Below, piece by piece: positions 1-64,000 of a stretch of 64,000 nt of DNA. The translations under genes and the position numbers were made by a program. The DNA is taken from the NCBI RefSeq assembly GCF_013423955.1, contig NZ_JACCKX010000001.1, positions 62,001 through 126,000 of the forward strand, read 5' to 3'. How positions within the stretch are numbered: the first letter of the stretch is position 1; each line of letters starts with the position of its first letter. The DNA comes from Ottowia beijingensis (lineage in GTDB: Bacteria; Pseudomonadota; Gammaproteobacteria; Burkholderiales; Burkholderiaceae_C). Below the pieces are notes generated by a model. It had not been told where the DNA came from, searched no databases, and saw only the letters and a list, made by a program, of their open reading frames with translations.

Positions 1-2
1 GC

Positions 3-980
3 GTGAAGGCGCGCGCGCTGGGCCTGAAGGCCGAGGATTACGAGAACGACAAGACGCTGGAGGACGGCGACCTGCTGTATTCGGGCGTGCTGCAGTTGCC
101 GCCCGACTTCTGGACGCGGCAGAGCAAGACCGTCGAGAGCTGGCAGAGCGGCAGTTCGACCTATTACCGCGTCAGCGGCCCGGCGGTGGCCAGTCTGTAC
201 ATTAACCAGTTCGTCTATTTCGAGTCGCCCGGCGAGCCCAGCCTGTATGCGCGCGTGACGGAGATCCGCGACAAGACGGCGGTGCTGAAGACGCTGAAGG
301 ACTTCACGCACCTGAAGAACGGCGTGTGGGGCGTGACGGCGCGCAACCGCGAGCAGAACTTCGCCCTCAACCTGCTGATGGATCCGGAGATCGACTTCGT
401 CACCCTGGCCGGCACGGCGGGCACCGGCAAGACGCTGCTGGCGCTGGCGTCGGGCCTGACGCAGGTGCTGGACGACCGCCGCTACACCGAGATCATCATG
501 ACGCGTGCCACCGTGAGCGTGGGCGAAGACATCGGCTTCCTGCCCGGCACCGAGGAAGAGAAGATGGGTCCGTGGATGGGCGCGCTGGACGACAACCTGG
601 AGTTCCTCTCCAAGGGCGATGCCTCGGGCGCCGGCGAATGGGGGCGTGCCGCCACCAACGAGTTGATCCGCAGCCGCGTGAAGATCAAGAGCATGAACTT
701 CATGCGCGGACGCACCTTCATGAACAAGTGGGTGATCATCGACGAGGCGCAGAACCTGACGCCCAAGCAGATGAAGACGCTGATCACGCGCGCCGGCCCC
801 GGCACCAAGATCATCTGCATGGGCAACCTGGCGCAGATCGACACGCCCTACCTGACCGAAGGCTCGTCGGGCATGACCTACGCGGTGGACCGCTTCAAGG
901 GCTGGCCGCACGGCGGCCACGTGACGCTGGCGCGCGGTGAGCGCTCGCGGCTGGCGGACTTTGCCAGCGAAGTGCTGTAG
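3..980 (+). CDS. phoH: PhoH-family ATPase (5' end outside window)
   Basis: C-terminal 325 residues of a PhoH-like P-loop ATPase. Walker A GTAGTGKT lies at residues 137-144 of the visible part and Walker B VIIDEAQN at 244-251. The frame is open at the window edge and the GTG at position 3 is probably internal: long PhoH proteins of the YlaK type carry an N-terminal PIN nuclease domain followed by a spacer, and only the spacer and ATPase are seen here. PIN-PhoH proteins are proposed RNA helicase/nucleases, but the exact role is unsettled. An IS5 remnant begins immediately downstream. The family call is firm; the symbol is generic. Confidence 0.9.
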   Translation: MKARALGLKAEDYENDKTLEDGDLLYSGVLQLPPDFWTRQSKTVESWQSGSSTYYRVSGPAVASLYINQFVYFESPGEPSLYARVTEIRDKTAVLKTLKDFTHLKNGVWGVTARNREQNFALNLLMDPEIDFVTLAGTAGTGKTLLALASGLTQVLDDRRYTEIIMTRATVSVGEDIGFLPGTEEEKMGPWMGALDDNLEFLSKGDASGAGEWGRAATNELIRSRVKIKSMNFMRGRTFMNKWVIIDEAQNLTPKQMKTLITRAGPGTKIICMGNLAQIDTPYLTEGSSGMTYAVDRFKGWPHGGHVTLARGERSRLADFASEVL

Positions 981-1018
981 TCGCCCCTGAAGCCCCCACC
1001 CCCGCATGAACACTGGCT

Positions 1019-2588
1019 TTGCGGGTGATTGCCGATGTCCGGAACTCCCGGTTTGATATTCAATGGTGGCTGATTTCTGGGAGTTTTTCAGCCGTGCTGT
1101 TTGCCTGCTCTGCCACCGAGGACTTCTTTCGCTCGCGCATCGACCACATGATCGATCTGCACCATCCGCTGGCCGTGCTGGCCTCGCGCATGCCCTGGCA
1201 GCAGATCGAGGCATCGGTGTCGCACTTGCTGTCACGCAAAGGCCGCACGGGCGTGGCCATGCCCGATCTGGACCTCTTTGGCGAGCAGGTGCAACGTATC
1301 CGGGGCCCAGCAACGCTGGGCGCCCGCGCATACCGCTGCGGGTGATGATCTCCTTGCTGTACCTCAAGCACGCGTTCAACGAGTCCGACGAAGGCGTGGT
1401 GGCGCGCTGGGCCGACACGCCCCGCTGGCAGTTCTTCTCCGGCTGCGCCTACTACGAAGACCGCCAACCCTGCGACGCCAGCACCCTGATCAAATTCCGC
1501 CAGCTGCTGGGCGAAGAAGGTGTCGAAGAGCTGCTGGCACAGACCATCCACGTGGCCGTTGACCTCAAGCTCATCAAGGCACAGGAGCTCAGCCGCGTGA
1601 TCGTCGACACCACGGTGCAACCCAAGGCCGTCGCGCACCCCACCGACAGCCGATTGCTGGAGACGGCCAGGAGCAAACTGGTCGAGGCCGCCAAGCAGGC
1701 CGGCATCGGACTGAAGCAGACCTTTGCAAGGAAGGCAAGCAACTGGCTCGCCAGGCCGGGCGTTATGCCCATGCCCGGCAGTTCAAACGCATGCGCCGGG
1801 TCATCAAGCGGCAGAGAACCATCGCTGGGCGCCTGCAGCGCGAGATCGAGCGCAAGGCCAGCGCCATCGCAGCGGCTGCGCGGCAGGCCCTGGATGAGAC
1901 GCTGGGCAAAGCCCGGCGCATTGCCGCGCAAAGCGGCCAGCGCAAGGCAATTGATGGCTCCAAGCTCTACGCCTGGCACGCCCCCGAGGTGGAATGCATC
2001 AACAAAGGCAAGGCCCGCCAGCCCTACGAGTTCGGCGTCAAGGCAGGCATTGCCAGCACCTTCAAGGGCAATCTGATCGTGGGTGCAAGGACCTTTGCCG
2101 GCAACCCGTATGACGGGCACACCCTCCATGAGCAACTGGAGCAAGCCAGCATCCTGATGCAGGACTGCCAGATCAGGCCAGCAACAGCCTTCGTCGATCT
2201 GGGCTATCGGGGTGTGGAGAAGGACAACCCGGGCGTGGACATCAGGCACCGGGGCAAAGCCAGGCAGCTGAGCAAGGCAGAAAGAAAGCAACTCAAGCGC
2301 CGTCAGGCGATCGAGCCGGTGATCGGGCACCTCAAGAGCGATCATGGCCTGGATCGCTGTCATCTCAAGGGCCAGACTGGAGATGCGATGCATGCGGTGC
2401 TGTGCGCGGCGGGCTACAACATCCAATGGCTGCTGCGCATGATCGCCAAGAAGAGCATCGCCTTCTTGTGGCGGCTTTATTGGCGCCTATGCCAGAGTCT
2501 GCCCCCGGCGCCGCACTGCACGCCATCGCGTTGGAAGTTGATCGACCGAACGTCCAGCAGTCGTTCAGAGTCACTGGCCTGGGCGTGA
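1019..2588 (+). pseudogene. IS5-family transposase, two frameshifts
   Basis: Three overlapping frames together make one IS5-type DDE transposase. The N-terminal part (DFFRSRIDHMIDLHHPL) reads from about 1109. The frame changes near 1300-1310 to give LRVMISLLYLKHAFNES, then changes again near 1727 (TTTGCAAGG) to give the catalytic C-terminal part with IDGSKLYAWHAPEVECI and QAIEPVIGHLKSDHGL. No full-length frame exists, so the copy is inactive unless the indels are sequence errors. I could not identify its terminal inverted repeats. Its 3' end lies 9 bases before the IS1595 element, which appears to have inserted into or beside the IS5 tail. Confidence 0.85.
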
Positions 2589-2597
2589 AAATGAATA

Positions 2598-3343
2598 GGG
2601 TCTTAGGAAGCAAACCTCTCTACCAAGTGAGCTAACTTCCTATCGTGATTCAGAAAACAGGTACTTCAGGCGTTCCAAGATCAGTGAAGCGAAGTTTCGC
2701 CAGCTCGTGCGCTACTTCGCCATGGATTTGACGGCCACCGACTGCGCCCAACTGTGCGGGCTGTCGCTGCGTTCGGTCAACAGCATCTATCTGCGCATGC
2801 GTGCTCGCATGGCCGAGCACTGTGAAGCGCGCTCGCCCTTTGTCGGAGAGCTCGAAGCCGATGAGTCCTACTTCGGTCCCCGGCGCGTACGCGGCTTGCG
2901 CGGCCGCGGCGCGGGCCGCAAGACGGTGGTCTTTGGTTTGTTCAAGCGAGGCGACTGTGTCTACACCGAGATCGTGCCCGATGCCCCCAAACGCACCTTG
3001 CAGGCCATCATCCGGGGCAAGGCCGACATTGCCAGCATCATTCACACTGATGGCTGGAGAGGCTACGACGGGCTGGTGGACGTGGGCTTTGACAAGCACT
3101 TTCGGGTCAGCCACGGGGCCAATGAGTTCGAACGTGGCTCGGTGCATGTCAATGGCATCGAGAGCTTCTGGAGCTTGGCCAAGCGGCGACTGGCGCAGTT
3201 CAATGGCGTGCCGCGCAAGACGTTCTATCTGCACTTGAAGGAGACCGAGTTTCGCTTCAATCATCGAAATCAGAACCTCTACAAAGCATTGCTATCCTTG
3301 CTCAGAAACAATCCGCTTTGATAGCGTTTGCTTCCTAAGACCC
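2598..3343 (+). mobile_element. IS1595-family insertion sequence, intact ends
   Basis: 746-bp element bounded by perfect 18-bp terminal inverted repeats: GGGTCTTAGGAAGCAAAC at 2598-2615 and its complement at 3326-3343. The 7-mer ATGAATA directly flanks both sides (2591-2597 and 3344-3350), as expected for a target-site duplication. IS1595 elements usually duplicate 8 bp, so 7 is slightly short. One transposase gene lies inside. Intact ends and flanking duplication suggest a fairly recent insertion. Confidence 0.92.
2707..3321 (+). CDS. IS1595-family transposase
   Basis: 204 residues from GTG 2707. Candidate catalytic residues of this DDE-type transposase are D52 (ELEADESYFG), D115 (HTDGW) and the VNGIESFW motif (N149/E152) typical of IS1595/ISXO2 enzymes. 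Residues encoded upstream of the GTG (YFRRSKISEAKFRQLV, 2662-2709) match the usual N-terminal helix of the family. The frame is open back to 2599, but it contains no ATG, GTG or TTG before 2707. The true start is therefore uncertain: an unusual start codon, or loss of the original start, is possible. Confidence 0.88.
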   Translation: MRYFAMDLTATDCAQLCGLSLRSVNSIYLRMRARMAEHCEARSPFVGELEADESYFGPRRVRGLRGRGAGRKTVVFGLFKRGDCVYTEIVPDAPKRTLQAIIRGKADIASIIHTDGWRGYDGLVDVGFDKHFRVSHGANEFERGSVHVNGIESFWSLAKRRLAQFNGVPRKTFYLHLKETEFRFNHRNQNLYKALLSLLRNNPL

Positions 3344-3389
3344 ATGAATAAATCAGGGACGACGCTGTAAGCATGAAATGATAAGAATT

Positions 3390-3476
3390 TGATAGCTGCT
3401 TGCGCATGTCCACAAAGGATTTGAGATAAAAACCTATCTGAAATCATTTAATAACGGGCGCAGGAAGCTATGATTT
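3390..3476. repeat. Family A dispersed repeat, long form
   Basis: Starts with GATAGCTGCTTGCGC and ends with GCGCAGGAAGCTAT, so the two ends are inverted copies of each other around an A/T-rich centre. It fills the space between the IS1595 element and the acnB terminator. Confidence 0.75.
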
Positions 3477-3521
3477 TTGAGTAGCCAGCCGCTCCCAACA
3501 CTGTACGCTGGCGCCCACGAA

Positions 3522-3552
3522 AAAGCCCCGCACCTCTCGGTAGCGGGGCTTT
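3522..3552 (-). terminator. Rho-independent terminator of acnB
   Basis: Perfect 10-bp stem AAAGCCCCGC / GCGGGGCTTT with an 11-base loop. Read on the minus strand the stem is followed by TTTTTCG. It lies 22 bases after the acnB stop codon. Confidence 0.9.
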
Positions 3553-3574
3553 GCTTTTCAGCCGATCGGGCCGA

Positions 3575-6169
3575 TTACACGGTCACTTCCTTGGCCACGT
3601 CCGCGTACTCCTCGATCTGGTCGAAGTTCATGTAGCGGTACACGCTGGCCTTGTCGGCGTCGATGATGCCCATCTCGGCGCTGTACTCCTCCACCGTGGG
3701 GATGCGGCCCAGCTTGGAGCAGATGGCCGCCAGCTCGGCGCTGCCCAGGAACACGTTGGTGTTCCTGCCCAGGCGGTTGGGGAAGTTGCGCGTGCTGGTC
3801 GACATGACGGTGGCACCCTCGCGCACCTGCGCCTGGTTGCCCATGCACAGGCTGCAGCCCGGCATCTCGGTGCGTGCGCCGGCGGCGCCGAAGGCGGCGT
3901 ACTGGCCTTCCTTCATCAGCTCGTCCTGGTCCATCTTGGTGGGCGGTGCCACCCACAGCTTGACGGGGATGTCGCGCTGGCCGCCCAGCAGCTTGGCGGC
4001 GGCGCGAAAGTGGCCGATGTTGGTCATGCACGAGCCGATGAAGGCTTCGTCGATCTTGGTGCCGGCCACTTCGGACATGAACTTGGCGTCGTCCGGATCA
4101 TTCGGGCAGCAGACGATCGGCTCCTTGATGTCGGCCAGGTCGATCTCGATGACGGCGGCGTACTCGGCGTCCTTGTCGGCTTCCAGCAGCTGCGGGTTGG
4201 CCAGCCACTGTTCGACCTTCTCGATGCGGCGCGCCAGTGTCTTGGCGTCGGCGTAGCCGTTGGCGATCATGTTCTTCATCAGCACCACGTTGGATTGGAG
4301 GTACTCGATGATCGGCTCCTTGTCGAGCTTGATCGTGCAGCCGGCGGCCGAGCGCTCGGCGCTGGCGTCGGACAGCTCGAACGCCTGCTCCACCTTCAGC
4401 TGCGGCAAGCCTTCGATCTCCAGCACGCGGCCCGAGAAGATGTTCTTCTTGCCTGCCTTCTCGACGGTCAGCAGGCCCTGCTTGATGGCGTACAGCGGAA
4501 TGGCGTGCACCAGGTCGCGCAGGGTCACACCCGGCTGCATCTCGCCCTTGAAGCGCACCAGCACCGACTCGGGCATGTCCAGCGGCATCACGCCCGTGGC
4601 GGCGGCAAACGCCACCAGGCCGGAACCGGCCGGGAAGCTGATGCCGATCGGGAAGCGCGTGTGCGAATCACCGCCGGTGCCCACGGTGTCGGGCAGCAGC
4701 AGGCGGTTGAGCCAGCTGTGGATCACGCCGTCGCCCGGGCGCAGGGCCACGCCGCCGCGGTTGCTGATGAAAGCGGGCAGCTCGCGGTGCATCTTGGCAT
4801 CGACGGGCTTCGGATAGGCAGCGGTGTGGCAGAAGGACTGCATCACCATGTCGGCACTGAAGCCCAGGCAGGCCAGGTCCTTCAGTTCGTCGCGCGTCAT
4901 CGGGCCGGTGGTGTCCTGGCTGCCGACGGTGGTCATCTTGGGCTCGCAGTAGGTGCCGGGGCGGATACCCTGGCCTTCCGGCAGGCCGCAGGCGCGGCCG
5001 ACCATCTTCTGCGCCAGCGTGAAGCCGGCCTTGGTCGCGGCGGGGGCCTGCGGCAGACGGAACTTGTCCGACGCCGGCAAACCGAGGAATTCGCGCGCCT
5101 TGGCGGTCAGGCTGCGGCCGATGATCAGGTTGATGCGGCCGCCGGCGCGCACTTCGTCCAGCAGCACGTCGCTCTTGAGCGCGAAGTCGGCCACCTTCTG
5201 GCCGCCCTTCTCGATCTTGCCCTCGTAGGGGTAGATGTCGATCACGTCGCCCATCTCGAACTTCGACACGTCAACTTCGATCGGCAGCGAGCCAGAGTCT
5301 TCCTGCGTGTTGAAGAAGATCGGCGCGATCTTGCCGCCCAGCGTGACGCCGCCGAAGCGCTTGTTCGGCACGAAGGGAATGTCCTGGCCGGTGGCCCAGA
5401 TCACGCTGTTGGTGGCCGACTTGCGGCTGGAGCCGGTGCCCACCACGTCGCCCACGTAGGCGACGATGTGGCCCTTCTTCTTCAGGTCCTCGATGAACTG
5501 CATCGGGCCGCGCTTGCCGTCTTCCTCGGGCTTGAAGGCCGCGTCGGGGCGCGTGTTCTTCAGCATCGCCAGGTAGTGCAGCGGAATGTCGGGGCGGCTC
5601 CAGGCGTCGGGCGCGGGCGACAGGTCGTCGGTGTTGGTTTCGCCCGGCACCTTGAACACGGTGACGGTGATCTTCTTCTCGACCTCGGGACGGCTGGTGA
5701 ACCACTCGGCGTCGGCCCAGCTCTGCATCACCTCCTTGGCCTTGGCGTTGCCCGCCTTGGCCTTGGCGGCGACGTCGTTGAAGAAGTCGAACATCAGCAG
5801 CGTTTTCTTCAGCGCGTCGGCGGCTTGCTGAGCGACTTCGGCATCGTCCAGCAGCTCGATCAGCGGGTGCACGTTGTAGCCGCCGACCATGGTGCCCAGC
5901 AGCTCGGTGGCCTTGGCCTTGCTGATCAGGCCCACCTGGACGTCGCCGTGCGCCACGGCGGCCAGGAAGCTGGCCTTGACCTTGGCCGCGTCGTCCACGC
6001 CGGGCGGCACGCGGTGGGTCAGCAGGTCGAGCAGGAAGGCGGCGTCTTCACCCGCGGGCGGGTTTTTGATCAGCTCGATCAGCTCAGCAGTCTGCTTGGC
6101 ATCCAACGGCAGCGGCGGGATGCCCAGGGTGGCTCGTTCGGCGACGTGGGCGCGATAGGCGTTCAACAC
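3575..6169 (-). CDS. acnB: Aconitate hydratase B
   Basis: 864-residue bifunctional aconitase (citrate to isocitrate via cis-aconitate), the usual AcnB length. The [4Fe-4S] cysteines are at about 714 (FIGSCMTN) and 772/775 (PGCSLCMG), matching the AcnB pattern. The N-terminus [12 protein letters not shown] is the standard AcnB beginning; here the first codon is GTG 6169, preceded by AGGAG at an 8-base spacing. The frame stays open further upstream, but that extension is not conserved. It is the last gene of a minus-strand TCA run (mdh, CitE-like lyase, small secreted protein, acnB) and ends at a strong terminator. Confidence 0.97.
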
Positions 6170-6279
6170 TTTCTTCTCTCCTGATTGATGACTTCGATTC
6201 GTTGCGGATCGCCGCCGGCCCCATGCCGGGTGGCGACCCTTGCTGACCGCGCAACCACCGCCGGCCGCCCGAGGCGGGC

Positions 6280-6852
6280 TTACTTGCTGTCGAGCAGGCT
6301 GGACTGCGGGTTGGCCTGCATCTGGGCGGCGAACTCGCGCTGCGTGGGGGTGGCGCATTCGTCGGCCACGCGCTGACCCAGCTTCTGGTTCAGCAGCATG
6401 GATTTGTTGCCCAGCTGCAGCCACATGGCGCCCTGGCGGTTGTCTTCCATGCGGATGGCGCCGGTGCGGCTTTCGACCGGGTGCATGTAGTAGTTCTGCT
6501 TGCCGGTGCTGACGCGGAAGAAACCGGGGTTCTTGTCGTCCGGCGTCACCGTCACGTCGGCGCCCAGCTCGCACTGGATCTTGCCGGTGTGCACATGCTG
6601 GGCGATGGCCACTTCGGCATCGGTCAGGCGCTGGGTCAGCGTCTGCACCGGCGTGACCGATTCGACCGCCTTGGCAGTCTTGCTCGGCACACGCTTCTTC
6701 GGCGCAGCCTTGACGGTCTTCTTGGCGGGCGCCTTGGCCGGTGCCTTCTTGGTGGCGGCTGGCTTCTTGGCCGTACCGGACGACTGTGCCTGCACGGCAC
6801 CCATGGGCAGGCTCAAAGCGACCGCGACGGAGGCAAGGGCGAGGAGTTTCAT
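6280..6852 (-). CDS. Small secreted protein, Lys/Ala-rich linker
   Basis: 190 residues. A signal peptide (residues 1-22, ending AVQAQ) is followed by a basic Ala/Lys/Pro-rich segment (about 25-65) resembling a histone-tail-like linker. A globular C-terminal part contains [11 protein letters not shown] and [14 protein letters not shown] do not recognise an enzymatic family. Start ATG 6852 was chosen because it begins the hydrophobic signal; the longer frame from 6918 adds a non-conserved stretch. It lies between the CitE-like gene and acnB, and its export suggests a periplasmic or envelope role. Confidence 0.75.
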
Positions 6853-6908
6853 ACTGCGTTCACTCTCAAGAAAAAGGTAGGGGTGGCGATGATGACATGC
6901 CGGCCGTG

Positions 6909-7883
6909 TCAGAACCATGGCGCCACCTCGGTGGGCAGGTGCCGTCCGGTGGCGTGGGCACGCTCCAGCACCTGCCAGAAATGGCGGTAGCTGGCGCGGT
7001 CGTGCAGGGCGCCGTCGTGGCTGATCGGCGCCCAGTCGGCCTGGGCCGCCGCCAGCAGGATGGCGCTGGCGGTGTGGATCTGCTGCTCGTCGGGCGCGAA
7101 GGCCTCAAGGATGGGGCGGATCTGGCTCGGGTGGATGCTCCACATGCGGGTGTAGCCGAACTCGCGCGCGGCGCGGCGCGCCGCGGTGCGCATGGCGGCT
7201 TCGTCCCTGAATTCGGTGACCACGCAGTGCGACGGCACCTTGCCGAAGGCGTGCGCGGCGCTGGCGATCTCCAGCTTGGCGCGCAGCACCAGCGGGTGCG
7301 TGAACTGGCCTTCGATGCCCATGCCCTCGGCCGGGATGGCGCCGGCGTGGGCCGAGACGAAGTCCATCAGCCCGAAGCTGAGCGACTGCACGCGTGGGTG
7401 CGCGGCGATGTCGAAGGCGCGGTGCACGGCGCCGGGCGATTCGATCAAAACTTGTAGCGGCAGGCCCTTGCTGTACGCCGACAGAAGGGCTTTTTCGGCC
7501 CGGATCACGTCCTCGACCGACTCCACCTTGGGAATCATGATGTGCGTCAGGCGCGGGCCGGCGTCGCGGGCGATGATGTCCATGTCGGCCTCGAAGGCCG
7601 GATGGTCGACCGGGTGCACGCGCACGCCCACGCGGGCGCCGTCGGGGGCGGACATGACCAGCTCGGTCACCAGCAACGCGTGCTCCGCCTCGCCGCCCAC
7701 GGGCGCGCCGTCCTCGCAATCCAGCGTGACGTCGAACACGCAGGCGCCGAATTCCTCGGCCATCTCGGCCTGCAGTTGCAGGCTCTTGCGCATGCGCACT
7801 TCGACACCGCTGTAGTGGTCGCACACCGGCAGCATGCCGGCGGCGGCCTGGGCGCCGAGGAGGATGTCGCGCGGGTGGGTCAT
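6909..7883 (-). CDS. CitE-like CoA-ester lyase (HpcH/HpaI aldolase family)
   Basis: 324-residue TIM-barrel lyase of the CitE / malyl-CoA lyase group. Diagnostic segments are [12 protein letters not shown] (metal-binding acidic cluster), [12 protein letters not shown] and [14 protein letters not shown]. Such enzymes cleave or form C-C bonds of acyl-CoA esters (citramalyl-, malyl- or citryl-CoA). The substrate cannot be read from the sequence. No citDF partners are present, so it is not part of a classical citrate lyase complex. Its position between mdh and acnB suggests a role in C4/C5 acyl-CoA metabolism linked to the TCA cycle. Confidence 0.88.
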
Positions 7884-7915
7884 GGGCGGTGCGGAATCGG
7901 AAACGCTGTGGTATT

Positions 7916-8009
7916 CAAAAAGATAGCTTCCTGCGCACGCTGAGCCTTGATTTCAAGACAAATCGATCTGAAACCGGCTTGAATCGGGCGCAAGCAGCTA
8001 TGTTTTTGC
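7916..8009. repeat. Family A dispersed repeat, long form
   Basis: Ends AGATAGCTTCCTGCGC and GCGCAAGCAGCTATG are inverted copies. It occupies most of the gap between the lyase gene and mdh. Confidence 0.75.
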
Positions 8010-8046
8010 AGTCACGCCGGGTGGCCGGCGTGACTGCGGGGGCGCA

Positions 8047-9033
<987 letters not shown>

Positions 9034-9167
9034 GGAAAACACTCCAAAGGTTGTGATGAAACGGTGACAGGACGAACGTGCCAGACCACTGAAAACCGCC
9101 GGGCCAGGGCATTCCGAACAGCCCTCAAGTGTATCCGCAGAAACCCGGAGGGTCAATTTGTCTTGTG

Positions 9168-9179
9168 TCTTATATAAGA
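9168..9179. promoter_or_regulatory. Palindrome TCTTATATAAGA, putative GntR operator
   Basis: Perfect 12-bp palindrome in the mdh-gntR spacer, 135 bp before mdh and 40 bp before the regulator start. GntR/HutC regulators commonly bind short A/T-rich palindromes in their own promoter region. Its role as the operator is inferred from position and symmetry only. Confidence 0.55.
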
Positions 9180-9218
9180 TATCATTACCCTTCCAGCAAC
9201 CTGACAAGGCAAGCCGCG

Positions 9219-10025
9219 ATGGCCAGCGCCGCCACCCCTCCTCCCCCTGCCGACACCGATTCGCCGCCGGCGCCGGCCGCGGCCGCCTGGGGCGGGCAAG
9301 CGCCCGCGTTCAGCCCGCTGTACCAGCAGATCAAGGGGCTGATCCTGCAGGGCCTGCAGCAGGGCGAATGGAAGCCGGGCGAAGTCATCCCCAGCGAGTT
9401 CGACCTGGCCGCGCGCTACAAGGTCAGCCAGGGCACGGTGCGCAAGGCCGTCGACGAACTGGCGGCCGAAAACCTGCTGGTGCGCCGCCAGGGCCGCGGC
9501 ACCTTCGTGGCCACGCACGCCGAGCAGCACATGCAGTACCGCTTTCTGCGCCTGCAGCCCGACAGCGGCACGGTGGACAGCGAGGGCCCGGCGCAGCGCG
9601 ATTTCGTCGACTGCCGGCGCCAGCGCGCCAGCGCCGAGGTGGCCCGCCTGCTGGGCCTGCGCGCGGGCGACCCGGTGCTGCAAGCGCGGCGCCTGCTGCG
9701 CTACGGCGGCGTGCCGACGATCCTGGAGGACATCTGGCTGCCGGGCGGGCCGTTCAAGGGGCTGACGGTGGAGCGCCTGTCGGACTACCACGGGCCGATG
9801 TACGCGCTGTTCGAGGCCGAATTCGGCGTGCGCATGGTGCGCGCCGACGAGAAGATCCGCGCCGTGCTGCCCGACGCCGCGCAGGCTGCCCTGCTGGATG
9901 TGACGCCCGCCACGCCGCTGCTGAGCGTGGAGCGCATCGCCTACACCTACAACGACGTGCCCATGGAACTGCGCCGCGGGCTGTACCGCACCGACACGCA
10001 CCACTACCGCAACGAACTGAACTGA
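9219..10025 (+). CDS. GntR/HutC-family transcriptional regulator
   Basis: 268 residues. The winged helix-turn-helix covers about 30-95 ([20 protein letters not shown], then RRQGRGTFV). The C-terminal part (about 110-265) is a UTRA ligand-binding domain with the family pattern of paired acyl-group sensors, ending in [16 protein letters not shown] Pro/Ala-rich N-terminal tail precedes the HTH. Start ATG 9219 was chosen; the frame extends upstream into the palindrome region, which is unlikely to be coding. Its place between mdh and sdhCDAB makes it a likely local regulator of TCA genes. The effector is unknown. Confidence 0.9.
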
Positions 10026-10048
10026 GCGGCTTGGGCCACTTTGATCGT

Positions 10049-10130
10049 GATAGCTGCTCGCGCCCGATGCGCCTCGATTTCAGCATCGTTTGGATCTGAA
10101 ATCGCCATGCACCAAGCGCAAGCAGCTACT
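10049..10130. repeat. Family A dispersed repeat, long form
   Basis: Begins GATAGCTGCTCGCGCC and ends GCGCAAGCAGCTACT, with inverted ends. It lies between gntR and sdhC. Confidence 0.75.
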
Positions 10131-10170
10131 GAATTCGAAGCAATCCTCGACATGCCCCTGCGTGCGCCGA

Positions 10171-10201
10171 TGCAATGCTCCAGTCAGCTTGTTGCATTGC
10201 A
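10171..10201. promoter_or_regulatory. Inverted repeat upstream of sdhC
   Basis: TGCAATGC (10171-10178) and GCATTGCA (10194-10201) form an 8-bp perfect inverted repeat with a 15-bp spacer, about 70 bp before the sdhC start. It could be a regulator site or part of the promoter region. No function is demonstrated. Confidence 0.35.
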
Positions 10202-10269
10202 ATAGAATTTGCAGGTTCACTCCCGAAGAATTACAACGTCGTTACATTTTTCCCCACGAGAGCCCCACC

Positions 10270-10701
10270 ATGAGCGAAGTCGCCAAGCCCCGGCCCGAAT
10301 ACCGAAACATCAACGCCCTGGGCGACCTGCCCAGCTACCGCTGGCCGCTGGCTGCGCTGGTGTCGGGCGCGCACCGCCTCAGCGGCGTGCTGATGTTCCT
10401 GCTGCTGCCCTTCATCCTGTGGCTGTTCGACAAGTCGGTGTCGTCCGAGATCTCCTTCGGCCAGTTCACCGCCGCCTTCTCGTCGGGGCTGGGCATCTTC
10501 GGCGGCTGGTTCATCAAGCTGGTGGTGCTGGCGCTCATCTGGGCCTACCTGCACCACCTGTTCGCCGGCGTGCGCCACCTGTACATGGACGTGTCGCACA
10601 ACACCACCAAGGATTTCGGCCGCCGCTCGGCCGCCACCGTGCTGGTGGCCAGCCTCGGGCTGACGCTGATCCTGGGCGCCAAGCTGTTCGGCCTGTACTG
10701 A
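10270..10701 (+). CDS. sdhC: Succinate dehydrogenase cytochrome b556 subunit
   Basis: 143 residues, three predicted membrane helices (about 28-53, 75-100, 122-142). The SGAHRLSGV motif (32-40) carries the conserved quinone-site Ser and Arg, and HHLFAGVRHLYMD contains the haem histidine. It anchors SdhAB to the inner membrane. Start ATG 10270 gives the normal length; upstream codons of the same frame run through a repeat. First gene of sdhCDAB, 25 bp before sdhD. Confidence 0.95.
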   Translation: MSEVAKPRPEYRNINALGDLPSYRWPLAALVSGAHRLSGVLMFLLLPFILWLFDKSVSSEISFGQFTAAFSSGLGIFGGWFIKLVVLALIWAYLHHLFAGVRHLYMDVSHNTTKDFGRRSAATVLVASLGLTLILGAKLFGLY

Positions 10702-10726
10702 TTCAAGAGGAAGAAGGAGCAAACCC

Positions 10727-11092
10727 ATGGCTGTCAACTACGGCTCCAAGCGCACCGTCGTCGGTGCCCACTACGGCACCGGCGACTGGCTGGTGCAGCG
10801 CTTCACCGCCGCGCTGATGGTGATCTTCACCCTGGTGGTGCTGGCGCAGGTGATCCTGACCAAGGGCACCATCGGCTACGACAAGTGGGCCGGCATCTTC
10901 GCGTCGCAGTGGATGAAGGTGCTGACCTTCGCCGTCGTCGTGGCGCTGATCTGGCACATCTGGGTCGGCATGCGCAACGTGTGGATGGACTACATCAAGC
11001 CCGTCGGCATGCGCATGACGCTGCAGGCGCTGACCCTGGCCTGGCTGGTCGGCTGCGCGGGCTGGGCCTTCCAGGTGCTGTGGCGCCTGTAA
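10727..11092 (+). CDS. sdhD: Succinate dehydrogenase membrane anchor subunit
   Basis: 121 residues with three membrane segments (about 25-47, 62-82, 96-117). LIWHIWVGMRNVWMDYI contains the conserved His and Asp expected near the haem and quinone site. A GAAGGAG ribosome-binding site precedes the ATG. It pairs with SdhC. Confidence 0.94.
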   Translation: MAVNYGSKRTVVGAHYGTGDWLVQRFTAALMVIFTLVVLAQVILTKGTIGYDKWAGIFASQWMKVLTFAVVVALIWHIWVGMRNVWMDYIKPVGMRMTLQALTLAWLVGCAGWAFQVLWRL

Positions 11093-11138
11093 GCCGCCGC
11101 TGCCCACCCCCGATGACAAGAATTACTGAGCCAAGAAC

Positions 11139-12947
11139 ATGAGTTACACCAAAGACAAAATCAACGTCCGCAAGTTCGACGTGGTGATCGTCGGCGCGGG
11201 CGGCTCGGGCATGCGTGCCTCGCTGCAGCTGGCGCGCGCCGGCCTCAACGTCGCCGTGCTGTCCAAGGTCTTCCCCACCCGCTCGCACACCGTGGCGGCG
11301 CAGGGCGGCGTCGGCGCCTCGCTGGGCAACATGAGCGAGGACAACTGGCACTACCACTTCTACGACACCATCAAGGGCAGTGACTGGCTGGGCGACCAGG
11401 ACGCCATCGAGTTCATGTGCCAGGAAGCGCCCAAGGTGGTGTACGAGCTGGAGCACTTCGGCATGCCGTTCGACCGCAACCCCGACGGCACCATCTACCA
11501 GCGCCCCTTCGGCGGCCACACCGCCAACTACGGCGAGAAGCCCGTGCAGCGCGCCTGCGCTGCCGCCGACCGCACCGGCCACGCCATGCTGCACACGCTG
11601 TACCAGCAGAACGTGGCCAGCAAGACGACCTTCTTCGTCGAGTGGATGGCGCTCGACCTGATCCGCGACGCCGAGGGCGACGTGGTCGGCGTCACCGCCA
11701 TCGAGATGGAAACCGGCGACCTGTACGTGCTGCACGCCAAGACGGTGATGCTGGCCACCGGCGGTGCCGGCCGCATCTTCGCCGCCTCGACCAACGCCTT
11801 CATCAACACCGGCGACGGCTTGGGCATGGCGGCGCGCGCCGGCGTCCCGCTGCAGGACATGGAGTTCTGGCAGTTCCACCCCACCGGCGTGGCCGGCGCC
11901 GGCGTGCTGCTGACCGAAGGCTGCCGCGGCGAAGGCGCCATCCTGCTCAACAGCGAGGGCGAGCGCTTCATGGAGCGCTACGCCCCGACGCTGAAGGACC
12001 TGGCGCCGCGCGACTTCGTCTCGCGCTCGATGGACCAGGAAATCAAGGAAGGCCGCGGCTGCGGCCCCAACAAGGACTATGTGGTTCTCAAGCTCGACCA
12101 CCTGGGCGCCGAGACCATCCACAAGCGCCTGCCCTCGGTGTACGAGATCGGCATCAACTTCGCCAACGTCGACATCACCAAGGAGCCGATTCCCGTGGTG
12201 CCGACCATCCACTACCAGATGGGCGGCGTGCCGACCAACATCAACGGCCAGGTCTGCGTGCCCACCGGCGGCGACAACTTCAACACGCCGGTGAACGGCC
12301 TGTACGCCGTGGGCGAATGCTCCTGCGTCAGCGTGCACGGCGCCAACCGCCTGGGCACCAACTCGCTGCTCGACCTGCTGGTGTTCGGCAAGGCCGCCGG
12401 CAACCACATCATCGCCAACCATTCAAAGGGCGCGTACAAGCCGCTGCCGGCCGATGCGGCGGATCGCTCGCTGGAGCGCCTGAACCGGCTGGAAAACGCC
12501 AACGATGGCGAATACGCGCAAAGCATTGCCAACGACATCCGCGCCAGCATGCAGGCGCACGCCGGCGTCTTCCGCACCCAAGCCAGCATGGACGAAGGCG
12601 TGCGCAAGATCGCCGAGTTGCGCGAGCGCGTGAACGGCCTGGGCCTGAAAGACCATTCGCGCGTCTTCAACATGGCGCGCCAGGAAGCGCTGGAGGTCGA
12701 GAACCTGATCGAGGCGGCGCAGGCCACCATGGTGTCGGCCGCCGCCCGCCACGAATGCCGCGGCGCCCACACGGTGGTCGATTACGAGAAGCCGGCCGAC
12801 GATCCGCAAGCCCCGCTGGGTCGCGACGACGCCCACTGGATGAAGCACACGCTGTGGCACAAGGACGGCAACCAGCTCAGCTACAAGCCCGTGCGCCTGC
12901 AGCCGCTCACCGTCGAAAGCGTGCCGCCCAAAGTGCGCACGTTCTAA
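11139..12947 (+). CDS. sdhA: Succinate dehydrogenase flavoprotein subunit
   Basis: 602 residues. Oxidises succinate to fumarate. FAD dinucleotide motif GAGGSG is at 19-24. H50 in TRSHTVAAQGG is the covalent FAD attachment histidine. The substrate-site motif HPTG and HGANRLGTNSLLD near the C-terminal end of the FAD domain are present. Length and order (C-D-A-B) are standard for proteobacterial complex II. Confidence 0.98.
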   Translation: MSYTKDKINVRKFDVVIVGAGGSGMRASLQLARAGLNVAVLSKVFPTRSHTVAAQGGVGASLGNMSEDNWHYHFYDTIKGSDWLGDQDAIEFMCQEAPKVVYELEHFGMPFDRNPDGTIYQRPFGGHTANYGEKPVQRACAAADRTGHAMLHTLYQQNVASKTTFFVEWMALDLIRDAEGDVVGVTAIEMETGDLYVLHAKTVMLATGGAGRIFAASTNAFINTGDGLGMAARAGVPLQDMEFWQFHPTGVAGAGVLLTEGCRGEGAILLNSEGERFMERYAPTLKDLAPRDFVSRSMDQEIKEGRGCGPNKDYVVLKLDHLGAETIHKRLPSVYEIGINFANVDITKEPIPVVPTIHYQMGGVPTNINGQVCVPTGGDNFNTPVNGLYAVGECSCVSVHGANRLGTNSLLDLLVFGKAAGNHIIANHSKGAYKPLPADAADRSLERLNRLENANDGEYAQSIANDIRASMQAHAGVFRTQASMDEGVRKIAELRERVNGLGLKDHSRVFNMARQEALEVENLIEAAQATMVSAAARHECRGAHTVVDYEKPADDPQAPLGRDDAHWMKHTLWHKDGNQLSYKPVRLQPLTVESVPPKVRTF

Positions 12948-12977
12948 AGCCAGCGCCCGGTCACAAGGAAAAACACG

Positions 12978-13682
12978 ATGCAAAAACGCACCTTCAAGAT
13001 CTACCGCTACGACCCGGACAAGGACGCCAAGCCGTACATGCAGACGGTGGAGATCGAGCTGGAAGGCAACGAGCGCATGCTGCTTGACGCCCTGATGAAG
13101 CTCAAGGCGGTCGACCCGACGCTGTCGTTCCGCCGCTCGTGCCGCGAAGGCGTCTGCGGCTCCGACGCCATGAACATCAACGGCAAGAACGGTCTGGCCT
13201 GTCTGACCAACCTGCGCACGTTGAAAGACCCGATCATCCTCAAGCCGCTGCCCGGCCTGCCGGTGGTGCGCGACCTGATCGTGGACATGACGCAGTTCTT
13301 CAAGCAGTACCACTCGATCAAGCCCTACGTCATCAACAACGACCCGCCGCCCGAGACCGAGCGCCTGCAGTCGCCGGAGGAACGCGAGGAACTGAACGGC
13401 CTGTACGAGTGCATCCTGTGCGCCAGCTGCTCAACCGCCTGCCCCAGCTTCTGGTGGAACCCCGACAAGTTCGTCGGCCCGGCCGGCCTGCTGCAGGCCT
13501 ACCGCTTCCTGGCCGACAGCCGCGATCAGGCCACCGGCGAGCGGCTGGACAACCTGGAAGACCCGTACCGCCTGTTCCGCTGCCACAGCATCCTGAACTG
13601 CGTCGACGTGTGTCCCAAGGGCCTGAACCCGACCCGCGCCATCGGCAAGATCAAGGAGTTGATGGTTCGCCGCGCGGTCTAG
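12978..13682 (+). CDS. sdhB: Succinate dehydrogenase iron-sulfur subunit
   Basis: 234 residues. The [2Fe-2S] ligands are C55, C60 and C75 with D63 in the fourth position, the same Cys/Asp pattern as E. coli SdhB. The [4Fe-4S] and [3Fe-4S] clusters are served by CILCASCSTACP and CHSILNCVDVCPKG. It passes electrons from SdhA FAD to the quinone site. RBS AAGGAAA precedes the ATG. Confidence 0.98.
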   Translation: MQKRTFKIYRYDPDKDAKPYMQTVEIELEGNERMLLDALMKLKAVDPTLSFRRSCREGVCGSDAMNINGKNGLACLTNLRTLKDPIILKPLPGLPVVRDLIVDMTQFFKQYHSIKPYVINNDPPPETERLQSPEEREELNGLYECILCASCSTACPSFWWNPDKFVGPAGLLQAYRFLADSRDQATGERLDNLEDPYRLFRCHSILNCVDVCPKGLNPTRAIGKIKELMVRRAV

Positions 13683-13685
13683 AAA

Positions 13686-13783
13686 TGCCCCCTGAGTCGC
13701 TTCGCGCCTTCCCCCGAGGGGGACAACACCACTGGCCGGCACAGGTCCGGCCACGGCGTTTGCTGGCATGGTCTGCTCCGCGG
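13686..13783. repeat. Family E dispersed repeat, copy 1
   Basis: About 98 bp beginning CCCCCTGAGTCGCTTCGCGC, with a CTTCCCCCGAGGGGG hairpin and ending in TTTGCTGGCATGGTCTGCTC. A diverged reverse-complement copy lies at 53571-53682. The short hairpin may also act as a weak terminator after sdhB. Confidence 0.6.
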
Positions 13784-13817
13784 CCTTCTGAGCTGAAGTG
13801 ACCCAGGGATCCCCGCC

Positions 13818-14137
13818 ATGACGACTCCCCTCGATGAGCGCGCGCTCTCCAAGCTCAAGTGGCGCTGCCGCCGGGGCATGCTGGAGAACGACCTCTTCAT
13901 CAAGCGCTTCTTCGTGCGCCACGAAGGCCGCCTGACGCCGCGCCACGCCGATGCGCTGACGCAGCTAATGGATCTGTCCGACAACGATCTGCTCGACCTG
14001 CTGCTGCGGCGCAAGGAGCCGGCAGACGATCTCGATTCGCCCGACGTGCGGGAAGTCCTGGGGATGCTGCGCACGCAGCCCCGGGCGACACCGCCACCCA
14101 ACGTTCGACCGCCAACCCCCAAGGAAACCCGACATGA
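13818..14137 (+). CDS. sdhE: Succinate dehydrogenase assembly factor SdhE (3' end uncertain)
   Basis: The first about 86 residues match SdhE/YgfY, the small protein that helps flavinate Sdh[16 protein letters not shown] carries the RGxxE motif, followed by [13 protein letters not shown]. Position between sdhB and gltA fits. No stop occurs where the protein should end; as sequenced the frame runs to 14606 inside gltA in another frame. The end given (14137, a TGA overlapping the gltA ATG) is reached only if one base is lost or gained near 14085. A single-base error or mutation is likely. Confidence 0.8.
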
Positions 14138-15429
14138 ACCTTTCCGACAACAAAGCCAAGCTGACGTTCTCCAACGGCAGCCCCGACGTCGACCTTCCGG
14201 TCTATCAGGGCAGCATCGGCCCGGATGTCATCGACATCCGCAAGCTGTACGCACAGACCGGCATGTTCACCTACGACCCCGGCTTCCTGTCCACGGCCTC
14301 CTGCCAGTCGTCCATTACCTACATCGACGGCGACAAGGGCGAGCTGCTGTACCGCGGCTACCCCATCGAGCAGCTGGCCGAGAAGGTCGACTACCTCGAC
14401 ACCTGCTACCTGCTGCTGAAAGGCGAGCTGCCCGACAGCCAGCAGCGCGACCAATTCCACAAGCTCGTCACCAACCACACCATGGTGAACGAGCAGATGC
14501 AGTTCTTCCTGCGCGGCTTCCGCCGCGACGCGCACCCGATGGCGGTGCTGACGGGCCTGGTGGGCGCCATGTCGGCCTTCTACCACGAGAACACCGACAT
14601 CCATAACCCCGACCACCGCGACCGCGCCGCCATCCAGCTGATCGCCAAGATGCCCACGCTGGTGGCCATGGCCTACAAGTACGGCAAGGGCGAGCCCTAC
14701 ATGTACCCGCAGAACAGCCTGAGCTACGCCGGCAACTTTCTGCGCATGATGTTCGGCACGCCGTGCGAGGAGTACAAGGTCAACCCGGTCATCGAAAAGG
14801 CGATGGACCGCATCTTCATCCTGCACGCCGACCACGAGCAGAACGCCTCCACCTCCACCGTGCGCCTGTGCGGCAGCTCGGGCACCAACCCGTTCGCGGC
14901 CATCGCCGCCGGCGTGGCCTGCCTGTGGGGCCCGGCCCACGGCGGCGCCAACGAGGCCTGCCTGAACATGCTGGAAGACATCCAGAAGATGGGCGGCGTG
15001 GCCAAGGTGGGCGAGTTCATGGAGCAGGTCAAGGACAAGAACTCGGGCGTACGCCTGATGGGCTTTGGCCACCGCGTCTACAAGAACTACGACCCGCGCG
15101 CCAAGCTGATGCAGGAAACCACCAACGAGGTGCTGGCCGCGCTGGGCCTCGAGAAGGACCCGCTGTTCGCCCTGGCCAAGGCGCTCGAGAAGATCGCCCT
15201 GGAAGACGACTACTTCGTGCAGCGCAAGCTCTACCCGAACGTCGACTTCTACTCCGGCATCGTGCAGCGCGCCATCGGCATCCCGGTCAACCTGTTCACC
15301 GGCATCTTCGCCCTGGCCCGCACCGTCGGCTGGATCGCCCAGCTCAACGAGATGATCAGCGACCCCGAGTACAAGATCGGCCGCCCGCGCCAGCTGTACG
15401 TCGGCTCGCCGCGCCGCGACGTGGCCTGA
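14134..15429 (+). CDS. gltA: Citrate synthase (type II)
   Basis: 431 residues, the usual length of hexameric proteobacterial citrate synthase. Condenses oxaloacetate and acetyl-CoA. Catalytic histidines occur in [11 protein letters not shown] and [13 protein letters not shown], and the catalytic Asp in NVDFYSG. A short N-terminal beta domain characteristic of the type II enzymes is present. It closes the plus-strand TCA block and is followed 26 bp later by a clear terminator. Confidence 0.98.
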
Positions 15430-15455
15430 CCGGTCAGCAACCGGACGCTGCACCC

Positions 15456-15483
15456 AGCCCGCCCGCCCCGGCGGGCTTTTTCT
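15456..15483 (+). terminator. Rho-independent terminator of gltA
   Basis: Stem AGCCCGCC / GGCGGGCT (8 bp, 6-base loop) followed by TTTTTC. Confidence 0.9.
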
Positions 15484-15560
15484 TGCGCGCTGCCGTGGCC
15501 CGCGGCGCCAAACCCCTGCAATGCAGGGGGGACCTGTCAAATTTTTCTGATGAAGAAAAA

Positions 15561-15600
15561 CGGCTTCAGCGCCCATTCAACGGGCGCAAGCAGCTCCTGA
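15561..15600. repeat. Family A dispersed repeat, short form
   Basis: CGGCTTCAGCGCCC ... CGGGCGCAAGCAGCTCC. It sits in a 345-bp gene-free stretch (15430-15774) that also holds the gltA terminator. I see nothing coding in the remainder. Confidence 0.7.
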
Positions 15601-15774
15601 TCTTGAACTGCCATACCGCACCAAATGGCTATCGCCTGATTCAGCGTTTCATCACGCCTTGCGCTCAGAACAATGCCCCATGACGGCGTCTGGCGCCGCC
15701 TGACCGATGGCGAACGGGCCCTTTGTCATTGAAGCGCAGCGAAGTCGTTCGTCATTCTTGATGGCGAATGCGCC

Positions 15775-16382
15775 TCAGCCCCCGTCCATGTGCTCCAGCG
15801 CGAACAGCGGCACCTCGGCCTGGCGGCTCAGCCAGAGGCCGCCGCCGAGCTCGCGCATCTGCTCGCGCAGGCCGCGCCGGTACAGCGCCACGCGGTGGCG
15901 GAACTGGCGCCCATCGGTCAGCTCCTCATCGATCACGTCGCGCTCGTAGTCCTCGCGCGACACGGCCTCCAGGTACAGCGCGCCGCGGCTCAGGCGGCCC
16001 AGGGTGGCCGCGCGCGCTGCAGGTCGGGCGGGCTCAGGTAAGGCAGCACGCCCTGGCAGATCACCAGATCGAACGGTTCGCTGGCGCTGTAATCCACCAC
16101 CGAGCCGCGCTCCCAGCCGTAGCGCTGGCACAGGTAGTCGCTGATCTCCACCCCGTGGTAGCTGGCCGCCGGAAAGTGCCGCGCGATCAGTTCACGCCAC
16201 AGGCCGATGCCGCAGCCCATGTCCAGCACGCGCCGCACCGGCACGCGCAGGTACTGCAGGTAGGCCGCCACGAAGGCGCTCAGGCGCTCAACGTGGGCGG
16301 GATCGACCACGCTGGTCTTCTTGTCGAAATAGAAGCGCTGGTAATAGGCTTCGTCGAAGGTGGTCGGGGGCGCGGATTGCAT
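15775..16382 (-). pseudogene. Class I SAM-dependent methyltransferase, frameshifted
   Basis: Two minus-strand frames join into one protein of about 200 residues. The first (from ATG 16382) has the SAM motif I LDMGCGIGLWREL, the acidic VEISDY and FDLVICQGVLPYL. The second continues ATLGRLSRGALYLEAVS and ends near EVPLFALEHMDGG. The change of frame falls in a GC-dinucleotide run at 16008-16018. The substrate is unknown. It is either broken or interrupted by a sequence error; the (GC)n tract could also be a slippage-prone site. Confidence 0.75.
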
Positions 16383-16430
16383 GTGGTGGGCGGTGAAGAA
16401 AGACAGGCGCCGGTGGCGCGCATTCTGAAT

Positions 16431-16473
16431 AAAAATGGCTCCAGCGCTTATGCTGCAAGCGCAGGCAGCTTCT
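16431..16473. repeat. Family A dispersed repeat, short form
   Basis: AATGGCTCCAGCGC ... CAAGCGCAGGCAGCTTC. It is in the 330-bp spacer between the methyltransferase and the LysR gene. Apart from this repeat the spacer is C-rich and I see no gene or clear promoter. Confidence 0.7.
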
Positions 16474-16712
16474 GTTTATATAGCAATTCGGTGTCGAACC
16501 AAGGTGCGGCGCACCGGCGGAACGCAGGGCGAACGCCCGCCGCCCGCGCCACGGCGCCCCGCACCATACCTCACAGCCGCGCGCTGCCGCGCCGTCACCC
16601 CCAGCCATCCCCACCCGCCACCCCATCCATCGCCATTCACGATGCCCACCCATCGAATTACTGGAAAAATCGCTCCAAGCCATCTTCAACCAAGACGCCA
16701 CCTCTGCCCGCC

Positions 16713-17660
16713 ATGAAACCCACCGAACGCAGCTTTGCCCGCCGCATCGACCTGACCAGCCTGCAGCTGTTCGTGGCCGTGGGCGAGACGGGCAGCATCG
16801 GCAAGGCGGCCGAGCGCGAGTTCATTGCCGCCTCGGCCGTCAGCAAGCGGCTGGCCGAGCTGGAAAGCGCCCTGGGCACCGCCCTGCTCTACCGCCACGC
16901 CCGCGGCGTGGACCTGACGCCCGCCGGCCAGGCGCTGCTGCACCACGCGCGCAGCGTGCTGTTCGGGCTGGAGAAGATGCAGGGCGAGCTGAGCGAATAC
17001 GCCGACGGCGTGCGCGGCCACGTGCGCGTGCACGCCAGCATCTCGGCCATCGTGCAGTTCCTGCCCGAGGACCTGGGCCGCTTCGCGCGCCAGCACCCCG
17101 ATGTCAAGATCGACCTGGCCGAGCACCTCTCGGGCGAGGTGCTGCGCGCCGTGCAAGAGGGCGCGGCCGACATCGGCATCTGCAATGCCAGCGCCGTCGG
17201 ACACGGTGCCGAGGCGCTGCAACTGCAGCCCTACCGCCACGACCATTTGGCATTGATTGTGCCCTCAGCGCACGCCCTGTCGGCGCTGACAGCTATCAAT
17301 TTTGAAGAAACGCTGGATTTCGACCACGTCGGCCTGCAGGCCAACAGCTCGATCGCGCTGGCCATGCACCAGGCCGCGGCGCAGGCCAGGCGGCCGATCC
17401 GCCTGCGCATCCGCGTCAGCGGCCTGGACGCCATGTGCCGCATGATCGACAACGGCCTGGGCGTGGGCGTGATGCCCGCCCGCGCCTTCGCGCTGATGCG
17501 CGGCGCCAGCGCGCTGGTGGCGGTGCCGCTGGCCGACGCCTGGGCCCGGCGCACGCTGGGGCTGGTGGCGCGCGACTTCGCCACCCTGCCCGCCACGGCG
17601 CGGGCGCTGGTCGAACACTTGCGGCAAGCGCCTACGCCGGCCGAGGCCGCGGCAGCCTAG
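16713..17660 (+). CDS. LysR-family transcriptional regulator
   Basis: 315 residues. The N-terminal HTH (about 10-70; IGKAAEREFIAASAVSKRLAEL) is followed by a LysR effector-binding domain (about 95-300). Start ATG 16713 was chosen because it directly precedes the conserved HTH; the frame is open far upstream only by chance. It ends 27 bp before leuC on the same strand and may regulate it, but regulation is inferred from position only. Codons for SALTAINFEE resemble the family A repeat. Confidence 0.92.
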   Translation: MKPTERSFARRIDLTSLQLFVAVGETGSIGKAAEREFIAASAVSKRLAELESALGTALLYRHARGVDLTPAGQALLHHARSVLFGLEKMQGELSEYADGVRGHVRVHASISAIVQFLPEDLGRFARQHPDVKIDLAEHLSGEVLRAVQEGAADIGICNASAVGHGAEALQLQPYRHDHLALIVPSAHALSALTAINFEETLDFDHVGLQANSSIALAMHQAAAQARRPIRLRIRVSGLDAMCRMIDNGLGVGVMPARAFALMRGASALVAVPLADAWARRTLGLVARDFATLPATARALVEHLRQAPTPAEAAAA

Positions 17661-17687
17661 AATTTGAACCCACGAGAGAATGCCCCG

Positions 17688-19141
17688 ATGACCGCCAAGA
17701 CGCTTTACGACAAGATCTGGGACGAGCACGTCGTCCACACCGAGGAGGACGGCACCGCCATCCTCTACATCGACCGCCACCTGGTGCATGAAGTCACCAG
17801 CCCGCAGGCCTACGAGGGCCTGCGCCAGGCCGGCCGCAAGGTCTGGCGCATCAGCAGCGTGGTGGCCACCGCCGACCACAACACGCCCACCACCGGCTGG
17901 GAGCGCGGCTACGACGGCATCGAGGACCCGATCAGCAAGGAACAGGTCACCACGCTCGACGCCAACATCAAGGAGCACGGCGCGGCGGCCTTCTTCCCCT
18001 TCCTGCACGCGCGCCAGGGCATCGTGCACGTGATCGGCCCCGAAAACGGCGCCACCCTGCCCGGCATGACCGTCGTCTGCGGCGACAGCCACACCAGCAC
18101 GCACGGCGCCTTCGGCGCGCTGGCGCACGGCATTGGCACCAGCGAGGTCGAGCACGTGCTGGCCACGCAGACCCTGCTGGCCAAGAAGGCCAGGAACATG
18201 CTGATCAAGGTGAACGGCCAGGCCGCGCCCGGCGTGACCGCCAAGGACATCGTGCTGGCCATCATCGGCAAGATCGGCACCGCCGGCGGCACCGGCTACA
18301 CCATCGAATTCGGCGGCGACGCCATCCGCGCGCTCAGCATGGAAGGCCGCATGACGGTGTGCAACATGGCCATCGAAGCCGGCGCCCGTGCGGGCCTGGT
18401 GGCCGTGGACGACAAGACTATCGAGTACGTCAAGGGCCGCCTGCTGGCCCCGGGCACCGACTCGGCCACGGGCAAGTTCGTGGGCGGCCCCGAGTGGGAC
18501 CAGGCCGTCGCCTACTGGAAGACGCTGCATTCCGACCCCGGCGCGCACTTCGACGCCGTGGTCGAACTCGACGCGGCACAGATCGTGCCGCAGGTCACCT
18601 GGGGCACCAGCCCCGAGATGGTGCTGGGCATCGACGGCCGCGTGCCCGACCCCGACAAGGAAAAGGACGCCAACAAGCGCGGCGCCATCGAGCGCGCCCT
18701 GACCTACATGGGGCTGGAGCCGAACAAGGCGCTGAACGACGTGCACGTCGACAAGGTGTTCATCGGCAGCTGCACCAACAGCCGCATCGAGGACATGCGC
18801 GAAGCCGCCGCGGTGGTGAAAAAGCTGGGCCGCAAGGTGGCCCCCAACATCAAGCTGGCCATGGTGGTACCCGGCTCCGGCCTGGTCAAGCGCCAAGCCG
18901 AGGCCGAGGGCCTGGACAAGGTGTTCACCGCCGCCGGCTTCGAGTGGCGCGAACCCGGCTGCAGCATGTGCCTGGCCATGAACGCCGACCGGCTGGAGCC
19001 GGGCGAGCGCTGCGCCTCCACCAGCAACCGCAACTTCGAGGGCCGGCAGGGCAATGGCGGCCGCACCCATCTGGTCAGCCCGGCAATGGCCGCGGCGGCC
19101 GCCGTGCACGGGCATTTTGTCGATGTCCGTGTTTTTCGTGA
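17688..19141 (+). CDS. leuC: 3-isopropylmalate dehydratase large subunit (3' frameshift)
   Basis: Isomerises 2- to 3-isopropylmalate in leucine synthesis, with LeuD. Fe-S cysteines occur in FIGSCTNSR and [10 protein letters not shown], and the N-terminal [16 protein letters not shown] is typical. As sequenced the frame does not stop after HGHFVDVR but runs on to 19310 through the next gene in another frame. Adding one T to the T5 run at 19132-19136 gives VFS and a TGA at 19139-19141 (about 484 residues), which is the end given here. A TAGAAT hexamer at 17658-17663 could be its -10 box. Confidence 0.95.
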
Positions 19142-19182
19142 CGCCCGGCGACGGGGTCTTTTTGCTAACCAAGGAGATGAAG

Positions 19183-19326
19183 ATGTTCAAGAAAATCGCA
19201 GCAACGATGGCCGCCCTTGCCATGGTGATGGGCCTGGCCGCCTGCAACACCGTCAAGGGTGTGGGCAAGGACGTCGAGCGCGCCGGCGAAGGCGTGCAGA
19301 ACGCCGCTGACAAGGCCAAGCGCTGA
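19183..19326 (+). CDS. Entericidin-like small lipoprotein
   Basis: 47 residues: [21 protein letters not shown] followed by [18 protein letters not shown]. The LAAC lipobox and the GxGKDVExAGxxxQ tail are typical of the entericidin A/B family, membrane-anchored amphipathic lipopeptides. ATG 19183 was chosen over ATG 19177 because AAGGAG is then spaced 6 bases from the start. It is wedged between leuC and leuD, an arrangement I associate with Comamonadaceae. Confidence 0.85.
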
Positions 19327-19492
19327 TCGTCGGCCGGTAGCCCGGGCGGGCCCGCAGGGCGCGCCCGGCGCTTCTGTCGCCCTCGCGCGTGGCGGCCCGG
19401 CAGCACCCGCGCCGCTTTCCTGATCCTTCTCCCCGCGTCTGTCTTCACGTTCTGGTGCCCGGCCTGAAAGTGCCGCGCCCACCTCATCCACC

Positions 19493-20137
19493 ATGGACAA
19501 GTTCACCATTCACCAGGGCCTGGTCGTTCCCATCGACCGCGAGAACGTCGACACCGACGCCATCATCCCCAAGCAATTCCTGAAGTCGATCAAGAAGACC
19601 GGCTTCGGCCCCAACCTGTTCGACGAGTGGCGCTACCTGGACAAGGGCGAGCCCGGCATGGACCCGGCGTCGCGCCAGCCCAACCCCGACTTCGTGCTGA
19701 ACCAGCCGCGCTATGCGGGTGCCAGCGTGCTGCTGGCGCGCAAGAACTTCGGCTGCGGCTCCAGCCGCGAGCACGCGCCCTGGGCGCTGCAGCAGTACGG
19801 CATCCGCGCGCTGATTGCGCCCAGCTTTGCCGACATCTTCTTCAACAACTGCTTCAAGAACGGCCTGCTGCCCATCGTGCTGCCTGAAAGCACGGTGGCC
19901 AAGCTGTTCGACGAAGTGGCCGCCTTCCCCGGCTACCAGCTCACCGTCGACCTGCCGCGCCAGGTCATCGTCAAGCCCGACGGCAGCGAATTGCCCTTCG
20001 ACGTGCAGCCCTTCCGCAAGGAATGCCTGCTGAACGGCTGGGACGACATCGGCCTGACCCTGCGCCAGAGCGACAAGATCAAGACCTTCGAAGCCGAGCG
20101 CCTGGCCAGCAAGCCCTGGCTGGCACACACCGCCTGA
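19493..20137 (+). CDS. leuD: 3-isopropylmalate dehydratase small subunit
   Basis: 214 residues, the swivel-domain subunit of isopropylmalate isomerase. [16 protein letters not shown] is the conserved family signature, and [17 protein letters not shown] is the usual N-terminal segment. It partners LeuC; the two are separated only by the small lipoprotein gene and 166 bp of spacer. Confidence 0.97.
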
Positions 20138-20139
20138 AG

Positions 20140-20187
20140 ATCCGGACATCCGGACATCCGGACATCCGGACATCCGGACATCCGGAC
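20140..20187. repeat. Tandem repeat, 6 x ATCCGGAC
   Basis: Six perfect head-to-tail copies of the 8-mer ATCCGGAC starting 3 bases after the leuD stop. Each unit contains the TCCGGA palindrome, so the array can fold into many hairpins. Copy number is likely variable between strains. Confidence 0.95.
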
Positions 20188-20205
20188 GCAGAAGGCGCAG
20201 AAACT

Positions 20206-20274
20206 CGCAGAGGACGCAGAACAAACCATTTTTTGGATTTTTGCGTCTTATGCGAAACCTCTGCGTCCTCTGCG
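20206..20274. repeat. 15-bp inverted repeat before leuB
   Basis: CGCAGAGGACGCAGA (20206-20220) and TCTGCGTCCTCTGCG (20260-20274), perfect over 15 bp with a 39-bp T-rich spacer. It could form a long hairpin in the leuD-leuB spacer and be a small mobile or REP-like sequence. Confidence 0.8.
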
Positions 20275-20322
20275 TTCGGCTGTTTTTGACGGCCATTCCA
20301 TTCTTTCCACCTACACGCTCCC

Positions 20323-21393
<1,071 letters not shown>

Positions 21394-21520
21394 CAGCCCC
21401 TGGTCCGGCCGGCGGTCGCCGCCGCGCACGGCCCGGTTCCATCGAGCCCTGACCTTGCCTGCGCACGGCCGTGCTGCAAGACCGGGTGATTCCAATGCCC
21501 GATCAAGACAGCCAGAAATT

Positions 21521-21595
21521 CGTCATTCCGGCGAAAGCCGAAATCCAGGCGGCGTGCACCAGAACACATGGGCCCCGGCTTTCGCCGGGATGACG
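21521..21595. repeat. Inverted repeat of the CGTCATTCCGGCGAAAGCCG type
   Basis: CGTCATTCCGGCGAAAGCCG (21521-21540) faces CGGCTTTCGCCGGGATGACG (21576-21595) with one mismatch. This is a widespread proteobacterial intergenic palindromic repeat. It lies in a 322-bp gene-free stretch after leuB that otherwise holds only the family B element. Confidence 0.8.
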
Positions 21596-21625
21596 GTTGT
21601 TCACGTTTTAAAGCAGAGGCAGAAA

Positions 21626-21690
21626 TAGGGTAGTATATGCCTCAAACGCCCAGTTGACGGGCGCTGCAGCTTTGCATATAGGGAGTAATG
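21626..21690. repeat. Family B dispersed repeat, copy 1 (diverged)
   Basis: TAGGGTAGTATATGC ... CGCCCAGTTGACGGGCGCTG ... GCATATAGGGAGTAATG. It shares the GGGAGTA ends and the GACGGGCGCTG core with the copies at 52.6, 55.7 and 61.1 kb. Confidence 0.55.
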
Positions 21691-21715
21691 CACCCCAGCC
21701 GCTACCTGCCGGCGT

Positions 21716-23198
21716 TCACTGGCGCCAGTGGACGTCTTCCAGCACGAAGGACGGGATGGGGCTTTCCTCCCACACGCCCATCAGGTCCTTGTGCATGAAG
21801 TTGCGCTCGGGCCGCATCAGCAGGAACACGTTGACCGCGTCGTCGCTGATCCTGCGCTGCGCCTCGCCCAGGCGGCGGTGCAGTTCGGCCTCGTTCGGCG
21901 CCGACAGCACGCGCTCCCACAGCGCGCGGAATTCGGGGCTCTGGTAGTTGAAGTAGTAGCCCGGCCGGGCGTAGATGTTCAGGTCCAGCGGCTCGACGTG
22001 CAGGATCAGCGACAGGTCGTAATCCTTCTTCTCGAACACCTGGCTCATCCACTGCTTCCAGTCCACCTGTTGCAGCTCGACGCGAAAGCCCACCTCCTCC
22101 AGGTTGGCGGCGATCTTCAGGCCGCCGAAGCGGCCGTAGTCGGTGGGCGGCACGGTCAGCGTCACGCGCTGGCCGGGCGCCACGCCCGCCTCGGCCAGCA
22201 GCGCCCTGGCGCGTGCCGGCTCGAACGGGTAGCGCTGCGCCAGGTCGACATACGCCGGGTGCCAGGGCGCGAAGTGGCTGCCGATGAGCTGGGGCTTGAA
22301 CTGCGTGCCGTAGATGGTGCTCAGGTCGAACCGGTCGATGGCGTGCGCCAGCGCCCGGCGCACGCGCACGTCGTTGAACGGCGGGCGGGCGTTGTTGATG
22401 GCCACGATCATCTTGCTCTCGAGCTTGCGCGAGCCCATGCGGTAGTCCGGGCGCTCCATGAACGGGCCGGTCATCTTGGTCACGCTGCCCAGCCAGTCGA
22501 GCCGCCCCTCGGCCAGCATGTTCTCGGTCTCGGCGCTGCTGCTGAGAAACACGAACGGGGCGCTGCGCAGGGCCGGCTTCCTGCCCCAGTAGCCGGTGTG
22601 CCGGTCGATCCGCACCGAATGGCCGCGCTGCCATTCGCCGAAGCGGAACGGCCCGGTGCCGACCGGCTGCGTGGCGTTGCCCGCCGCCGAATCGGGGTGC
22701 ACGATCAGCGCCGCCGGCAGGGCCAGGGCAAACGGCAGCAGCGCATCGGGCTGGTGCAGGCCGATGACGAGCTGGTGGCTGCCCAGCGCCTGCACCCCGG
22801 CGATCTTCTCGAACCACTGCTTCTGCGGGTTGCGTGAACCCGGCGCCAGGATGCGGCGCAGGCTGGCCGCCGCCACGCTGGCGTCGAAGGGCTTGCCGTC
22901 GTGAAAGCGCACGCCGCGGCGCAGCGTGAAGGTGTAGCTCAGGCCGTCGGGCGCGCGCACCCAGTCGGTGGCCAGGCGCGGCGCCACCCGGCCCTTGCCG
23001 TGGATCACCGTCAGGCCTTCCAGCACGTTGGCGTACACGATCTCGCCCGCCGTGGCGGCGGCGGTGGCGGTGGGGTCGAGCATCGGCGGCTCGAGCTGCA
23101 CGCCGAGCCGGACGGTGTCGCGCGCCGCCAGCGCCGGCAGGCACAGCAGCAGCCCGCACAACAGCACGGCCACGGCGCGCCAGCCGCGGTGAATCGCG

Positions 23199-23209
<11 letters not shown>
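21716..23209 (-). CDS. ABC transporter periplasmic peptide/solute-binding protein (family 5)
   Basis: 497 residues of the DppA/OppA type. A Sec signal peptide (VAVLLCGLLLCLPALAARD, about 12-30) precedes the SBP_bac_5 fold (RLGVQLEPPMLDPT ..., ATDWVRAPDGLSYTFTLR). Start TTG 23209 was chosen: it has AGGGAG at a 6-base spacing and overlaps the end of the upstream diguanylate cyclase gene by 11 bp, suggesting translational coupling. No permease or ATPase genes are adjacent, so it may serve a distant transporter or act as a sensor partner. The ligand is unknown. Confidence 0.88.
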
Positions 23210-24626
<1,417 letters not shown>

Positions 24627-24790
24627 GAATCTAAATGTAACTTGTATAGCGCTTTTGGTATAGCACCGCGAGGTATGGCCGTGCGTTTTTCGGCCGATGT
24701 GCGCCTACAAGCGCGAGGGCGCTCGTCTGGCCGCGGGGTGCGGCCCCGGTGCCACACTGGCGCTTTCAACCGCCTTTGCAGGAGCCGCCG

Positions 24791-25702
24791 ATGGCCCAAG
24801 CCACTTCCAGCGAAACCGACGAAGCGCCCCGCCCCACCGCGCGCGTGGTGTGGAAGGGCGCGATCAGCTTCGGCCTGGTGCACATTCCGGTGGCGCTGTA
24901 CACCGCCACCACCTCGTCGGCGGTCGATTTCGACTGGCTCGACCGCCGCACCATGGAGCCGGTCGGTTACAAGCGCATCAACAAGAAGACCGGCAAGGAG
25001 ATCGCCGCCGCCGACATCGTGAAAGGCGTGGAGATCGAGGACGGCCAGTACGTGGTGCTGAGCACGGACGAGATCAAGGCGGCGTTCCCCAAGACCACGC
25101 AGACGATCGAGATCGAATCCTTCATCCAGGCCAGCGAGATCCCGTTCGTCTACCTCGAGCGCCCGTATTACCTCGCCCCCATCAACCGCGGCGAAAAGGT
25201 GTACGCCCTCCTGCGCGAGGCGCTGCTGGAGAGCGGCCGCGTCGGCGTGGCGCGGGTGGTGATCTCGACCCGGCAGCACCTGGCGGTGCTGGTGCCCAGC
25301 GGCCCGGCGCTGATCCTGAACCTGCTGCGCTGGGGCGGCGAGATCCGCTCCTTCGAGGCGCTCAAACTGCCACCCGCCGGCGCCAGGGCGTCGGGGCTGA
25401 AGGAGAGCGAGCTGAAGATGGCGCGCCAGCTGATCGAGGAAATGTCCGCGCCATGGGATGCCGACGACTTCCGCGATTCGTTCAAGGACGAGATCATGCG
25501 CCTGGTCCGGGAAAAGGCCGAGGCCGGCGAGGTGCAGAGCGTGGAAAAGGTCGACACGCCGACCGAAGGCACGCGCAAGGGCGCCGAGATCATCGACCTG
25601 ACCGAGTTGCTCAAGCGCAGCCTGCAGGGCGGCGCCGGCAAGGACGACGATGGCCCCGCCGCCAAAGCCCCAGCCAAGTCGCGCCCGCGCAAGCGCGCCT
25701 GA
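24791..25702 (+). CDS. ku: Non-homologous end joining protein Ku
   Basis: 303 residues. The bacterial Ku core begins ARVVWKGAISFGLVHIPVALY. Forms a homodimeric ring on DNA ends and recruits LigD. The C-terminal tail is basic and Ala/Lys-rich (AKAPAKSRPRKRA), as usual. Start ATG 24791 follows GGAG. The ligD reading frame overlaps or follows directly. Downstream conserved ligD codons lie in the same frame, separated from Ku only by the TGA at 25700. Confidence 0.95.
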   Translation: MAQATSSETDEAPRPTARVVWKGAISFGLVHIPVALYTATTSSAVDFDWLDRRTMEPVGYKRINKKTGKEIAAADIVKGVEIEDGQYVVLSTDEIKAAFPKTTQTIEIESFIQASEIPFVYLERPYYLAPINRGEKVYALLREALLESGRVGVARVVISTRQHLAVLVPSGPALILNLLRWGGEIRSFEALKLPPAGARASGLKESELKMARQLIEEMSAPWDADDFRDSFKDEIMRLVREKAEAGEVQSVEKVDTPTEGTRKGAEIIDLTELLKRSLQGGAGKDDDGPAAKAPAKSRPRKRA

Positions 25703-25789
25703 ACGCCCGGCGCGCACGCGCGGCGGCGCCAAGAACGCGGCCGCCGCCCGCCGCAGCGGCGCTGGCCAGGCTGGCAAGAATTACAAGAC

Positions 25790-25833
25790 AAAAACGGCTC
25801 CAGCGCCCGCCCAACAAGCGCCGGAAGCTACAA
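25790..25833. repeat. Family A repeat inside ligD N-terminal tail
   Basis: AAAACGGCTCCAGCGCCCGC ... AAGCGCCGGAAGCTAC, read in frame as KTKTAPAPAQQAPEATKLK. Confidence 0.75.
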
Positions 25834-26442
25834 AATTAAAGCGCCTGCACCCAGCACCGCCCTCGCCCGCTACCACGCCAGGCGCGACTTCACCCGCACG
25901 CCCGAACCGGCCGGCACCGTGGGCCCGCCCACAAAGGGCGCGCTGCAGTACGTCATCCACAAGCACTGGGCCACGCGCCTGCATTACGACCTGCGGCTGG
26001 AGCTGGACGGCACCATGCACAGCTGGGCCGTGCCCAAGGGCCCGAGCCTGGACCCGCGCGACAAGCGGCTGGCGGTGCAGGTCGAAGACCACCCGGTCGA
26101 CTACAACGACTTCGAGGGCCAGATTCCGGCCGGGCAGTACGGCGGCGGGCGCGTCATCATCTGGGACCGCGGCAGCTGGCAGCCCACCGGCGGCGTAGCC
26201 GCGGCGCGCGCCGGCCTGGCCAAGGGCGAGCTGAAGTTCCGCCTGCACGGCGCCAAGCTCACCGGCCTGTGGGCGCTGGTGCGCATGAAGCCGCGCGCCG
26301 GCGAACCGAAACCCGCCTGGCTGCTGATCAAGGACCGCGACGACGTGGCGCGTGCCGCCAGCGAGTTCGATGTGACCGAGGCGCTGCCCGATTCGGTCGG
26401 CCCGGCGCAGATCAAGGCCCGCCAGCCGCCCACCTCCCATTC

Positions 26443-26500
26443 CAAACCAAATCAGCCCCCAGCGCCCGCCAGTCAAGCGCAAGCAGCTATCGAAACGAAA
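26443..26500. repeat. Family A repeat inside ligD linker
   Basis: AAACCAAATCAGCCCCCAGC ... CAAGCGCAAGCAGCTATCG between the phosphoesterase and ligase domains. Read as KPNQPPAPASQAQAAIETK. Confidence 0.8.
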
Positions 26501-27465
26501 GCATCGAAAGCCGTGCCGCTGCCCGCCACCACCGCCCCGCAGCTTGCAAGCCTGATGCGCGAGCCGCCCGCCGACGCCGCCGACTGGCTGTGGGAGCTGA
26601 AGTTCGACGGCTACCGCCTGCTGGCGCGCATCGACGGCGGCCGGGCGCGCCTGTTCACGCGCAATGGCCTCGACTGGACAGCGCGCATGCCCGAGCTGGC
26701 GCGCGCCCTGGCCGCCCTGCCCGTGCGCCAGGCCTGGCTGGATGGCGAAGTGGCGATGCCGGGCGACGACGGCCTGCCCGACTTCGGCGCGCTGCAGAAC
26801 GCCTTCGACGGTGGCCGCAGCGCGGGCCTGGTGATGTACCTGTTCGACCTGCTGCACCTGGACGGCGCCGACCTGCGCGAGCAGCCGCTGACCGAACGCC
26901 GCGCCCGGCTCGAGGCGCTGCTGAAGCGCGCCAGGCGGCCCAAGACGTCGCCGCTGCGCCTGTCCGAGGCGTTTGACGAAGCGCCGCACAACCTGATCGC
27001 CAGCGCCTGCAGGCTGGGCATGGAGGGCATCATCGGCAAGCGGCGCGACGCGGCGTATCGGCCCGGCCGCAGCAGCGATTGGATCAAGCTGAAGTGCGGC
27101 CAGGGCGAGGAACTGGTGATCGCCGGCCACACCGAAGGCCAGGGCGCCCGCAGCGGCGAAGTCGGCGCGCTGGTGATGGCGGCGCACGACGCGGACGGAA
27201 AGCTGCGCTGGGCCGGCAACGTGGGCAGCGGCTTCGACACGCGCACGCTGGTGCGGCTGAAGGAAAAGTTGGCGCCCCTGAAAGTCAAGACCAGCCCGCT
27301 CGAAACCGGCCCCCAGCCGCCCGGCCGCGTGCACTGGGTGCGGCCCGAGCTGGTGGCGCAGATCAGCCATGCCGGCTTCACACACGCGCGCCGCCTGCGC
27401 CACGGCGTGTTCCGCGGCCTGCGCGAAGACAAGCTCGCGGCGGATGTGGTCTTCGAGCAGGATTC

Positions 27466-27517
27466 ATTGAAAAATCGGCCTCAGCGCCCGCCACACAAGC
27501 GCCAGCAGCTATTAAAA
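27466..27517. repeat. Family A repeat inside ligD second linker
   Basis: TTGAAAAATCGGCCTCAGCG ... CAAGCGCCAGCAGCTATTA between the ligase and polymerase domains. Read as EKSASAPATQAPAAIKTGS in the frame lying between two frameshifts. Confidence 0.8.
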
Positions 27518-28559
27518 CAGGATCAAAAGCCGCTGCCACACCAACCTTCAAGGGGCGCGGCGGCGGCGCCCTGTCGTCGGCGGGCAGGCCATCTCCAGCC
27601 CCGACCGCGTGGTCGATGCCAGCACCGGCACCACCAAGCTCGACATCGCCCGCTACTACGCCACCGTCGCCCCGCTGCTGCTGCCGCACCTTGACCAGCG
27701 CCCCGTCGCCTTGGTGCGCGCGCCGGATGGCATCGCGGGCGCGCTGTTCTTCCAGAAGCACCTGGAGCGCATCACCCTGCCCGGCGTGATTCAGCTCGAC
27801 CCCGCGCTCGACCCCGGCCACGCCAGCCTGCTCGAGATCGACAGCCTGCCCGGCCTGATGGGCGCGGTGCAGATGAACACGCTGGAGCTGCACACCTGGA
27901 ACGCCCGGCACGACCGCATCGAGCGCCCCGACCGCTTCGTCATCGACCTCGACCCCGGCGACGGCGTGCCGTGGGACAAGGTGCAGGAGGCCGCCCTGCT
28001 CACCCGCACCCTGCTGACCGAACTGGGCTTCACCCCGTTCTTGAAGACCAGCGGCGGCAAGGGCCTGCACGTCGTCACACCCATCAAGCGGCTGCACGAC
28101 TGGGACACGGTGAAGGGCTTTACCAAGCAGCTCACCGAGCATCTCGCGCGCCTGATGCCCGACCGCTTCAGCGCGCTCAGCGGGCCGAAGAACCGCGTCG
28201 GCAAGATCTACCCCGACTACCTGCGCAACGGGCGCGGGGCGACGACGGTGGCCGCGTGGTCGGCCAGGGCGCGCGCGGGGATCGGCGTGTCGGTGCCCAT
28301 CGGATGGGATGAACTGGCCGCAGTGACCGGCGGGGCGCATTGGCATCTTGGCAACGTCGAAGAGCGGTTGCGCGTGGGCGCGGGGCCTTGGGCGGGGTAT
28401 GACAAGGCGGCCGTGTCCATCGGCGGGCCGGCGAAGCAACTGGGCGCGGTGCGCCCCCGCGTGTGACGCAGGTGATCGCCCGCGCGCCCGACGGCTGCGC
28501 TATAACCCCTTGACACGGCGCCCAGCCGTTGGCCAATGACGTGTGTGGAAAGCCAAGCC

Positions 28560-29261
28560 ATGACCACCCTCACCCCCAAAATCCTCGCCTTCGACGTCTT
28601 CGGCACCGTGGTCGACTGGCACGGCAGCATCGTGGCCGAAATGGCGCGGCTGTACCCGCAGGTCGATGGCAACGCCTTCGCGCTGGCCTGGCGCGAGGGC
28701 TACCGGCCGGCGATGGCGCGCGTGATGTCGGGCGAACTGGGCTGGACGCGGATCGACGAACTGCATCGCATGATCCTCGACGACATCCTGCCGCGCTTCG
28801 GCCTGCAGGCCATGCCAGAGGCCGAGCGCCGCCTGCTCAACCGTGTCTGGCATCGGCTCAACGCCTGGCCCGACGTGGTGCCGGGCCTCATGCGGCTGAA
28901 GCAGCGGCACGTGATCTGCACGCTGTCGAACGGCAACATCGGCCTGCTCACCCACATGGCCAGGCACGCCCAGCTGCCCTGGGATTGCGTGCTCTCGGCC
29001 GAGGTGTTCCAGGCGTACAAGCCCGACCCGCGGGTGTACCGGGGCGTGGCCGAGGTGTTCTACGTGGCGCCGGCCGAGGTGATGATGGTGGCCGCGCACC
29101 AGGACGACCTGGCCGCCGCGCGCGCCTGCGGGCTGCTGACGGCCTACATCGAGCGGCCGCTGGAGTTCGGCGCCGGGCAGCCCAAGGACGTGTCGCCCGA
29201 GCCCGCCAACACGCTGCATGCGCGCGACTTCCTCGACCTGGCGGATCAGTTGGGCGCCTGA
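28560..29261 (+). CDS. Haloacid dehalogenase type II / HAD hydrolase
   Basis: 233 residues. The HAD nucleophile motif FDVFGTVVDWHG (D12) marks the type II 2-haloacid dehalogenase group; motif II is TLSNGN and motif III is AYKPDPRVY. The HQDDL near the end matches motif IV. Such enzymes hydrolyse L-2-haloacids, but many family members have other substrates. ATG 28536 is a possible alternative start 24 bp upstream. It lies just after ligD, without obvious functional linkage. Confidence 0.85.
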   Translation: MTTLTPKILAFDVFGTVVDWHGSIVAEMARLYPQVDGNAFALAWREGYRPAMARVMSGELGWTRIDELHRMILDDILPRFGLQAMPEAERRLLNRVWHRLNAWPDVVPGLMRLKQRHVICTLSNGNIGLLTHMARHAQLPWDCVLSAEVFQAYKPDPRVYRGVAEVFYVAPAEVMMVAAHQDDLAAARACGLLTAYIERPLEFGAGQPKDVSPEPANTLHARDFLDLADQLGA

Positions 29262-29269
29262 ACTTCTTT

Positions 29270-29321
29270 TTGATAGCTGCTCGCGCTTGGTGGGCGGGCG
29301 CTTAGGGCTGATTTGGCTTAA
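29270..29321. repeat. Family A dispersed repeat
   Basis: TTGATAGCTGCTCGCGCTTG ... GGGCGGGCGCTTAGGGCTGA followed by TTTGGCTTA. It is in the spacer before the asd leader region. Confidence 0.8.
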
Positions 29322-29412
29322 TTTACTGAAGATCAGGGCGCGGGCGTCGCATCCGCACATCAGCACGCCCGCGCGCAACCCCTGCACGGCGTGTGGCACG
29401 GGGTGACTGGGT

Positions 29413-29418
29413 TAGAAT
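29413..29418 (+). promoter_or_regulatory. Putative -10 box of the asd leader transcript
   Basis: TAGAAT ends 7 bases before the leader-peptide ATG, so a transcript from it would start at or next to the ATG (leaderless). No convincing -35 box is seen. Confidence 0.45.
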
Positions 29419-29425
29419 CGCCCCC

Positions 29426-29524
29426 ATGAACACGCCTGATCGCTTCGATTCCGCTGCCGCCGCTTCCGGCCAGCGCGCGTGCGTGCGCATCTCCCCCATT
29501 ACCACGACCACCCAAAAGGGCTGA
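29426..29524 (+). CDS. Putative Thr-rich leader peptide upstream of asd
   Basis: 32-codon frame MNTPDRFDSAAAASGQRACV continuing RISPITTTTQKG. The ATT ACC ACG ACC ACC run (Ile and four Thr codons) near its 3' end resembles attenuator leaders such as thrL. It precedes asd, whose product feeds threonine, isoleucine, methionine and lysine synthesis. The 91 bp between its stop and asd include the hairpin CCGGGC...GCCCGG (about 29555-29573), but no strong U-run. Regulation by threonyl-tRNA charging is an inference. Confidence 0.5.
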   Translation: MNTPDRFDSAAAASGQRACVRISPITTTTQKG

Positions 29525-29615
29525 CCAGCCCCGGTTCGTCGTGCGCGCCGCCTCCGGGCCAGACGAGCCCGGCAGGCCAGACAGTTCTTATATTGTTTGA
29601 AAGGCGCGAAGCAAA

Positions 29616-30752
29616 ATGAAAGTCGGTAACGTTGTAGGCCTCGTCGGCTGGCGCGGCATGGTCGGCTCGGTCCTGATGGACCGCATGCAGGCCGAGGGTG
29701 ATTTCGACCTGATCGAGCCCATTTTCTTCTCCACCAGCAACGCCGGCGGCGCCGCCCCGGCGATGGCCAAGAACGAGAAGAAGCTCAAGGACGCGACCGA
29801 CATCGACGCGCTGAAGGCCTGCGACATCATCATCACCTGCCAGGGCGGCGACTACACCAACGAGGCGTTCCCCAAGCTGCGCGCCGCCGGCTGGAAAGGC
29901 CACTGGATCGACGCCGCCAGCGCCCTGCGCATGCAGGACGACGCGGTCATCATCCTCGACCCGGTGAACATGCCGGTGATCCAGAACGCGCTGGCCAAGG
30001 GCGGCAACAACTGGGTGGGCGGCAATTGCACCGTCAGCTGCATGCTGATGGGCGTCGGCGCGCTGTTCAAGGCCGGGCTGGTCGAGTGGATGAGCACGCA
30101 AACGTACCAAGCGGCCAGCGGCGGCGGCGCGCAGCATATGCGCGAGCTGCTGGCCCAGTTCGGCACGCTGAACCACGAGGTCAAGGCCCTGCTGGCCGAC
30201 CCGACCAGCGCCATCCTGGAGATCGACCGCAAGGTGATCGCCAAGCAGCGCGGCCTGGAAGACGCCGAGAAGGCCAACTTTGGCGTGCCGCTGGGCGGCT
30301 CGCTGATTCCCTGGATCGACAAGGACCTGGGCAACGGCGTGAGCCGCGAAGAATGGAAGGGCATGGCCGAAACCAACAAGATCATGGGCTGGGGCGAAGG
30401 CTTCGGCACGCCCGCCGTGCCGGTGGACGGCTACTGCGTGCGCATCGGCGCCATGCGCTGCCACAGCCAGGCGCTGACCTTCAAGCTGAAGAAGGACGTG
30501 CCGGTGGCCGACATCGAGGCCATGATCGCCGCCGACAACGAGTGGGTGAAGGTGGTGCCCAACAACCGCGAGGACACCATGCGCGACCTGACCCCGGTGG
30601 CCGTCACCGGCACGCTGACCATTCCCGTGGGCCGCATCCGCAAGATGGCCATGGGCCCGGAATACGTGGGCGCCTTCACCATCGGCGACCAGTTGCTGTG
30701 GGGCGCTGCCGAGCCGCTGCGCCGCATGCTGCGCATCCTGCTGGCGGCCTGA
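29616..30752 (+). CDS. asd: Aspartate-semialdehyde dehydrogenase
   Basis: 378 residues. Reduces aspartyl phosphate to aspartate-4-semialdehyde with NADPH. The N-terminal [20 protein letters not shown] binds the nucleotide, the catalytic cysteine is in [12 protein letters not shown], and the C-terminal [19 protein letters not shown] is typical of the proteobacterial enzyme. RBS AAAGGCG precedes the ATG. It normally follows leuB in betaproteobacteria; here about 8 kb of other genes separate them. Confidence 0.97.
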
Positions 30753-30774
30753 AGCCTCATAGAAAACGATAGCG

Positions 30775-30794
30775 GGCGCCGCTGCAACGGCGCC
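30775..30794 (+). terminator. Weak hairpin after asd
   Basis: GGCGCCG ctgcaa CGGCGCC, 7-bp perfect stem starting 22 bases after the asd stop. There is no T-run after it, so terminator function is uncertain. Confidence 0.45.
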
Positions 30795-30993
30795 GCCCGT
30801 TGTCGCAAGACAACATGGCCGTCCGAGATTCGAGCCTGTGTGAACTTGTGAAGATGGTTAACCAGTGTCTCAGCTTGTCAGCCTAATACGTTGATGTTAA
30901 TGTCGATTTTCATATTCGTTCCGGCGAGGCTTGGCCTGCCCAACACCAGACATGCAGAATAAAACCGCACAGGCTCCGCAGGGGTCGATCAAT

Positions 30994-33822
30994 ATGAAAA
31001 TGGCCAAGCAGCCTTGGAAGAGGGGTGTGCTGGCATCGGCCGTGGCGTTGACGATGTTCGGCGTCAGCCTGGATGCGCAGGCGCTGGCCCTGGGCGCCAT
31101 CACCGTGCGCTCTGCCCTGGGCGAGCCGCTGCGCGCCGAGATTGAGGTGCCGCAAATTTCGTCCGAGGAAGCCGCCACCTTCCAGGCAGCCGTGGCCTCC
31201 CCCAAGCCTTCCGTTCCGCCGGCGTCGATTATTCGCCTGCGCTCAGCGGCGCCCGCGTCACGCTGCACCGCCGTGCCAACGGCCAGGCCTATCTGCGCGT
31301 GGTTGGCGACCGCCCGGTGAACGAGCCTTTCCTGGGCATCGTGATCGACGCCAACTGGGCCAATGGCCGCGTGGTGCGCGACTACACCATGCTGGTCGAT
31401 CCCCGGGCCGCGCGGCGCCCGCCGGTCGTGGTCACCCAGCCGCAGACCGCATCGCCAGCACCGATGGCGCCGGCAGCGCCCGCGCCCGTGGCACCGCCTC
31501 CCGTGGTGCCGGCCACCGTGGCGGAACAGACAACGCCCGCCACCGCAGATGCCGCGACGCGCGCACGCAGCGCGCGCATGGCCGAGGCGCGCCGCAAGGC
31601 CGCTGCCCCCGCTGCGGCGCCCGCGCCCGCCCCGCCGCCAGCGGCGGCGGTGACCAGGTGAGGGTGCAGCGCGGCGACACCGCCTATGCCCTGGCGTCGG
31701 CCCACCGTGTCGAAGGTGTGTCGCTCGACCAGATGCTGGTGGCCATGCTGCGCGCCAACCCGAACGCATTCATCCGCGGCAACTTCAACCTGATGAAGGC
31801 GGGCGCCGTGATCAACATGCCGACGGCCGAGCAGGCCGCGGCAACGTCGCGTCAGGCCGCGCGCCGCACCGTGGTGGCCCAGAGCCGGGATTTCAACGCC
31901 TACCGCCGCGGCGTGGCCCAGCGTGCCGGCGGCACGCGCGTGGCCGCCGCCACGCGCAGCGCATCGGGCGGCGTGCAGGCGCAAGTGCGCGACACGCGCG
32001 CCGCCGCCCCGGCACAGGATCGCCTCACGCTGTCGCGCGGCGGCTCGCCGTCCGGCAGCGAAGCCACGGTGGCCCAGTCCCGCCAGGCGCAGGAGCAGGC
32101 CGAGCGCGTGGCCGAACTGAACAAGAACATCAGCGAACTCTCGCGCCTGCAGGCAGCCTCGGGCAGCCCGGCCGCCGCGCCGGCGGCCACACCGGCCAGC
32201 AGCGCCGTTCCTGCCATCAACGTGCCGACAGGCGCACCCGCTGCCGCACCAGCCGCAGCCGCATCTGCCCCGGCGGCCCCGCCGGCTGCTGCGCCAGCGC
32301 CGGCACCCACGGCCGCCACCGTCACCGCGCCGGCCTCTGCCGCCTCGGCCGCCGCTGATGCGGCCTCCAGTGCTGTCGCCGCGGCGGCCAGCGCCGCGTC
32401 TGCCGCAGCATCGGCCACCGAAACGGCCGTGGTCAGCGCAGCCTCGGCCGCCAGTGCGGCAGCCGACGCCGCTTCTGCCGCCACCGCTGCGGCCAGCGCG
32501 GCACCGGCACCCCAGCGGCCGCGCGTGGCACCGCCGCCACCGATGCCGGTGCAGGAGCCTTCCTTCCTCGACACGCTGACGGAAAATCCGCTGCTGCCAA
32601 TTGCCGGCGCCGGCCTGCTGGCCCTGTTGGCTGGCTATGGCGTGTACCGCTCGCGCCAGCGCAAGAAAGATGCCGCCCCGCTGGACAGCTCCTTCATCGA
32701 AAGCCGCCTGCAACCCGATTCCTTCTTCGGCGCCAGCGGCGGCCAGCGGGTGAACACCAAGGATGGTGGCAGTTCCGTCAGCGGCAACTCGTCCATGGCC
32801 TACTCGCCCAGCCAGCTGGATGCGGCTGGCGACGTGGACCCCGTGGCAGAAGCCGACGTGTACCTGGCCTATGGCCGCGACATGCAGGCCGAGGAAATCC
32901 TCAAGGAAGCCCTGCGCACCCACCCCGGCCGCATTTCGATCCACCGCAAGCTGGCCGAGATCTACGCCAAGCGCCGCGATGCCCGCGCCTTCGAAGCCAT
33001 CGCCACCGAAGCCTACGCCATCACCCAGGGCCAGGGTCCCGACTGGCAGGCCATCACCAGCCTGGGCAGCGAGCTGGAGCCCGCCAACCCGCTGTACCAG
33101 CCCGGCGGCGCCCCGTCGATCAAACCGGTGCCCATGGCCGCACGCCCCAGCTTCGGTGCCGACACGGAGCCGCAGACTGCGCAGGTGCTCGAAGCCAAGG
33201 GGCCCGACAGCAGTGGCCTTCCGCTGGATCTCGACCTCGATCTGGACGATGCGCCCGTGCGTGCGGCCACCACCGCGCCCTCGCCCTTGCCGCCTGCTGC
33301 ACCTTCGATAGCACCTGCCGCAGTGGCTGCAGGGGTGACAGCAGCCGCAGCCGGCGCTGCTGCGGCGGCCCGCGCGCCGGTTCCCCCACCGCCAGCACCG
33401 GCGCCAGCGCCTGTGGCCGACGCCCATGCACCGCTGGATTTCGACCTGGATCTCGACTTCTCGCCGCCTTCGGAGCTGGGCACCACGCGTCCGCCCGTGG
33501 CACCGGCTGAGCCTGCACGCCCGGTTGCCGCCGCTCCCGTCGTGCCGCCCCTGCCCCCGCGGTCGAGCGCAACTCCGGCATGATCGACTTCGACATGGAC
33601 GCCCTGTCGCTCGATCCCGATTCGCGCTCTGGTGGCGAGCTGAAAACCGAGCAGCCAGAAGATGCGGACGAGGATCCCCTGGGCACCAAGCTGTCGCTGG
33701 CACAGGAGTTCCACGCCATCGGCGACACCGAGGGCGCGCGTGCCCTGGTGAAGGAGGTGATTGCCGAGTCCTCCGGCGCCATGCGCGTCCGTGCCGAGCG
33801 CTTCCTGGCGGAACTCCACTGA
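30994..33822 (+). pseudogene. fimV: FimV-like pilus/polarity protein (three frameshifts)
   Basis: Inner-membrane protein that binds peptidoglycan and organises type IV pili and the cell pole. The parts are in order but in three frames: signal region and FimV N-terminal domain (ALGAITVRSALGEPLRAEIE), a LysM segment (VRVQRGDTAYALASAHRVEG), a long Ala/Pro-rich stretch, one membrane helix (LPIAGAGLLALLAGYGVYRS), an acidic cytoplasmic part and the C-terminal FimV domain (MIDFDMDALSLDPDS). Frame changes fall near 31205 (one A missing), 31640 (GC-rich) and 33560 (C-run). It is possibly intact if these are sequence errors. Position asd-fimV-truA is conserved. Confidence 0.88.
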
Positions 33823-33844
33823 TTTTCTGCCCTGTCACCTGGTC

Positions 33845-33877
33845 ACGCGGCGCCCACTCGGGCGCCGCGTTGTTTTG
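33845..33877 (+). terminator. Rho-independent terminator of fimV
   Basis: 11-bp perfect stem ACGCGGCGCCC / GGGCGCCGCGT with a 4-base loop followed by TGTTTTG. Confidence 0.85.
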
Positions 33878-33907
33878 TCCTGCGCCTGCAGCCACAATGA
33901 CGCCATC

Positions 33908-34689
33908 GTGAGAATTGCGCTCGGCATCAGTTACCTCGGCACCGCCTACCAGGGCTGGCAAAGTCAGCCGTCCGGCCAGACCGTGCAGGACCGCCTGGAA
34001 TCGGCACTGGGCCAGTTCGCCACCGTGCCGATCGCCACCCTGTGCGCCGGCCGCACCGACGCCGGCGTGCATGGTCTGATGCAGGTGGTGCATTTCGACA
34101 CCGACCTGGTGCGCGAGCCGTTCTCCTGGGTGCGCGGCACCAACCGCTTCCTGCCGCCCGACATTGCCGTGCAATGGGCGCAGCCGGCGCCCGATGCGTT
34201 TCATGCCCGCGCCAGCGCCCTCGCCCGCCGCTACACCTACGTGCTGCTTGAGTCGCCCGTGCGCCCCAGCGTCGATGCCGGGCGCGTGGGCTGGACGTTT
34301 CGCCCGCTCGACGGCGACGCCCTGCGCCAGGGCGCCAAGCACCTGATCGGCGAGCACGATTTCACGTCCTTCCGCGCCTCGGCCTGCCAGGCGCTTTCGC
34401 CCGTCAAGCACCTCACGCGCATCGACATCAGCCGCCGTGGCGCCTACTGGCGCTTCGATTTCGAGGCCAGCGCCTTCCTGCACCACATGATCCGCAACAT
34501 CATGGGCTGCCTGCTGCAGATCGGCCAGGGCCTGCAGCCGCCCGGCTGGATGCGCGAAGTGCTGGCCGCGCGCGACCGCGACGCCGCCGCGCCCACCTTC
34601 GCGCCGGACGGCCTGTACTTCCTCGGCCCGCGCTACGGGCCGGAATGGGATTGCCGGAGCGCACCGCGGCCTATGATTGGCTGCCATGA
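33908..34689 (+). CDS. truA: tRNA pseudouridine(38-40) synthase (3' frameshift)
   Basis: Modifies U38-U40 of the tRNA anticodon arm. The catalytic Asp lies in [10 protein letters not shown], and [13 protein letters not shown] and HHMIRNIMG are family motifs. Start GTG 33908 begins [18 protein letters not shown]. As sequenced the frame misses its normal end and runs to 34957. Adding one G to TGGGATTG at 34647-34649 restores [13 protein letters not shown] and a TGA at 34687-34689 that overlaps the trpF ATG, which is the end given here. Confidence 0.94.
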
Positions 34690-35392
34690 GCCCAAGCACC
34701 CACCGCACCCGCATCAAGATCTGCGGTCTGACCCGCGAAGCCGACGTGGACGCCGCGGTGGCCGCGGGCGCCGATGCCATCGGCTTCGTGCTCTACCCGA
34801 AAAGCCCGCGCTTCGTCGCGCCCGAACGCGCTGCCGAACTGGCGCGGCGCCTGCCTCCGTTCGTCACCCCGGTGCTGCTATTCGTCAACGAGAATGCTAC
34901 CAATATAGAAGCTGCCTGCGCCCATGTGGCGGGCGCTACAATGCAATTTCATGGTGATGAATCAGCCGCCGACTGTGTGGCTGTCGCACGTACCACCGGC
35001 CGCCCGTTCATGCGTGCCGCGCGCATTCCCGCACCGCCCGCCGCGATGCCCGACTTGGTAAACTTCACCCACACATTCAGCGCCGCACAAGCCATCCTGC
35101 TCGACGCCCACGTCGACGGCTACGGCGGCGGCGGAAAGACATTCGATTGGACAAGCCTTCCACCAAACGTACCCGCTCACCTCGTCTTGTCTGGTGGGCT
35201 CACACCTGCAAACGTGAGCGATGGAATCGCCGCGCTGCGCGGGCGGGGTTATTCGCTCGCGGTTGACGTTTCCTCCGGCGTCGAGTGCCAGGCCGAAGAC
35301 GGCAAGCTCCTGAAGGGCATCAAGGACGCCGGCAAGATTCACCAGTTCGTCGCCGCCGTGCGCGCGGCGGACGCTCAAGTTTTGACAGCCCC

Positions 35393-35396
<4 letters not shown>
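34686..35396 (+). CDS. trpF: Phosphoribosylanthranilate isomerase
   Basis: 236 residues. Catalytic Cys in KICGLT (near the N-terminus) and catalytic Asp in [12 protein letters not shown]. Converts PRA to CdRP in tryptophan synthesis. Start ATG 34686 forms an ATGA overlap with the corrected truA stop, and its own TGA overlaps the trpB ATG. The stretch 34900-34953 resembles a family A repeat, but the protein aligns without an insertion there. Confidence 0.96.
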
Positions 35397-36654
<1,258 letters not shown>

Positions 36655-36658
<4 letters not shown>

Positions 36659-37463
36659 ACCGCATCACCGCCACCTTCGCCGCCCTGGCCGAGCAAAAGC
36701 GCAAGGCGCTGATCCCCTACGTCACCGCCGGCTTTCCCTACGCCGACATCACGCCCGCGCTGATGCACGGCATGGTCACCGCTGGCGCCGATGTGATCGA
36801 ACTCGGCGTGCCGTTTTCCGACCCCAGCGCTGATGGCGCCGTGATCCAGAAAGCGGGCGACCGCGCGCTGGCGCTGGGCATCGGCCTGGCGCAGGTGCTG
36901 GGGTATGTGAAGACCTTCCGCGAGAAGGACCCCAAGACGCCCGTGGTGCTGATGGGTTACGCCAACCCGGTGGAGCGCTACGACCAGAAGCACGGTGACG
37001 ACGCCTTCATCCGCGATGCCGCCGCGGCCGGCGTGGATGGCCTGTTGATCGTCGACTACCCGCCCGAGGAATGCACCGACTTTGCCGCCAGGCTGCGTGC
37101 GCACGGCATGGACCTGATCTTTTGCTGGCGCCCACCAGTACCGAGCAGCGCATGCAGCAGGTGGCCGCGGTCGCCAGCGGCTACGTGTATTACGTGTCGC
37201 TCAAGGGCGTCACCGGCTCGGGGGCGCTCAACACGGCCGAGGTCGAGGCCATGCTGCCGCGCATCCGCCAGCATGTGCACATCCCCGTGGGCGTGGGCTT
37301 CGGCATCCGCGATGCCGAAACCGCCCGGGCCATCGGCAAGGTGGCCGATGCCGTGGTCATCGGCAGCCGCCTGATCCAGGTGATCGAAGTGCAGCCGCAC
37401 GAACGCGTGGTCGCTGCCGCGATGGACTTCCTGCGCCCGGTGCGCGCGGCGCTGGATGCATAA
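36655..37463 (+). pseudogene. trpA: Tryptophan synthase alpha subunit (one frameshift)
   Basis: Cleaves indole-3-glycerol phosphate. The catalytic Glu is in [10 protein letters not shown] and the catalytic Asp in LIVDYPPEE. The frame breaks after HGMDLIF at the TTTT run 37120-37123: one more T would give [19 protein letters not shown] and continue to the normal end at 37463. Because trpB and the rest of the operon are intact and the lesion is a single base in a homopolymer, a sequence error is more likely than real loss. Confidence 0.93.
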
Positions 37464-37490
37464 TCGCCGCTATCACTCAAGGAGCATTAC

Positions 37491-38366
37491 ATGAGCAGCT
37501 GGCTTGAAAAACTCCTGCCACCCAAGATTCAGAAATCCGAAGCCTCCGAGCGCCGGCAGATGCCGGAGGGGCTGTGGATCAAGTGCCCCGACTGCGACGC
37601 GGTGCTGTACAAGACCGATCTGGACCAGAACCAGAACGTCTGCCCCCAGTGCGGCTACCACCACCGCATCGGTGCGCGCGAGCGGCTGAACGTGTTCCTC
37701 GACGCCGAGGGCCGCTACGAGATCGGGCAGGAGGTGCTGCCCGTCGACGCCCTGAAGTTCAAGGACAGTCGAAAGTACCCCGAGCGCCTGAAGGAAGCGC
37801 TGGAGAACTCCGGCGAGACCGATGCCCTGGTGGTGATGGGCGGCGCCGTGCACTCCATCAGCGTGGTGGCGGCGGCGTTCGAGTTCGACTTCATGGGCGG
37901 CAGCATGGGCAGCGTGGTGGGCGAGCGCTTCGTGCGCGGTGTCGAGACCGCCATCGAGCAGAAAGTGCCCTTCATCTGCTTCACCGCCACCGGCGGCGCG
38001 CGCATGCAGGAAGGGCTGCTGAGCCTGATGCAGATGGCCAAGACCAACGCCTCCCTCACCCGCCTGGCCAAGAAGGGCCTGCCCTACATCAGCGTGCTGA
38101 CCGACCCGACCATGGGCGGCGTATCGGCCGGCTTCGCCTTCGTCGGCGACGTGGTGATCGCCGAGCCCAAAGCGCTGATCGGCTTTGCCGGCCCACGCGT
38201 GATCGAGAACACGGTGCGCGTGAAGCTGCCCGACGGCTTTCAGCGCGCCGAGTTCCTGCAGACCAAGGGCGCGGTCGACTTCATCTGCGACCGGCGCGAA
38301 CTGCGCGAGAAGATCGCCAAGGTGCTGGCCATGCTGCAGCGCCAGCCGGCGGATGCGGTGCAGTGA
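37491..38366 (+). CDS. accD: Acetyl-CoA carboxylase carboxyltransferase subunit beta
   Basis: 291 residues. N-terminal C4 zinc ribbon [11 protein letters not shown] ... [10 protein letters not shown] (about 28-52) and a crotonase-like carboxyltransferase domain with [19 protein letters not shown] and [13 protein letters not shown]. Works with AccA in malonyl-CoA synthesis. It starts 27 bp after trpA with RBS AAGGAGC. The usual neighbour folC is not downstream in this window. Confidence 0.98.
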
Positions 38367-38391
38367 AGCCCATCAACAGTAGCGATTGACT

Positions 38392-38486
38392 CGATAAAGT
38401 CAGCTGCTCGCGCCCGCCCCGCAAGGATTTCAGTCCATTTCCTCTTGAATTCGGCTTCCATCCTGAGCAGGCAGCTATCATTTTTG
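38392..38486. repeat. Family A dispersed repeat, long form
   Basis: AGTCAGCTGCTCGCGCCC ... GAGCAGGCAGCTATCA with inverted ends. It directly abuts the family C element that follows. Together they fill most of the 330-bp gap after accD. Confidence 0.7.
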
Positions 38487-38637
38487 CTTGATTATCAAGA
38501 AATTTCAGATCACGCGCGGACCGCATCCGCGGTGTGGCAGCGGGCTTGCCCGCGATGCGGCGCCTCGTCGCCACGAACGCTTGATCGCGGGCAAGCCCGC
38601 TCCCACAATGCTGTCTGAGACTTGTTGCTCATCAAGC
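38486..38637. repeat. Family C composite REP/MITE-like element, copy 1
   Basis: Outer inverted ends (CTTGATTATCAAGAAATTTC and GACTTGTTGCTCATCAAG) enclose a REP core: AGCGGGCTTGCCCGCGATG facing GATCGCGGGCAAGCCCGCT. About 152 bp. No gene is seen between it and yggT. Confidence 0.8.
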
Positions 38638-38696
38638 ATTTTTTGCCTGTCCACCCCACGCGGCGGGCGCCCTGACCGCGCTTCGGCGCGTGTGCC

Positions 38697-39266
38697 TCAA
38701 GCCCCGTTGGGCAGCACGCCCGCGCCAAACAGGCCGCCCTGCAGCGAGCCCAGCACGATGCCGAGCACCTGCAGGCCGATGATCAGCACCAGCGGCGACA
38801 GGTCGACCCCGCCCACCAGCGGCAGCAGCTTGCGGATCGGCGCCAGCAGCGGCGCGCTGAGCCGCTCGAACACGTCGTAGACCGGCGTGCGGTTGCCCGT
38901 CCACGACAGCACAGCGGCCACGATGATCACCGCCGTGGCCACCGACACCGCCAGCTTAGCCACGCCCAGCAAGGCCAGCAGCGGCAGCACGCTCCAGCGC
39001 GCCAGGCCCAGCAGGCCCATCAGCGCCGCGTACTGCACGAGCTTCAGCAGCCAGGCCGCCAGCAGACTGGCCACGTCCAGTTGCGCACCCTGCCCCACGA
39101 TGCGCTGCAGCGGCAGCACCAGCCAGTCCGACAACGCCTGCACGAAGCGCCCCACGGGATTGTCCATCGACATGCGGCGCCAGCGCATGTAAAGCCGCAG
39201 CAGGCAGGCGCCGCCGATCAGCGTGACGGCGACTTCGATCAGGAAGGTGAGAACTTGATAAAGCAT
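38697..39266 (-). CDS. YggT-family integral membrane protein
   Basis: 189 residues with two YggT repeats, each an amphipathic segment plus a membrane helix (MDNPVGRFVQALSDWLVLPLQRIV and YDVFERLSAPLLAPIRKLLPL are the conserved repeat cores), and 4-5 hydrophobic helices in total. YggT proteins are linked to osmotic tolerance and envelope function but lack a defined activity. Start ATG 39266 was chosen because it begins the first hydrophobic segment. Confidence 0.85.
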   Translation of the reverse strand: MLYQVLTFLIEVAVTLIGGACLLRLYMRWRRMSMDNPVGRFVQALSDWLVLPLQRIVGQGAQLDVASLLAAWLLKLVQYAALMGLLGLARWSVLPLLALLGVAKLAVSVATAVIIVAAVLSWTGNRTPVYDVFERLSAPLLAPIRKLLPLVGGVDLSPLVLIIGLQVLGIVLGSLQGGLFGAGVLPNGA

Positions 39267-39402
39267 GCCCAGGCAAAGCGGAACTTGTTCACGCCCCCAG
39301 CGGCGCAAGCAATTCCAAAGTGTTCATGCGTGCGATGATAGCGAGCACTGGTGTTCACATTCGCCGCGGTTGCGACGGGCGTGCTGTTGGATGGCCCGGA
39401 CG

Positions 39403-40047
39403 ATGACCGAAGAACTGCTGACCCTCACCTCCCTGCCCCTGTTCCCGCTCGGCACCGTGCTGTTTCCGGGCGGCGTGCTGCCGCTGCGGGTGTTCGAGGT
39501 GCGCTATCTCGACATGATCGGCAAGTGCCACCGCGCCGGCGCCCCGTTCGGCGTCGTCGCGCTGACGCAGGGCCACGAGGTGCGCGCCGCCGGTGCACCG
39601 CCCGAGCAACTGGCCACCATCGGCACGCTGGCGCACATCACCACGCTGGAGCAACCGCAGGCCGGCCTGCTGCTGGTGCAATGCCGCGGCGAGCAGCGCT
39701 TTCGCATCGATCGGCCCAGCCAGCTCAAGCATGGCCTGTGGGTGGCCGACGTGAGCCTGCTGCCACCCGACCGCGCGCTGGCCGTGCCCGACGATCTGCA
39801 GCACGTGGCGCGCGCGCTGCGGCAGGTGTATGCCGGCCTGCGCGTGCAGTCGCCCGGCGCACCGCTGCCCGCCGTGGGCAGCGAGCAATACGACGACTGC
39901 GCCTGGGTGTCGAACCGCTGGTGCGAACTGCTGCCGCTGCCCGCCGCCACGCGACAGCAGCTGATGAGCCTGGACAACCCGCTGCTGCGGCTGGAACTGG
40001 TGGCCGACCTGCTGGGCAAGACGGGGATCGGCGCACCGAACAGTTGA
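39403..40047 (+). CDS. LON substrate-binding-domain protein
   Basis: 214 residues containing only the N-terminal Lon (LAN) fold: LPLFPLGTVLFPGGVLPLRVFEVRY is the hallmark start. There is no AAA or protease domain, so it belongs to the stand-alone COG2802 type whose function is unknown (a possible adaptor for peptide or protein binding). ATG 39391 is an alternative start 12 bp upstream. Confidence 0.88.
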   Translation: MTEELLTLTSLPLFPLGTVLFPGGVLPLRVFEVRYLDMIGKCHRAGAPFGVVALTQGHEVRAAGAPPEQLATIGTLAHITTLEQPQAGLLLVQCRGEQRFRIDRPSQLKHGLWVADVSLLPPDRALAVPDDLQHVARALRQVYAGLRVQSPGAPLPAVGSEQYDDCAWVSNRWCELLPLPAATRQQLMSLDNPLLRLELVADLLGKTGIGAPNS

Positions 40048-40070
40048 CGACGCTCGCCAACAGTAATAAC

Positions 40071-40140
40071 GATAGCTGCCTGCGCCGAATCCAAGCTGGT
40101 CTGAGCGCGATTCAACTCGGAATCTGCGCTCGCAAACAGT
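40071..40140. repeat. Family A dispersed repeat, long form
   Basis: GATAGCTGCCTGCGCCGAAT ... ATCTGCGCTCGCAAACAGT, immediately before a family C element, repeating the A-then-C order seen at 38.4 kb. Confidence 0.6.
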
Positions 40141-40144
40141 CCTT

Positions 40145-40294
40145 CTTGACTATCAAGAAGTCTCAGACCGTGTTGTAGGAGCGGGCTTGCCCGCGATGAG
40201 GCGCCTCGTCCCCACCAACGCTTGATCGCGGGCAAGCCCGCTCCCACACAGCGGATGAGTTCAGCGCGTCATCTGAGACTTCTTGATAATCAAG
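40145..40294. repeat. Family C composite REP/MITE-like element, copy 2
   Basis: CTTGACTATCAAGAAGTCTC at the left and GAGACTTCTTGATAATCAAG at the right are inverted copies. Inside, GAGCGGGCTTGCCCGCGATG faces GATCGCGGGCAAGCCCGCTC. About 150 bp, 47 bp before the NYN gene. Confidence 0.85.
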
Positions 40295-40341
40295 CAGTCC
40301 TTACACATCGCATATCGGCAGCCCGATCCACGCGACCAGCC

Positions 40342-41348
40342 ATGACGATCGAAAACATGAAGCAGGAAAAACTGGCGGTGTTGATCGACGCAGACAACAC
40401 GTCGTCATCCGTCGCCCAGGGCTTGTTCGAGGAAATCGCCAAGTACGGCGTCGCCAGCGTCAAGCGCATTTATGGGGACTGGAGCAGCAACACCCTCAGC
40501 GGCTGGCGCGCCATCCTGCTCAAGCACGCCCTCACGCCCGTGCAGCAGTTTGCCTACACCAAGGGCAAGGATGCGACGGACATGGGCTTGATCATCGACG
40601 CGATGGATCTGCTGTACAGCGGCAACTTCAGCGGCTTCTGCCTCGTGTCGAGCGACAGTGATTTCACGCCGCTGGCTTCGCGCATCCGCGCTTCCGGCCT
40701 GGTGGTCTATGGCTTCGGCCGGGAGAAGACCCCGAAGCATTCCGGCAAGCCTGCGACCGATTCTTCTATGTCGAGAACCTGGGAGAAGTGGAAAAAGCGG
40801 AACGACAAGCGAGTGCCCCGACACCAACCGCCTCGGTATCCGGCAATAACGGGACAGCGCGACCGACCCCCGCCACGCCCGCCGTGGCCAGACAGATGGA
40901 TGCTGGAACGCGCGCGTTGCTCTACAAGGCCATCAAGGATTCGACCGACGAAGCCACTGGCTGGGCCTTCGTGGGCAAAATAGGCAGCTACATCAATCAG
41001 ACGCACCCGGACTTCGACTCGCGCAGCTACGGCTACGCCAAATTGTCGGGCATGCTGCGCGATCTTCGCGGGCTGCAGTTCCGCACGGATGAAGCCAGCC
41101 GCATGTTCTGCCGCAAGATTCCGTTTCTCGAACTCGTCAAGCTGCTGGATGAATCCTTCAACAAGTTCAAGAGCGCCAAAGGCTGGGCCCATATCGAGGC
41201 CGTGGGCAAATACGTGAAGCCGCGCTGGAACTGGCAGGAGTGGGGATTCGAGTCCTTCCCCGAGTTGCTGGCCAAGGTGGATCACGTCGAGCTTGCAGAC
41301 GACAGCATGCGCATGAGGCCTGCGACGGAGAAAAGCCAAGCGGTTTGA
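40342..41348 (+). pseudogene. NYN-domain nuclease with C-terminal OST-HTH/LOTUS domain (one frameshift)
   Basis: The N-terminal NYN (PIN-like) domain has the acidic motifs VLIDADNTS, KDATDMGLIIDAMDL and VSSDSDFTPLASRI. The C-terminal part GWAFVGKIGSYINQTHPDFD ... KLSGMLRDL is a LOTUS (OST-HTH) RNA-binding fold. A further conserved-looking block (SAKGWAHIEAVGKYVKPRW) follows. The frame breaks at CCGAAGC (40735-40736); one more A restores AFRQACDRFFYVENLGEVEKAE. Predicted RNA-binding endoribonuclease of the LabA/DUF88 type; the target is unknown. Confidence 0.85.
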
Positions 41349-41375
41349 AGTCGTTGCTCTCAAGCAACGGCCCAT

Positions 41376-43217
41376 TCAGAACCGCACCGGCTGCGCCCGG
41401 TATTCCGGCACGCGCTGGTGCAGCCAGTCGCGGATGGCCGCCGCCTCGGGCGCGGCACCGGCAGCGGCCAGCCACGATTCCGTTGCCCGCACCACATCGC
41501 CACCTGCCGCCGCCACCTTGGCCACGCGCAGCTTGGGGTGCGGCGTGGGTTCGGTGGTTTCGTCGTCGGCCAGCAGTTCCTCGTACAGCTTCTCGCCCGG
41601 GCGCAGGCCGGTGAAGGCGATGGGCACCTCGGCCTCGCTCTTGCCCGACAGGCGGATCAGCAGACGCGCCAGGTCGACGATCTTCACCGGCTCGCCCATG
41701 TCGAGCACGAAGATCTGGCCCGACTGCCCCATCAGCCCGGCCTGCAGCACCAGCTGCGCGGCCTCGGGGATGGTCATGAAGTAGCGCACGATATCGGGGT
41801 GTGTCACCGTCACCGGGCCGCCCAGCTCGATCTGCGCCGTGAACAGCGGCACCACCGAGCCGCTGGAGCCCAGCACGTTGCCGAAGCGCACCGACACGTA
41901 CTGTGTGCCCGCGAATTCGGCCGCCACCGCCTGCACCACCTGCTCGGCCAGGCGCTTGGTGGCGCCCATCACGTTGGTCGGGTTCACGGCCTTGTCGGTC
42001 GACACGAGCACGAAGCGCGCCGCCCCCACCTCGCCCGCCACGCGCGCGGCGTGCAGCGTGCCCAGCACGTTGGTGCGCAGCGCCTCGATCTCGTTGTGCG
42101 CCTCCATCAGCGGCACGTGCTTGTAGGCGGCGGCGTGCAGCACCACGCTGGGGCGGTGTTCGAGCGCGATGGCACGCAGGCGCTCCGCCTCGCGCACGTT
42201 GGCGGTATAGTACACGCCTTCCATGGCAGGGAAGGCTTGGCGCAGTTCCTGCTCCAGCCGGTAGGTGGCGTATTCCGACACGTCCACGCACACCAGCCGC
42301 GCCGCGCCCAGCCGCGCCACCTGCCGACACAGCTCGGCGCCGATGGAGCCGCCCGCGCCCGTGACCAGCACCGTGGCGCCGCTGATCAGGCCGGCCAGGC
42401 CGGCGGCATCCAGCTGCACCGGCGTGCGGCCCAGCAAATCCTCCAGCCGCACCTGGCGCAACCGGGCCGCCGCGCCGGGGCGCAGCAGTTCGTCAGCGGT
42501 GGGCAGCGTCAGCAGGTTCAGCCCGCTGCCCGACCAGCGCATCAGCACCTCGCGCCGCGTCGGCTCGCCCGGCGCGCTGGCCAGCAGCACGGTGGCCGTC
42601 TGCTGCGCGCGCGCCAGTTCATCCAGTGCGCCCACGCTGCCCAGCACGCGCACGCCCTGCACGGTGCGGCCGGCATCCTGCGCGCGCGGCGAGGCGATGC
42701 CCACCACGTGCCAGCCTTCCACGCCTTTCAGCGTGCGCAGCGCCTGGTCGGCTTCGTCGATGGTGCCGACGATCAGCAGCGGCTGCTGTGCCGCATCGGT
42801 GCGCGCGTGGGCCTGGGTGTATTCCGCCAGCGTGCGCCAGGCCGCACGCGCCCCGGCCAGCAGCAGCAGCGTGAGCAGCGCGCTGATCAGGAACACCGAG
42901 CGCGGAAAGCCGCCGATGCGCCAGCCCAGCACCGCCGCCGTGACCAGCAGCGCGCCCAGCGCCACGCCGGCGGCCAGATGTCGCAGATCGGCCAGGCTGA
43001 CGTAGCGCCACGACTGGCGAGGAACGCGCAGCAGCAGCAGGCCCGCGGCCATGCAAGCCAGCGCCACGGGCGTGGTGCGCAGTGCCTGGTCAAAGTACGG
43101 CTGCGGCAGGCTCAGGTTGAAGCGCAACCAGAACGCCGCCCACCAGGCCAGCACGATCAGCGGCCCGTCGAACAGCCAGCTCTTGCTGCGCAGGCTGCGC
43201 CCCAGATCGTTCAGCAC
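41376..43217 (-). CDS. Membrane-bound nucleotide-sugar 4,6-dehydratase (WbpM/PglF/CapD family)
   Basis: 613 residues: four N-terminal membrane helices (about 10-130), a CoA-binding-like Rossmann domain, then an SDR dehydratase domain with TVLVTGAGGSIGAELCRQV and STDKAVNPTNVMGATKRLAE (the S-M-K active site of inverting/retaining UDP-GlcNAc dehydratases rather than S-Y-K). It probably makes UDP-4-keto-6-deoxy-GlcNAc for the neighbouring aminotransferase. Start GTG 43217 has GGAG at 7 bases. Last gene of the minus-strand glycan locus. Confidence 0.93.
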   Translation of the reverse strand: MLNDLGRSLRSKSWLFDGPLIVLAWWAAFWLRFNLSLPQPYFDQALRTTPVALACMAAGLLLLRVPRQSWRYVSLADLRHLAAGVALGALLVTAAVLGWRIGGFPRSVFLISALLTLLLLAGARAAWRTLAEYTQAHARTDAAQQPLLIVGTIDEADQALRTLKGVEGWHVVGIASPRAQDAGRTVQGVRVLGSVGALDELARAQQTATVLLASAPGEPTRREVLMRWSGSGLNLLTLPTADELLRPGAAARLRQVRLEDLLGRTPVQLDAAGLAGLISGATVLVTGAGGSIGAELCRQVARLGAARLVCVDVSEYATYRLEQELRQAFPAMEGVYYTANVREAERLRAIALEHRPSVVLHAAAYKHVPLMEAHNEIEALRTNVLGTLHAARVAGEVGAARFVLVSTDKAVNPTNVMGATKRLAEQVVQAVAAEFAGTQYVSVRFGNVLGSSGSVVPLFTAQIELGGPVTVTHPDIVRYFMTIPEAAQLVLQAGLMGQSGQIFVLDMGEPVKIVDLARLLIRLSGKSEAEVPIAFTGLRPGEKLYEELLADDETTEPTPHPKLRVAKVAAAGGDVVRATESWLAAAGAAPEAAAIRDWLHQRVPEYRAQPVRF

Positions 43218-43293
43218 GGCTGCTCCGCGTCGCCCCGGATCGCGCCGATGGCCTTGCTGCCCCACAACCCCACGGCTTGACAGTCGGCGCTGT

Positions 43294-43370
43294 TGTGGGA
43301 GCGGGTTTGCCCGCGATGCGGCGCCCGGTCATCGCGGTGCCGCCCGATCGCGGGCAAGCCCGCTCCCACA
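43294..43370. repeat. Family C REP core, copy 3
   Basis: TGTGGGAGCGGGTTTGCCCG ... CGGGCAAGCCCGCTCCCACA, inverted arms of about 24 bp without the outer ends seen in copies 1 and 2. Confidence 0.85.
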
Positions 43371-43424
43371 CCGGGGCACGCATGCGCGTGTGGACATGCC
43401 AGGTCAGGCTGATTGCTTTCATAT

Positions 43425-43479
43425 TCATAGCTGCTCGCGCTTGTCTGGTGGGCGCTGAATGCCAATTTGGCACAAATTC
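43425..43479. repeat. Family A dispersed repeat
   Basis: TCATAGCTGCTCGCGCTTG ... GGTGGGCGCTGAATGCCAAT then TTGGCACAAATT. It lies in the spacer between the sugar transferase and the dehydratase. Confidence 0.75.
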
Positions 43480-43484
43480 CATGG

Positions 43485-44174
43485 TCATCGCAGCAGCGCC
43501 CGCACGGTGTCGAACAGGATGCGCAGGTCACCTGCCAAGGTGCGCTGCGCCACGTAGTCCAGGTAGTAGCGTTGTTTGACCGGCATGACACGTTCTATAT
43601 AGGCGCGCTCCGGATCAGTGGCATCGGCCAGCAGCCGCTCCTCATCGCGGAATTCGATGGCCGCCTGGTCGGTGATGCCCGGCCGCACGCTCAGGATCCG
43701 CCGGCGCACGTCATCGGCGTACAGCGCCATGTAGCGCGGCACCTCGGGGCGTGGGCCGACCAGGCTCATGTCGCCCTTTAGCACGTCAATCAACTGCGGC
43801 AACTCGTCCAGCTTGGTGGCGCGCAGCCAGCGGCCGGCGCGGGTGATGCGGGCATCGCCGGCCGCCGTGACCTGTGGCCCGCTGCCGTCATGCACGTGCA
43901 TGGTGCGGAACTTGTGGATGCGAAACGGCACGCCACCGCGCCCCACGCGCTCCTGCCGGAACAGCGCCGGCCCGGGCGAATCCAGCCGCACCCACAGCGC
44001 GATGGCCGCCATCAATGGCAGTGCCGGCAGCAGCGCGGCCAGCGTCAGCGCCAGGTCCATCGCGCGCTTGGTGGCGGCGCCGCGCGCGGTCACAAGCCGC
44101 ACACTCTCATCTTTCGATAGCTGCCCGCGCTTGCCAGTCGGGCGCTGCAGGCCCAAAACGCTTGAAAACCCCAT
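43485..44174 (-). CDS. Undecaprenyl-phosphate sugar-1-phosphate transferase
   Basis: 229 residues of the bacterial sugar transferase (PglC/WcaJ C-terminal) family: KRAMDLALTLAALLPALPLM forms the re-entrant membrane helix; FRQERVGRGGVPFRIHKFRTM and KLDELPQLIDVLKGDMSLVG are the catalytic motifs. It loads the first sugar phosphate on undecaprenyl phosphate. ATG 44174 follows the aminotransferase stop by 4 bases; GTG 44189 is an alternative. The N-terminal about 20 residues are encoded by a family A repeat, so the start could also be the later GTG at VRLVTARG. Confidence 0.9.
   Translation of the reverse strand: MGFSSVLGLQRPTGKRGQLSKDESVRLVTARGAATKRAMDLALTLAALLPALPLMAAIALWVRLDSPGPALFRQERVGRGGVPFRIHKFRTMHVHDGSGPQVTAAGDARITRAGRWLRATKLDELPQLIDVLKGDMSLVGPRPEVPRYMALYADDVRRRILSVRPGITDQAAIEFRDEERLLADATDPERAYIERVMPVKQRYYLDYVAQRTLAGDLRILFDTVRALLR
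44115..44166. repeat. Family A repeat at the 5' end of the sugar transferase gene
   Basis: TCGATAGCTGCCCGCGCTTG ... CGGGCGCTGCAGGCCCAAAA. Translated on the gene strand as LGLQRPTGKRGQLSK, a different frame from the ligD copies. Confidence 0.7.
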
Positions 44175-44178
44175 GCAC

Positions 44179-45336
44179 TCATCGCACACAGGCTTTCAGC
44201 GCCGCGATCACGCGCGTCTGCTCTTCATCGCTCATCGAGGTGAACAGCGGAACGCTCAGCATGCGCTGGTAAGCGTGCTCGGCCACGGGGAACTGCTCAG
44301 GCGTCAAGCCGTAGCGGTCGCGCCAATAGGGCTGGCGGTGCAGCGGCACGTAATGCACGCTGGTGCCGATGCCGGCATCGCTCAATGCCTGGATCACCTC
44401 GTCGCGCGTCACCCGGGCATCGTCCCGAAGGCGGATCACGAACAGGTGCCAGGCATGCGTTTCGCCTGGCGGTGCGTCGGCGGGCAGGATCAGCGGCAGG
44501 GCTTTCAGCTCGTGCAGATAGCGCGCCGCCAGTTGCTGCCGACGCTGCACGAAAGCCGGCAGTCGCTGCAACTGCACGCGGCCCAGCGCGCCGGCCATGT
44601 CGGTCATGTTGTATTTGAAGCCGGGCGCGACGATTTCGTAATACCAGGCGGGCGTCTTGCTGCTGAAGCGGTCGAACGCATCGCGGCTGATGCCGTGCAG
44701 GCGCATCACCCGCATGCGTGCGGCGAGCTGCTCATCCTTCGTGACCACCATGCCGCCCTCGCCGGTCGTCATCGTCTTGTTGGCGTAGAAGCTGAACACC
44801 GCGGCAGCGCTGGGCAACTGGCCGACCAGCGCTCCATTGGCAGTCGTGGGCAGCGCGTGCGCGGCGTCCTCCACCACCTGCAGGCCGTGGCGGCGCGCGA
44901 TGTCGAAGATAGCCGCCATGTCGCACGCCAGGCCGCCGTAGTGCACGGGCAAGATGGCCTTGGTTCGCGGGGTGATGGCCGCCTCGATCTGCGCCGGGTC
45001 GATGTTCAGCGTGACCGGATCCACGTCCACCAGCTTCGCATCCGCGCCCAGATAGCGCGCCACCTCCACCGTGGCGGTGAAGGTCAGCGTCGGCGCGATC
45101 ACCTCGTCGCCCTGCGTGACGCCGATGGCTTCCAGCGCCAGGTGCAGACCGGCCGTGGCGGAGTTGACGGCGATGGCCTGCACACCGCCGCCCAGATAGG
45201 CGGCGAACTCCTGCTCGAAGGCCTTGGTCTCGGGGCCGGTGGTGACCCAGCCCGAGCGCATGGCGCGCGCCACGGCGTCGATTTCGGCCTCGGTGATGTC
45301 AGGGCGGGCGAAAGGAAGGAACGGTGAGGTGTTCAT
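44179..45336 (-). CDS. DegT/DnrJ/EryC1/StrS sugar aminotransferase
   Basis: 385 residues, PLP-dependent transfer of an amino group to a keto sugar. The PLP lysine is in [28 protein letters not shown] and EDAAHALP are cofactor motifs. Beside a 4,6-dehydratase this fits formation of a 4-amino-4,6-dideoxy sugar (PglE-like). ATG 45336 was chosen over ATG 45342 for better homology. Confidence 0.94.
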
Positions 45337-45339
45337 GAT

Positions 45340-45385
45340 CAAATCCGGCTTCAGCGCTTTTCCATTCGGCGCAAGAAGCTATCAT
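45340..45385. repeat. Family A dispersed repeat
   Basis: TCAAATCCGGCTTCAGCGC ... CGGCGCAAGAAGCTATCATT, filling the short gap between GT2 and the aminotransferase. Confidence 0.75.
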
Positions 45386-45389
45386 TAAG

Positions 45390-46436
45390 CTAGCGCGTCA
45401 GTCGGCTCCAGTGCTGCCCGGCACGGCGTTTCAGCAGCAGATCGGTCAGGCCGCGCCAGGTGCCGACGCCATAGCCCAGATGATAGGCGGCGATCACCAA
45501 GGGCAGGCGCGCCAGCAAACCCCACTCGCCCGCCTGCCGCGCCGCTGCCAGCGAGGTGCCGGCCAGGTACAGCGCGTAGCTGGCCAGCAAGACCCCCAGC
45601 GGCCAGGGCCACCAGGGCGCCAGCAGCGCACCGCCCGCCAGCGCCAGCACGAACAGCGCCGGCACCAGTTGCCGCACCGATCCGGGCTGGCCGTGTTTGC
45701 GCATCACGAACGGACGCCAGTAACCGTACTGCTGCTGCTGGCGGAACAGGTCACTCAAACGGCTGCGCGGCTGGTACACCGAGCGGATGCGCGCGCTTTG
45801 CCAAAGGCGCGCGCCTTGCAAACGCAGGCGCAGGTTGTGCTCGTCGTCCTGATTGCGCACCAGCTGTTCGTCGAAACCGCCGAAGCGCTCGAACACGGCG
45901 CGCGGCCAGCAACCCAGGTAGAGGGTGTCGGCCTCGCCCTCGTAGGCACGGTCGCGCGAGCGCGCGCCGCCGACCACCCAGCGGCACTGGAAGGCCGCCG
46001 CAATCGCGCGCCCGGTGGCGCCCTGCCCGCGCGCCACCCACGGGCCGCCCACGTTGTCGGCACCGGTGCGCGCCAGCGCGGCCAGGCATTCGGCCAGGTA
46101 GTCGGGCGCAAATTCGGTGTGGATGTCGAAGCGCGCGATGACGGCGCCGCGCGCCGCGGCCAGCGCGGCGTTCAGGCCGGTGGAAACGATGCGGTCCGGG
46201 TTGTCGATGAGCTTCAGGCGCGCGTCCTGCGCGGCACGCTCGGCCAACCGTTCGCGCGTGCCGTCGTCGCTGCGGCCATCGGCCACCAGCACCTCGAGCT
46301 GCCAGCCGGGCGGCAACTGCTGCGCCAGGGCGCTGTCGCAGAAGGCGTCGATGGCGGCGCGCTCATTGCGGCAGGGGGCGATCACGCTGATGAGCTGGGG
46401 CGCGGATGGGGCAGCCGAATGCAGGGGCGAGTTCAT
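45390..46436 (-). CDS. Family 2 glycosyltransferase with C-terminal membrane helices
   Basis: 348 residues. GT-A fold: ISVIAPCRNERAAIDAFCDS, LVADGRSDDGTRE and the DxD-like ARFDIHTEFAPDYL; QDDEHNLRLRL is the acceptor-side motif. Two or three hydrophobic helices (about 260-320) anchor it in the inner membrane. It resembles ExoA-type succinoglycan glycosyltransferases. The sugar and acceptor are not predictable. Confidence 0.9.
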   Translation of the reverse strand: MNSPLHSAAPSAPQLISVIAPCRNERAAIDAFCDSALAQQLPPGWQLEVLVADGRSDDGTRERLAERAAQDARLKLIDNPDRIVSTGLNAALAAARGAVIARFDIHTEFAPDYLAECLAALARTGADNVGGPWVARGQGATGRAIAAAFQCRWVVGGARSRDRAYEGEADTLYLGCWPRAVFERFGGFDEQLVRNQDDEHNLRLRLQGARLWQSARIRSVYQPRSRLSDLFRQQQQYGYWRPFVMRKHGQPGSVRQLVPALFVLALAGGALLAPWWPWPLGVLLASYALYLAGTSLAAARQAGEWGLLARLPLVIAAYHLGYGVGTWRGLTDLLLKRRAGQHWSRLTR

Positions 46437-46462
46437 GGGCTGGCCCCTACATGCATCGCCGC

Positions 46463-46629
46463 GCCCTCACCCTGGCCTCTCCCGCCAGCGGGAGAGGGAG
46501 AAAAGCGAGCGCTGCCGTCCTCCTGCTCATGCAGCCAAGGCTTGGGCTGGCAGGCAGCAGGTCGCGTTGCTCCACTTCGCCCAGGTCTTGCCCCTCTCCC
46601 GCTGGCGGGAGAGGGTTGGGGTGAGGGCA
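46463..46629. repeat. Family D palindromic repeat pair
   Basis: CCTCTCCCGCCAGCGGGAGA near the left end and CCCTCTCCCGCTGGCGGGAG near the right, bounded by GCCCTCACCCTGG and TTGGGGTGAGGGC. It fills the 200-bp spacer between the two glycosyltransferase genes. Confidence 0.85.
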
Positions 46630-46636
46630 TGGCGCA

Positions 46637-47704
46637 TCACGGCGCGCGCCCTTTCCACTCATCCAGCAAGCGCCGGTACATCGCATCGGCCGCATCCATC
46701 TGCACGCGGCGGTCGCCGTCGCGGGCGATGCGCTCGGCATTGCGCGCGCCGGCCTCGCGGGCCTGTGCCTCCTGGTCGATCAAGTGGCCCCACACGCGGG
46801 CCAGCGCGCGCGCATCGCCCGCGGGCACCAGCATGCGCGCGTCGAGCCAGTCGCGGTTGGCCGGCAGGTCGCTGCCGATCACGGCCAGACCGCAGGCCAT
46901 GCTTTCGAGCACCGAGACGGAAGTCGCATCGCTGTGCGGCACGCTGATGGACAGTTTGCAGCGCGCCAGAACGGCGGCCATGCCGGCATCATTCAGGCGG
47001 CCATGCACCTGCACGGCGTCGGTCAGCCCGAGTTGGGCGATCTGCGCGCGCAGCGCCGGCTCCTGCGAGCCGCCGCCCAGCAGGTGCAGCCGCGCTTGCG
47101 GGTGGGTCGAATGCACTCGCGCGAAGGCTTCCAGAATGGTCCCGATGGCGTAATTCGGCTCCCAGCTGCGCAGGCTGACGGCCTCGAAGCCCGGCTTGCC
47201 GTCCCAGGGCGCGGGGGCGAAGCGGGCGCGTTCCACGCCCCAGTGAATCAGCTCGGTGCGCACACCGGGCGCCAGCACGCGTGCGGCGGCCAGCAGATCG
47301 GGCGAGTCGCCGGTCACGCCATCGGCCTGGCGCAGCGTCCAGGCCGTCAGGTGGCGCTTGAGGGCGCTTTCCTTCGGCGTGACCAGCAGGTCGCTGCCCC
47401 AGGCGGTCATCACCAGCGGGTGACGGCCGGCGCGCGCGGCCAGGTAGCCATACGAGGTAACGTAATGCGCGTGCACCAGATCGGGCGCCAGCGCCGCCAC
47501 CGCGCGCCGCGCCGCGCCCACGCGCCACAGCCAGTCGGTGGCGCGGCGCACGGGCGGCAGCACGATTTGCTGTACGCCCTCGATGGCTTGTGGCCGCGCC
47601 GTGACCAGCGACAGGCGCCAGCCGCGCGCCAGCATCTCGCGCGCCCAGCGCTGCACGTGCACGCTGTTGGCGTCGCCGAGCAGGCAGATGTGGTGGGCAG
47701 TCAT
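46637..47704 (-). CDS. Family 4 (GT-B) glycosyltransferase
   Basis: 355 residues. The N-terminal HHICLLGDANSVHVQRWARE and the C-terminal nucleotide-sugar site SVPHSDATSVSVLESMACGL (E-x7-E type) mark the GT4 family. Retaining glycosyltransferase acting on the cytoplasmic side. Linked by strand and spacing to the glycan locus. Confidence 0.92.
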   Translation of the reverse strand: MTAHHICLLGDANSVHVQRWAREMLARGWRLSLVTARPQAIEGVQQIVLPPVRRATDWLWRVGAARRAVAALAPDLVHAHYVTSYGYLAARAGRHPLVMTAWGSDLLVTPKESALKRHLTAWTLRQADGVTGDSPDLLAAARVLAPGVRTELIHWGVERARFAPAPWDGKPGFEAVSLRSWEPNYAIGTILEAFARVHSTHPQARLHLLGGGSQEPALRAQIAQLGLTDAVQVHGRLNDAGMAAVLARCKLSISVPHSDATSVSVLESMACGLAVIGSDLPANRDWLDARMLVPAGDARALARVWGHLIDQEAQAREAGARNAERIARDGDRRVQMDAADAMYRRLLDEWKGRAP

Positions 47705-47735
47705 GGTTGCCGGGCGCTGTGAGGCGCTTCTCTAT

Positions 47736-47790
47736 TCATAGCTGCTCGCGCATGTCCATCAAGCGCTGAGGTCCGATTTGGCTTGAAATT
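47736..47790. repeat. Family A dispersed repeat
   Basis: TCATAGCTGCTCGCGCATG ... CATCAAGCGCTGAGGTCCGA then TTTGGCTTG. Between the acyltransferase and GT4 genes. Confidence 0.8.
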
Positions 47791-47804
47791 TTTGGCCCCT
47801 GCCA

Positions 47805-48404
47805 TCATGCCCCACCCTCGCCGGCGTGCAGCGCCAGCCAGCGCTGGTAATCGGCCTGCAGCGCGGGGTGGGCCTGCAGCCAGCGCGCATCCGCCTCTCG
47901 CGTGTCGCCCACCACCCCCGCCGGGCTGCCGGCCAGCACGGCGAAGTCGGCAAACTGCCCGCGCACGCGGCTGTGCGATGCCACCAGCGTGCCATGACCG
48001 AGCACCGTGCCGGCCTCGATGGTGCTGTGCGGGCCGATGAAGCAGCGCTCGCCGATGGCGATGGGCGCACGGATCACCGCGTCTTCCAGCGCTGCGCCCG
48101 ACAGCCCCGCCGCCACGCGCACCGCCCGGTGCGTGCTGTGGCTGACGATGCTGACGAAGTTGGTGACCTGCGTGCCACGGCCGATGCGCACGCCGGCGCT
48201 GGCTTCGATGTAGTTGAAGTGGCCGATGAACACGTCGTCGGCCAGGTGCAGTCGGTCTTCATGCTCGATGACGGTGGATGGCGAAATGCGCGTGCCGGGC
48301 AGGTCAACGCCCGCGCTGCGCTCACCGAACAGGATGCGGAAGAACACCGCGTGCCACAGCCGACGGCGCCAGCGGTTGGCGAACGTGCGCAAGCCCACGC
48401 TCAT
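47805..48404 (-). CDS. Left-handed beta-helix acyltransferase
   Basis: 199 residues. Hexapeptide-repeat protein (VFIGHFNYIEASAGVRIGRG, PIAIGERCFIGPHSTIEAG) with the catalytic-type His in IVSHSTH. It probably acetylates a sugar of the surface glycan. ATG 48404 overlaps the flippase TGA as ATGA on the minus strand, so the two genes are translationally coupled. Confidence 0.88.
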   Translation of the reverse strand: MSVGLRTFANRWRRRLWHAVFFRILFGERSAGVDLPGTRISPSTVIEHEDRLHLADDVFIGHFNYIEASAGVRIGRGTQVTNFVSIVSHSTHRAVRVAAGLSGAALEDAVIRAPIAIGERCFIGPHSTIEAGTVLGHGTLVASHSRVRGQFADFAVLAGSPAGVVGDTREADARWLQAHPALQADYQRWLALHAGEGGA

Positions 48405-49660
48405 GCCCCGCCCTCGGCCGCCGCCACGGCCCGCGCCGGAATCGACGGCCAGTTCGCCAGCCGCCAGAAGTAATAGCCGAAATAAAGCACCATGCCCGCC
48501 GATACCGCCCACGCTCCTCGCAGCAACCCGCCCGTCCACAACCCCCAGGCCAGGCACAGCAGAAATACCGCCTGCCCCACCAGCGCCAGCCGGAAGGCCC
48601 AGCGCTGGCTCTGCCAGGCCATCGTCACCACCGCCAGCGGCGCGGCGACGAAGTGCGCGGCAATGTAGGGCGCCAGCGCACGCGCCAACTCGCCGGCGTC
48701 GCGCCACTGGGCGCCGAACACGGTGGCGAACAGCCACGGACCCACCAGCAGCAATACCAGCATCAGCACCAGCGCCAGTGCGCCCAGCAGCGCCATCACC
48801 TGCCGCACCGCGCGCTGCGCCTCGGCCGGGGTCGATTGTGTCAGCCGTGGATACAGCGCCTGCGACACGGCGGTGCCCACCAGCGTGGCGGGCGCCTTCA
48901 GGTAGCGCAGCGCGAGGCCCCAGAAGCCAGCCGCCGCTTCACCCGACCAGGCGATCAGCAGCGCCACCGCCAGCGCGTCCTGCAGCGTGCCCAAAAAGGC
49001 GTGTGGCGTGTTCAGCAGCGGAAAGTCGCGGTAGCGCCGCGCCACGCTGCGCATGGCATGGCCCGGCACGCGCCACAGGGCGCTCCAGCCACCAGCGGGC
49101 GCCGTCCGCGCCAGCAACGGCGCAGCCAGCGCCACGGCGATGACCGGCCCCAGCACCAGTGCCCAGGCTGCATCCGCCCCCGCTGCGCTGCCACGCCACA
49201 GCCACCAGCCCAGGGCCACTTGCAGCAGCGCGGCGCCCGCGTACTGCACGAAGCGGCTGGCGGCCAGTGCGCCGTAGGCCTCGGCGCGGTTGCTCCACAT
49301 CATCAGCAGTTGCAGCAGGCCCGTGGCCGCCACCGACAGCGGCAGTGCCCAGGCCACTGGCAGGCGCCCCGCCGCGTGCAGCCCCCACGCCAGTGGCAGG
49401 CTGAACGCCGCCACGCCCACCCAGATGCGCAACGCCAGCGCCAGCAGCGCGGCGGCCTCGGCCTCGTCGCGTGCCATGGGCAAGGCGTATTCGTAACGCG
49501 CGCAGGCCACCACCGCGATGGCGGCGGCGATGGTGGCAAAGGCGGTGAACAGGCCGAACGCCTCGGGGCTGAACAGCCGCGCCAGCACCGGCCCCAGCAG
49601 CAGCGGCACCAGTTGCGCCAGCGCGCCGCCGGTCAGCAGGGTGAAGGTGGCGCGCAGCAT
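48401..49660 (-). CDS. Polysaccharide flippase (Wzx/MOP type)
   Basis: 419 residues with about 12 predicted membrane helices. The start FTLLTGGALAQLVPLLLGPVLAR and FSPEAFGLFTAF match the polysaccharide-synthesis family that moves undecaprenyl-linked oligosaccharides across the inner membrane. First gene of the minus-strand glycan operon. No Wzy polymerase is seen inside the window. Confidence 0.92.
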   Translation of the reverse strand: MLRATFTLLTGGALAQLVPLLLGPVLARLFSPEAFGLFTAFATIAAAIAVVACARYEYALPMARDEAEAAALLALALRIWVGVAAFSLPLAWGLHAAGRLPVAWALPLSVAATGLLQLLMMWSNRAEAYGALAASRFVQYAGAALLQVALGWWLWRGSAAGADAAWALVLGPVIAVALAAPLLARTAPAGGWSALWRVPGHAMRSVARRYRDFPLLNTPHAFLGTLQDALAVALLIAWSGEAAAGFWGLALRYLKAPATLVGTAVSQALYPRLTQSTPAEAQRAVRQVMALLGALALVLMLVLLLVGPWLFATVFGAQWRDAGELARALAPYIAAHFVAAPLAVVTMAWQSQRWAFRLALVGQAVFLLCLAWGLWTGGLLRGAWAVSAGMVLYFGYYFWRLANWPSIPARAVAAAEGGA

Positions 49661-49720
49661 GGGTGGTGAAAACCGACAGGCGGGTTGAACAAGAAGCGTG
49701 GTGGTCGACGGCTCGGGATA

Positions 49721-49795
49721 TGTGGGCGCGGGCTTGCCCGCGATCAGCCTCCGCGCCGCACGGAACGCGCCATCGCGGCCAAGGCCGCTCCCACA
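49721..49795. repeat. Family C REP core, copy 4 (diverged)
   Basis: TGTGGGCGCGGGCTTGCCCG ... CATCGCGGCCAAGGCCGCTC followed by CCACA. In the divergent spacer between the flippase and lysS. Confidence 0.75.
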
Positions 49796-49900
49796 AGAGA
49801 CAAACCGGCAAGCCGCCTAAAATCGAGGGTTTCGCGTGAGCGTGCCGATTATCGGCGACCGGGCTCGCGCGATGTTTCTTTCAGCCACCTGCGATTCACC

Positions 49901-51421
49901 GTGACCCAGACCCCGCCCACCGACGACCTGCCCCAAGACGAAAACAAGCTGATCGCCGAGCGGCGCGACAAGCTCAAGGCCATCCGCGAAGGCGCCGGCG
50001 TGGCCTTCCCCAACGACTTCAAGCCGAAGGACCGCGCCGACCAGTTGCACCAGGCGCACGGCGCTGCCACCAAGGAAGCGCTGGAAGCTGGCGAGAAGAT
50101 TCCCGCCAGCATCGCCGGCCGCATGATGCTGAAAAGGGTGATGGGCAAGGCCAGCTTCGCCACCGTGCAGGATGCCACCGGCCGCATCCAGGCCTACATC
50201 ACCAAGGACGTGGGCGAGGACGTCTACGAAGCCTTCAAGCACTGGGACCTGGGCGACATCATCGCCGTCGAAGGCCACATGTTCCGCACCGGAAAGGGCG
50301 AGCTGTCGATCCACGCCACGTCGATCCGTCTGCTCACCAAGAGCCTGCGCCCGCTGCCCGACAAGTTCCACGGCATGCAGGACCAGGAGCTGAAATACCG
50401 CCAGCGCTACGTCGACCTGATCATGGACGAGGCCGCGCGCACGCGCTTTGCCGCGCGCAGCAAGACGCTGTCGGCCATGCGCCACTTCATGACCGACAAC
50501 GGCTTCATGGAAGTGGAAACGCCCATGCTGCACCCCATTCCCGGCGGGGCCAACGCCAAGCCCTTCGTCACGCACCACAACGCGCTGGACCAGCAGATGT
50601 TCCTGCGCATCGCGCCGGAGCTGTACTTGAAGCGCCTGATCGTCGGCGGCTTCGAGCGCGTGTTCGAGATCAACCGGAGTTTCCGCAACGAAGGCATCAG
50701 CGTGCGGCACAACCCCGAGTTCACGATGATGGAGTTCTACGCCGCGTACTGGAACTACCAGGATCTGATGGACTTCACCGAACAGCTGCTGCGCGCCACG
50801 GCGCAACAGGCCGTGGGCACGCTGCAGCTGCAGTACCAGGGCCGCGAGGTCGATCTGAGCCAGCCCTTCGCGCGCATGACGATCCGCGAGGCGCTGCACG
50901 CCCACACCGACATCGGTGCGCACGTCGACGATGCGGCCGAACTGATCAGCCGCCTGAAGAAATTGGGTCTGAGCGAGGAGAAGGACAAGCTGAGCACGCG
51001 CAGCCTGGCCAGCCTGCAAGTGCTGTACTTCGAGGAAGAGGTGGAGCAGCACCTGTGGGCGCCCACCTTCATCATGGAGCACCCGACCGAGATCAGCCCG
51101 CTGGCGCGCGCCAACGATGCCCGGCCCGAGGTGACCGAGCGCTTCGAGCTCTACATCACCGGCCGCGAGATGGCCAACGGTTTCAGCGAGCTGAACGACG
51201 CCGAAGACCAGGCCGCGCGCCTGCAGGCGCAGGTGGCCTCGAAGGACGCGGGCGACGACGAGGCGATGTTCTACGACGCCGACTTCGTGCGCGCGCTGGA
51301 ATACGGCATGCCACCCACCGGCGGCTGCGGCGTGGGCATCGATCGCTTCATGATGCTGCTGACCGACAGCCCCAGCATCCGCGACGTGATCCTGTTCCCG
51401 GCGCTGCGGCACGAGGCTTGA
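49901..51421 (+). CDS. lysS: Lysine--tRNA ligase (class II)
   Basis: 506 residues. N-terminal OB-fold ([19 protein letters not shown]) for anticodon binding and a class II core with motif 2 ([20 protein letters not shown]) and motif 3 ([15 protein letters not shown]). Start GTG 49901 ([20 protein letters not shown]) was chosen; the longer open frame runs back into a repeat. Confidence 0.97.
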
Positions 51422-51469
51422 TGGCGCCGCGCCTTGGACGCTGCATCCAAGGCTGGATTTTCAATCGTT

Positions 51470-51512
51470 TAGGGCTGAAATTCTTATCCAGCAAGCGCGA
51501 GCAGCTATGAAT
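51470..51512. repeat. Family A dispersed repeat
   Basis: TTAGGGCTGAAATTCTTATC ... AGCAAGCGCGAGCAGCTATGA. Between lysS and the sterol desaturase gene. Confidence 0.7.
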
Positions 51513-52510
51513 CAGGTAGCAACCGATTCAGGAGCGCGCCGCGCGCCGGCGCGTTCGCCCAGCAGCCGCCGCAGCCCCAGCCACTGCTGCGCCCAGAAGC
51601 CGCGGCCATAGTCGCGGCCCTGCAGCACCTGGTCGTCGATGCCGGTGGCGTCCAAGCCGGGGCGCCAGTCGGCGCTGCCAAACAGCAAATCCCACCACGA
51701 AAACAGCACGCCGTAGTTGGCGCCGTAGGGCGACAGAGGCTGCGAACCCGGCTCGTGTCCCAGCGCGATGGCGTGGTGGCGGCGGTGAAAGCTGGGGCTG
51801 ACCAGCAGCCTGTTGCCCAGCCAGCCCCACGACCAGCGCAGGTTGGCGTGGTGCAGGCTTTCCAGCAGTTGCGTGACGGCCACCAGCGCCACGAACTGCG
51901 CGGGGGCCACGCCGATCAGGATGGCGGCGCAGACGAAGATCACGTCGGTGATCACCGAATCCAGCAGGTGGTTGCGGTTGTCGGTCCACATCGTCATCTG
52001 GCGCTGGCTGTGGTGCACGGCGTGCAGTTGCCACCACCAGTGCCAGCGGTGCTGTGCGCGGTGGATGAGGTAGCCGATCAAGTCGAACACCACCAGGTAG
52101 ATCAGGAAGCTGACCCACGCGCGGTCCGTCACGCCGGGCCACAGCTGGTCGATCTGCAGCGTGGGCAGGCCGTGCGCGCGCAGCCAGCCGATGCCCTGCG
52201 TCAGCCACAGCTCGACGCTGAAGAACATCACCAGCTTGAACAGGCCCAGGCGGTGGATCAGCGTGTAGATCACGTCGATGCCGATGGCGTGGCGGTCGGT
52301 CACCCGCTCCACCGGCCACAGGCGCTGCAGGGGGCCGATGACGGCCAGCATCACCACGATCTGCAGCACGCCCGCCAGCAGCCAGCCGGTGGCGGCAAAG
52401 CCGTCTTCCAGCAGGTTGCCGGCGCCCAGGCCAAAAGCCAGCGGCTGCACGGCGGTTTCGAACAGCCACTGCTGCGCGGTCTCGAACGCATCGGTCAGGG
52501 TGGCCAGCAT
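51512..52510 (-). CDS. Sterol desaturase / fatty acid hydroxylase superfamily protein
   Basis: 332 residues, several membrane helices. The three histidine clusters of the di-iron site are present: HRAQH, HAVHHS and SFHRRHH, with an additional LLESLHHANL. Bacterial members hydroxylate or desaturate lipids, carotenoids or hopanoids; the substrate is unknown here. Confidence 0.9.
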   Translation of the reverse strand: MLATLTDAFETAQQWLFETAVQPLAFGLGAGNLLEDGFAATGWLLAGVLQIVVMLAVIGPLQRLWPVERVTDRHAIGIDVIYTLIHRLGLFKLVMFFSVELWLTQGIGWLRAHGLPTLQIDQLWPGVTDRAWVSFLIYLVVFDLIGYLIHRAQHRWHWWWQLHAVHHSQRQMTMWTDNRNHLLDSVITDVIFVCAAILIGVAPAQFVALVAVTQLLESLHHANLRWSWGWLGNRLLVSPSFHRRHHAIALGHEPGSQPLSPYGANYGVLFSWWDLLFGSADWRPGLDATGIDDQVLQGRDYGRGFWAQQWLGLRRLLGERAGARRAPESVAT

Positions 52511-52583
52511 GTCAGCGGCCTTCTGCCCGGTTCAGGCGGCAGGCGGGCTGCGGCCGCTGCAGCGCGTCACTCATCATCCAGCT

Positions 52584-52655
52584 CATATACTCCACAACAT
52601 ATCATCCGCCAGCGCCCGTCAATCAAGCGCTGAAGACACATACTCCCCATATTTT
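52584..52655. repeat. Family B dispersed repeat, copy 2
   Basis: CATATACTCCACAACATATC, core CAGCGCCCGTCAATCAAGCG, end CACATACTCCCCATATTTT. The two ATACTCC ends are direct repeats. Confidence 0.8.
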
Positions 52656-53500
52656 CAGCCGCCATGGGTGCTGATCCAGGTCTGGTAATCGGGGTGCTCG
52701 CGCAACGTGCGAAAGCAGAAGCCACGGCTTTTGAGCCCGCTGACCAGCGGCTCCAGCACGTCGGGCGCCCACGGGTCCTGGCGTGACCAGATGCCCAGGT
52801 GTGCCATCAGGATGTCGCCCGCGCGAATATCGCGCAGCGCCTTGGCCAGCAAGGCGCTGTTGGGGTACTGGCCGCTGGGCAGCTCGTCGCCCAGAAAGCC
52901 GGCCGGCGCCCAGCCCACGTGCTTGAAGCCGCAGGCTTCGGCCGCGGCCAGCAGCCTGGGCGAGGTCTTGCCGCCCGCGGCGCGGAACAGCGGCAGCGGC
53001 TTCTTCACAGTGACGGATGACAGCCGGTCGGCCCCCAGCTGCAGGTTGCCGCAGTACTGCGCGGCGGTCCAGGTCAGCGTCTTGCCGGCCTGCGCCCCGG
53101 ACGACGGGCGAATGCGAAAGCGCGGCTCGCCGCCCGGCTGCGCCGGCGGCAGGTCGGCCTGCCAGTAGGCGTGGTCCCAGGTGTGCGATGCGAACTCATG
53201 CCCCTCGGCCGCACGCGCCTTCCACCACGGCGCCCAGTGCCGGCCCAGCGTGCCGTCGCCTTCCTTCGTGCGCTCCTGCGCGGCGAAGAAGGTCGCCTTG
53301 ACGCCCTGGCGCTTCAGCACCTCGGCCACCAGCGGCGCCACGCCCATGTGGCCGGTGTCGAAGGTCAGGTACACCGGCTTGCAGGGTTCAGGGCCGTTTT
53401 GGGCTGCAGCCGTTGTGCAGACGGCGCTGGCAGCTATCATGAAAATAGCAAACAGACCGCGACGCGCTGACTGCGGGCGTCGCGCATCCGGACGACGCAT
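52655..53500 (-). CDS. Secreted polysaccharide deacetylase
   Basis: 281 residues. Signal peptide (about 13-33, ending TTAAAQN) then a NodB-like deacetylase fold: VYLTFDTGHMG (first catalytic Asp), EFASHTWDHAYW (H-x3-H metal site) and ILMAHLGIWSRQDPW near the end. It removes N- or O-acetyl groups from a polysaccharide or peptidoglycan in the periplasm. The longer frame (to 53551) starts within a palindromic repeat, so ATG 53500 was preferred. Confidence 0.9.
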   Translation of the reverse strand: MRRPDARRPQSARRGLFAIFMIAASAVCTTAAAQNGPEPCKPVYLTFDTGHMGVAPLVAEVLKRQGVKATFFAAQERTKEGDGTLGRHWAPWWKARAAEGHEFASHTWDHAYWQADLPPAQPGGEPRFRIRPSSGAQAGKTLTWTAAQYCGNLQLGADRLSSVTVKKPLPLFRAAGGKTSPRLLAAAEACGFKHVGWAPAGFLGDELPSGQYPNSALLAKALRDIRAGDILMAHLGIWSRQDPWAPDVLEPLVSGLKSRGFCFRTLREHPDYQTWISTHGG

Positions 53501-53543
53501 GCCCTCAGCCCCGCCCTCTCCCGCACGCGGGAGAGGGTGCCAG
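53501..53543. repeat. Family D palindromic repeat, short copy
   Basis: GCCCTCAGCCCCGCCCTCTC then CCGCACGCGGGAGAGGGTGC, immediately upstream of the deacetylase start. Confidence 0.7.
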
Positions 53544-53570
53544 GCCCGCAACGATTCATCCGAGACCGAT

Positions 53571-53682
53571 GGCCGCGGAGCAGGCCACGCCAGCGATCGC
53601 CGTCGGCGGACCTGTGCCGACGACGGGCGACGCGCCCCTGCGCAGCCAAGGGGAAAGCGGCGTCAGCCGCTCAGGGGGTCAA
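53571..53682. repeat. Family E dispersed repeat, copy 2
   Basis: Diverged reverse complement of 13686-13783: starts GCCGCGGAGCAGGCCACGCC and ends AGCGGCGTCAGCCGCTCAGG then GGGTC. In the spacer between the deacetylase and beta-propeller genes. Confidence 0.6.
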
Positions 53683-54727
53683 ATCCTTTCCGCATGATCG
53701 AGCGTCCACACCCCGTGTGGCGACTTGCCGACCTTGACCTGGTGCACCACCTGGCGCTTGGCCACGTCGATCAGCGTCAGCCGCCCGGCCCAGCGCGAGC
53801 CGACCATGATCAGCGAGCCGTCGGCCGACACGTCCATGCAGTCCGGCCCGGCCGGCGCCGGAAAGGTGTCGACCACCGTGAACTTCTCGTAGTCGATCTT
53901 GCTGATGGTGTTGGCCACGCGGTTGCTGACGAACACGTGCCGCCGGTCCCCGTGGCGCGGAAGGCGTGCGCGCCCTTGCCCGTGGCGATGGTCTGCACCA
54001 GCTGCGGCATCTTGCCGCCGGCCACGTCGTACACCTCCACGCCGGTACCGCCCGTCAGGCCCAGCAGCAGGTGCCGGTCGTCGGGCGTGACGAACACGTC
54101 GGCCGGCATGGGGCCGGTCTTGGCGCGGTGCGTCAGCTGCTGCGTGGCCAGGTCGATCACCACCAGCTCGTTGCTGTCCTGCATGCTCGACCACACGGTG
54201 GTGCTCTTCGTGTCGATCCACAGGTGGCTGGGCGTGCGCGCGGTGGGAATGCGCTTGACCAGCGTGGGATTGGCGCCGTCCCAGCTGTAGATGTCGATGT
54301 GGTTCAGCCGGTTGGCGGCGGTGACGAACCACTTCATGTCGGGCGAGAAGCGCAGGTGGTACGGGTCGCGGATGTCGCGGATCGTGCGCTGCACCTCGGC
54401 CGTGCGCGGGTCGATGAAGGTGAGCGAATCGCTGGCCGCATTGGCCACGATGACCGATTTGTCGTCCGGCGTCAGGTACAGGTGGTGCGGCTCCTTGCCG
54501 GTGGGAATGCGCTTGATCTCGGTCCAGCGGATGGCGTCGATCACGCTGACGTTGCCATCGAGCGAATTGAGCACGAACACCGGCGCGCCCCAGCGTGGCG
54601 GCGCTGCGGCCGGCTGGGGCGCCACTGCAGTTTGCGCGCGCGCCCAGGGCACCGGCAGCGCGGCCAGCCCCAGCAGGCCGGCAAAGCGGCGCCGGGACGG
54701 TGAAAAACGGGAAAGAACGGCGTTCAC
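53679..54727 (-). pseudogene. Secreted YVTN-type beta-propeller protein (one frameshift)
   Basis: About 350 residues. A signal segment (FAGLLGLAALPVPWARAQ) is followed by repeating propeller blades: VFVLNSLDGNVSVIDAIRW, PHHLYLTPDDKSVIVANAAS, PADVFVTPDDRHLLLGL and ISKIDYEKFTVVDTFPAP. These periplasmic surrogates of WD40 folds bind partners or cofactors. The frame changes near 53945, between AFRATG and HVFVSNRVANT. GTG 54727 has AGAGGG upstream. Broken or mis-sequenced; the function is unknown. Confidence 0.82.
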
Positions 54728-54803
54728 GAGATGAACCCTCTTCAGACGGCGAGCGAGTGTAGCCCTGCGCTCTGACGCAGGGCCTTCACTTAACATCCGG
54801 CCC

Positions 54804-55617
54804 ATGCAACAGGTGGACATCGACGGCGTTTTTCTTGAAGTGCATCACATCCCCGTGGCGGCCGGCACACAACCCGGCGGTGCACCGCTGGTGTTCCTGC
54901 ACGAGGGGCTGGGCTCGGTCGCCATGTGGCGCGACTGGCCTGCCAGCCTGTGCGCCGCCACCGGCCGGGCGGGCTGGGTGTATTCGCGCCAGGGCTACGG
55001 CCGCAGCAGCCCGGTGCCCGACGTGCGCGGCGAGCCGCGCGAACACCCCGACGGCACGCGCAGCGGCCGCCTGCAGCCCGACTACATGCACCGCGAGGCG
55101 CTGGAGGTGCTGCCCAGGCTGCTGGCGCGGCTGGGCATCGAGCGGCCGGTGCTCGTCGGCCATTCGGACGGCGGCACCATCGCCCTGATCCACGCCGCCG
55201 CGCACCCGGTGACGGCCTGCGTGGTGATGGCGCCGCACGTGATGGTGGAAGACATTTCGGTGCAATCCATCGACGAGGCCCGCCGCGCCTTCGAGACGAC
55301 CGATCTGCCGGATCGGCTGGCGCGCTACCACGACGACGTGCAGGTCGCCTTCTGGCAATGGAACGACGTGTGGCTGAGCCCGGCGTTCCGCGATTTCGAC
55401 ATCCGCGGCGAGATCGGCGGCATCAGCGCACCGCTGCTGGCCATCCAGGGCCTGGATGACCAGTACGGCACCCTGGCGCAGATCGAGGATGTGGCGCGCG
55501 CCGTGCCGCACGCGCAACTGCTCGCTGGCGGCCTGCGGCCATTCGCCGCACCGCGACCAGCCGGCGCTGGTCAACGAGGCGATCACGCGCTTTCTGGCCC
55601 CGCTGGCCGATGCCTGA
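54804..55617 (+). CDS. Alpha/beta hydrolase (3' frameshift)
   Basis: About 270 residues. Oxyanion region FLHEGLGSVAMWRDWP, nucleophile elbow VLVGHSDGGTIAL (Ser), and a late GLDDQYG acid. The catalytic His motif LAACGHSPHRDQP occurs only after a change of frame near 55520; the natural stop is TGA 55615-55617. As sequenced the frame runs to 55820 and lacks the His motif. The substrate is unknown. Confidence 0.85.
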
Positions 55618-55672
55618 AGCCTGACAGCGCGCCACGGGGCATGGTGTGGAGCGGCCCCTGCCCACCAACCCC

Positions 55673-55710
55673 TGTGGGAGCGGGCTTGCCCGCGATGCGG
55701 CGGCCATGCT
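55673..55710. repeat. Family C REP half-copy
   Basis: TGTGGGAGCGGGCTTGCCCG then CGATGCGG; only one arm of the REP palindrome is present. Confidence 0.7.
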
Positions 55711-55733
55711 GCAAGCAGGCGGGCATAGGACCG

Positions 55734-55797
55734 AATACTCCCCTCATACCTGTCCGCCAGCGCTTATCCATCAAGCGCCAAAACAACATACTCCCCA
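55734..55797. repeat. Family B dispersed repeat, copy 3
   Basis: GAATACTCCCCTCATACCTG, core CGCTTATCCATCAAGCGC, end ACAACATACTCCCC. Exact ATACTCCCC direct repeats bound the element. Confidence 0.85.
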
Positions 55798-55853
55798 CCA
55801 CCACCGCATCGACAGGCTGAAACCACGGCGGGGACAGCGGCCCGCCGCACGAC

Positions 55854-56594
55854 TCAGGCCGCGGGCTTGGCGGCCAGCGCGGCCTGCTCGGCCTCGGTCA
55901 GCCAGCGCCACTCACCGGGCGCCAGCTCGGGCGGCAGCACCAGGCGGCCCACCTGCGAGCGGTGCAGCCCCTCCACGCGGTTGCCCACGGCCGCCAGCAT
56001 GCGCTTGACCTGGTGGTACTTGCCCTCGGTCAGCGTCAGCCGCAGGTGGTGGTCGCCCACCGCCTCGGCCGCTGTGGCGGCCACCGGCTTCGGGTCGTCG
56101 TCCAGCACTACGCCGGCGCGCAGGCGGGCGATCTGGCGCTCGTCCAGCGGGTGCTTGGTCGTCACCTCGTACACCTTGGGCACGTGGTGGCGCGGCGAAT
56201 TCATGCGGTGGATGAAGGCGCCGTCGTCGGACAGCAGCAGCAGGCCGGTGGTGTCCTGGTCCAGCCGCCCCACGGCCTGCACGCCCGGCACCTTGCCGGT
56301 GGTGGGGCGCTGGCGCAGCGGCACGGGCAGCAGGGTGTACACGCTGGGCCAGGCGCCCGGGCGGTGCGAACACTCGTAGCCCGCCGGCTTGTGCAGCATC
56401 ACGTAGGCACGCGGCTGGTAAACCCAGGCCTGCCCCTGCACCGAGAAGGCCAGCGGCTGGGCCGACAGGTCCACCTCGGCGGAGGGATCGGTGCACAGGC
56501 CATCGGCCAGCGCCACATGGCCTTTTTCGATCAGGCCAGCACACACGCGGCGGGTGCCGAAGCCCTGGGTGAAAAGCAGTTCGCTCAGGCGCAT
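55854..56594 (-). CDS. rsuA: 16S rRNA pseudouridine(516) synthase
   Basis: 246 residues. N-terminal S4 RNA-binding domain (MRLSELLFTQGFGTRRVCAG) and a catalytic domain with VGRLDQDTTGLLLLSDDG (catalytic Asp) and MNSPRHHVPKVYEV. Closest to RsuA among the RsuA/RluB/E/F enzymes by the SPRHHxxKxYxV pattern. ATG 56594 was chosen because it begins the S4 domain. Confidence 0.9.
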   Translation of the reverse strand: MRLSELLFTQGFGTRRVCAGLIEKGHVALADGLCTDPSAEVDLSAQPLAFSVQGQAWVYQPRAYVMLHKPAGYECSHRPGAWPSVYTLLPVPLRQRPTTGKVPGVQAVGRLDQDTTGLLLLSDDGAFIHRMNSPRHHVPKVYEVTTKHPLDERQIARLRAGVVLDDDPKPVAATAAEAVGDHHLRLTLTEGKYHQVKRMLAAVGNRVEGLHRSQVGRLVLPPELAPGEWRWLTEAEQAALAAKPAA

Positions 56595-56755
56595 TTCACG
56601 ATCATCCTGCAACAATAGTCCGGTCTGTATGCTGCGATGCATGACAAATTTCTCGTTGCGCGCACCCAAGCAGGGGTGAACCGCGCCAAGATGCTGTCAC
56701 GCAAGTAACATTCGGCAATGAATAATGCGCGCAAAGCGCCATCAAGGGAGATGTT

Positions 56756-57492
56756 GTGAGTCTGTTGACCAGTTCGACCGCCATCGTGGCGACCGTGCTG
56801 GCCGCTGTCGGGTTGGTGGCGGCCACGCTGGGGTTGCGATCCACCTGTCGCGCCGCGGCAGCCCGGTGTTTGCCAAGCCCAGCGCCAAGCGGCGCCTGCC
56901 GGCGCAGTGGCCCGTCAACCCGCGCCCGCTGGCCAACAGCAGCGAGCGCCAGGTGTGGCACTGGCTGCAGACCGTGTTCCCCGACCACCACATCATGGTC
57001 AAGCTGCCGGTCACCCGCTTCACCATGCCGCGCCAGCCCGGCGAGGGCAAGGACTGGTTCGAGGTGCTGAGCGGCGCCTACTGCAGCTTCACCATCTGCA
57101 ACAACCTGGGCCAGGTGGTGGGCTGCGTGGACGTGATGAGCCGCAACGGCCTGTCGCGCGGCAACCGGCAGCTCAAACAGACCCTGCTGGCGCAGTGCGG
57201 CATCGGCTACTGGGTGCTGTCGCCCGAATCGCTGCCGCAGGCCGATGCGCTGCGGGCCGAGTTCCTGGGCGCGTCGGCGCTGGATTCGCAGCCACCCCGC
57301 CACAGCCAGCGTGCCGAGCTGGAATCGGTGCGCCACCAGCTGCACGAGGTGCTGGACCGCAACCGCAGCTTCCGCCATCACCGGGCGCTCGACGGCCACG
57401 GCGACGACGCGCTGCAGGATGGCGAGGTCACGCCCTGGCCGCAGGCGGATTCGTTCCTTGGCACGCTCGACAGCCGCCGGGCACCGCTGTAA
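56756..57492 (+). CDS. Membrane-anchored DUF2726 protein (N-terminal frameshift)
   Basis: About 245 residues. The N-terminal helix (LLTSSTAIVATVLAAVGLVA) is in the frame of GTG 56756, which has AGGGAG upstream. The rest (SERQVWHWLQTVFPDHHIMV, DWFEVLSGAYCSFTICN) is in another frame from about 56840, so one base is probably missing in the GGGGTTGCGATCC region. DUF2726 resembles restriction-endonuclease-like or topoisomerase zinc-region folds; the function is unknown. Confidence 0.78.
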
Positions 57493-57520
57493 CCGCGCAG
57501 AAACGCCCCGCACCGCTCCA

Positions 57521-58110
57521 TCACGCCGCCAGGCGGATGAAGTGCTCGCGGTAGTGCACCAGTTCGTCGATGGATTCGTGCACGTCGGCCAGCGCGGTGT
57601 GCAGCTGCTGCTTCTTGAAGGCATCCACCACCTCGGGCCGCCAGCGGCGCGCCAGCTCCTTCAGCGTGCTCACGTCCACGTTGCGGTAGTGGAAGAACGC
57701 CTCCAGCCGCGGCATGTACTTGACCAGGAAGCGCCGGTCTTGCCCGATGGTGTTGCCGCACATGGGCGAGGTGCCCTTCGGCACGTACTGCGACAGGAAG
57801 GCGATCAGCTGGTCGGTGGCCTGCTCCTCGGTCAGGGTGGAGGCCTTCACCTTCGCCGTCAGGCCGCTGCGCCCGTGCGTGCCGGTGTTCCAGCTGTCCA
57901 TGGCGTCCAGCACGCTGTCGGGCTGGTGGATCACCAGCACCGGGCCTTCCACGCGCGGCGTCAGTTCGGGGCCGGTCACGATCACGGCGATCTCGATGAT
58001 GCGTTCCTTCTCGGGGTCCAGCCCGGTCATCTCGCAGTCGAGCCAGATCAGGTTCTGCTCGGATTTGGCCAGCGCGGGCGTGGCCTGGGGGTGTTCACAG
58101 TCTCGTTCAT
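57521..58110 (-). CDS. orn: Oligoribonuclease (N-terminal frameshift)
   Basis: DEDDh exonuclease that degrades 2-5 nt RNAs and pGp[14 protein letters not shown] (first Asp and Glu), [11 protein letters not shown] and [10 protein letters not shown] (His and last Asp) are present. The natural start ATG 58110 (MNETVNT) is one frame off the body. Adding one C to the C5 run (58087-58091 on the plus strand) joins them as [20 protein letters not shown]. pGpG turnover links it functionally to the diguanylate cyclase at 23-24 kb. Confidence 0.93.
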
Positions 58111-58206
58111 GGCGCCGATTGTCCACGGCGCGCGCCGGCTTCCTGGCGGCGCCGGCCTGCAGCGGCGCCACGCGCCCTAAACTCCGGGGTTGCAGCCGCC
58201 CTGCCC

Positions 58207-59535
58207 TTGCCCCTGCCCGAGTCCACCATCTTGAACCCACCGCTGTCCCCCGCCCTCGTACTCACCCTGCTGTTCAGCCTGGCGCTGCTGGCCAACGTGG
58301 CCGTGAAGTTCTGGCTGGCCTCGCGCCAGATCCGCGCCGTGGCGCGCCACCGCGGCGCCGTGCCGGCCGAGTTTGCCGCCACCATCCCGCTCGATGCCCA
58401 CCAGCGCGCGGCTGACTACACCATCGCCAAGCTGCGCTTCGGCCTGCTGGAGCTGGCACTGGCCGCCGCCGTGCTGCTGGCCTGGACGCTGCTGGGCGGG
58501 CTGGACTGGATCAACAGCCTGCTGCTGGACACGCTGGGCCCGCGCCCACTGCTGCAGCCGCTGGCGCTGCTGGTGGTGTTCGCCGCCATCAACGCCCTGA
58601 TCGAGCTGCCGGTGTCGCTGTACCAGACCTTCGTCATCGAGGAGCGCTTCGGCTTCAATAAGATGACGCTGCGGCTGTGGCTGGGCGATTTGCTCAAGTC
58701 CACCCTGGTCAGCTTTGTCATCGGCGTGCCGCTGGCGGCGCTGGTGCTGTGGCTGATGCAGGCCACCGGCAGCCTGTGGTGGCTGTGGACGTGGGCGCTG
58801 TGGATGGGCTTCAGCCTGCTGATGCTGGTGATCTACCCCACCGTCATCGCGCCGCTGTTCAACAAGTTTCAGCCGCTGCAGGACGAATCGCTGACAGAGC
58901 GCGTCACCCAGCTCATGGCGCGCTGCGGCTTTGCTGCCAAGGGCCTGTTCGTGATGGACGGCAGCCGCCGCAGCGCGCACGCCAATGCCTACTTCACTGG
59001 CTTTGGCGCCGCCAAGCGCGTGGTGTTCTTCGACACCCTGTTGCAGCAGCTCACCCCACCCGAGGTCGAGGCCGTGCTGGCGCACGAGCTGGGCCACTTC
59101 AAGCACAAGCACATCATCAAGCGCATCGCCGGCCTGTTCGCGGCCAGCCTGGCCGGGCTGGCGCTGCTGGGCTGGCTGTCGCAGCAGGCGTGGTTCTATG
59201 CCGGGCTGGGCGTGGCGCCCAACCTGCCGCCCGCCATGGGCGGCGCGGTGCCCAACCACGCGCTGGCGCTGCTGCTGTTCATGCTGGCGGTGCCGCTGTT
59301 CACCTTCTTCCTGTCGCCGCTGATGGCACAGCTGTCGCGCAAGCACGAGTTCGAGGCCGACGCCTACGCCGCCACCCAGGCCAGCGCGCAAGACCTGAGC
59401 AACGCGCTGGTCAAGCTGTACAAGGACAACGCCAGCACGCTCACGCCCGATCCGCTGTACGTGCGCTTCTACTACTCGCACCCGCCCGCCAGCGAACGCA
59501 TCGCGCGCATGGGTGCGCGGGTGCAGCTGGCTTGA
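58207..59535 (+). CDS. M48-family membrane metalloprotease (Ste24/CAAX protease-like)
   Basis: 442 residues, about 6-7 membrane helices. Zinc motif HELGH (first His near residue 293) and a second-ligand segment [25 protein letters not shown] and [15 protein letters not shown] are typical of Ste24-type enzymes. It degrades or trims membrane proteins. First codon TTG 58207 or TTG 58231; the choice is uncertain. Confidence 0.9.
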
Positions 59536-59546
59536 GTGGCACAGGC

Positions 59547-59903
59547 ATGAGTTCCAAGCCAAATCAGGCTCCATCGCCCGTCCATCAAGCGCTGGCAGCT
59601 ATTGAATTGGAAGCATTCTTGAGCACCTTGCCCGGCTGGCGCACCACCACATTGAACGCTGCTCCCGCCATCGAGAAGCACTGGCGCCTGCCCGGTTTCC
59701 GCCAGGCCATGGCGCTGGCCCAGGCCGTGGCCGACCTGGCCGAGCAGTTGAACCATCACCCTGATTTGCTGGTCAGCTACGGCCATTGCACCGTGCGCTG
59801 GACCACGCACGACGCCGGCGGCGTCACCGCGCTCGACCTCGACGCCGCCCGCCACACCGACGCCCTGGCCGAGCGCCTGGGCGCCACCGCGCACACCGCA
59901 TGA
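59547..59903 (+). CDS. phhB: Pterin-4a-carbinolamine dehydratase
   Basis: 118 residues. Recycles the oxidised pterin cofactor. LNHHPDLLVSYGHCTVRWTT and HDAGGVTALD contain the conserved histidines. Residues 4-21 (KPNQAPSPVHQALAAIEL) are encoded by a family A repeat, so the N-terminus is not native to the family. Its TGA overlaps the rsgA ATG. No phenylalanine hydroxylase gene is adjacent. Confidence 0.9.
   Translation: MSSKPNQAPSPVHQALAAIELEAFLSTLPGWRTTTLNAAPAIEKHWRLPGFRQAMALAQAVADLAEQLNHHPDLLVSYGHCTVRWTTHDAGGVTALDLDAARHTDALAERLGATAHTA
59556..59608. repeat. Family A repeat at the 5' end of the pterin dehydratase gene
   Basis: AAGCCAAATCAGGCTCCATC ... TCCATCAAGCGCTGGCAGCT, read as KPNQAPSPVHQALAAIE. 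Confidence 0.85.
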
Positions 59904-60976
59904 GCCGCCCGCGCCGCGCGCCCGCCCCCGCCGATGCGCGCCTGCGCGAAGGCCTGGTTGTCAGCGCGCATGGCCGTCACTGCGTGGTCGAGACGCCCGC
60001 CGGCGAGCGCGTCATCTGCCACCCGCGCGGCAAGAAGCTGGCCGTGGTGGTGGGCGACCGCGTGCGCTGGCTGCCCAGCCAGGACGAGGGCACCATCGAG
60101 CGCATCGACGAGCGCCGCAACCTGCTCTACCGCCAGGACGAGGTGCGTACCAAGAGCTTCGCCGCCAATCTGGATCAGGTGCTGATCCTCGTCGCTGCCG
60201 AGCCGGAGTTTTCAGAGCACCAGCTGGCCCGCGCCCTGATCGCCTGCGAGGCCGAGCACATCGAGCCGCTCATCGTGCTCAACAAGGCCGATTTGACCGA
60301 GCCCTTCGCCCGCGCCTGGGCGCGCCTGGCGCCGTACCGCGCCATGGGCTACACGGTGCTGCCGCTGGCGGCCAAGCCGGCGCACCCTCACCACAACCCA
60401 CTCCCGCCGGCGGGAGAGGGCGACAAGCGCCCCACCCGCAGCCTCGTCGGAGTTACTCCCTCGCCCCTCTGGGGAGAGGGCTGGGGTGAGGGGCGACGGC
60501 GATGCCATCACCGCCTGCTCGTTCGAAGCGCTGCTCGCCCGCCTGCACGGCCACACCACCCTCATCCTCGGCCCCAGCGGCGCCGGCAAGAGCACCCTCA
60601 TCAACCGCGCCGTCCCCGGCGCTGCCGCGCAGACCGGCGAAATCTCGCAGGCGCTGAACAGCGGCAAGCACACCACCACCACGACCACCTGGTACTGGCT
60701 GGACGACGCCCGCATCAGCGCCCTCATCGACTCCCCGGCTTCCAGGAATTCGGCCTGCGCCACATCGACCCGATGCAACTCGCCGCCTACATGCCCGACA
60801 TCAAGCCGCACGTGGCCGAGTGCCGGTTCTACAACTGCACGCACCTGCACGAGCCGGGGTGCGGGGTGCGAGCGGCGGTCACGCCCGATGCCCAAACGCC
60901 CGCCAGCGCCTCAGCAATCGGCGCCAATCGCTACAAGATTTACAGCGATTTGTTTGCCGAACTGCATGGCGCGTGA
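59900..60976 (+). pseudogene. rsgA: Ribosome small-subunit GTPase RsgA (repeat insertion, two frameshifts)
   Basis: Circularly permuted GTPase for 30S maturation: OB domain (GLVVSAHGRHCVVET), G4 VLNKADL, then G1 GPSGAGKST, the switch [10 protein letters not shown]3 DSPG and the zinc motif [15 protein letters not shown] 110-bp palindromic repeat (60383-60492) sits between LPLAAKPA and [13 protein letters not shown]. The frame shifts at the end of the repeat (GAGGGGCGAC, one G short) and at TCCCCGGC (60736-60739, one C short); adding both bases gives one open frame with about 35 extra residues. Confidence 0.9.
60383..60492. repeat. Family D palindromic repeat inside rsgA
   Basis: CACCCTCACCACAACCCACTC then CCGCCGGCGGGAGAGGG at the left, CTCTGGGGAGAGGGCTGGGG then TGAGGGG at the right. 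Same family as 46463-46629. Confidence 0.85.
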
Positions 60977-60986
60977 CGCCGCCGCG

Positions 60987-61018
60987 GTAGGCTGGCGTTG
61001 AGCGAAGCGAAACCCAGC
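60987..61018. repeat. Family F palindromic repeat, copy 1
   Basis: GTAGGCTGGCGTTGAGCGAA then GCGAAACCCAGC. An inverted partner lies at 61201-61229. Confidence 0.65.
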
Positions 61019-61052
61019 GCGCCACCCTGTGCAGCCGCAGGGTGTCGACAAA

Positions 61053-61119
61053 AATGGGGAGTATGCTTGTCCAGCACCCGTCCATCCTGCGCTACAAGAA
61101 ACATGCATAGGGAGTATGT
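61053..61119. repeat. Family B dispersed repeat, copy 4
   Basis: TGGGGAGTATGCTTGTCCAG, core CACCCGTCCATCCTGCGC, end GCATAGGGAGTATGTA. GGGAGTATG direct repeats bound it. It lies between the two family F copies. Confidence 0.75.
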
Positions 61120-61200
61120 AAAGCGACTGGGTCACGGATCATGCTCATGCCAACGAAGCTTCGCCCCGCTGAAGACCCCAAGGCGCGGATCGACGCGAAC

Positions 61201-61229
61201 GCTGGGTTTCGTGCCTCAACCCAGCTACG
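61201..61229. repeat. Family F palindromic repeat, copy 2
   Basis: GCTGGGTTTCGTGCCTCAAC then CCAGCTACG, inverted relative to 60987-61018. The 263-bp gap 60977-61239 holds only these repeats. Confidence 0.65.
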
Positions 61230-61239
61230 CGCCGCGATT

Positions 61240-61652
61240 TCAGCGGCGAGTAACCGAGATGACATAGAGCAGAACGCCCGGTAACGTGCCGGCCAACCCG
61301 GCTACCCAGAAAGCAATCAGCCGCTCGTCCACCCCGGCGGTGAGCCAACCCACCAGGCCCCTGATCAGTTGAAACGGCGCGACGTACATCGCGACGCGCA
61401 CCAGGCGATGGCGTCGGGCGAACTCGGCCAACTGTTGCAATGGGTCGTCGTCGCGAAACGCGTAGACGACACCCAGCACCGTCGCTCCCCACACGATCCC
61501 AATGCCGATGACGGCCAATGCCACTTGCACCGCTCTCCCCACTGGCCCGGAACACCAGCGACGACGAGCGATAAAGCAAAGATCGCGAAGCCGCGCAGAC
61601 TCCAACGCAGACTCGCGTCGCGGTGGCTCTCGCCTTCCTTGCGCCACTTCAC
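61240..61652 (-). pseudogene. Small membrane protein of the MCE operon (one frameshift)
   Basis: About 137 residues in two frames. The start MKWRKEGESHRDASLRWSLR from GTG 61652 overlaps the lipoprotein stop (GTGA). The second part VALAVIGIGIVWGATVLGVV ... LAGTLPGVLLYVISVTRR ends at 61240. Three predicted membrane helices. The frame changes near 61530-61545. I do not recognise the family. Confidence 0.6.
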
Positions 61653-62358
61653 GGTGTTGCCGGGGAGGTGAGCGGCTGCACCAAATCCATCCGCCGCCTG
61701 ACCCTTGCCGCCTCCGCCGCATCCCCCGCTGCTCTGCCAACCTTGCCTGCACGCCCAGCCACGCCAGCAGCGGGCGGCGCCAGCCCTGGTGGGAGGCGGT
61801 TTCGACGGCCTGCTCGACCACCGCCGGGCTGGCCTGGGTGCGACGCAGCAGCACGCCGGCGGCGATGAGGCGGCCGAGCGGGTCGTCGGCCGGGGGCAGC
61901 GCGGCGCTGGCGGCGCCCGCCGCCACGGCGCGGTGGTGCTCGGGCAGCAGCGCGGCCTGGGCGGCGGTGAGGATGCGACCGTCCAGGTAATCGGCGTAGG
62001 CTCGCTCCGCGTCGCCCGCGTCGGCGCGCAGCTGCTCGAAGCCGGTGCAGGGCTCGAACACCAGGCTGGCGACGCGGGTGGCGCAGCGGTTGAGTTCGAT
62101 GCGCGCCACCTGATCGGGCTTGCCGGTGCGCGCGGTTTCGGCGCGGGCCAGCTCGAACTCGCGCGCCTCGACGCGGTGGTCGCCCTTCAAATACGCCTCG
62201 GTGAAGCGCTCGATGTGGCCGATGGCGTTGATCTTCCAGTCGGGCACCTTGGGGCCGCTGCTGCAGCCGGCCAGCATCACTATTGAAACAATAGCTGTTA
62301 GCGCTTGATGGACGGGCGCTGAAGGCCATTTTGGCTTGTAAACTGCAAAGGGCGTCAC
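61649..62358 (-). CDS. Lipoprotein of the MCE operon (3' frameshift)
   Basis: About 236 residues. The lipobox MLAGCSSG follows a hydrophobic segment; the rest is helical and Ala-rich (RFTEAYLKGDHRVEAREFEL, RCATRVASLVFEPCTGFEQL). GTG 62358 overlaps the MCE stop (GTGA). The N-terminus up to ALTAI is encoded by a family A repeat. The frame breaks at CGGGGGATG near 61734; one extra G gives EQRGDAAEAARVRRRMDLVQ and the stop at 61649. The function is unknown; it probably assists the MCE transporter. Confidence 0.75.
62289..62341. repeat. Family A repeat at the 5' end of the lipoprotein gene
   Basis: CAATAGCTGTTAGCGCTTGA ... GACGGGCGCTGAAGGCCATT then TTGGCTTGT. On the gene strand it is read as KPKWPSAPVHQALTAI. 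Confidence 0.85.
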
Positions 62359-63433
62359 GGCAGCTTCACCTCTTTGTCGGTGGGCGCGAACGGCCACTTG
62401 CGGTTCAGCTCGGTGATCAGCCCGTCGATCTTGCGCAGGCTGCTTTCGACGTCGGCGCGCAGGTCGGTCAGGTTCACCGTGGCCTCGCGCGCGTTGCCGG
62501 CCACGCCCTGCACTTCCTTCAGCACGGCGTCGATCTTGACCACGGTCTGCCGCGTGTCCTGCAGCAGCGCGTTGAGCTGGCGCACGGCGGCCTGGGCGTC
62601 GGTGACCAGGCCGTCCTGGCCCAGCACCTGGGTGTCGGCCTTCTTCACCATGCCGTCCACGCGCACGGCCACGGCATCCAGGCTCTTCATCAACTGGTTG
62701 GCGCGGTCCAGCAGTTCGGCCACGCGCTTCGCGTCGGCCTCGTTGCCGGTCACGGCGGCCATCAGCCCGCCTTTGCTGCTGTTGATCCGCTCGCTGAAGG
62801 TGCGGATCTCCGTCATGGTCTGCGACAGCGCCGATTCGGCGGCGGTGAGGCGGTTGACGTTCTGCAGCACGTCGCGCGCGTCGGCCACCATCTTGGGGAT
62901 TTCGGCCGACACGTCGCCGCGCAGCACCATGCGCTCGCTGTCGGGCGGCAGCGGCGGGTCGTCCAGAATGCCGGTGAAGGCGCGCAGCCGCGCCGCGCCG
63001 ACCAGGCCGCGCTCCAGCGTGAACACGCTGGAGATGCGCAGCCAGTGCGCGTCCTTCACGGGCACGTCGACGTGGATGCGCACGGTGCCCTGCTCGGCCA
63101 GCTCGATGCGGCTGACACGGCCGATGGGAAAGCCGGAGAAGGTCATGTCCATGCCCACCACCACGCCGTCGGAGTCGTCGGCGGTCAGGTACAGCTTCTG
63201 CGTGGCCTCGAAGGCGCCGCGCACCCACATCAGGTACAGCACCGAGATGGCGATGAGCAGCGCCATGAAGATCAGCAGCAGCGCGGCGCGCGCCTCCAGC
63301 CGGCGCTGGGCGCGGCGCGTGGCCGGTGGCACGGGCTCGTCGCTGCCGGGCAGCGGCGCGGCGGCCGGCTCGGGCAGGCCGGGCGACGGGCTGTGGGGGC
63401 CGGGGGCGGCGGGCTGCCGTGCTGGTCGGTCAT
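62355..63433 (-). CDS. MCE/MlaD-family lipid-binding protein (N-terminal frameshift)
   Basis: About 360 residues. One membrane helix (AALLLIFMALLIAISVLYLM) then the MCE domain (TADDSDGVVVGMDMTFSGFP, IGRVSRIEL) and a long helical C-terminal part with many short heptad-like runs. It forms rings that pass lipids across the periplasm. The longest open frame begins at GTG 63332; ATG 63433 (MTDQHGSPPP), 5 bases after the permease stop, is the likely true start and is joined through an indel in the C-runs near 63400. Confidence 0.88.
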
Positions 63434-63438
63434 CGCGG

Positions 63439-64000
63439 TCAATAGTAATTGCCGATGAGCGAGGCGATCTCGATGATCAGCATCAGCACGAACATCTGCA
63501 CCAGGCCCTGCAGTTCCACACTGGTGCGCGAGGCGCGCCGCGGCATGTCGCGCAGCGCGTTGGCCACCGGCAGCAGGGCCACGGACAGGGCGAAGGCCAG
63601 CGTCTTCATGCTGAAGATCAGCGACACCACCGGGTTGAAGATGTTGCCCACCGCGTGGTTGTACGACGGCAGCCCCGCCAGCGTGAAGCCGTGCACGGCC
63701 ACGTAGGCCAGCACCAGCGACAGCAGGCAGCTCAGCACCGCCAGCAGCAGCACGGCGAACATGCCGGCCAGCACGCGCGGCAGCACCTCGTGGCTGAGCG
63801 GGTCGATGCCGTGCCGGCGCATGCGGTCGAAGGCGCCGTCGCGGCGCAGCTTGTACAGCTCGGAGCCGCCGGGGATGGTGTATTCCACCGCCACGAACAG
63901 CGCCGCCACCAGCGGAATCAGCTCCAGCACCAGCACGCGCACCACGGCGTCGAGCGCGTACTGCGTCAGCCCGTAGGCGAAGGCAGTGACCACCACGATG
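63439..64000 (-). CDS. MlaE-family ABC transporter permease (5' end outside window)
   Basis: C-terminal 185 residues of a MlaE/YrbE permease: LVLELIPLVAALFVAVEYTI, SHEVLPRVLAGMFAVLLLAV and VVSLIFSMKTLAFAL are conserved. About four membrane helices are visible; the rest lies beyond 64000. It is the channel partner of the MCE protein. The ATPase gene is presumably further upstream. Confidence 0.92.
   Translation of the reverse strand, partial: IVVVTAFAYGLTQYALDAVVRVLVLELIPLVAALFVAVEYTIPGGSELYKLRRDGAFDRMRRHGIDPLSHEVLPRVLAGMFAVLLLAVLSCLLSLVLAYVAVHGFTLAGLPSYNHAVGNIFNPVVSLIFSMKTLAFALSVALLPVANALRDMPRRASRTSVELQGLVQMFVLMLIIEIASLIGNYY

What the first reader, a model, noticed from the sequence alone, without database searches (positions are those of the whole stretch)
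25790..62341. A dispersed repeat (family A) that is read as a similar peptide inside unrelated proteins
Five in-gene copies (three in ligD, one in the pterin dehydratase, one in the lipoprotein) are all translated in the same orientation and frame, giving KTKTAPAPAQQAPEATKLK, KPNQPPAPASQAQAAIETK, EKSASAPATQAPAAIKTGS, KPNQAPSPVHQALAAIELE and KPKWPSAPVHQALTAIVSI. These are linkers or N-termini, where extra residues are tolerated. A repeat that can enter genes and be read as a flexible Ala/Pro/Gln peptide would be a source of new protein segments. At least two other forward/reverse frames of the consensus are also open, so the shared frame is not forced by stops alone.
Basis: partly seen in the sequence, partly recalled or inferred. 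Interest (0 to 1): 0.72.

Follow-up and report, generated by a model that had tools for sequence, protein, structure and literature searches.

The report
Uptake-signal-like DNA motif inside housekeeping genes
A roughly 65-base DNA signature scattered about every three kilobases through these Ottowia genomes also lies inside essential genes, where it is read as harmless alanine-rich loops; it behaves like the 'self' tags some bacteria use to recognise their own DNA for uptake, rather than like a jumping element.

Summary
The repeat is real and abundant: 155 copies in 464 kb of this genome, 107-140 per 400 kb in four same-genus genomes. The genus is Ottowia. Two in ligD lie off frame here, but intact ligD in four relatives reads 9 of 9 copies in s1, and this assembly also breaks dapE, rimO and comEC. 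In-gene copies are far from even over frames: s1 69, antisense a2 49, s0 3 of 164. A repeat that "enters" genes is not the best reading. Copies behave as near-independent draws from a weight matrix. In dapF the motif is present or absent in loops of equal length, with synonymous codons fitted to it. Orthologous copies follow each species' own dialect. Spacing is more even than chance in one genome; the four copy-free 20-kb stretches are among the seven least typical of 100. Best explanation: a long DNA-uptake-signal-like motif, unproven, in a family with reported selective transformation (PMC4212676). No uptake assay was possible.

The parts
25777..25846 (+). motif copy at the N-terminal end of ligD (between ku and the phosphoesterase domain)
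   Evidence: PWM score 56; read s1 at the N-terminus of intact ligD of G009, G010, G015, G019; off the ligD frame in this assembly
26436..26505 (+). motif copy in the ligD phosphoesterase-ligase linker, read KPNQPPAPASQAQAAIETK (s1)
   Evidence: score 63, inside ORF 25919-27694
27458..27527 (+). motif copy in the ligD ligase-polymerase linker
   Evidence: score 55; s1 in G009, G010, G015, G019; this assembly changes frame across it
25919..27694 (+). ligD phosphoesterase + ligase ORF
   Evidence: Pfam LigD_N, DNA_ligase_A_M, DNA_ligase_A_C
27609..28466 (+). ligD polymerase ORF, in another frame
   Evidence: Pfam LigD_Prim-Pol
59548..59617 (+). motif copy forming the N-terminus of a pterin-4a-carbinolamine dehydratase
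   Evidence: score 70; Pfam Pterin_4a; s1 in 8 of 11 genomes shown, none found in G011, G003, G007
62276..62345 (-). motif copy forming part of a lipoprotein signal peptide
   Evidence: score 75; s1, core 55 nt before the Cys codon, in own, G022, G009, G023; an antisense copy 41 nt further on in G010, G015, G019, G017, G020
17242..17311 (+). motif copy inside a called gene 16713-17660 (s1)
   Evidence: score 48
29258..29327 (-). motif copy just after the stop codon of the gene ending at 29261 (HAD-like by recall; no family search run)
   Evidence: score 57
43412..43481 (-). intergenic motif copy
   Evidence: score 69
44102..44171 (-). intergenic motif copy
   Evidence: score 53
45328..45397 (+). 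intergenic motif copy
   Evidence: score 57
47723..47792 (-). intergenic motif copy
   Evidence: score 62
51454..51523 (+). intergenic motif copy
   Evidence: score 65
53383..53452 (+). intergenic motif copy
   Evidence: score 57
7908..8016 (.). head-to-head pair of copies (subtype sharing a central GATTTCA...TGAAATC palindrome)
   Evidence: scores 49 and 58, starts 39 apart; like pairs at 3377/3417, 10035/10075, 38385/38424

Best explanation
The repeat is one instance of a genome-wide DNA recognition motif, about 65 bp and 50-58 bits, kept in place across many Ottowia and part of the Comamonadaceae. Most likely it works as a DNA uptake signal. During natural transformation a surface receptor would favour fragments that carry it. 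Recombination would then spread and refresh it at permissive places: gaps between genes, least often between diverging genes, and loops, linkers, termini and signal peptides of core proteins. Inside genes it survives mostly where it can be read as small, harmless residues: sense frame s1 (..APALAGQAQAAIK..A) or antisense a2 (..IAASAGTAGAEGQ..). Shown: abundance, frame bias, fit of synonymous codons at dapF, near-independence of copies, species dialects shared by orthologous copies, more even spacing in one genome, four copy-free stretches of atypical DNA. Inferred: that the driving force is uptake and recombination, and that a type IV pilus receptor reads it.
For: Copies: own 155 in 464 kb; G010 140, G013 112, G019 126, G023 107 per 400 kb; 0 in one mononucleotide shuffle of each set. 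Frames of 164 in-gene copies: s1 69, a2 49, a0 21, s2 16, a1 6, s0 3, against 38, 36, 4, 33, 24, 29 expected from stop-free frames of intergenic copies. DapF: at one fixed register synonymous codons fit the motif with z above 3 in 11 of 18 Ottowia and 29 of 78 named loci, control windows mean -0.57; 27 of 49 named loops of 22 aa have it, 0 of 15 loops of 19 aa. Dialects: 29 orthologous copies at 7 sites, own-species matrix best in 20 after centring (15 raw), 0 of 20,000 within-site label permutations as high; G019's word TACAACCATCTGCGC matches 13-15 of 15 letters at 4 of its 6 orthologous sites, while the sisters match 5-9 there. Linkage between positions is almost gone beyond 10 nt in four of five genomes. 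Spacing CV 0.81 vs 0.99 and 0.62 vs 0.93 in null placements. 4 of 100 stretches have no copy, 0.22 expected; they rank 1, 2, 5 and 7 of 100 for low codon typicality. ComEC in 26 of 29 Ottowia. Acidovorax and Verminephrobacter transform naturally, apparently selectively (PMC4212676).
Against: No uptake experiment exists for it here. Known uptake signals are short (9-11 bp in PMC4212676; 12 recalled); this is about 65 bp. The motif is patchy: several Ottowia with ComEC have almost none (G011 13 and G006 13 pattern matches), so ComEC does not predict it. Spacing was tested in one genome only. Copies are somewhat more alike than column-shuffled ones (best partner 0.686 vs 0.657 in G010; 0.686 vs 0.600 in the own genome, which holds subtypes). 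Ottowia DapF and RimO loops are longer with the motif, so insertions also happened; but long loops without it exist too (DapF G014, G024; RimO G001, G012). A third frame, a0, is also above expectation (21 against 4; 11 of the 21 score 40 or more). Copy number correlates with codon typicality clearly in two of five genomes only, and one atypical stretch, L115, has 4 copies. No receptor was sought.
Confidence: 0.55

Rival explanations
1. A mobile palindromic element (REP/MITE type) that inserts into intergenic DNA and tolerant gene loops and is filtered by reading frame: the first reader's reading.
For: Palindromic core, head-to-head pairs, loops longer with the motif in Ottowia DapF and RimO, depletion between divergent genes, known REPs inside genes (PMC3733652). 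GTAG occurs as weak letters near the right end of the G010 and G023 consensuses.
Against: Pairs of copies alike at 0.85 or more occur only where a flank is identical too; the one other pair at 0.80 (G010) has flanks of 0.68 and 0.25. Copies behave as near-independent draws; dapF has the motif without change of length; orthologous sites change dialect together; stem positions hardly covary. G015 and G016 show no Y1 transposase yet 482 and 392 pattern copies. 20 of 29 Y1 loci of about 3.3 kb hold a copy, about what the copy density alone predicts.
Confidence: 0.15
2. A chromosome-organising or other protein-binding site (nucleoid or segregation factor) needed every few kilobases and kept by selection at each site.
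For: More even spacing, both orientations, AA/TT swaps at the A-tract positions that suggest DNA shape, absence from atypical stretches.
Against: Selection of some 50 bits at over a thousand sites, reaching into essential enzymes and changing by species, is costly without a drive (inference); family members exist with almost none.
Confidence: 0.2
3. A transcribed element (terminator or RNA hairpin) that happens to overlap genes.
For: Enriched between convergent genes in the own genome (39 of 112 against 15% of intergenic bases) and more weakly in G013 (22 of 63 against 27%); not in G010 (21 of 93 against 20%).
Against: No clear strand preference, little covariation in the stem, copies in both senses inside coding genes, no Rfam match at gathering score in the window.
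Confidence: 0.07

Closest known systems
DNA uptake sequences (DUS, Neisseriaceae) and uptake signal sequences (USS, Pasteurellaceae)
   Same: Hundreds to thousands of dispersed copies and one orientation commoner in the reading frame (PMC2346458, abstract); species dialects (PMC3630211, passages); permissive places of the core genome, absent from recently acquired genes (PMC2397512, passages)
   Different: About 65 bp with a palindromic centre instead of 9-12 bp; another bacterial family; uptake not tested; receptor unknown
REP/BIME elements with RAYT transposases
   Same: High copy number, palindromic core, intergenic preference, some copies inside genes (PMC3733652, abstract and passages)
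   Different: GTAG tag at best weak and not shared by all dialects; genomes without a Y1 transposase match keep hundreds of copies; almost no copy genealogy
Beta-proteobacterial repeat element BRE (PMC3110155, one section and passages)
   Same: Short repeat of Burkholderiales, some copies inside coding sequences, found in Polaromonas, Delftia, Acidovorax
   Different: Bordetella BREs average 69% GC and at most 29 were counted per genome; this motif is 49-54% GC in genomes of 65-68% GC and far more numerous. BRE letters were not available to compare
Rickettsia palindromic elements and enterobacterial RU sequences read as peptides
   Same: Small repeats translated inside unrelated proteins (RU: PMC2759123, abstract; RPE: recalled and listings)
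   Different: Those are described as inserted mobile sequences; here in-place formation and dialect change are seen

Membership tests
DNA uptake sequences (DUS/USS) | hundreds to thousands of dispersed copies in both orientations | tested here: met
   264 + 285 exact core-pattern matches in the own genome against 1 + 0 for the reversed pattern; 107-155 matrix copies per 400-464 kb
DNA uptake sequences (DUS/USS) | species-specific dialects | tested here: met
DNA uptake sequences (DUS/USS) | coding copies in preferred frames | tested here: met
   s1 69, a2 49, a0 21, s0 3 of 164
DNA uptake sequences (DUS/USS) | absent from recently acquired DNA | tested here: inconclusive
   4 of 100 stretches empty, ranks 1, 2, 5, 7 for low typicality, but L115 (rank 4) has 4 copies; of the 18 distinct genes I chose from 5 copy-poor stretches only some look phage-like
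DNA uptake sequences (DUS/USS) | more even spacing than random | tested here: met
   one genome, 300 kb and 100 kb; 2.6% and 1.3% of null placements as even or more so
DNA uptake sequences (DUS/USS) | short core of 9-12 bp | tested here: not met
   information spreads over about 65 bp; 50.0, 57.9 and 55.8 bits in own, G010, G013
DNA uptake sequences (DUS/USS) | raises DNA uptake or transformation | not testable with these tools
   needs an uptake assay
DNA uptake sequences (DUS/USS) | cognate receptor (minor pilin) | not tested
   no pilin search was run; only ComEC
REP elements with RAYT | GTAG or CGTC tag at one end | tested here: inconclusive
   by eye: GTAG as weak letters near the right end in 2 of 5 consensuses (G010, G023), ATAG in G013 and G019, neither in own
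REP elements with RAYT | associated Y1 transposase | tested here: not met
   no match in G015 and G016 (86% and 99% complete), which hold hundreds of copies; 2 of 3 own Y1 loci have no copy within about 1.5 kb; 20 of 29 Y1 loci elsewhere have one, near the chance level
REP/MITE mobile elements | recent near-identical copies and empty sites | tested here: not met
   sites without the motif only between species, and in dapF without change of length; strains of one species not compared
BRE (PMC3110155) | ~90 bp, about 69% GC | tested here: not met
   49-54% GC; sequence not compared

The most novel reading that the evidence does not exclude
A third family of DNA uptake signals, in the Comamonadaceae: a long, palindrome-centred, dialect-forming motif, first seen outside Pasteurellaceae and Neisseriaceae, that accounts for the selective transformation of Acidovorax and Verminephrobacter and reshapes loops of many core proteins (31 of 332 called genes in the G010 sample hold a copy).
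Probability: 0.5. Interest if true: 0.9.

Novelty: new variant of a known kind. Interest (0 to 1): 0.78.

Why it matters
If true, sequence-based recognition of self DNA has arisen in another large bacterial family, with a much longer signal, and the selective transformation reported for Acidovorax and Verminephrobacter gains a testable signal. It would also show a DNA tag writing residues into essential enzymes (DapF, DapE, RimO, Cca, RlmD, LigD), a route by which a process about DNA, not protein, shapes protein loops and signal peptides. Even if the function differs, dialect change at orthologous sites is a clear case of concerted evolution that needs a cause.

Tried and rejected
RAYT-driven REP: 2 of 3 own Y1_Tnp loci have no copy nearby; motif-rich G015 and G016 show no match; 20 of 29 further Y1 loci hold a copy, as the density alone predicts (several of these loci overlap each other). 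Hairpin or RNA element: little covariation, no clear strand bias (three genomes), no Rfam hit at gathering score in the window. Phage origin: one motif copy found no match among 50,697 phage records. Plasmids: one copy gave only weak matches in 17 records, 11 of them to Agrobacterium virD2 and one to a Diaphorobacter aceF. BRE: GC content differs. ComEC as a predictor of copy number: present nearly everywhere, so not informative. Literature: ten full-text searches listed no paper that I recognised as describing this motif; the library holds open-licence PMC papers only, and I saw listings plus parts of seven papers. In the own genome alone the frame bias was weak (s1 9, s2 7, a2 6, a0 3, a1 2, s0 1 of 28), probably because its indels spoil gene calls; the bias rests on the four other genomes. 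The frame expectation uses intergenic copies over 60 nt and my own simple codon-based gene caller; ten host proteins chosen by me (8 from G010, 2 from G013) were checked with Pfam and all ten had a hit above a family cut-off. In one search the z at the dapF site is that of the best-scoring of five matrices, while control windows average over all five, which favours the site a little; the two-peaked outcome does not depend on it.
Full report
OBSERVATION. The window holds 28 copies of the repeat by position-weight matrix (score 20 or more). 155 copies lie in 464 kb sampled from this genome, none in one mononucleotide-shuffled control. The core pattern GCGCNNNCAGCTAT occurs 549 times in the genome against 1 for the reversed control. 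Extrapolating the matrix density gives about 1,400 copies per genome. The same assembly breaks dapE, rimO and comEC into pieces, so indels in the assembly are the likely cause. Intact ligD ORFs of G009, G010, G015 and G019 read 9 of 9 copies in s1, at the N-terminus and the domain linkers; the ligD loci of G011, G003, G033, G034 and G042 show none. G023's ligD is itself broken and G018's locus is partial; neither was counted.

ORGANISM. One relative, G019, has a contig of the same length (428,034 bases) and dapF at the same place as Ottowia sp. GY511, so the genus is Ottowia, Comamonadaceae.

WHERE COPIES LIE. In five genomes 411 of 640 copies are intergenic, 65 partial and 164 inside called genes (intergenic/partial/inside: own 115/12/28, G010 94/13/33, G013 65/12/35, G019 77/13/36, G023 60/15/32). 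In the three genomes tested, intergenic copies are depleted between divergent genes (own 9 of 112 against 25% of intergenic bases, G010 11 of 93 against 26%, G013 4 of 63 against 19%). They are enriched between convergent genes in own (39 of 112 against 15%), weakly in G013 (22 of 63 against 27%), not in G010 (21 of 93 against 20%). There is no clear strand preference.

FRAMES. Of 164 in-gene copies 69 are s1, 49 a2 (antisense), 21 a0, 16 s2, 6 a1, 3 s0. Expected from stop-free frames of intergenic copies: 38, 36, 4, 33, 24, 29. So two frames carry 118 of 164 copies, not one, and s0 is avoided though often open. Frame a0 is also above its small expectation; 11 of its 21 copies score 40 or more. 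Pfam confirms ten hosts that I chose: a PolyA_pol-head protein (Cca by recall), a UPF0004/radical-SAM/TRAM protein (RimO by recall), a tRNA_U5-methyltransferase-family protein (RlmD by recall), Kdo transferase, a lumazine-binding protein (RibE by recall), a biotin carboxylase, an Lhr-type helicase, diaminopimelate epimerase (DapF), an M20 peptidase (DapE by recall), an enoyl-CoA hydratase.

NOT A COPY-PASTE FAMILY. The median nearest partner of a copy is 0.61-0.69 identical. Pairs at 0.85 or more occur only where a flank is identical too; one further G010 pair reaches 0.80 with flanks of 0.68 and 0.25. After removing such near-duplicates (2 in G010, 1 in G013), copies are only somewhat more alike than column-shuffled ones, and dependence between positions is 0.000-0.003 bits beyond 10 nt in G010, G013, G019 and G023. 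The own genome keeps 0.012-0.013 bits and the largest excess likeness (0.686 against 0.600), in line with its subtypes. Stem positions hardly covary beyond chance. The A-tract positions 14-15 swap AA for TT, seen in the top linked pairs (the swap itself read from the copies).

KEPT IN PLACE WITHIN GENES. dapF was examined at one fixed register in 18 Ottowia and 78 of 80 named Comamonadaceae loci (L300 and L340 lacked the anchor; L273-L275 look like the same loci as G014, G015 and G019). Real codons beat 300 synonymous recodings with z above 3 in 11 of 18 and 29 of 78 (3.5 to 7.7); the others run from -2.0 to 2.9; control windows average -0.57 with sd about 0.85. Among named loci with a 22-aa loop 27 have the motif and 22 do not; none of 15 with a 19-aa loop has it. 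In Acidovorax, Diaphorobacter and others the left box is made of the native Trp-Pro-Leu codons. At dapE, G011 has the same loop length without the motif. In Ottowia the DapF loop is 30-34 aa with the motif, and RimO loops with it are also long, so insertion happens too; but G014 and G024 (DapF) and G001 and G012 (RimO) have long loops without a recognised copy.

DIALECTS. Species consensuses differ in the centre. G019's word TACAACCATCTGCGC matches 11 or more of 15 letters in 70 of 126 of its copies, but in 1 of 155, 2 of 140, 0 of 112 and 1 of 107 in own, G010, G013 and G023. At seven orthologous sites in four loci (29 copies; sites were found with the matrices of own, G010 and G013) the own-species matrix, built without the copy tested, fits best in 20 of 29 after centring, 15 of 29 raw; 0 of 20,000 within-site permutations reached the mean residual. 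Two sites in G019 (dapF and one beside dapE) do not carry the dialect. In the lipoprotein signal peptide, own, G022, G009 and G023 have a sense copy whose core starts 55 nt before the Cys codon, while G010, G015, G019, G017 and G020 have a weaker antisense copy (38-52 bits) starting 14 nt before it; G007, G014, G003, G011 and G006 have none. In G013, G016 and G018 the anchor was not found; one search puts a sense copy in G013 and an antisense one in G016. So the two orientations overlap but are 41 nt apart, which looks like separate origins.

DISTRIBUTION AND DRIVE. Spacing in G019 is more even than null placement (CV 0.81 vs 0.99, 2.6% of nulls at or below; 0.62 vs 0.93, 1.3%). Four of 100 stretches of 20 kb have no copy (0.22 expected by Poisson); they rank 1, 2, 5 and 7 of 100 for low codon typicality and have 55-64.5% GC against a median of 67.5%, but the stretch ranked 4 has 4 copies. 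Of genes chosen from them and from copy-poor L040, L122 has a phage tail protein and efflux genes, L038 a phage-family protein with a weak tail match, L114 SbcC- and PLD-like genes, L040 a RecE-like exonuclease; several had no match. Copy number correlates with codon typicality clearly in own and G023 only.

INTERPRETATION. These features match uptake sequences: frame preference (PMC2346458, abstract seen), dialects (PMC3630211, passages), permissive core positions and absence from new genes (PMC2397512, passages). In the Comamonadaceae, A. temperans, A. facilis and V. eiseniae are naturally transformable; Acidovorax strains were not transformed by DNA of another Acidovorax species, and V. eiseniae showed signs of selective uptake (PMC4212676, passages and part 1 of 2 of the discussion); no motif is named in what I saw. 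I therefore favour an uptake-signal-like motif, with function inferred. It is not filed as a DUS or USS because the short-core feature is not met and uptake was not tested.

One search was run for it; the lipoprotein statement, the a0 result, the GTAG test, the Y1 counts and several numbers were mended.

Noticed in passing
38527-38607, 40168-40248, 43287-43377, 49715-49795, 55670-55709: A second dispersed palindrome, GGGAGCGGGCTTGCCCGCGAT...ATCGCGGGCAAGCCCGCTCCCACA, like Pseudomonas REPs by recall.
   Followed up: no
46463-46513, 46592-46648, 53481-53552, 60385-60435: A third palindromic repeat, CCCTCACCC..CTCTCCCGC..GCGGGAGAGGG.
   Followed up: no
3377/3417, 7908/7947, 10035/10075, 38385/38424: Head-to-head motif pairs 39-40 bp apart sharing a GATTTCA...TGAAATC palindrome: a subtype of the motif.
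   Followed up: partly
21620, 52587, 55753: Copies bounded by GGGGAGTAT or its reverse instead of the usual flanks: a further subtype.
   Followed up: no
25700-28466: ligD is out of frame at two motif copies; dapE, rimO and comEC are also broken in this genome, which suggests assembly indels.
   Followed up: partly
G000 contigs C2, C3, C4: The three small contigs list several of the same motif sites in the same order, so they look like versions of one region (capped list).
   Followed up: no
62276-62345 and L353-L369: In the lipoprotein signal peptide the motif has opposite orientation and a shifted place in two groups of species.
   Followed up: partly
G013 (L124, L134-L152): One relative holds 20 Y1 transposase matches, several with the same score, some split in two frames: perhaps an IS200-like burst.
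   Followed up: no
H2, NZ_CP080763.1 10691-10734: A weak match of a window copy lies in aceF of a Diaphorobacter plasmid, another protein with Ala/Pro linkers by recall.
   Followed up: no
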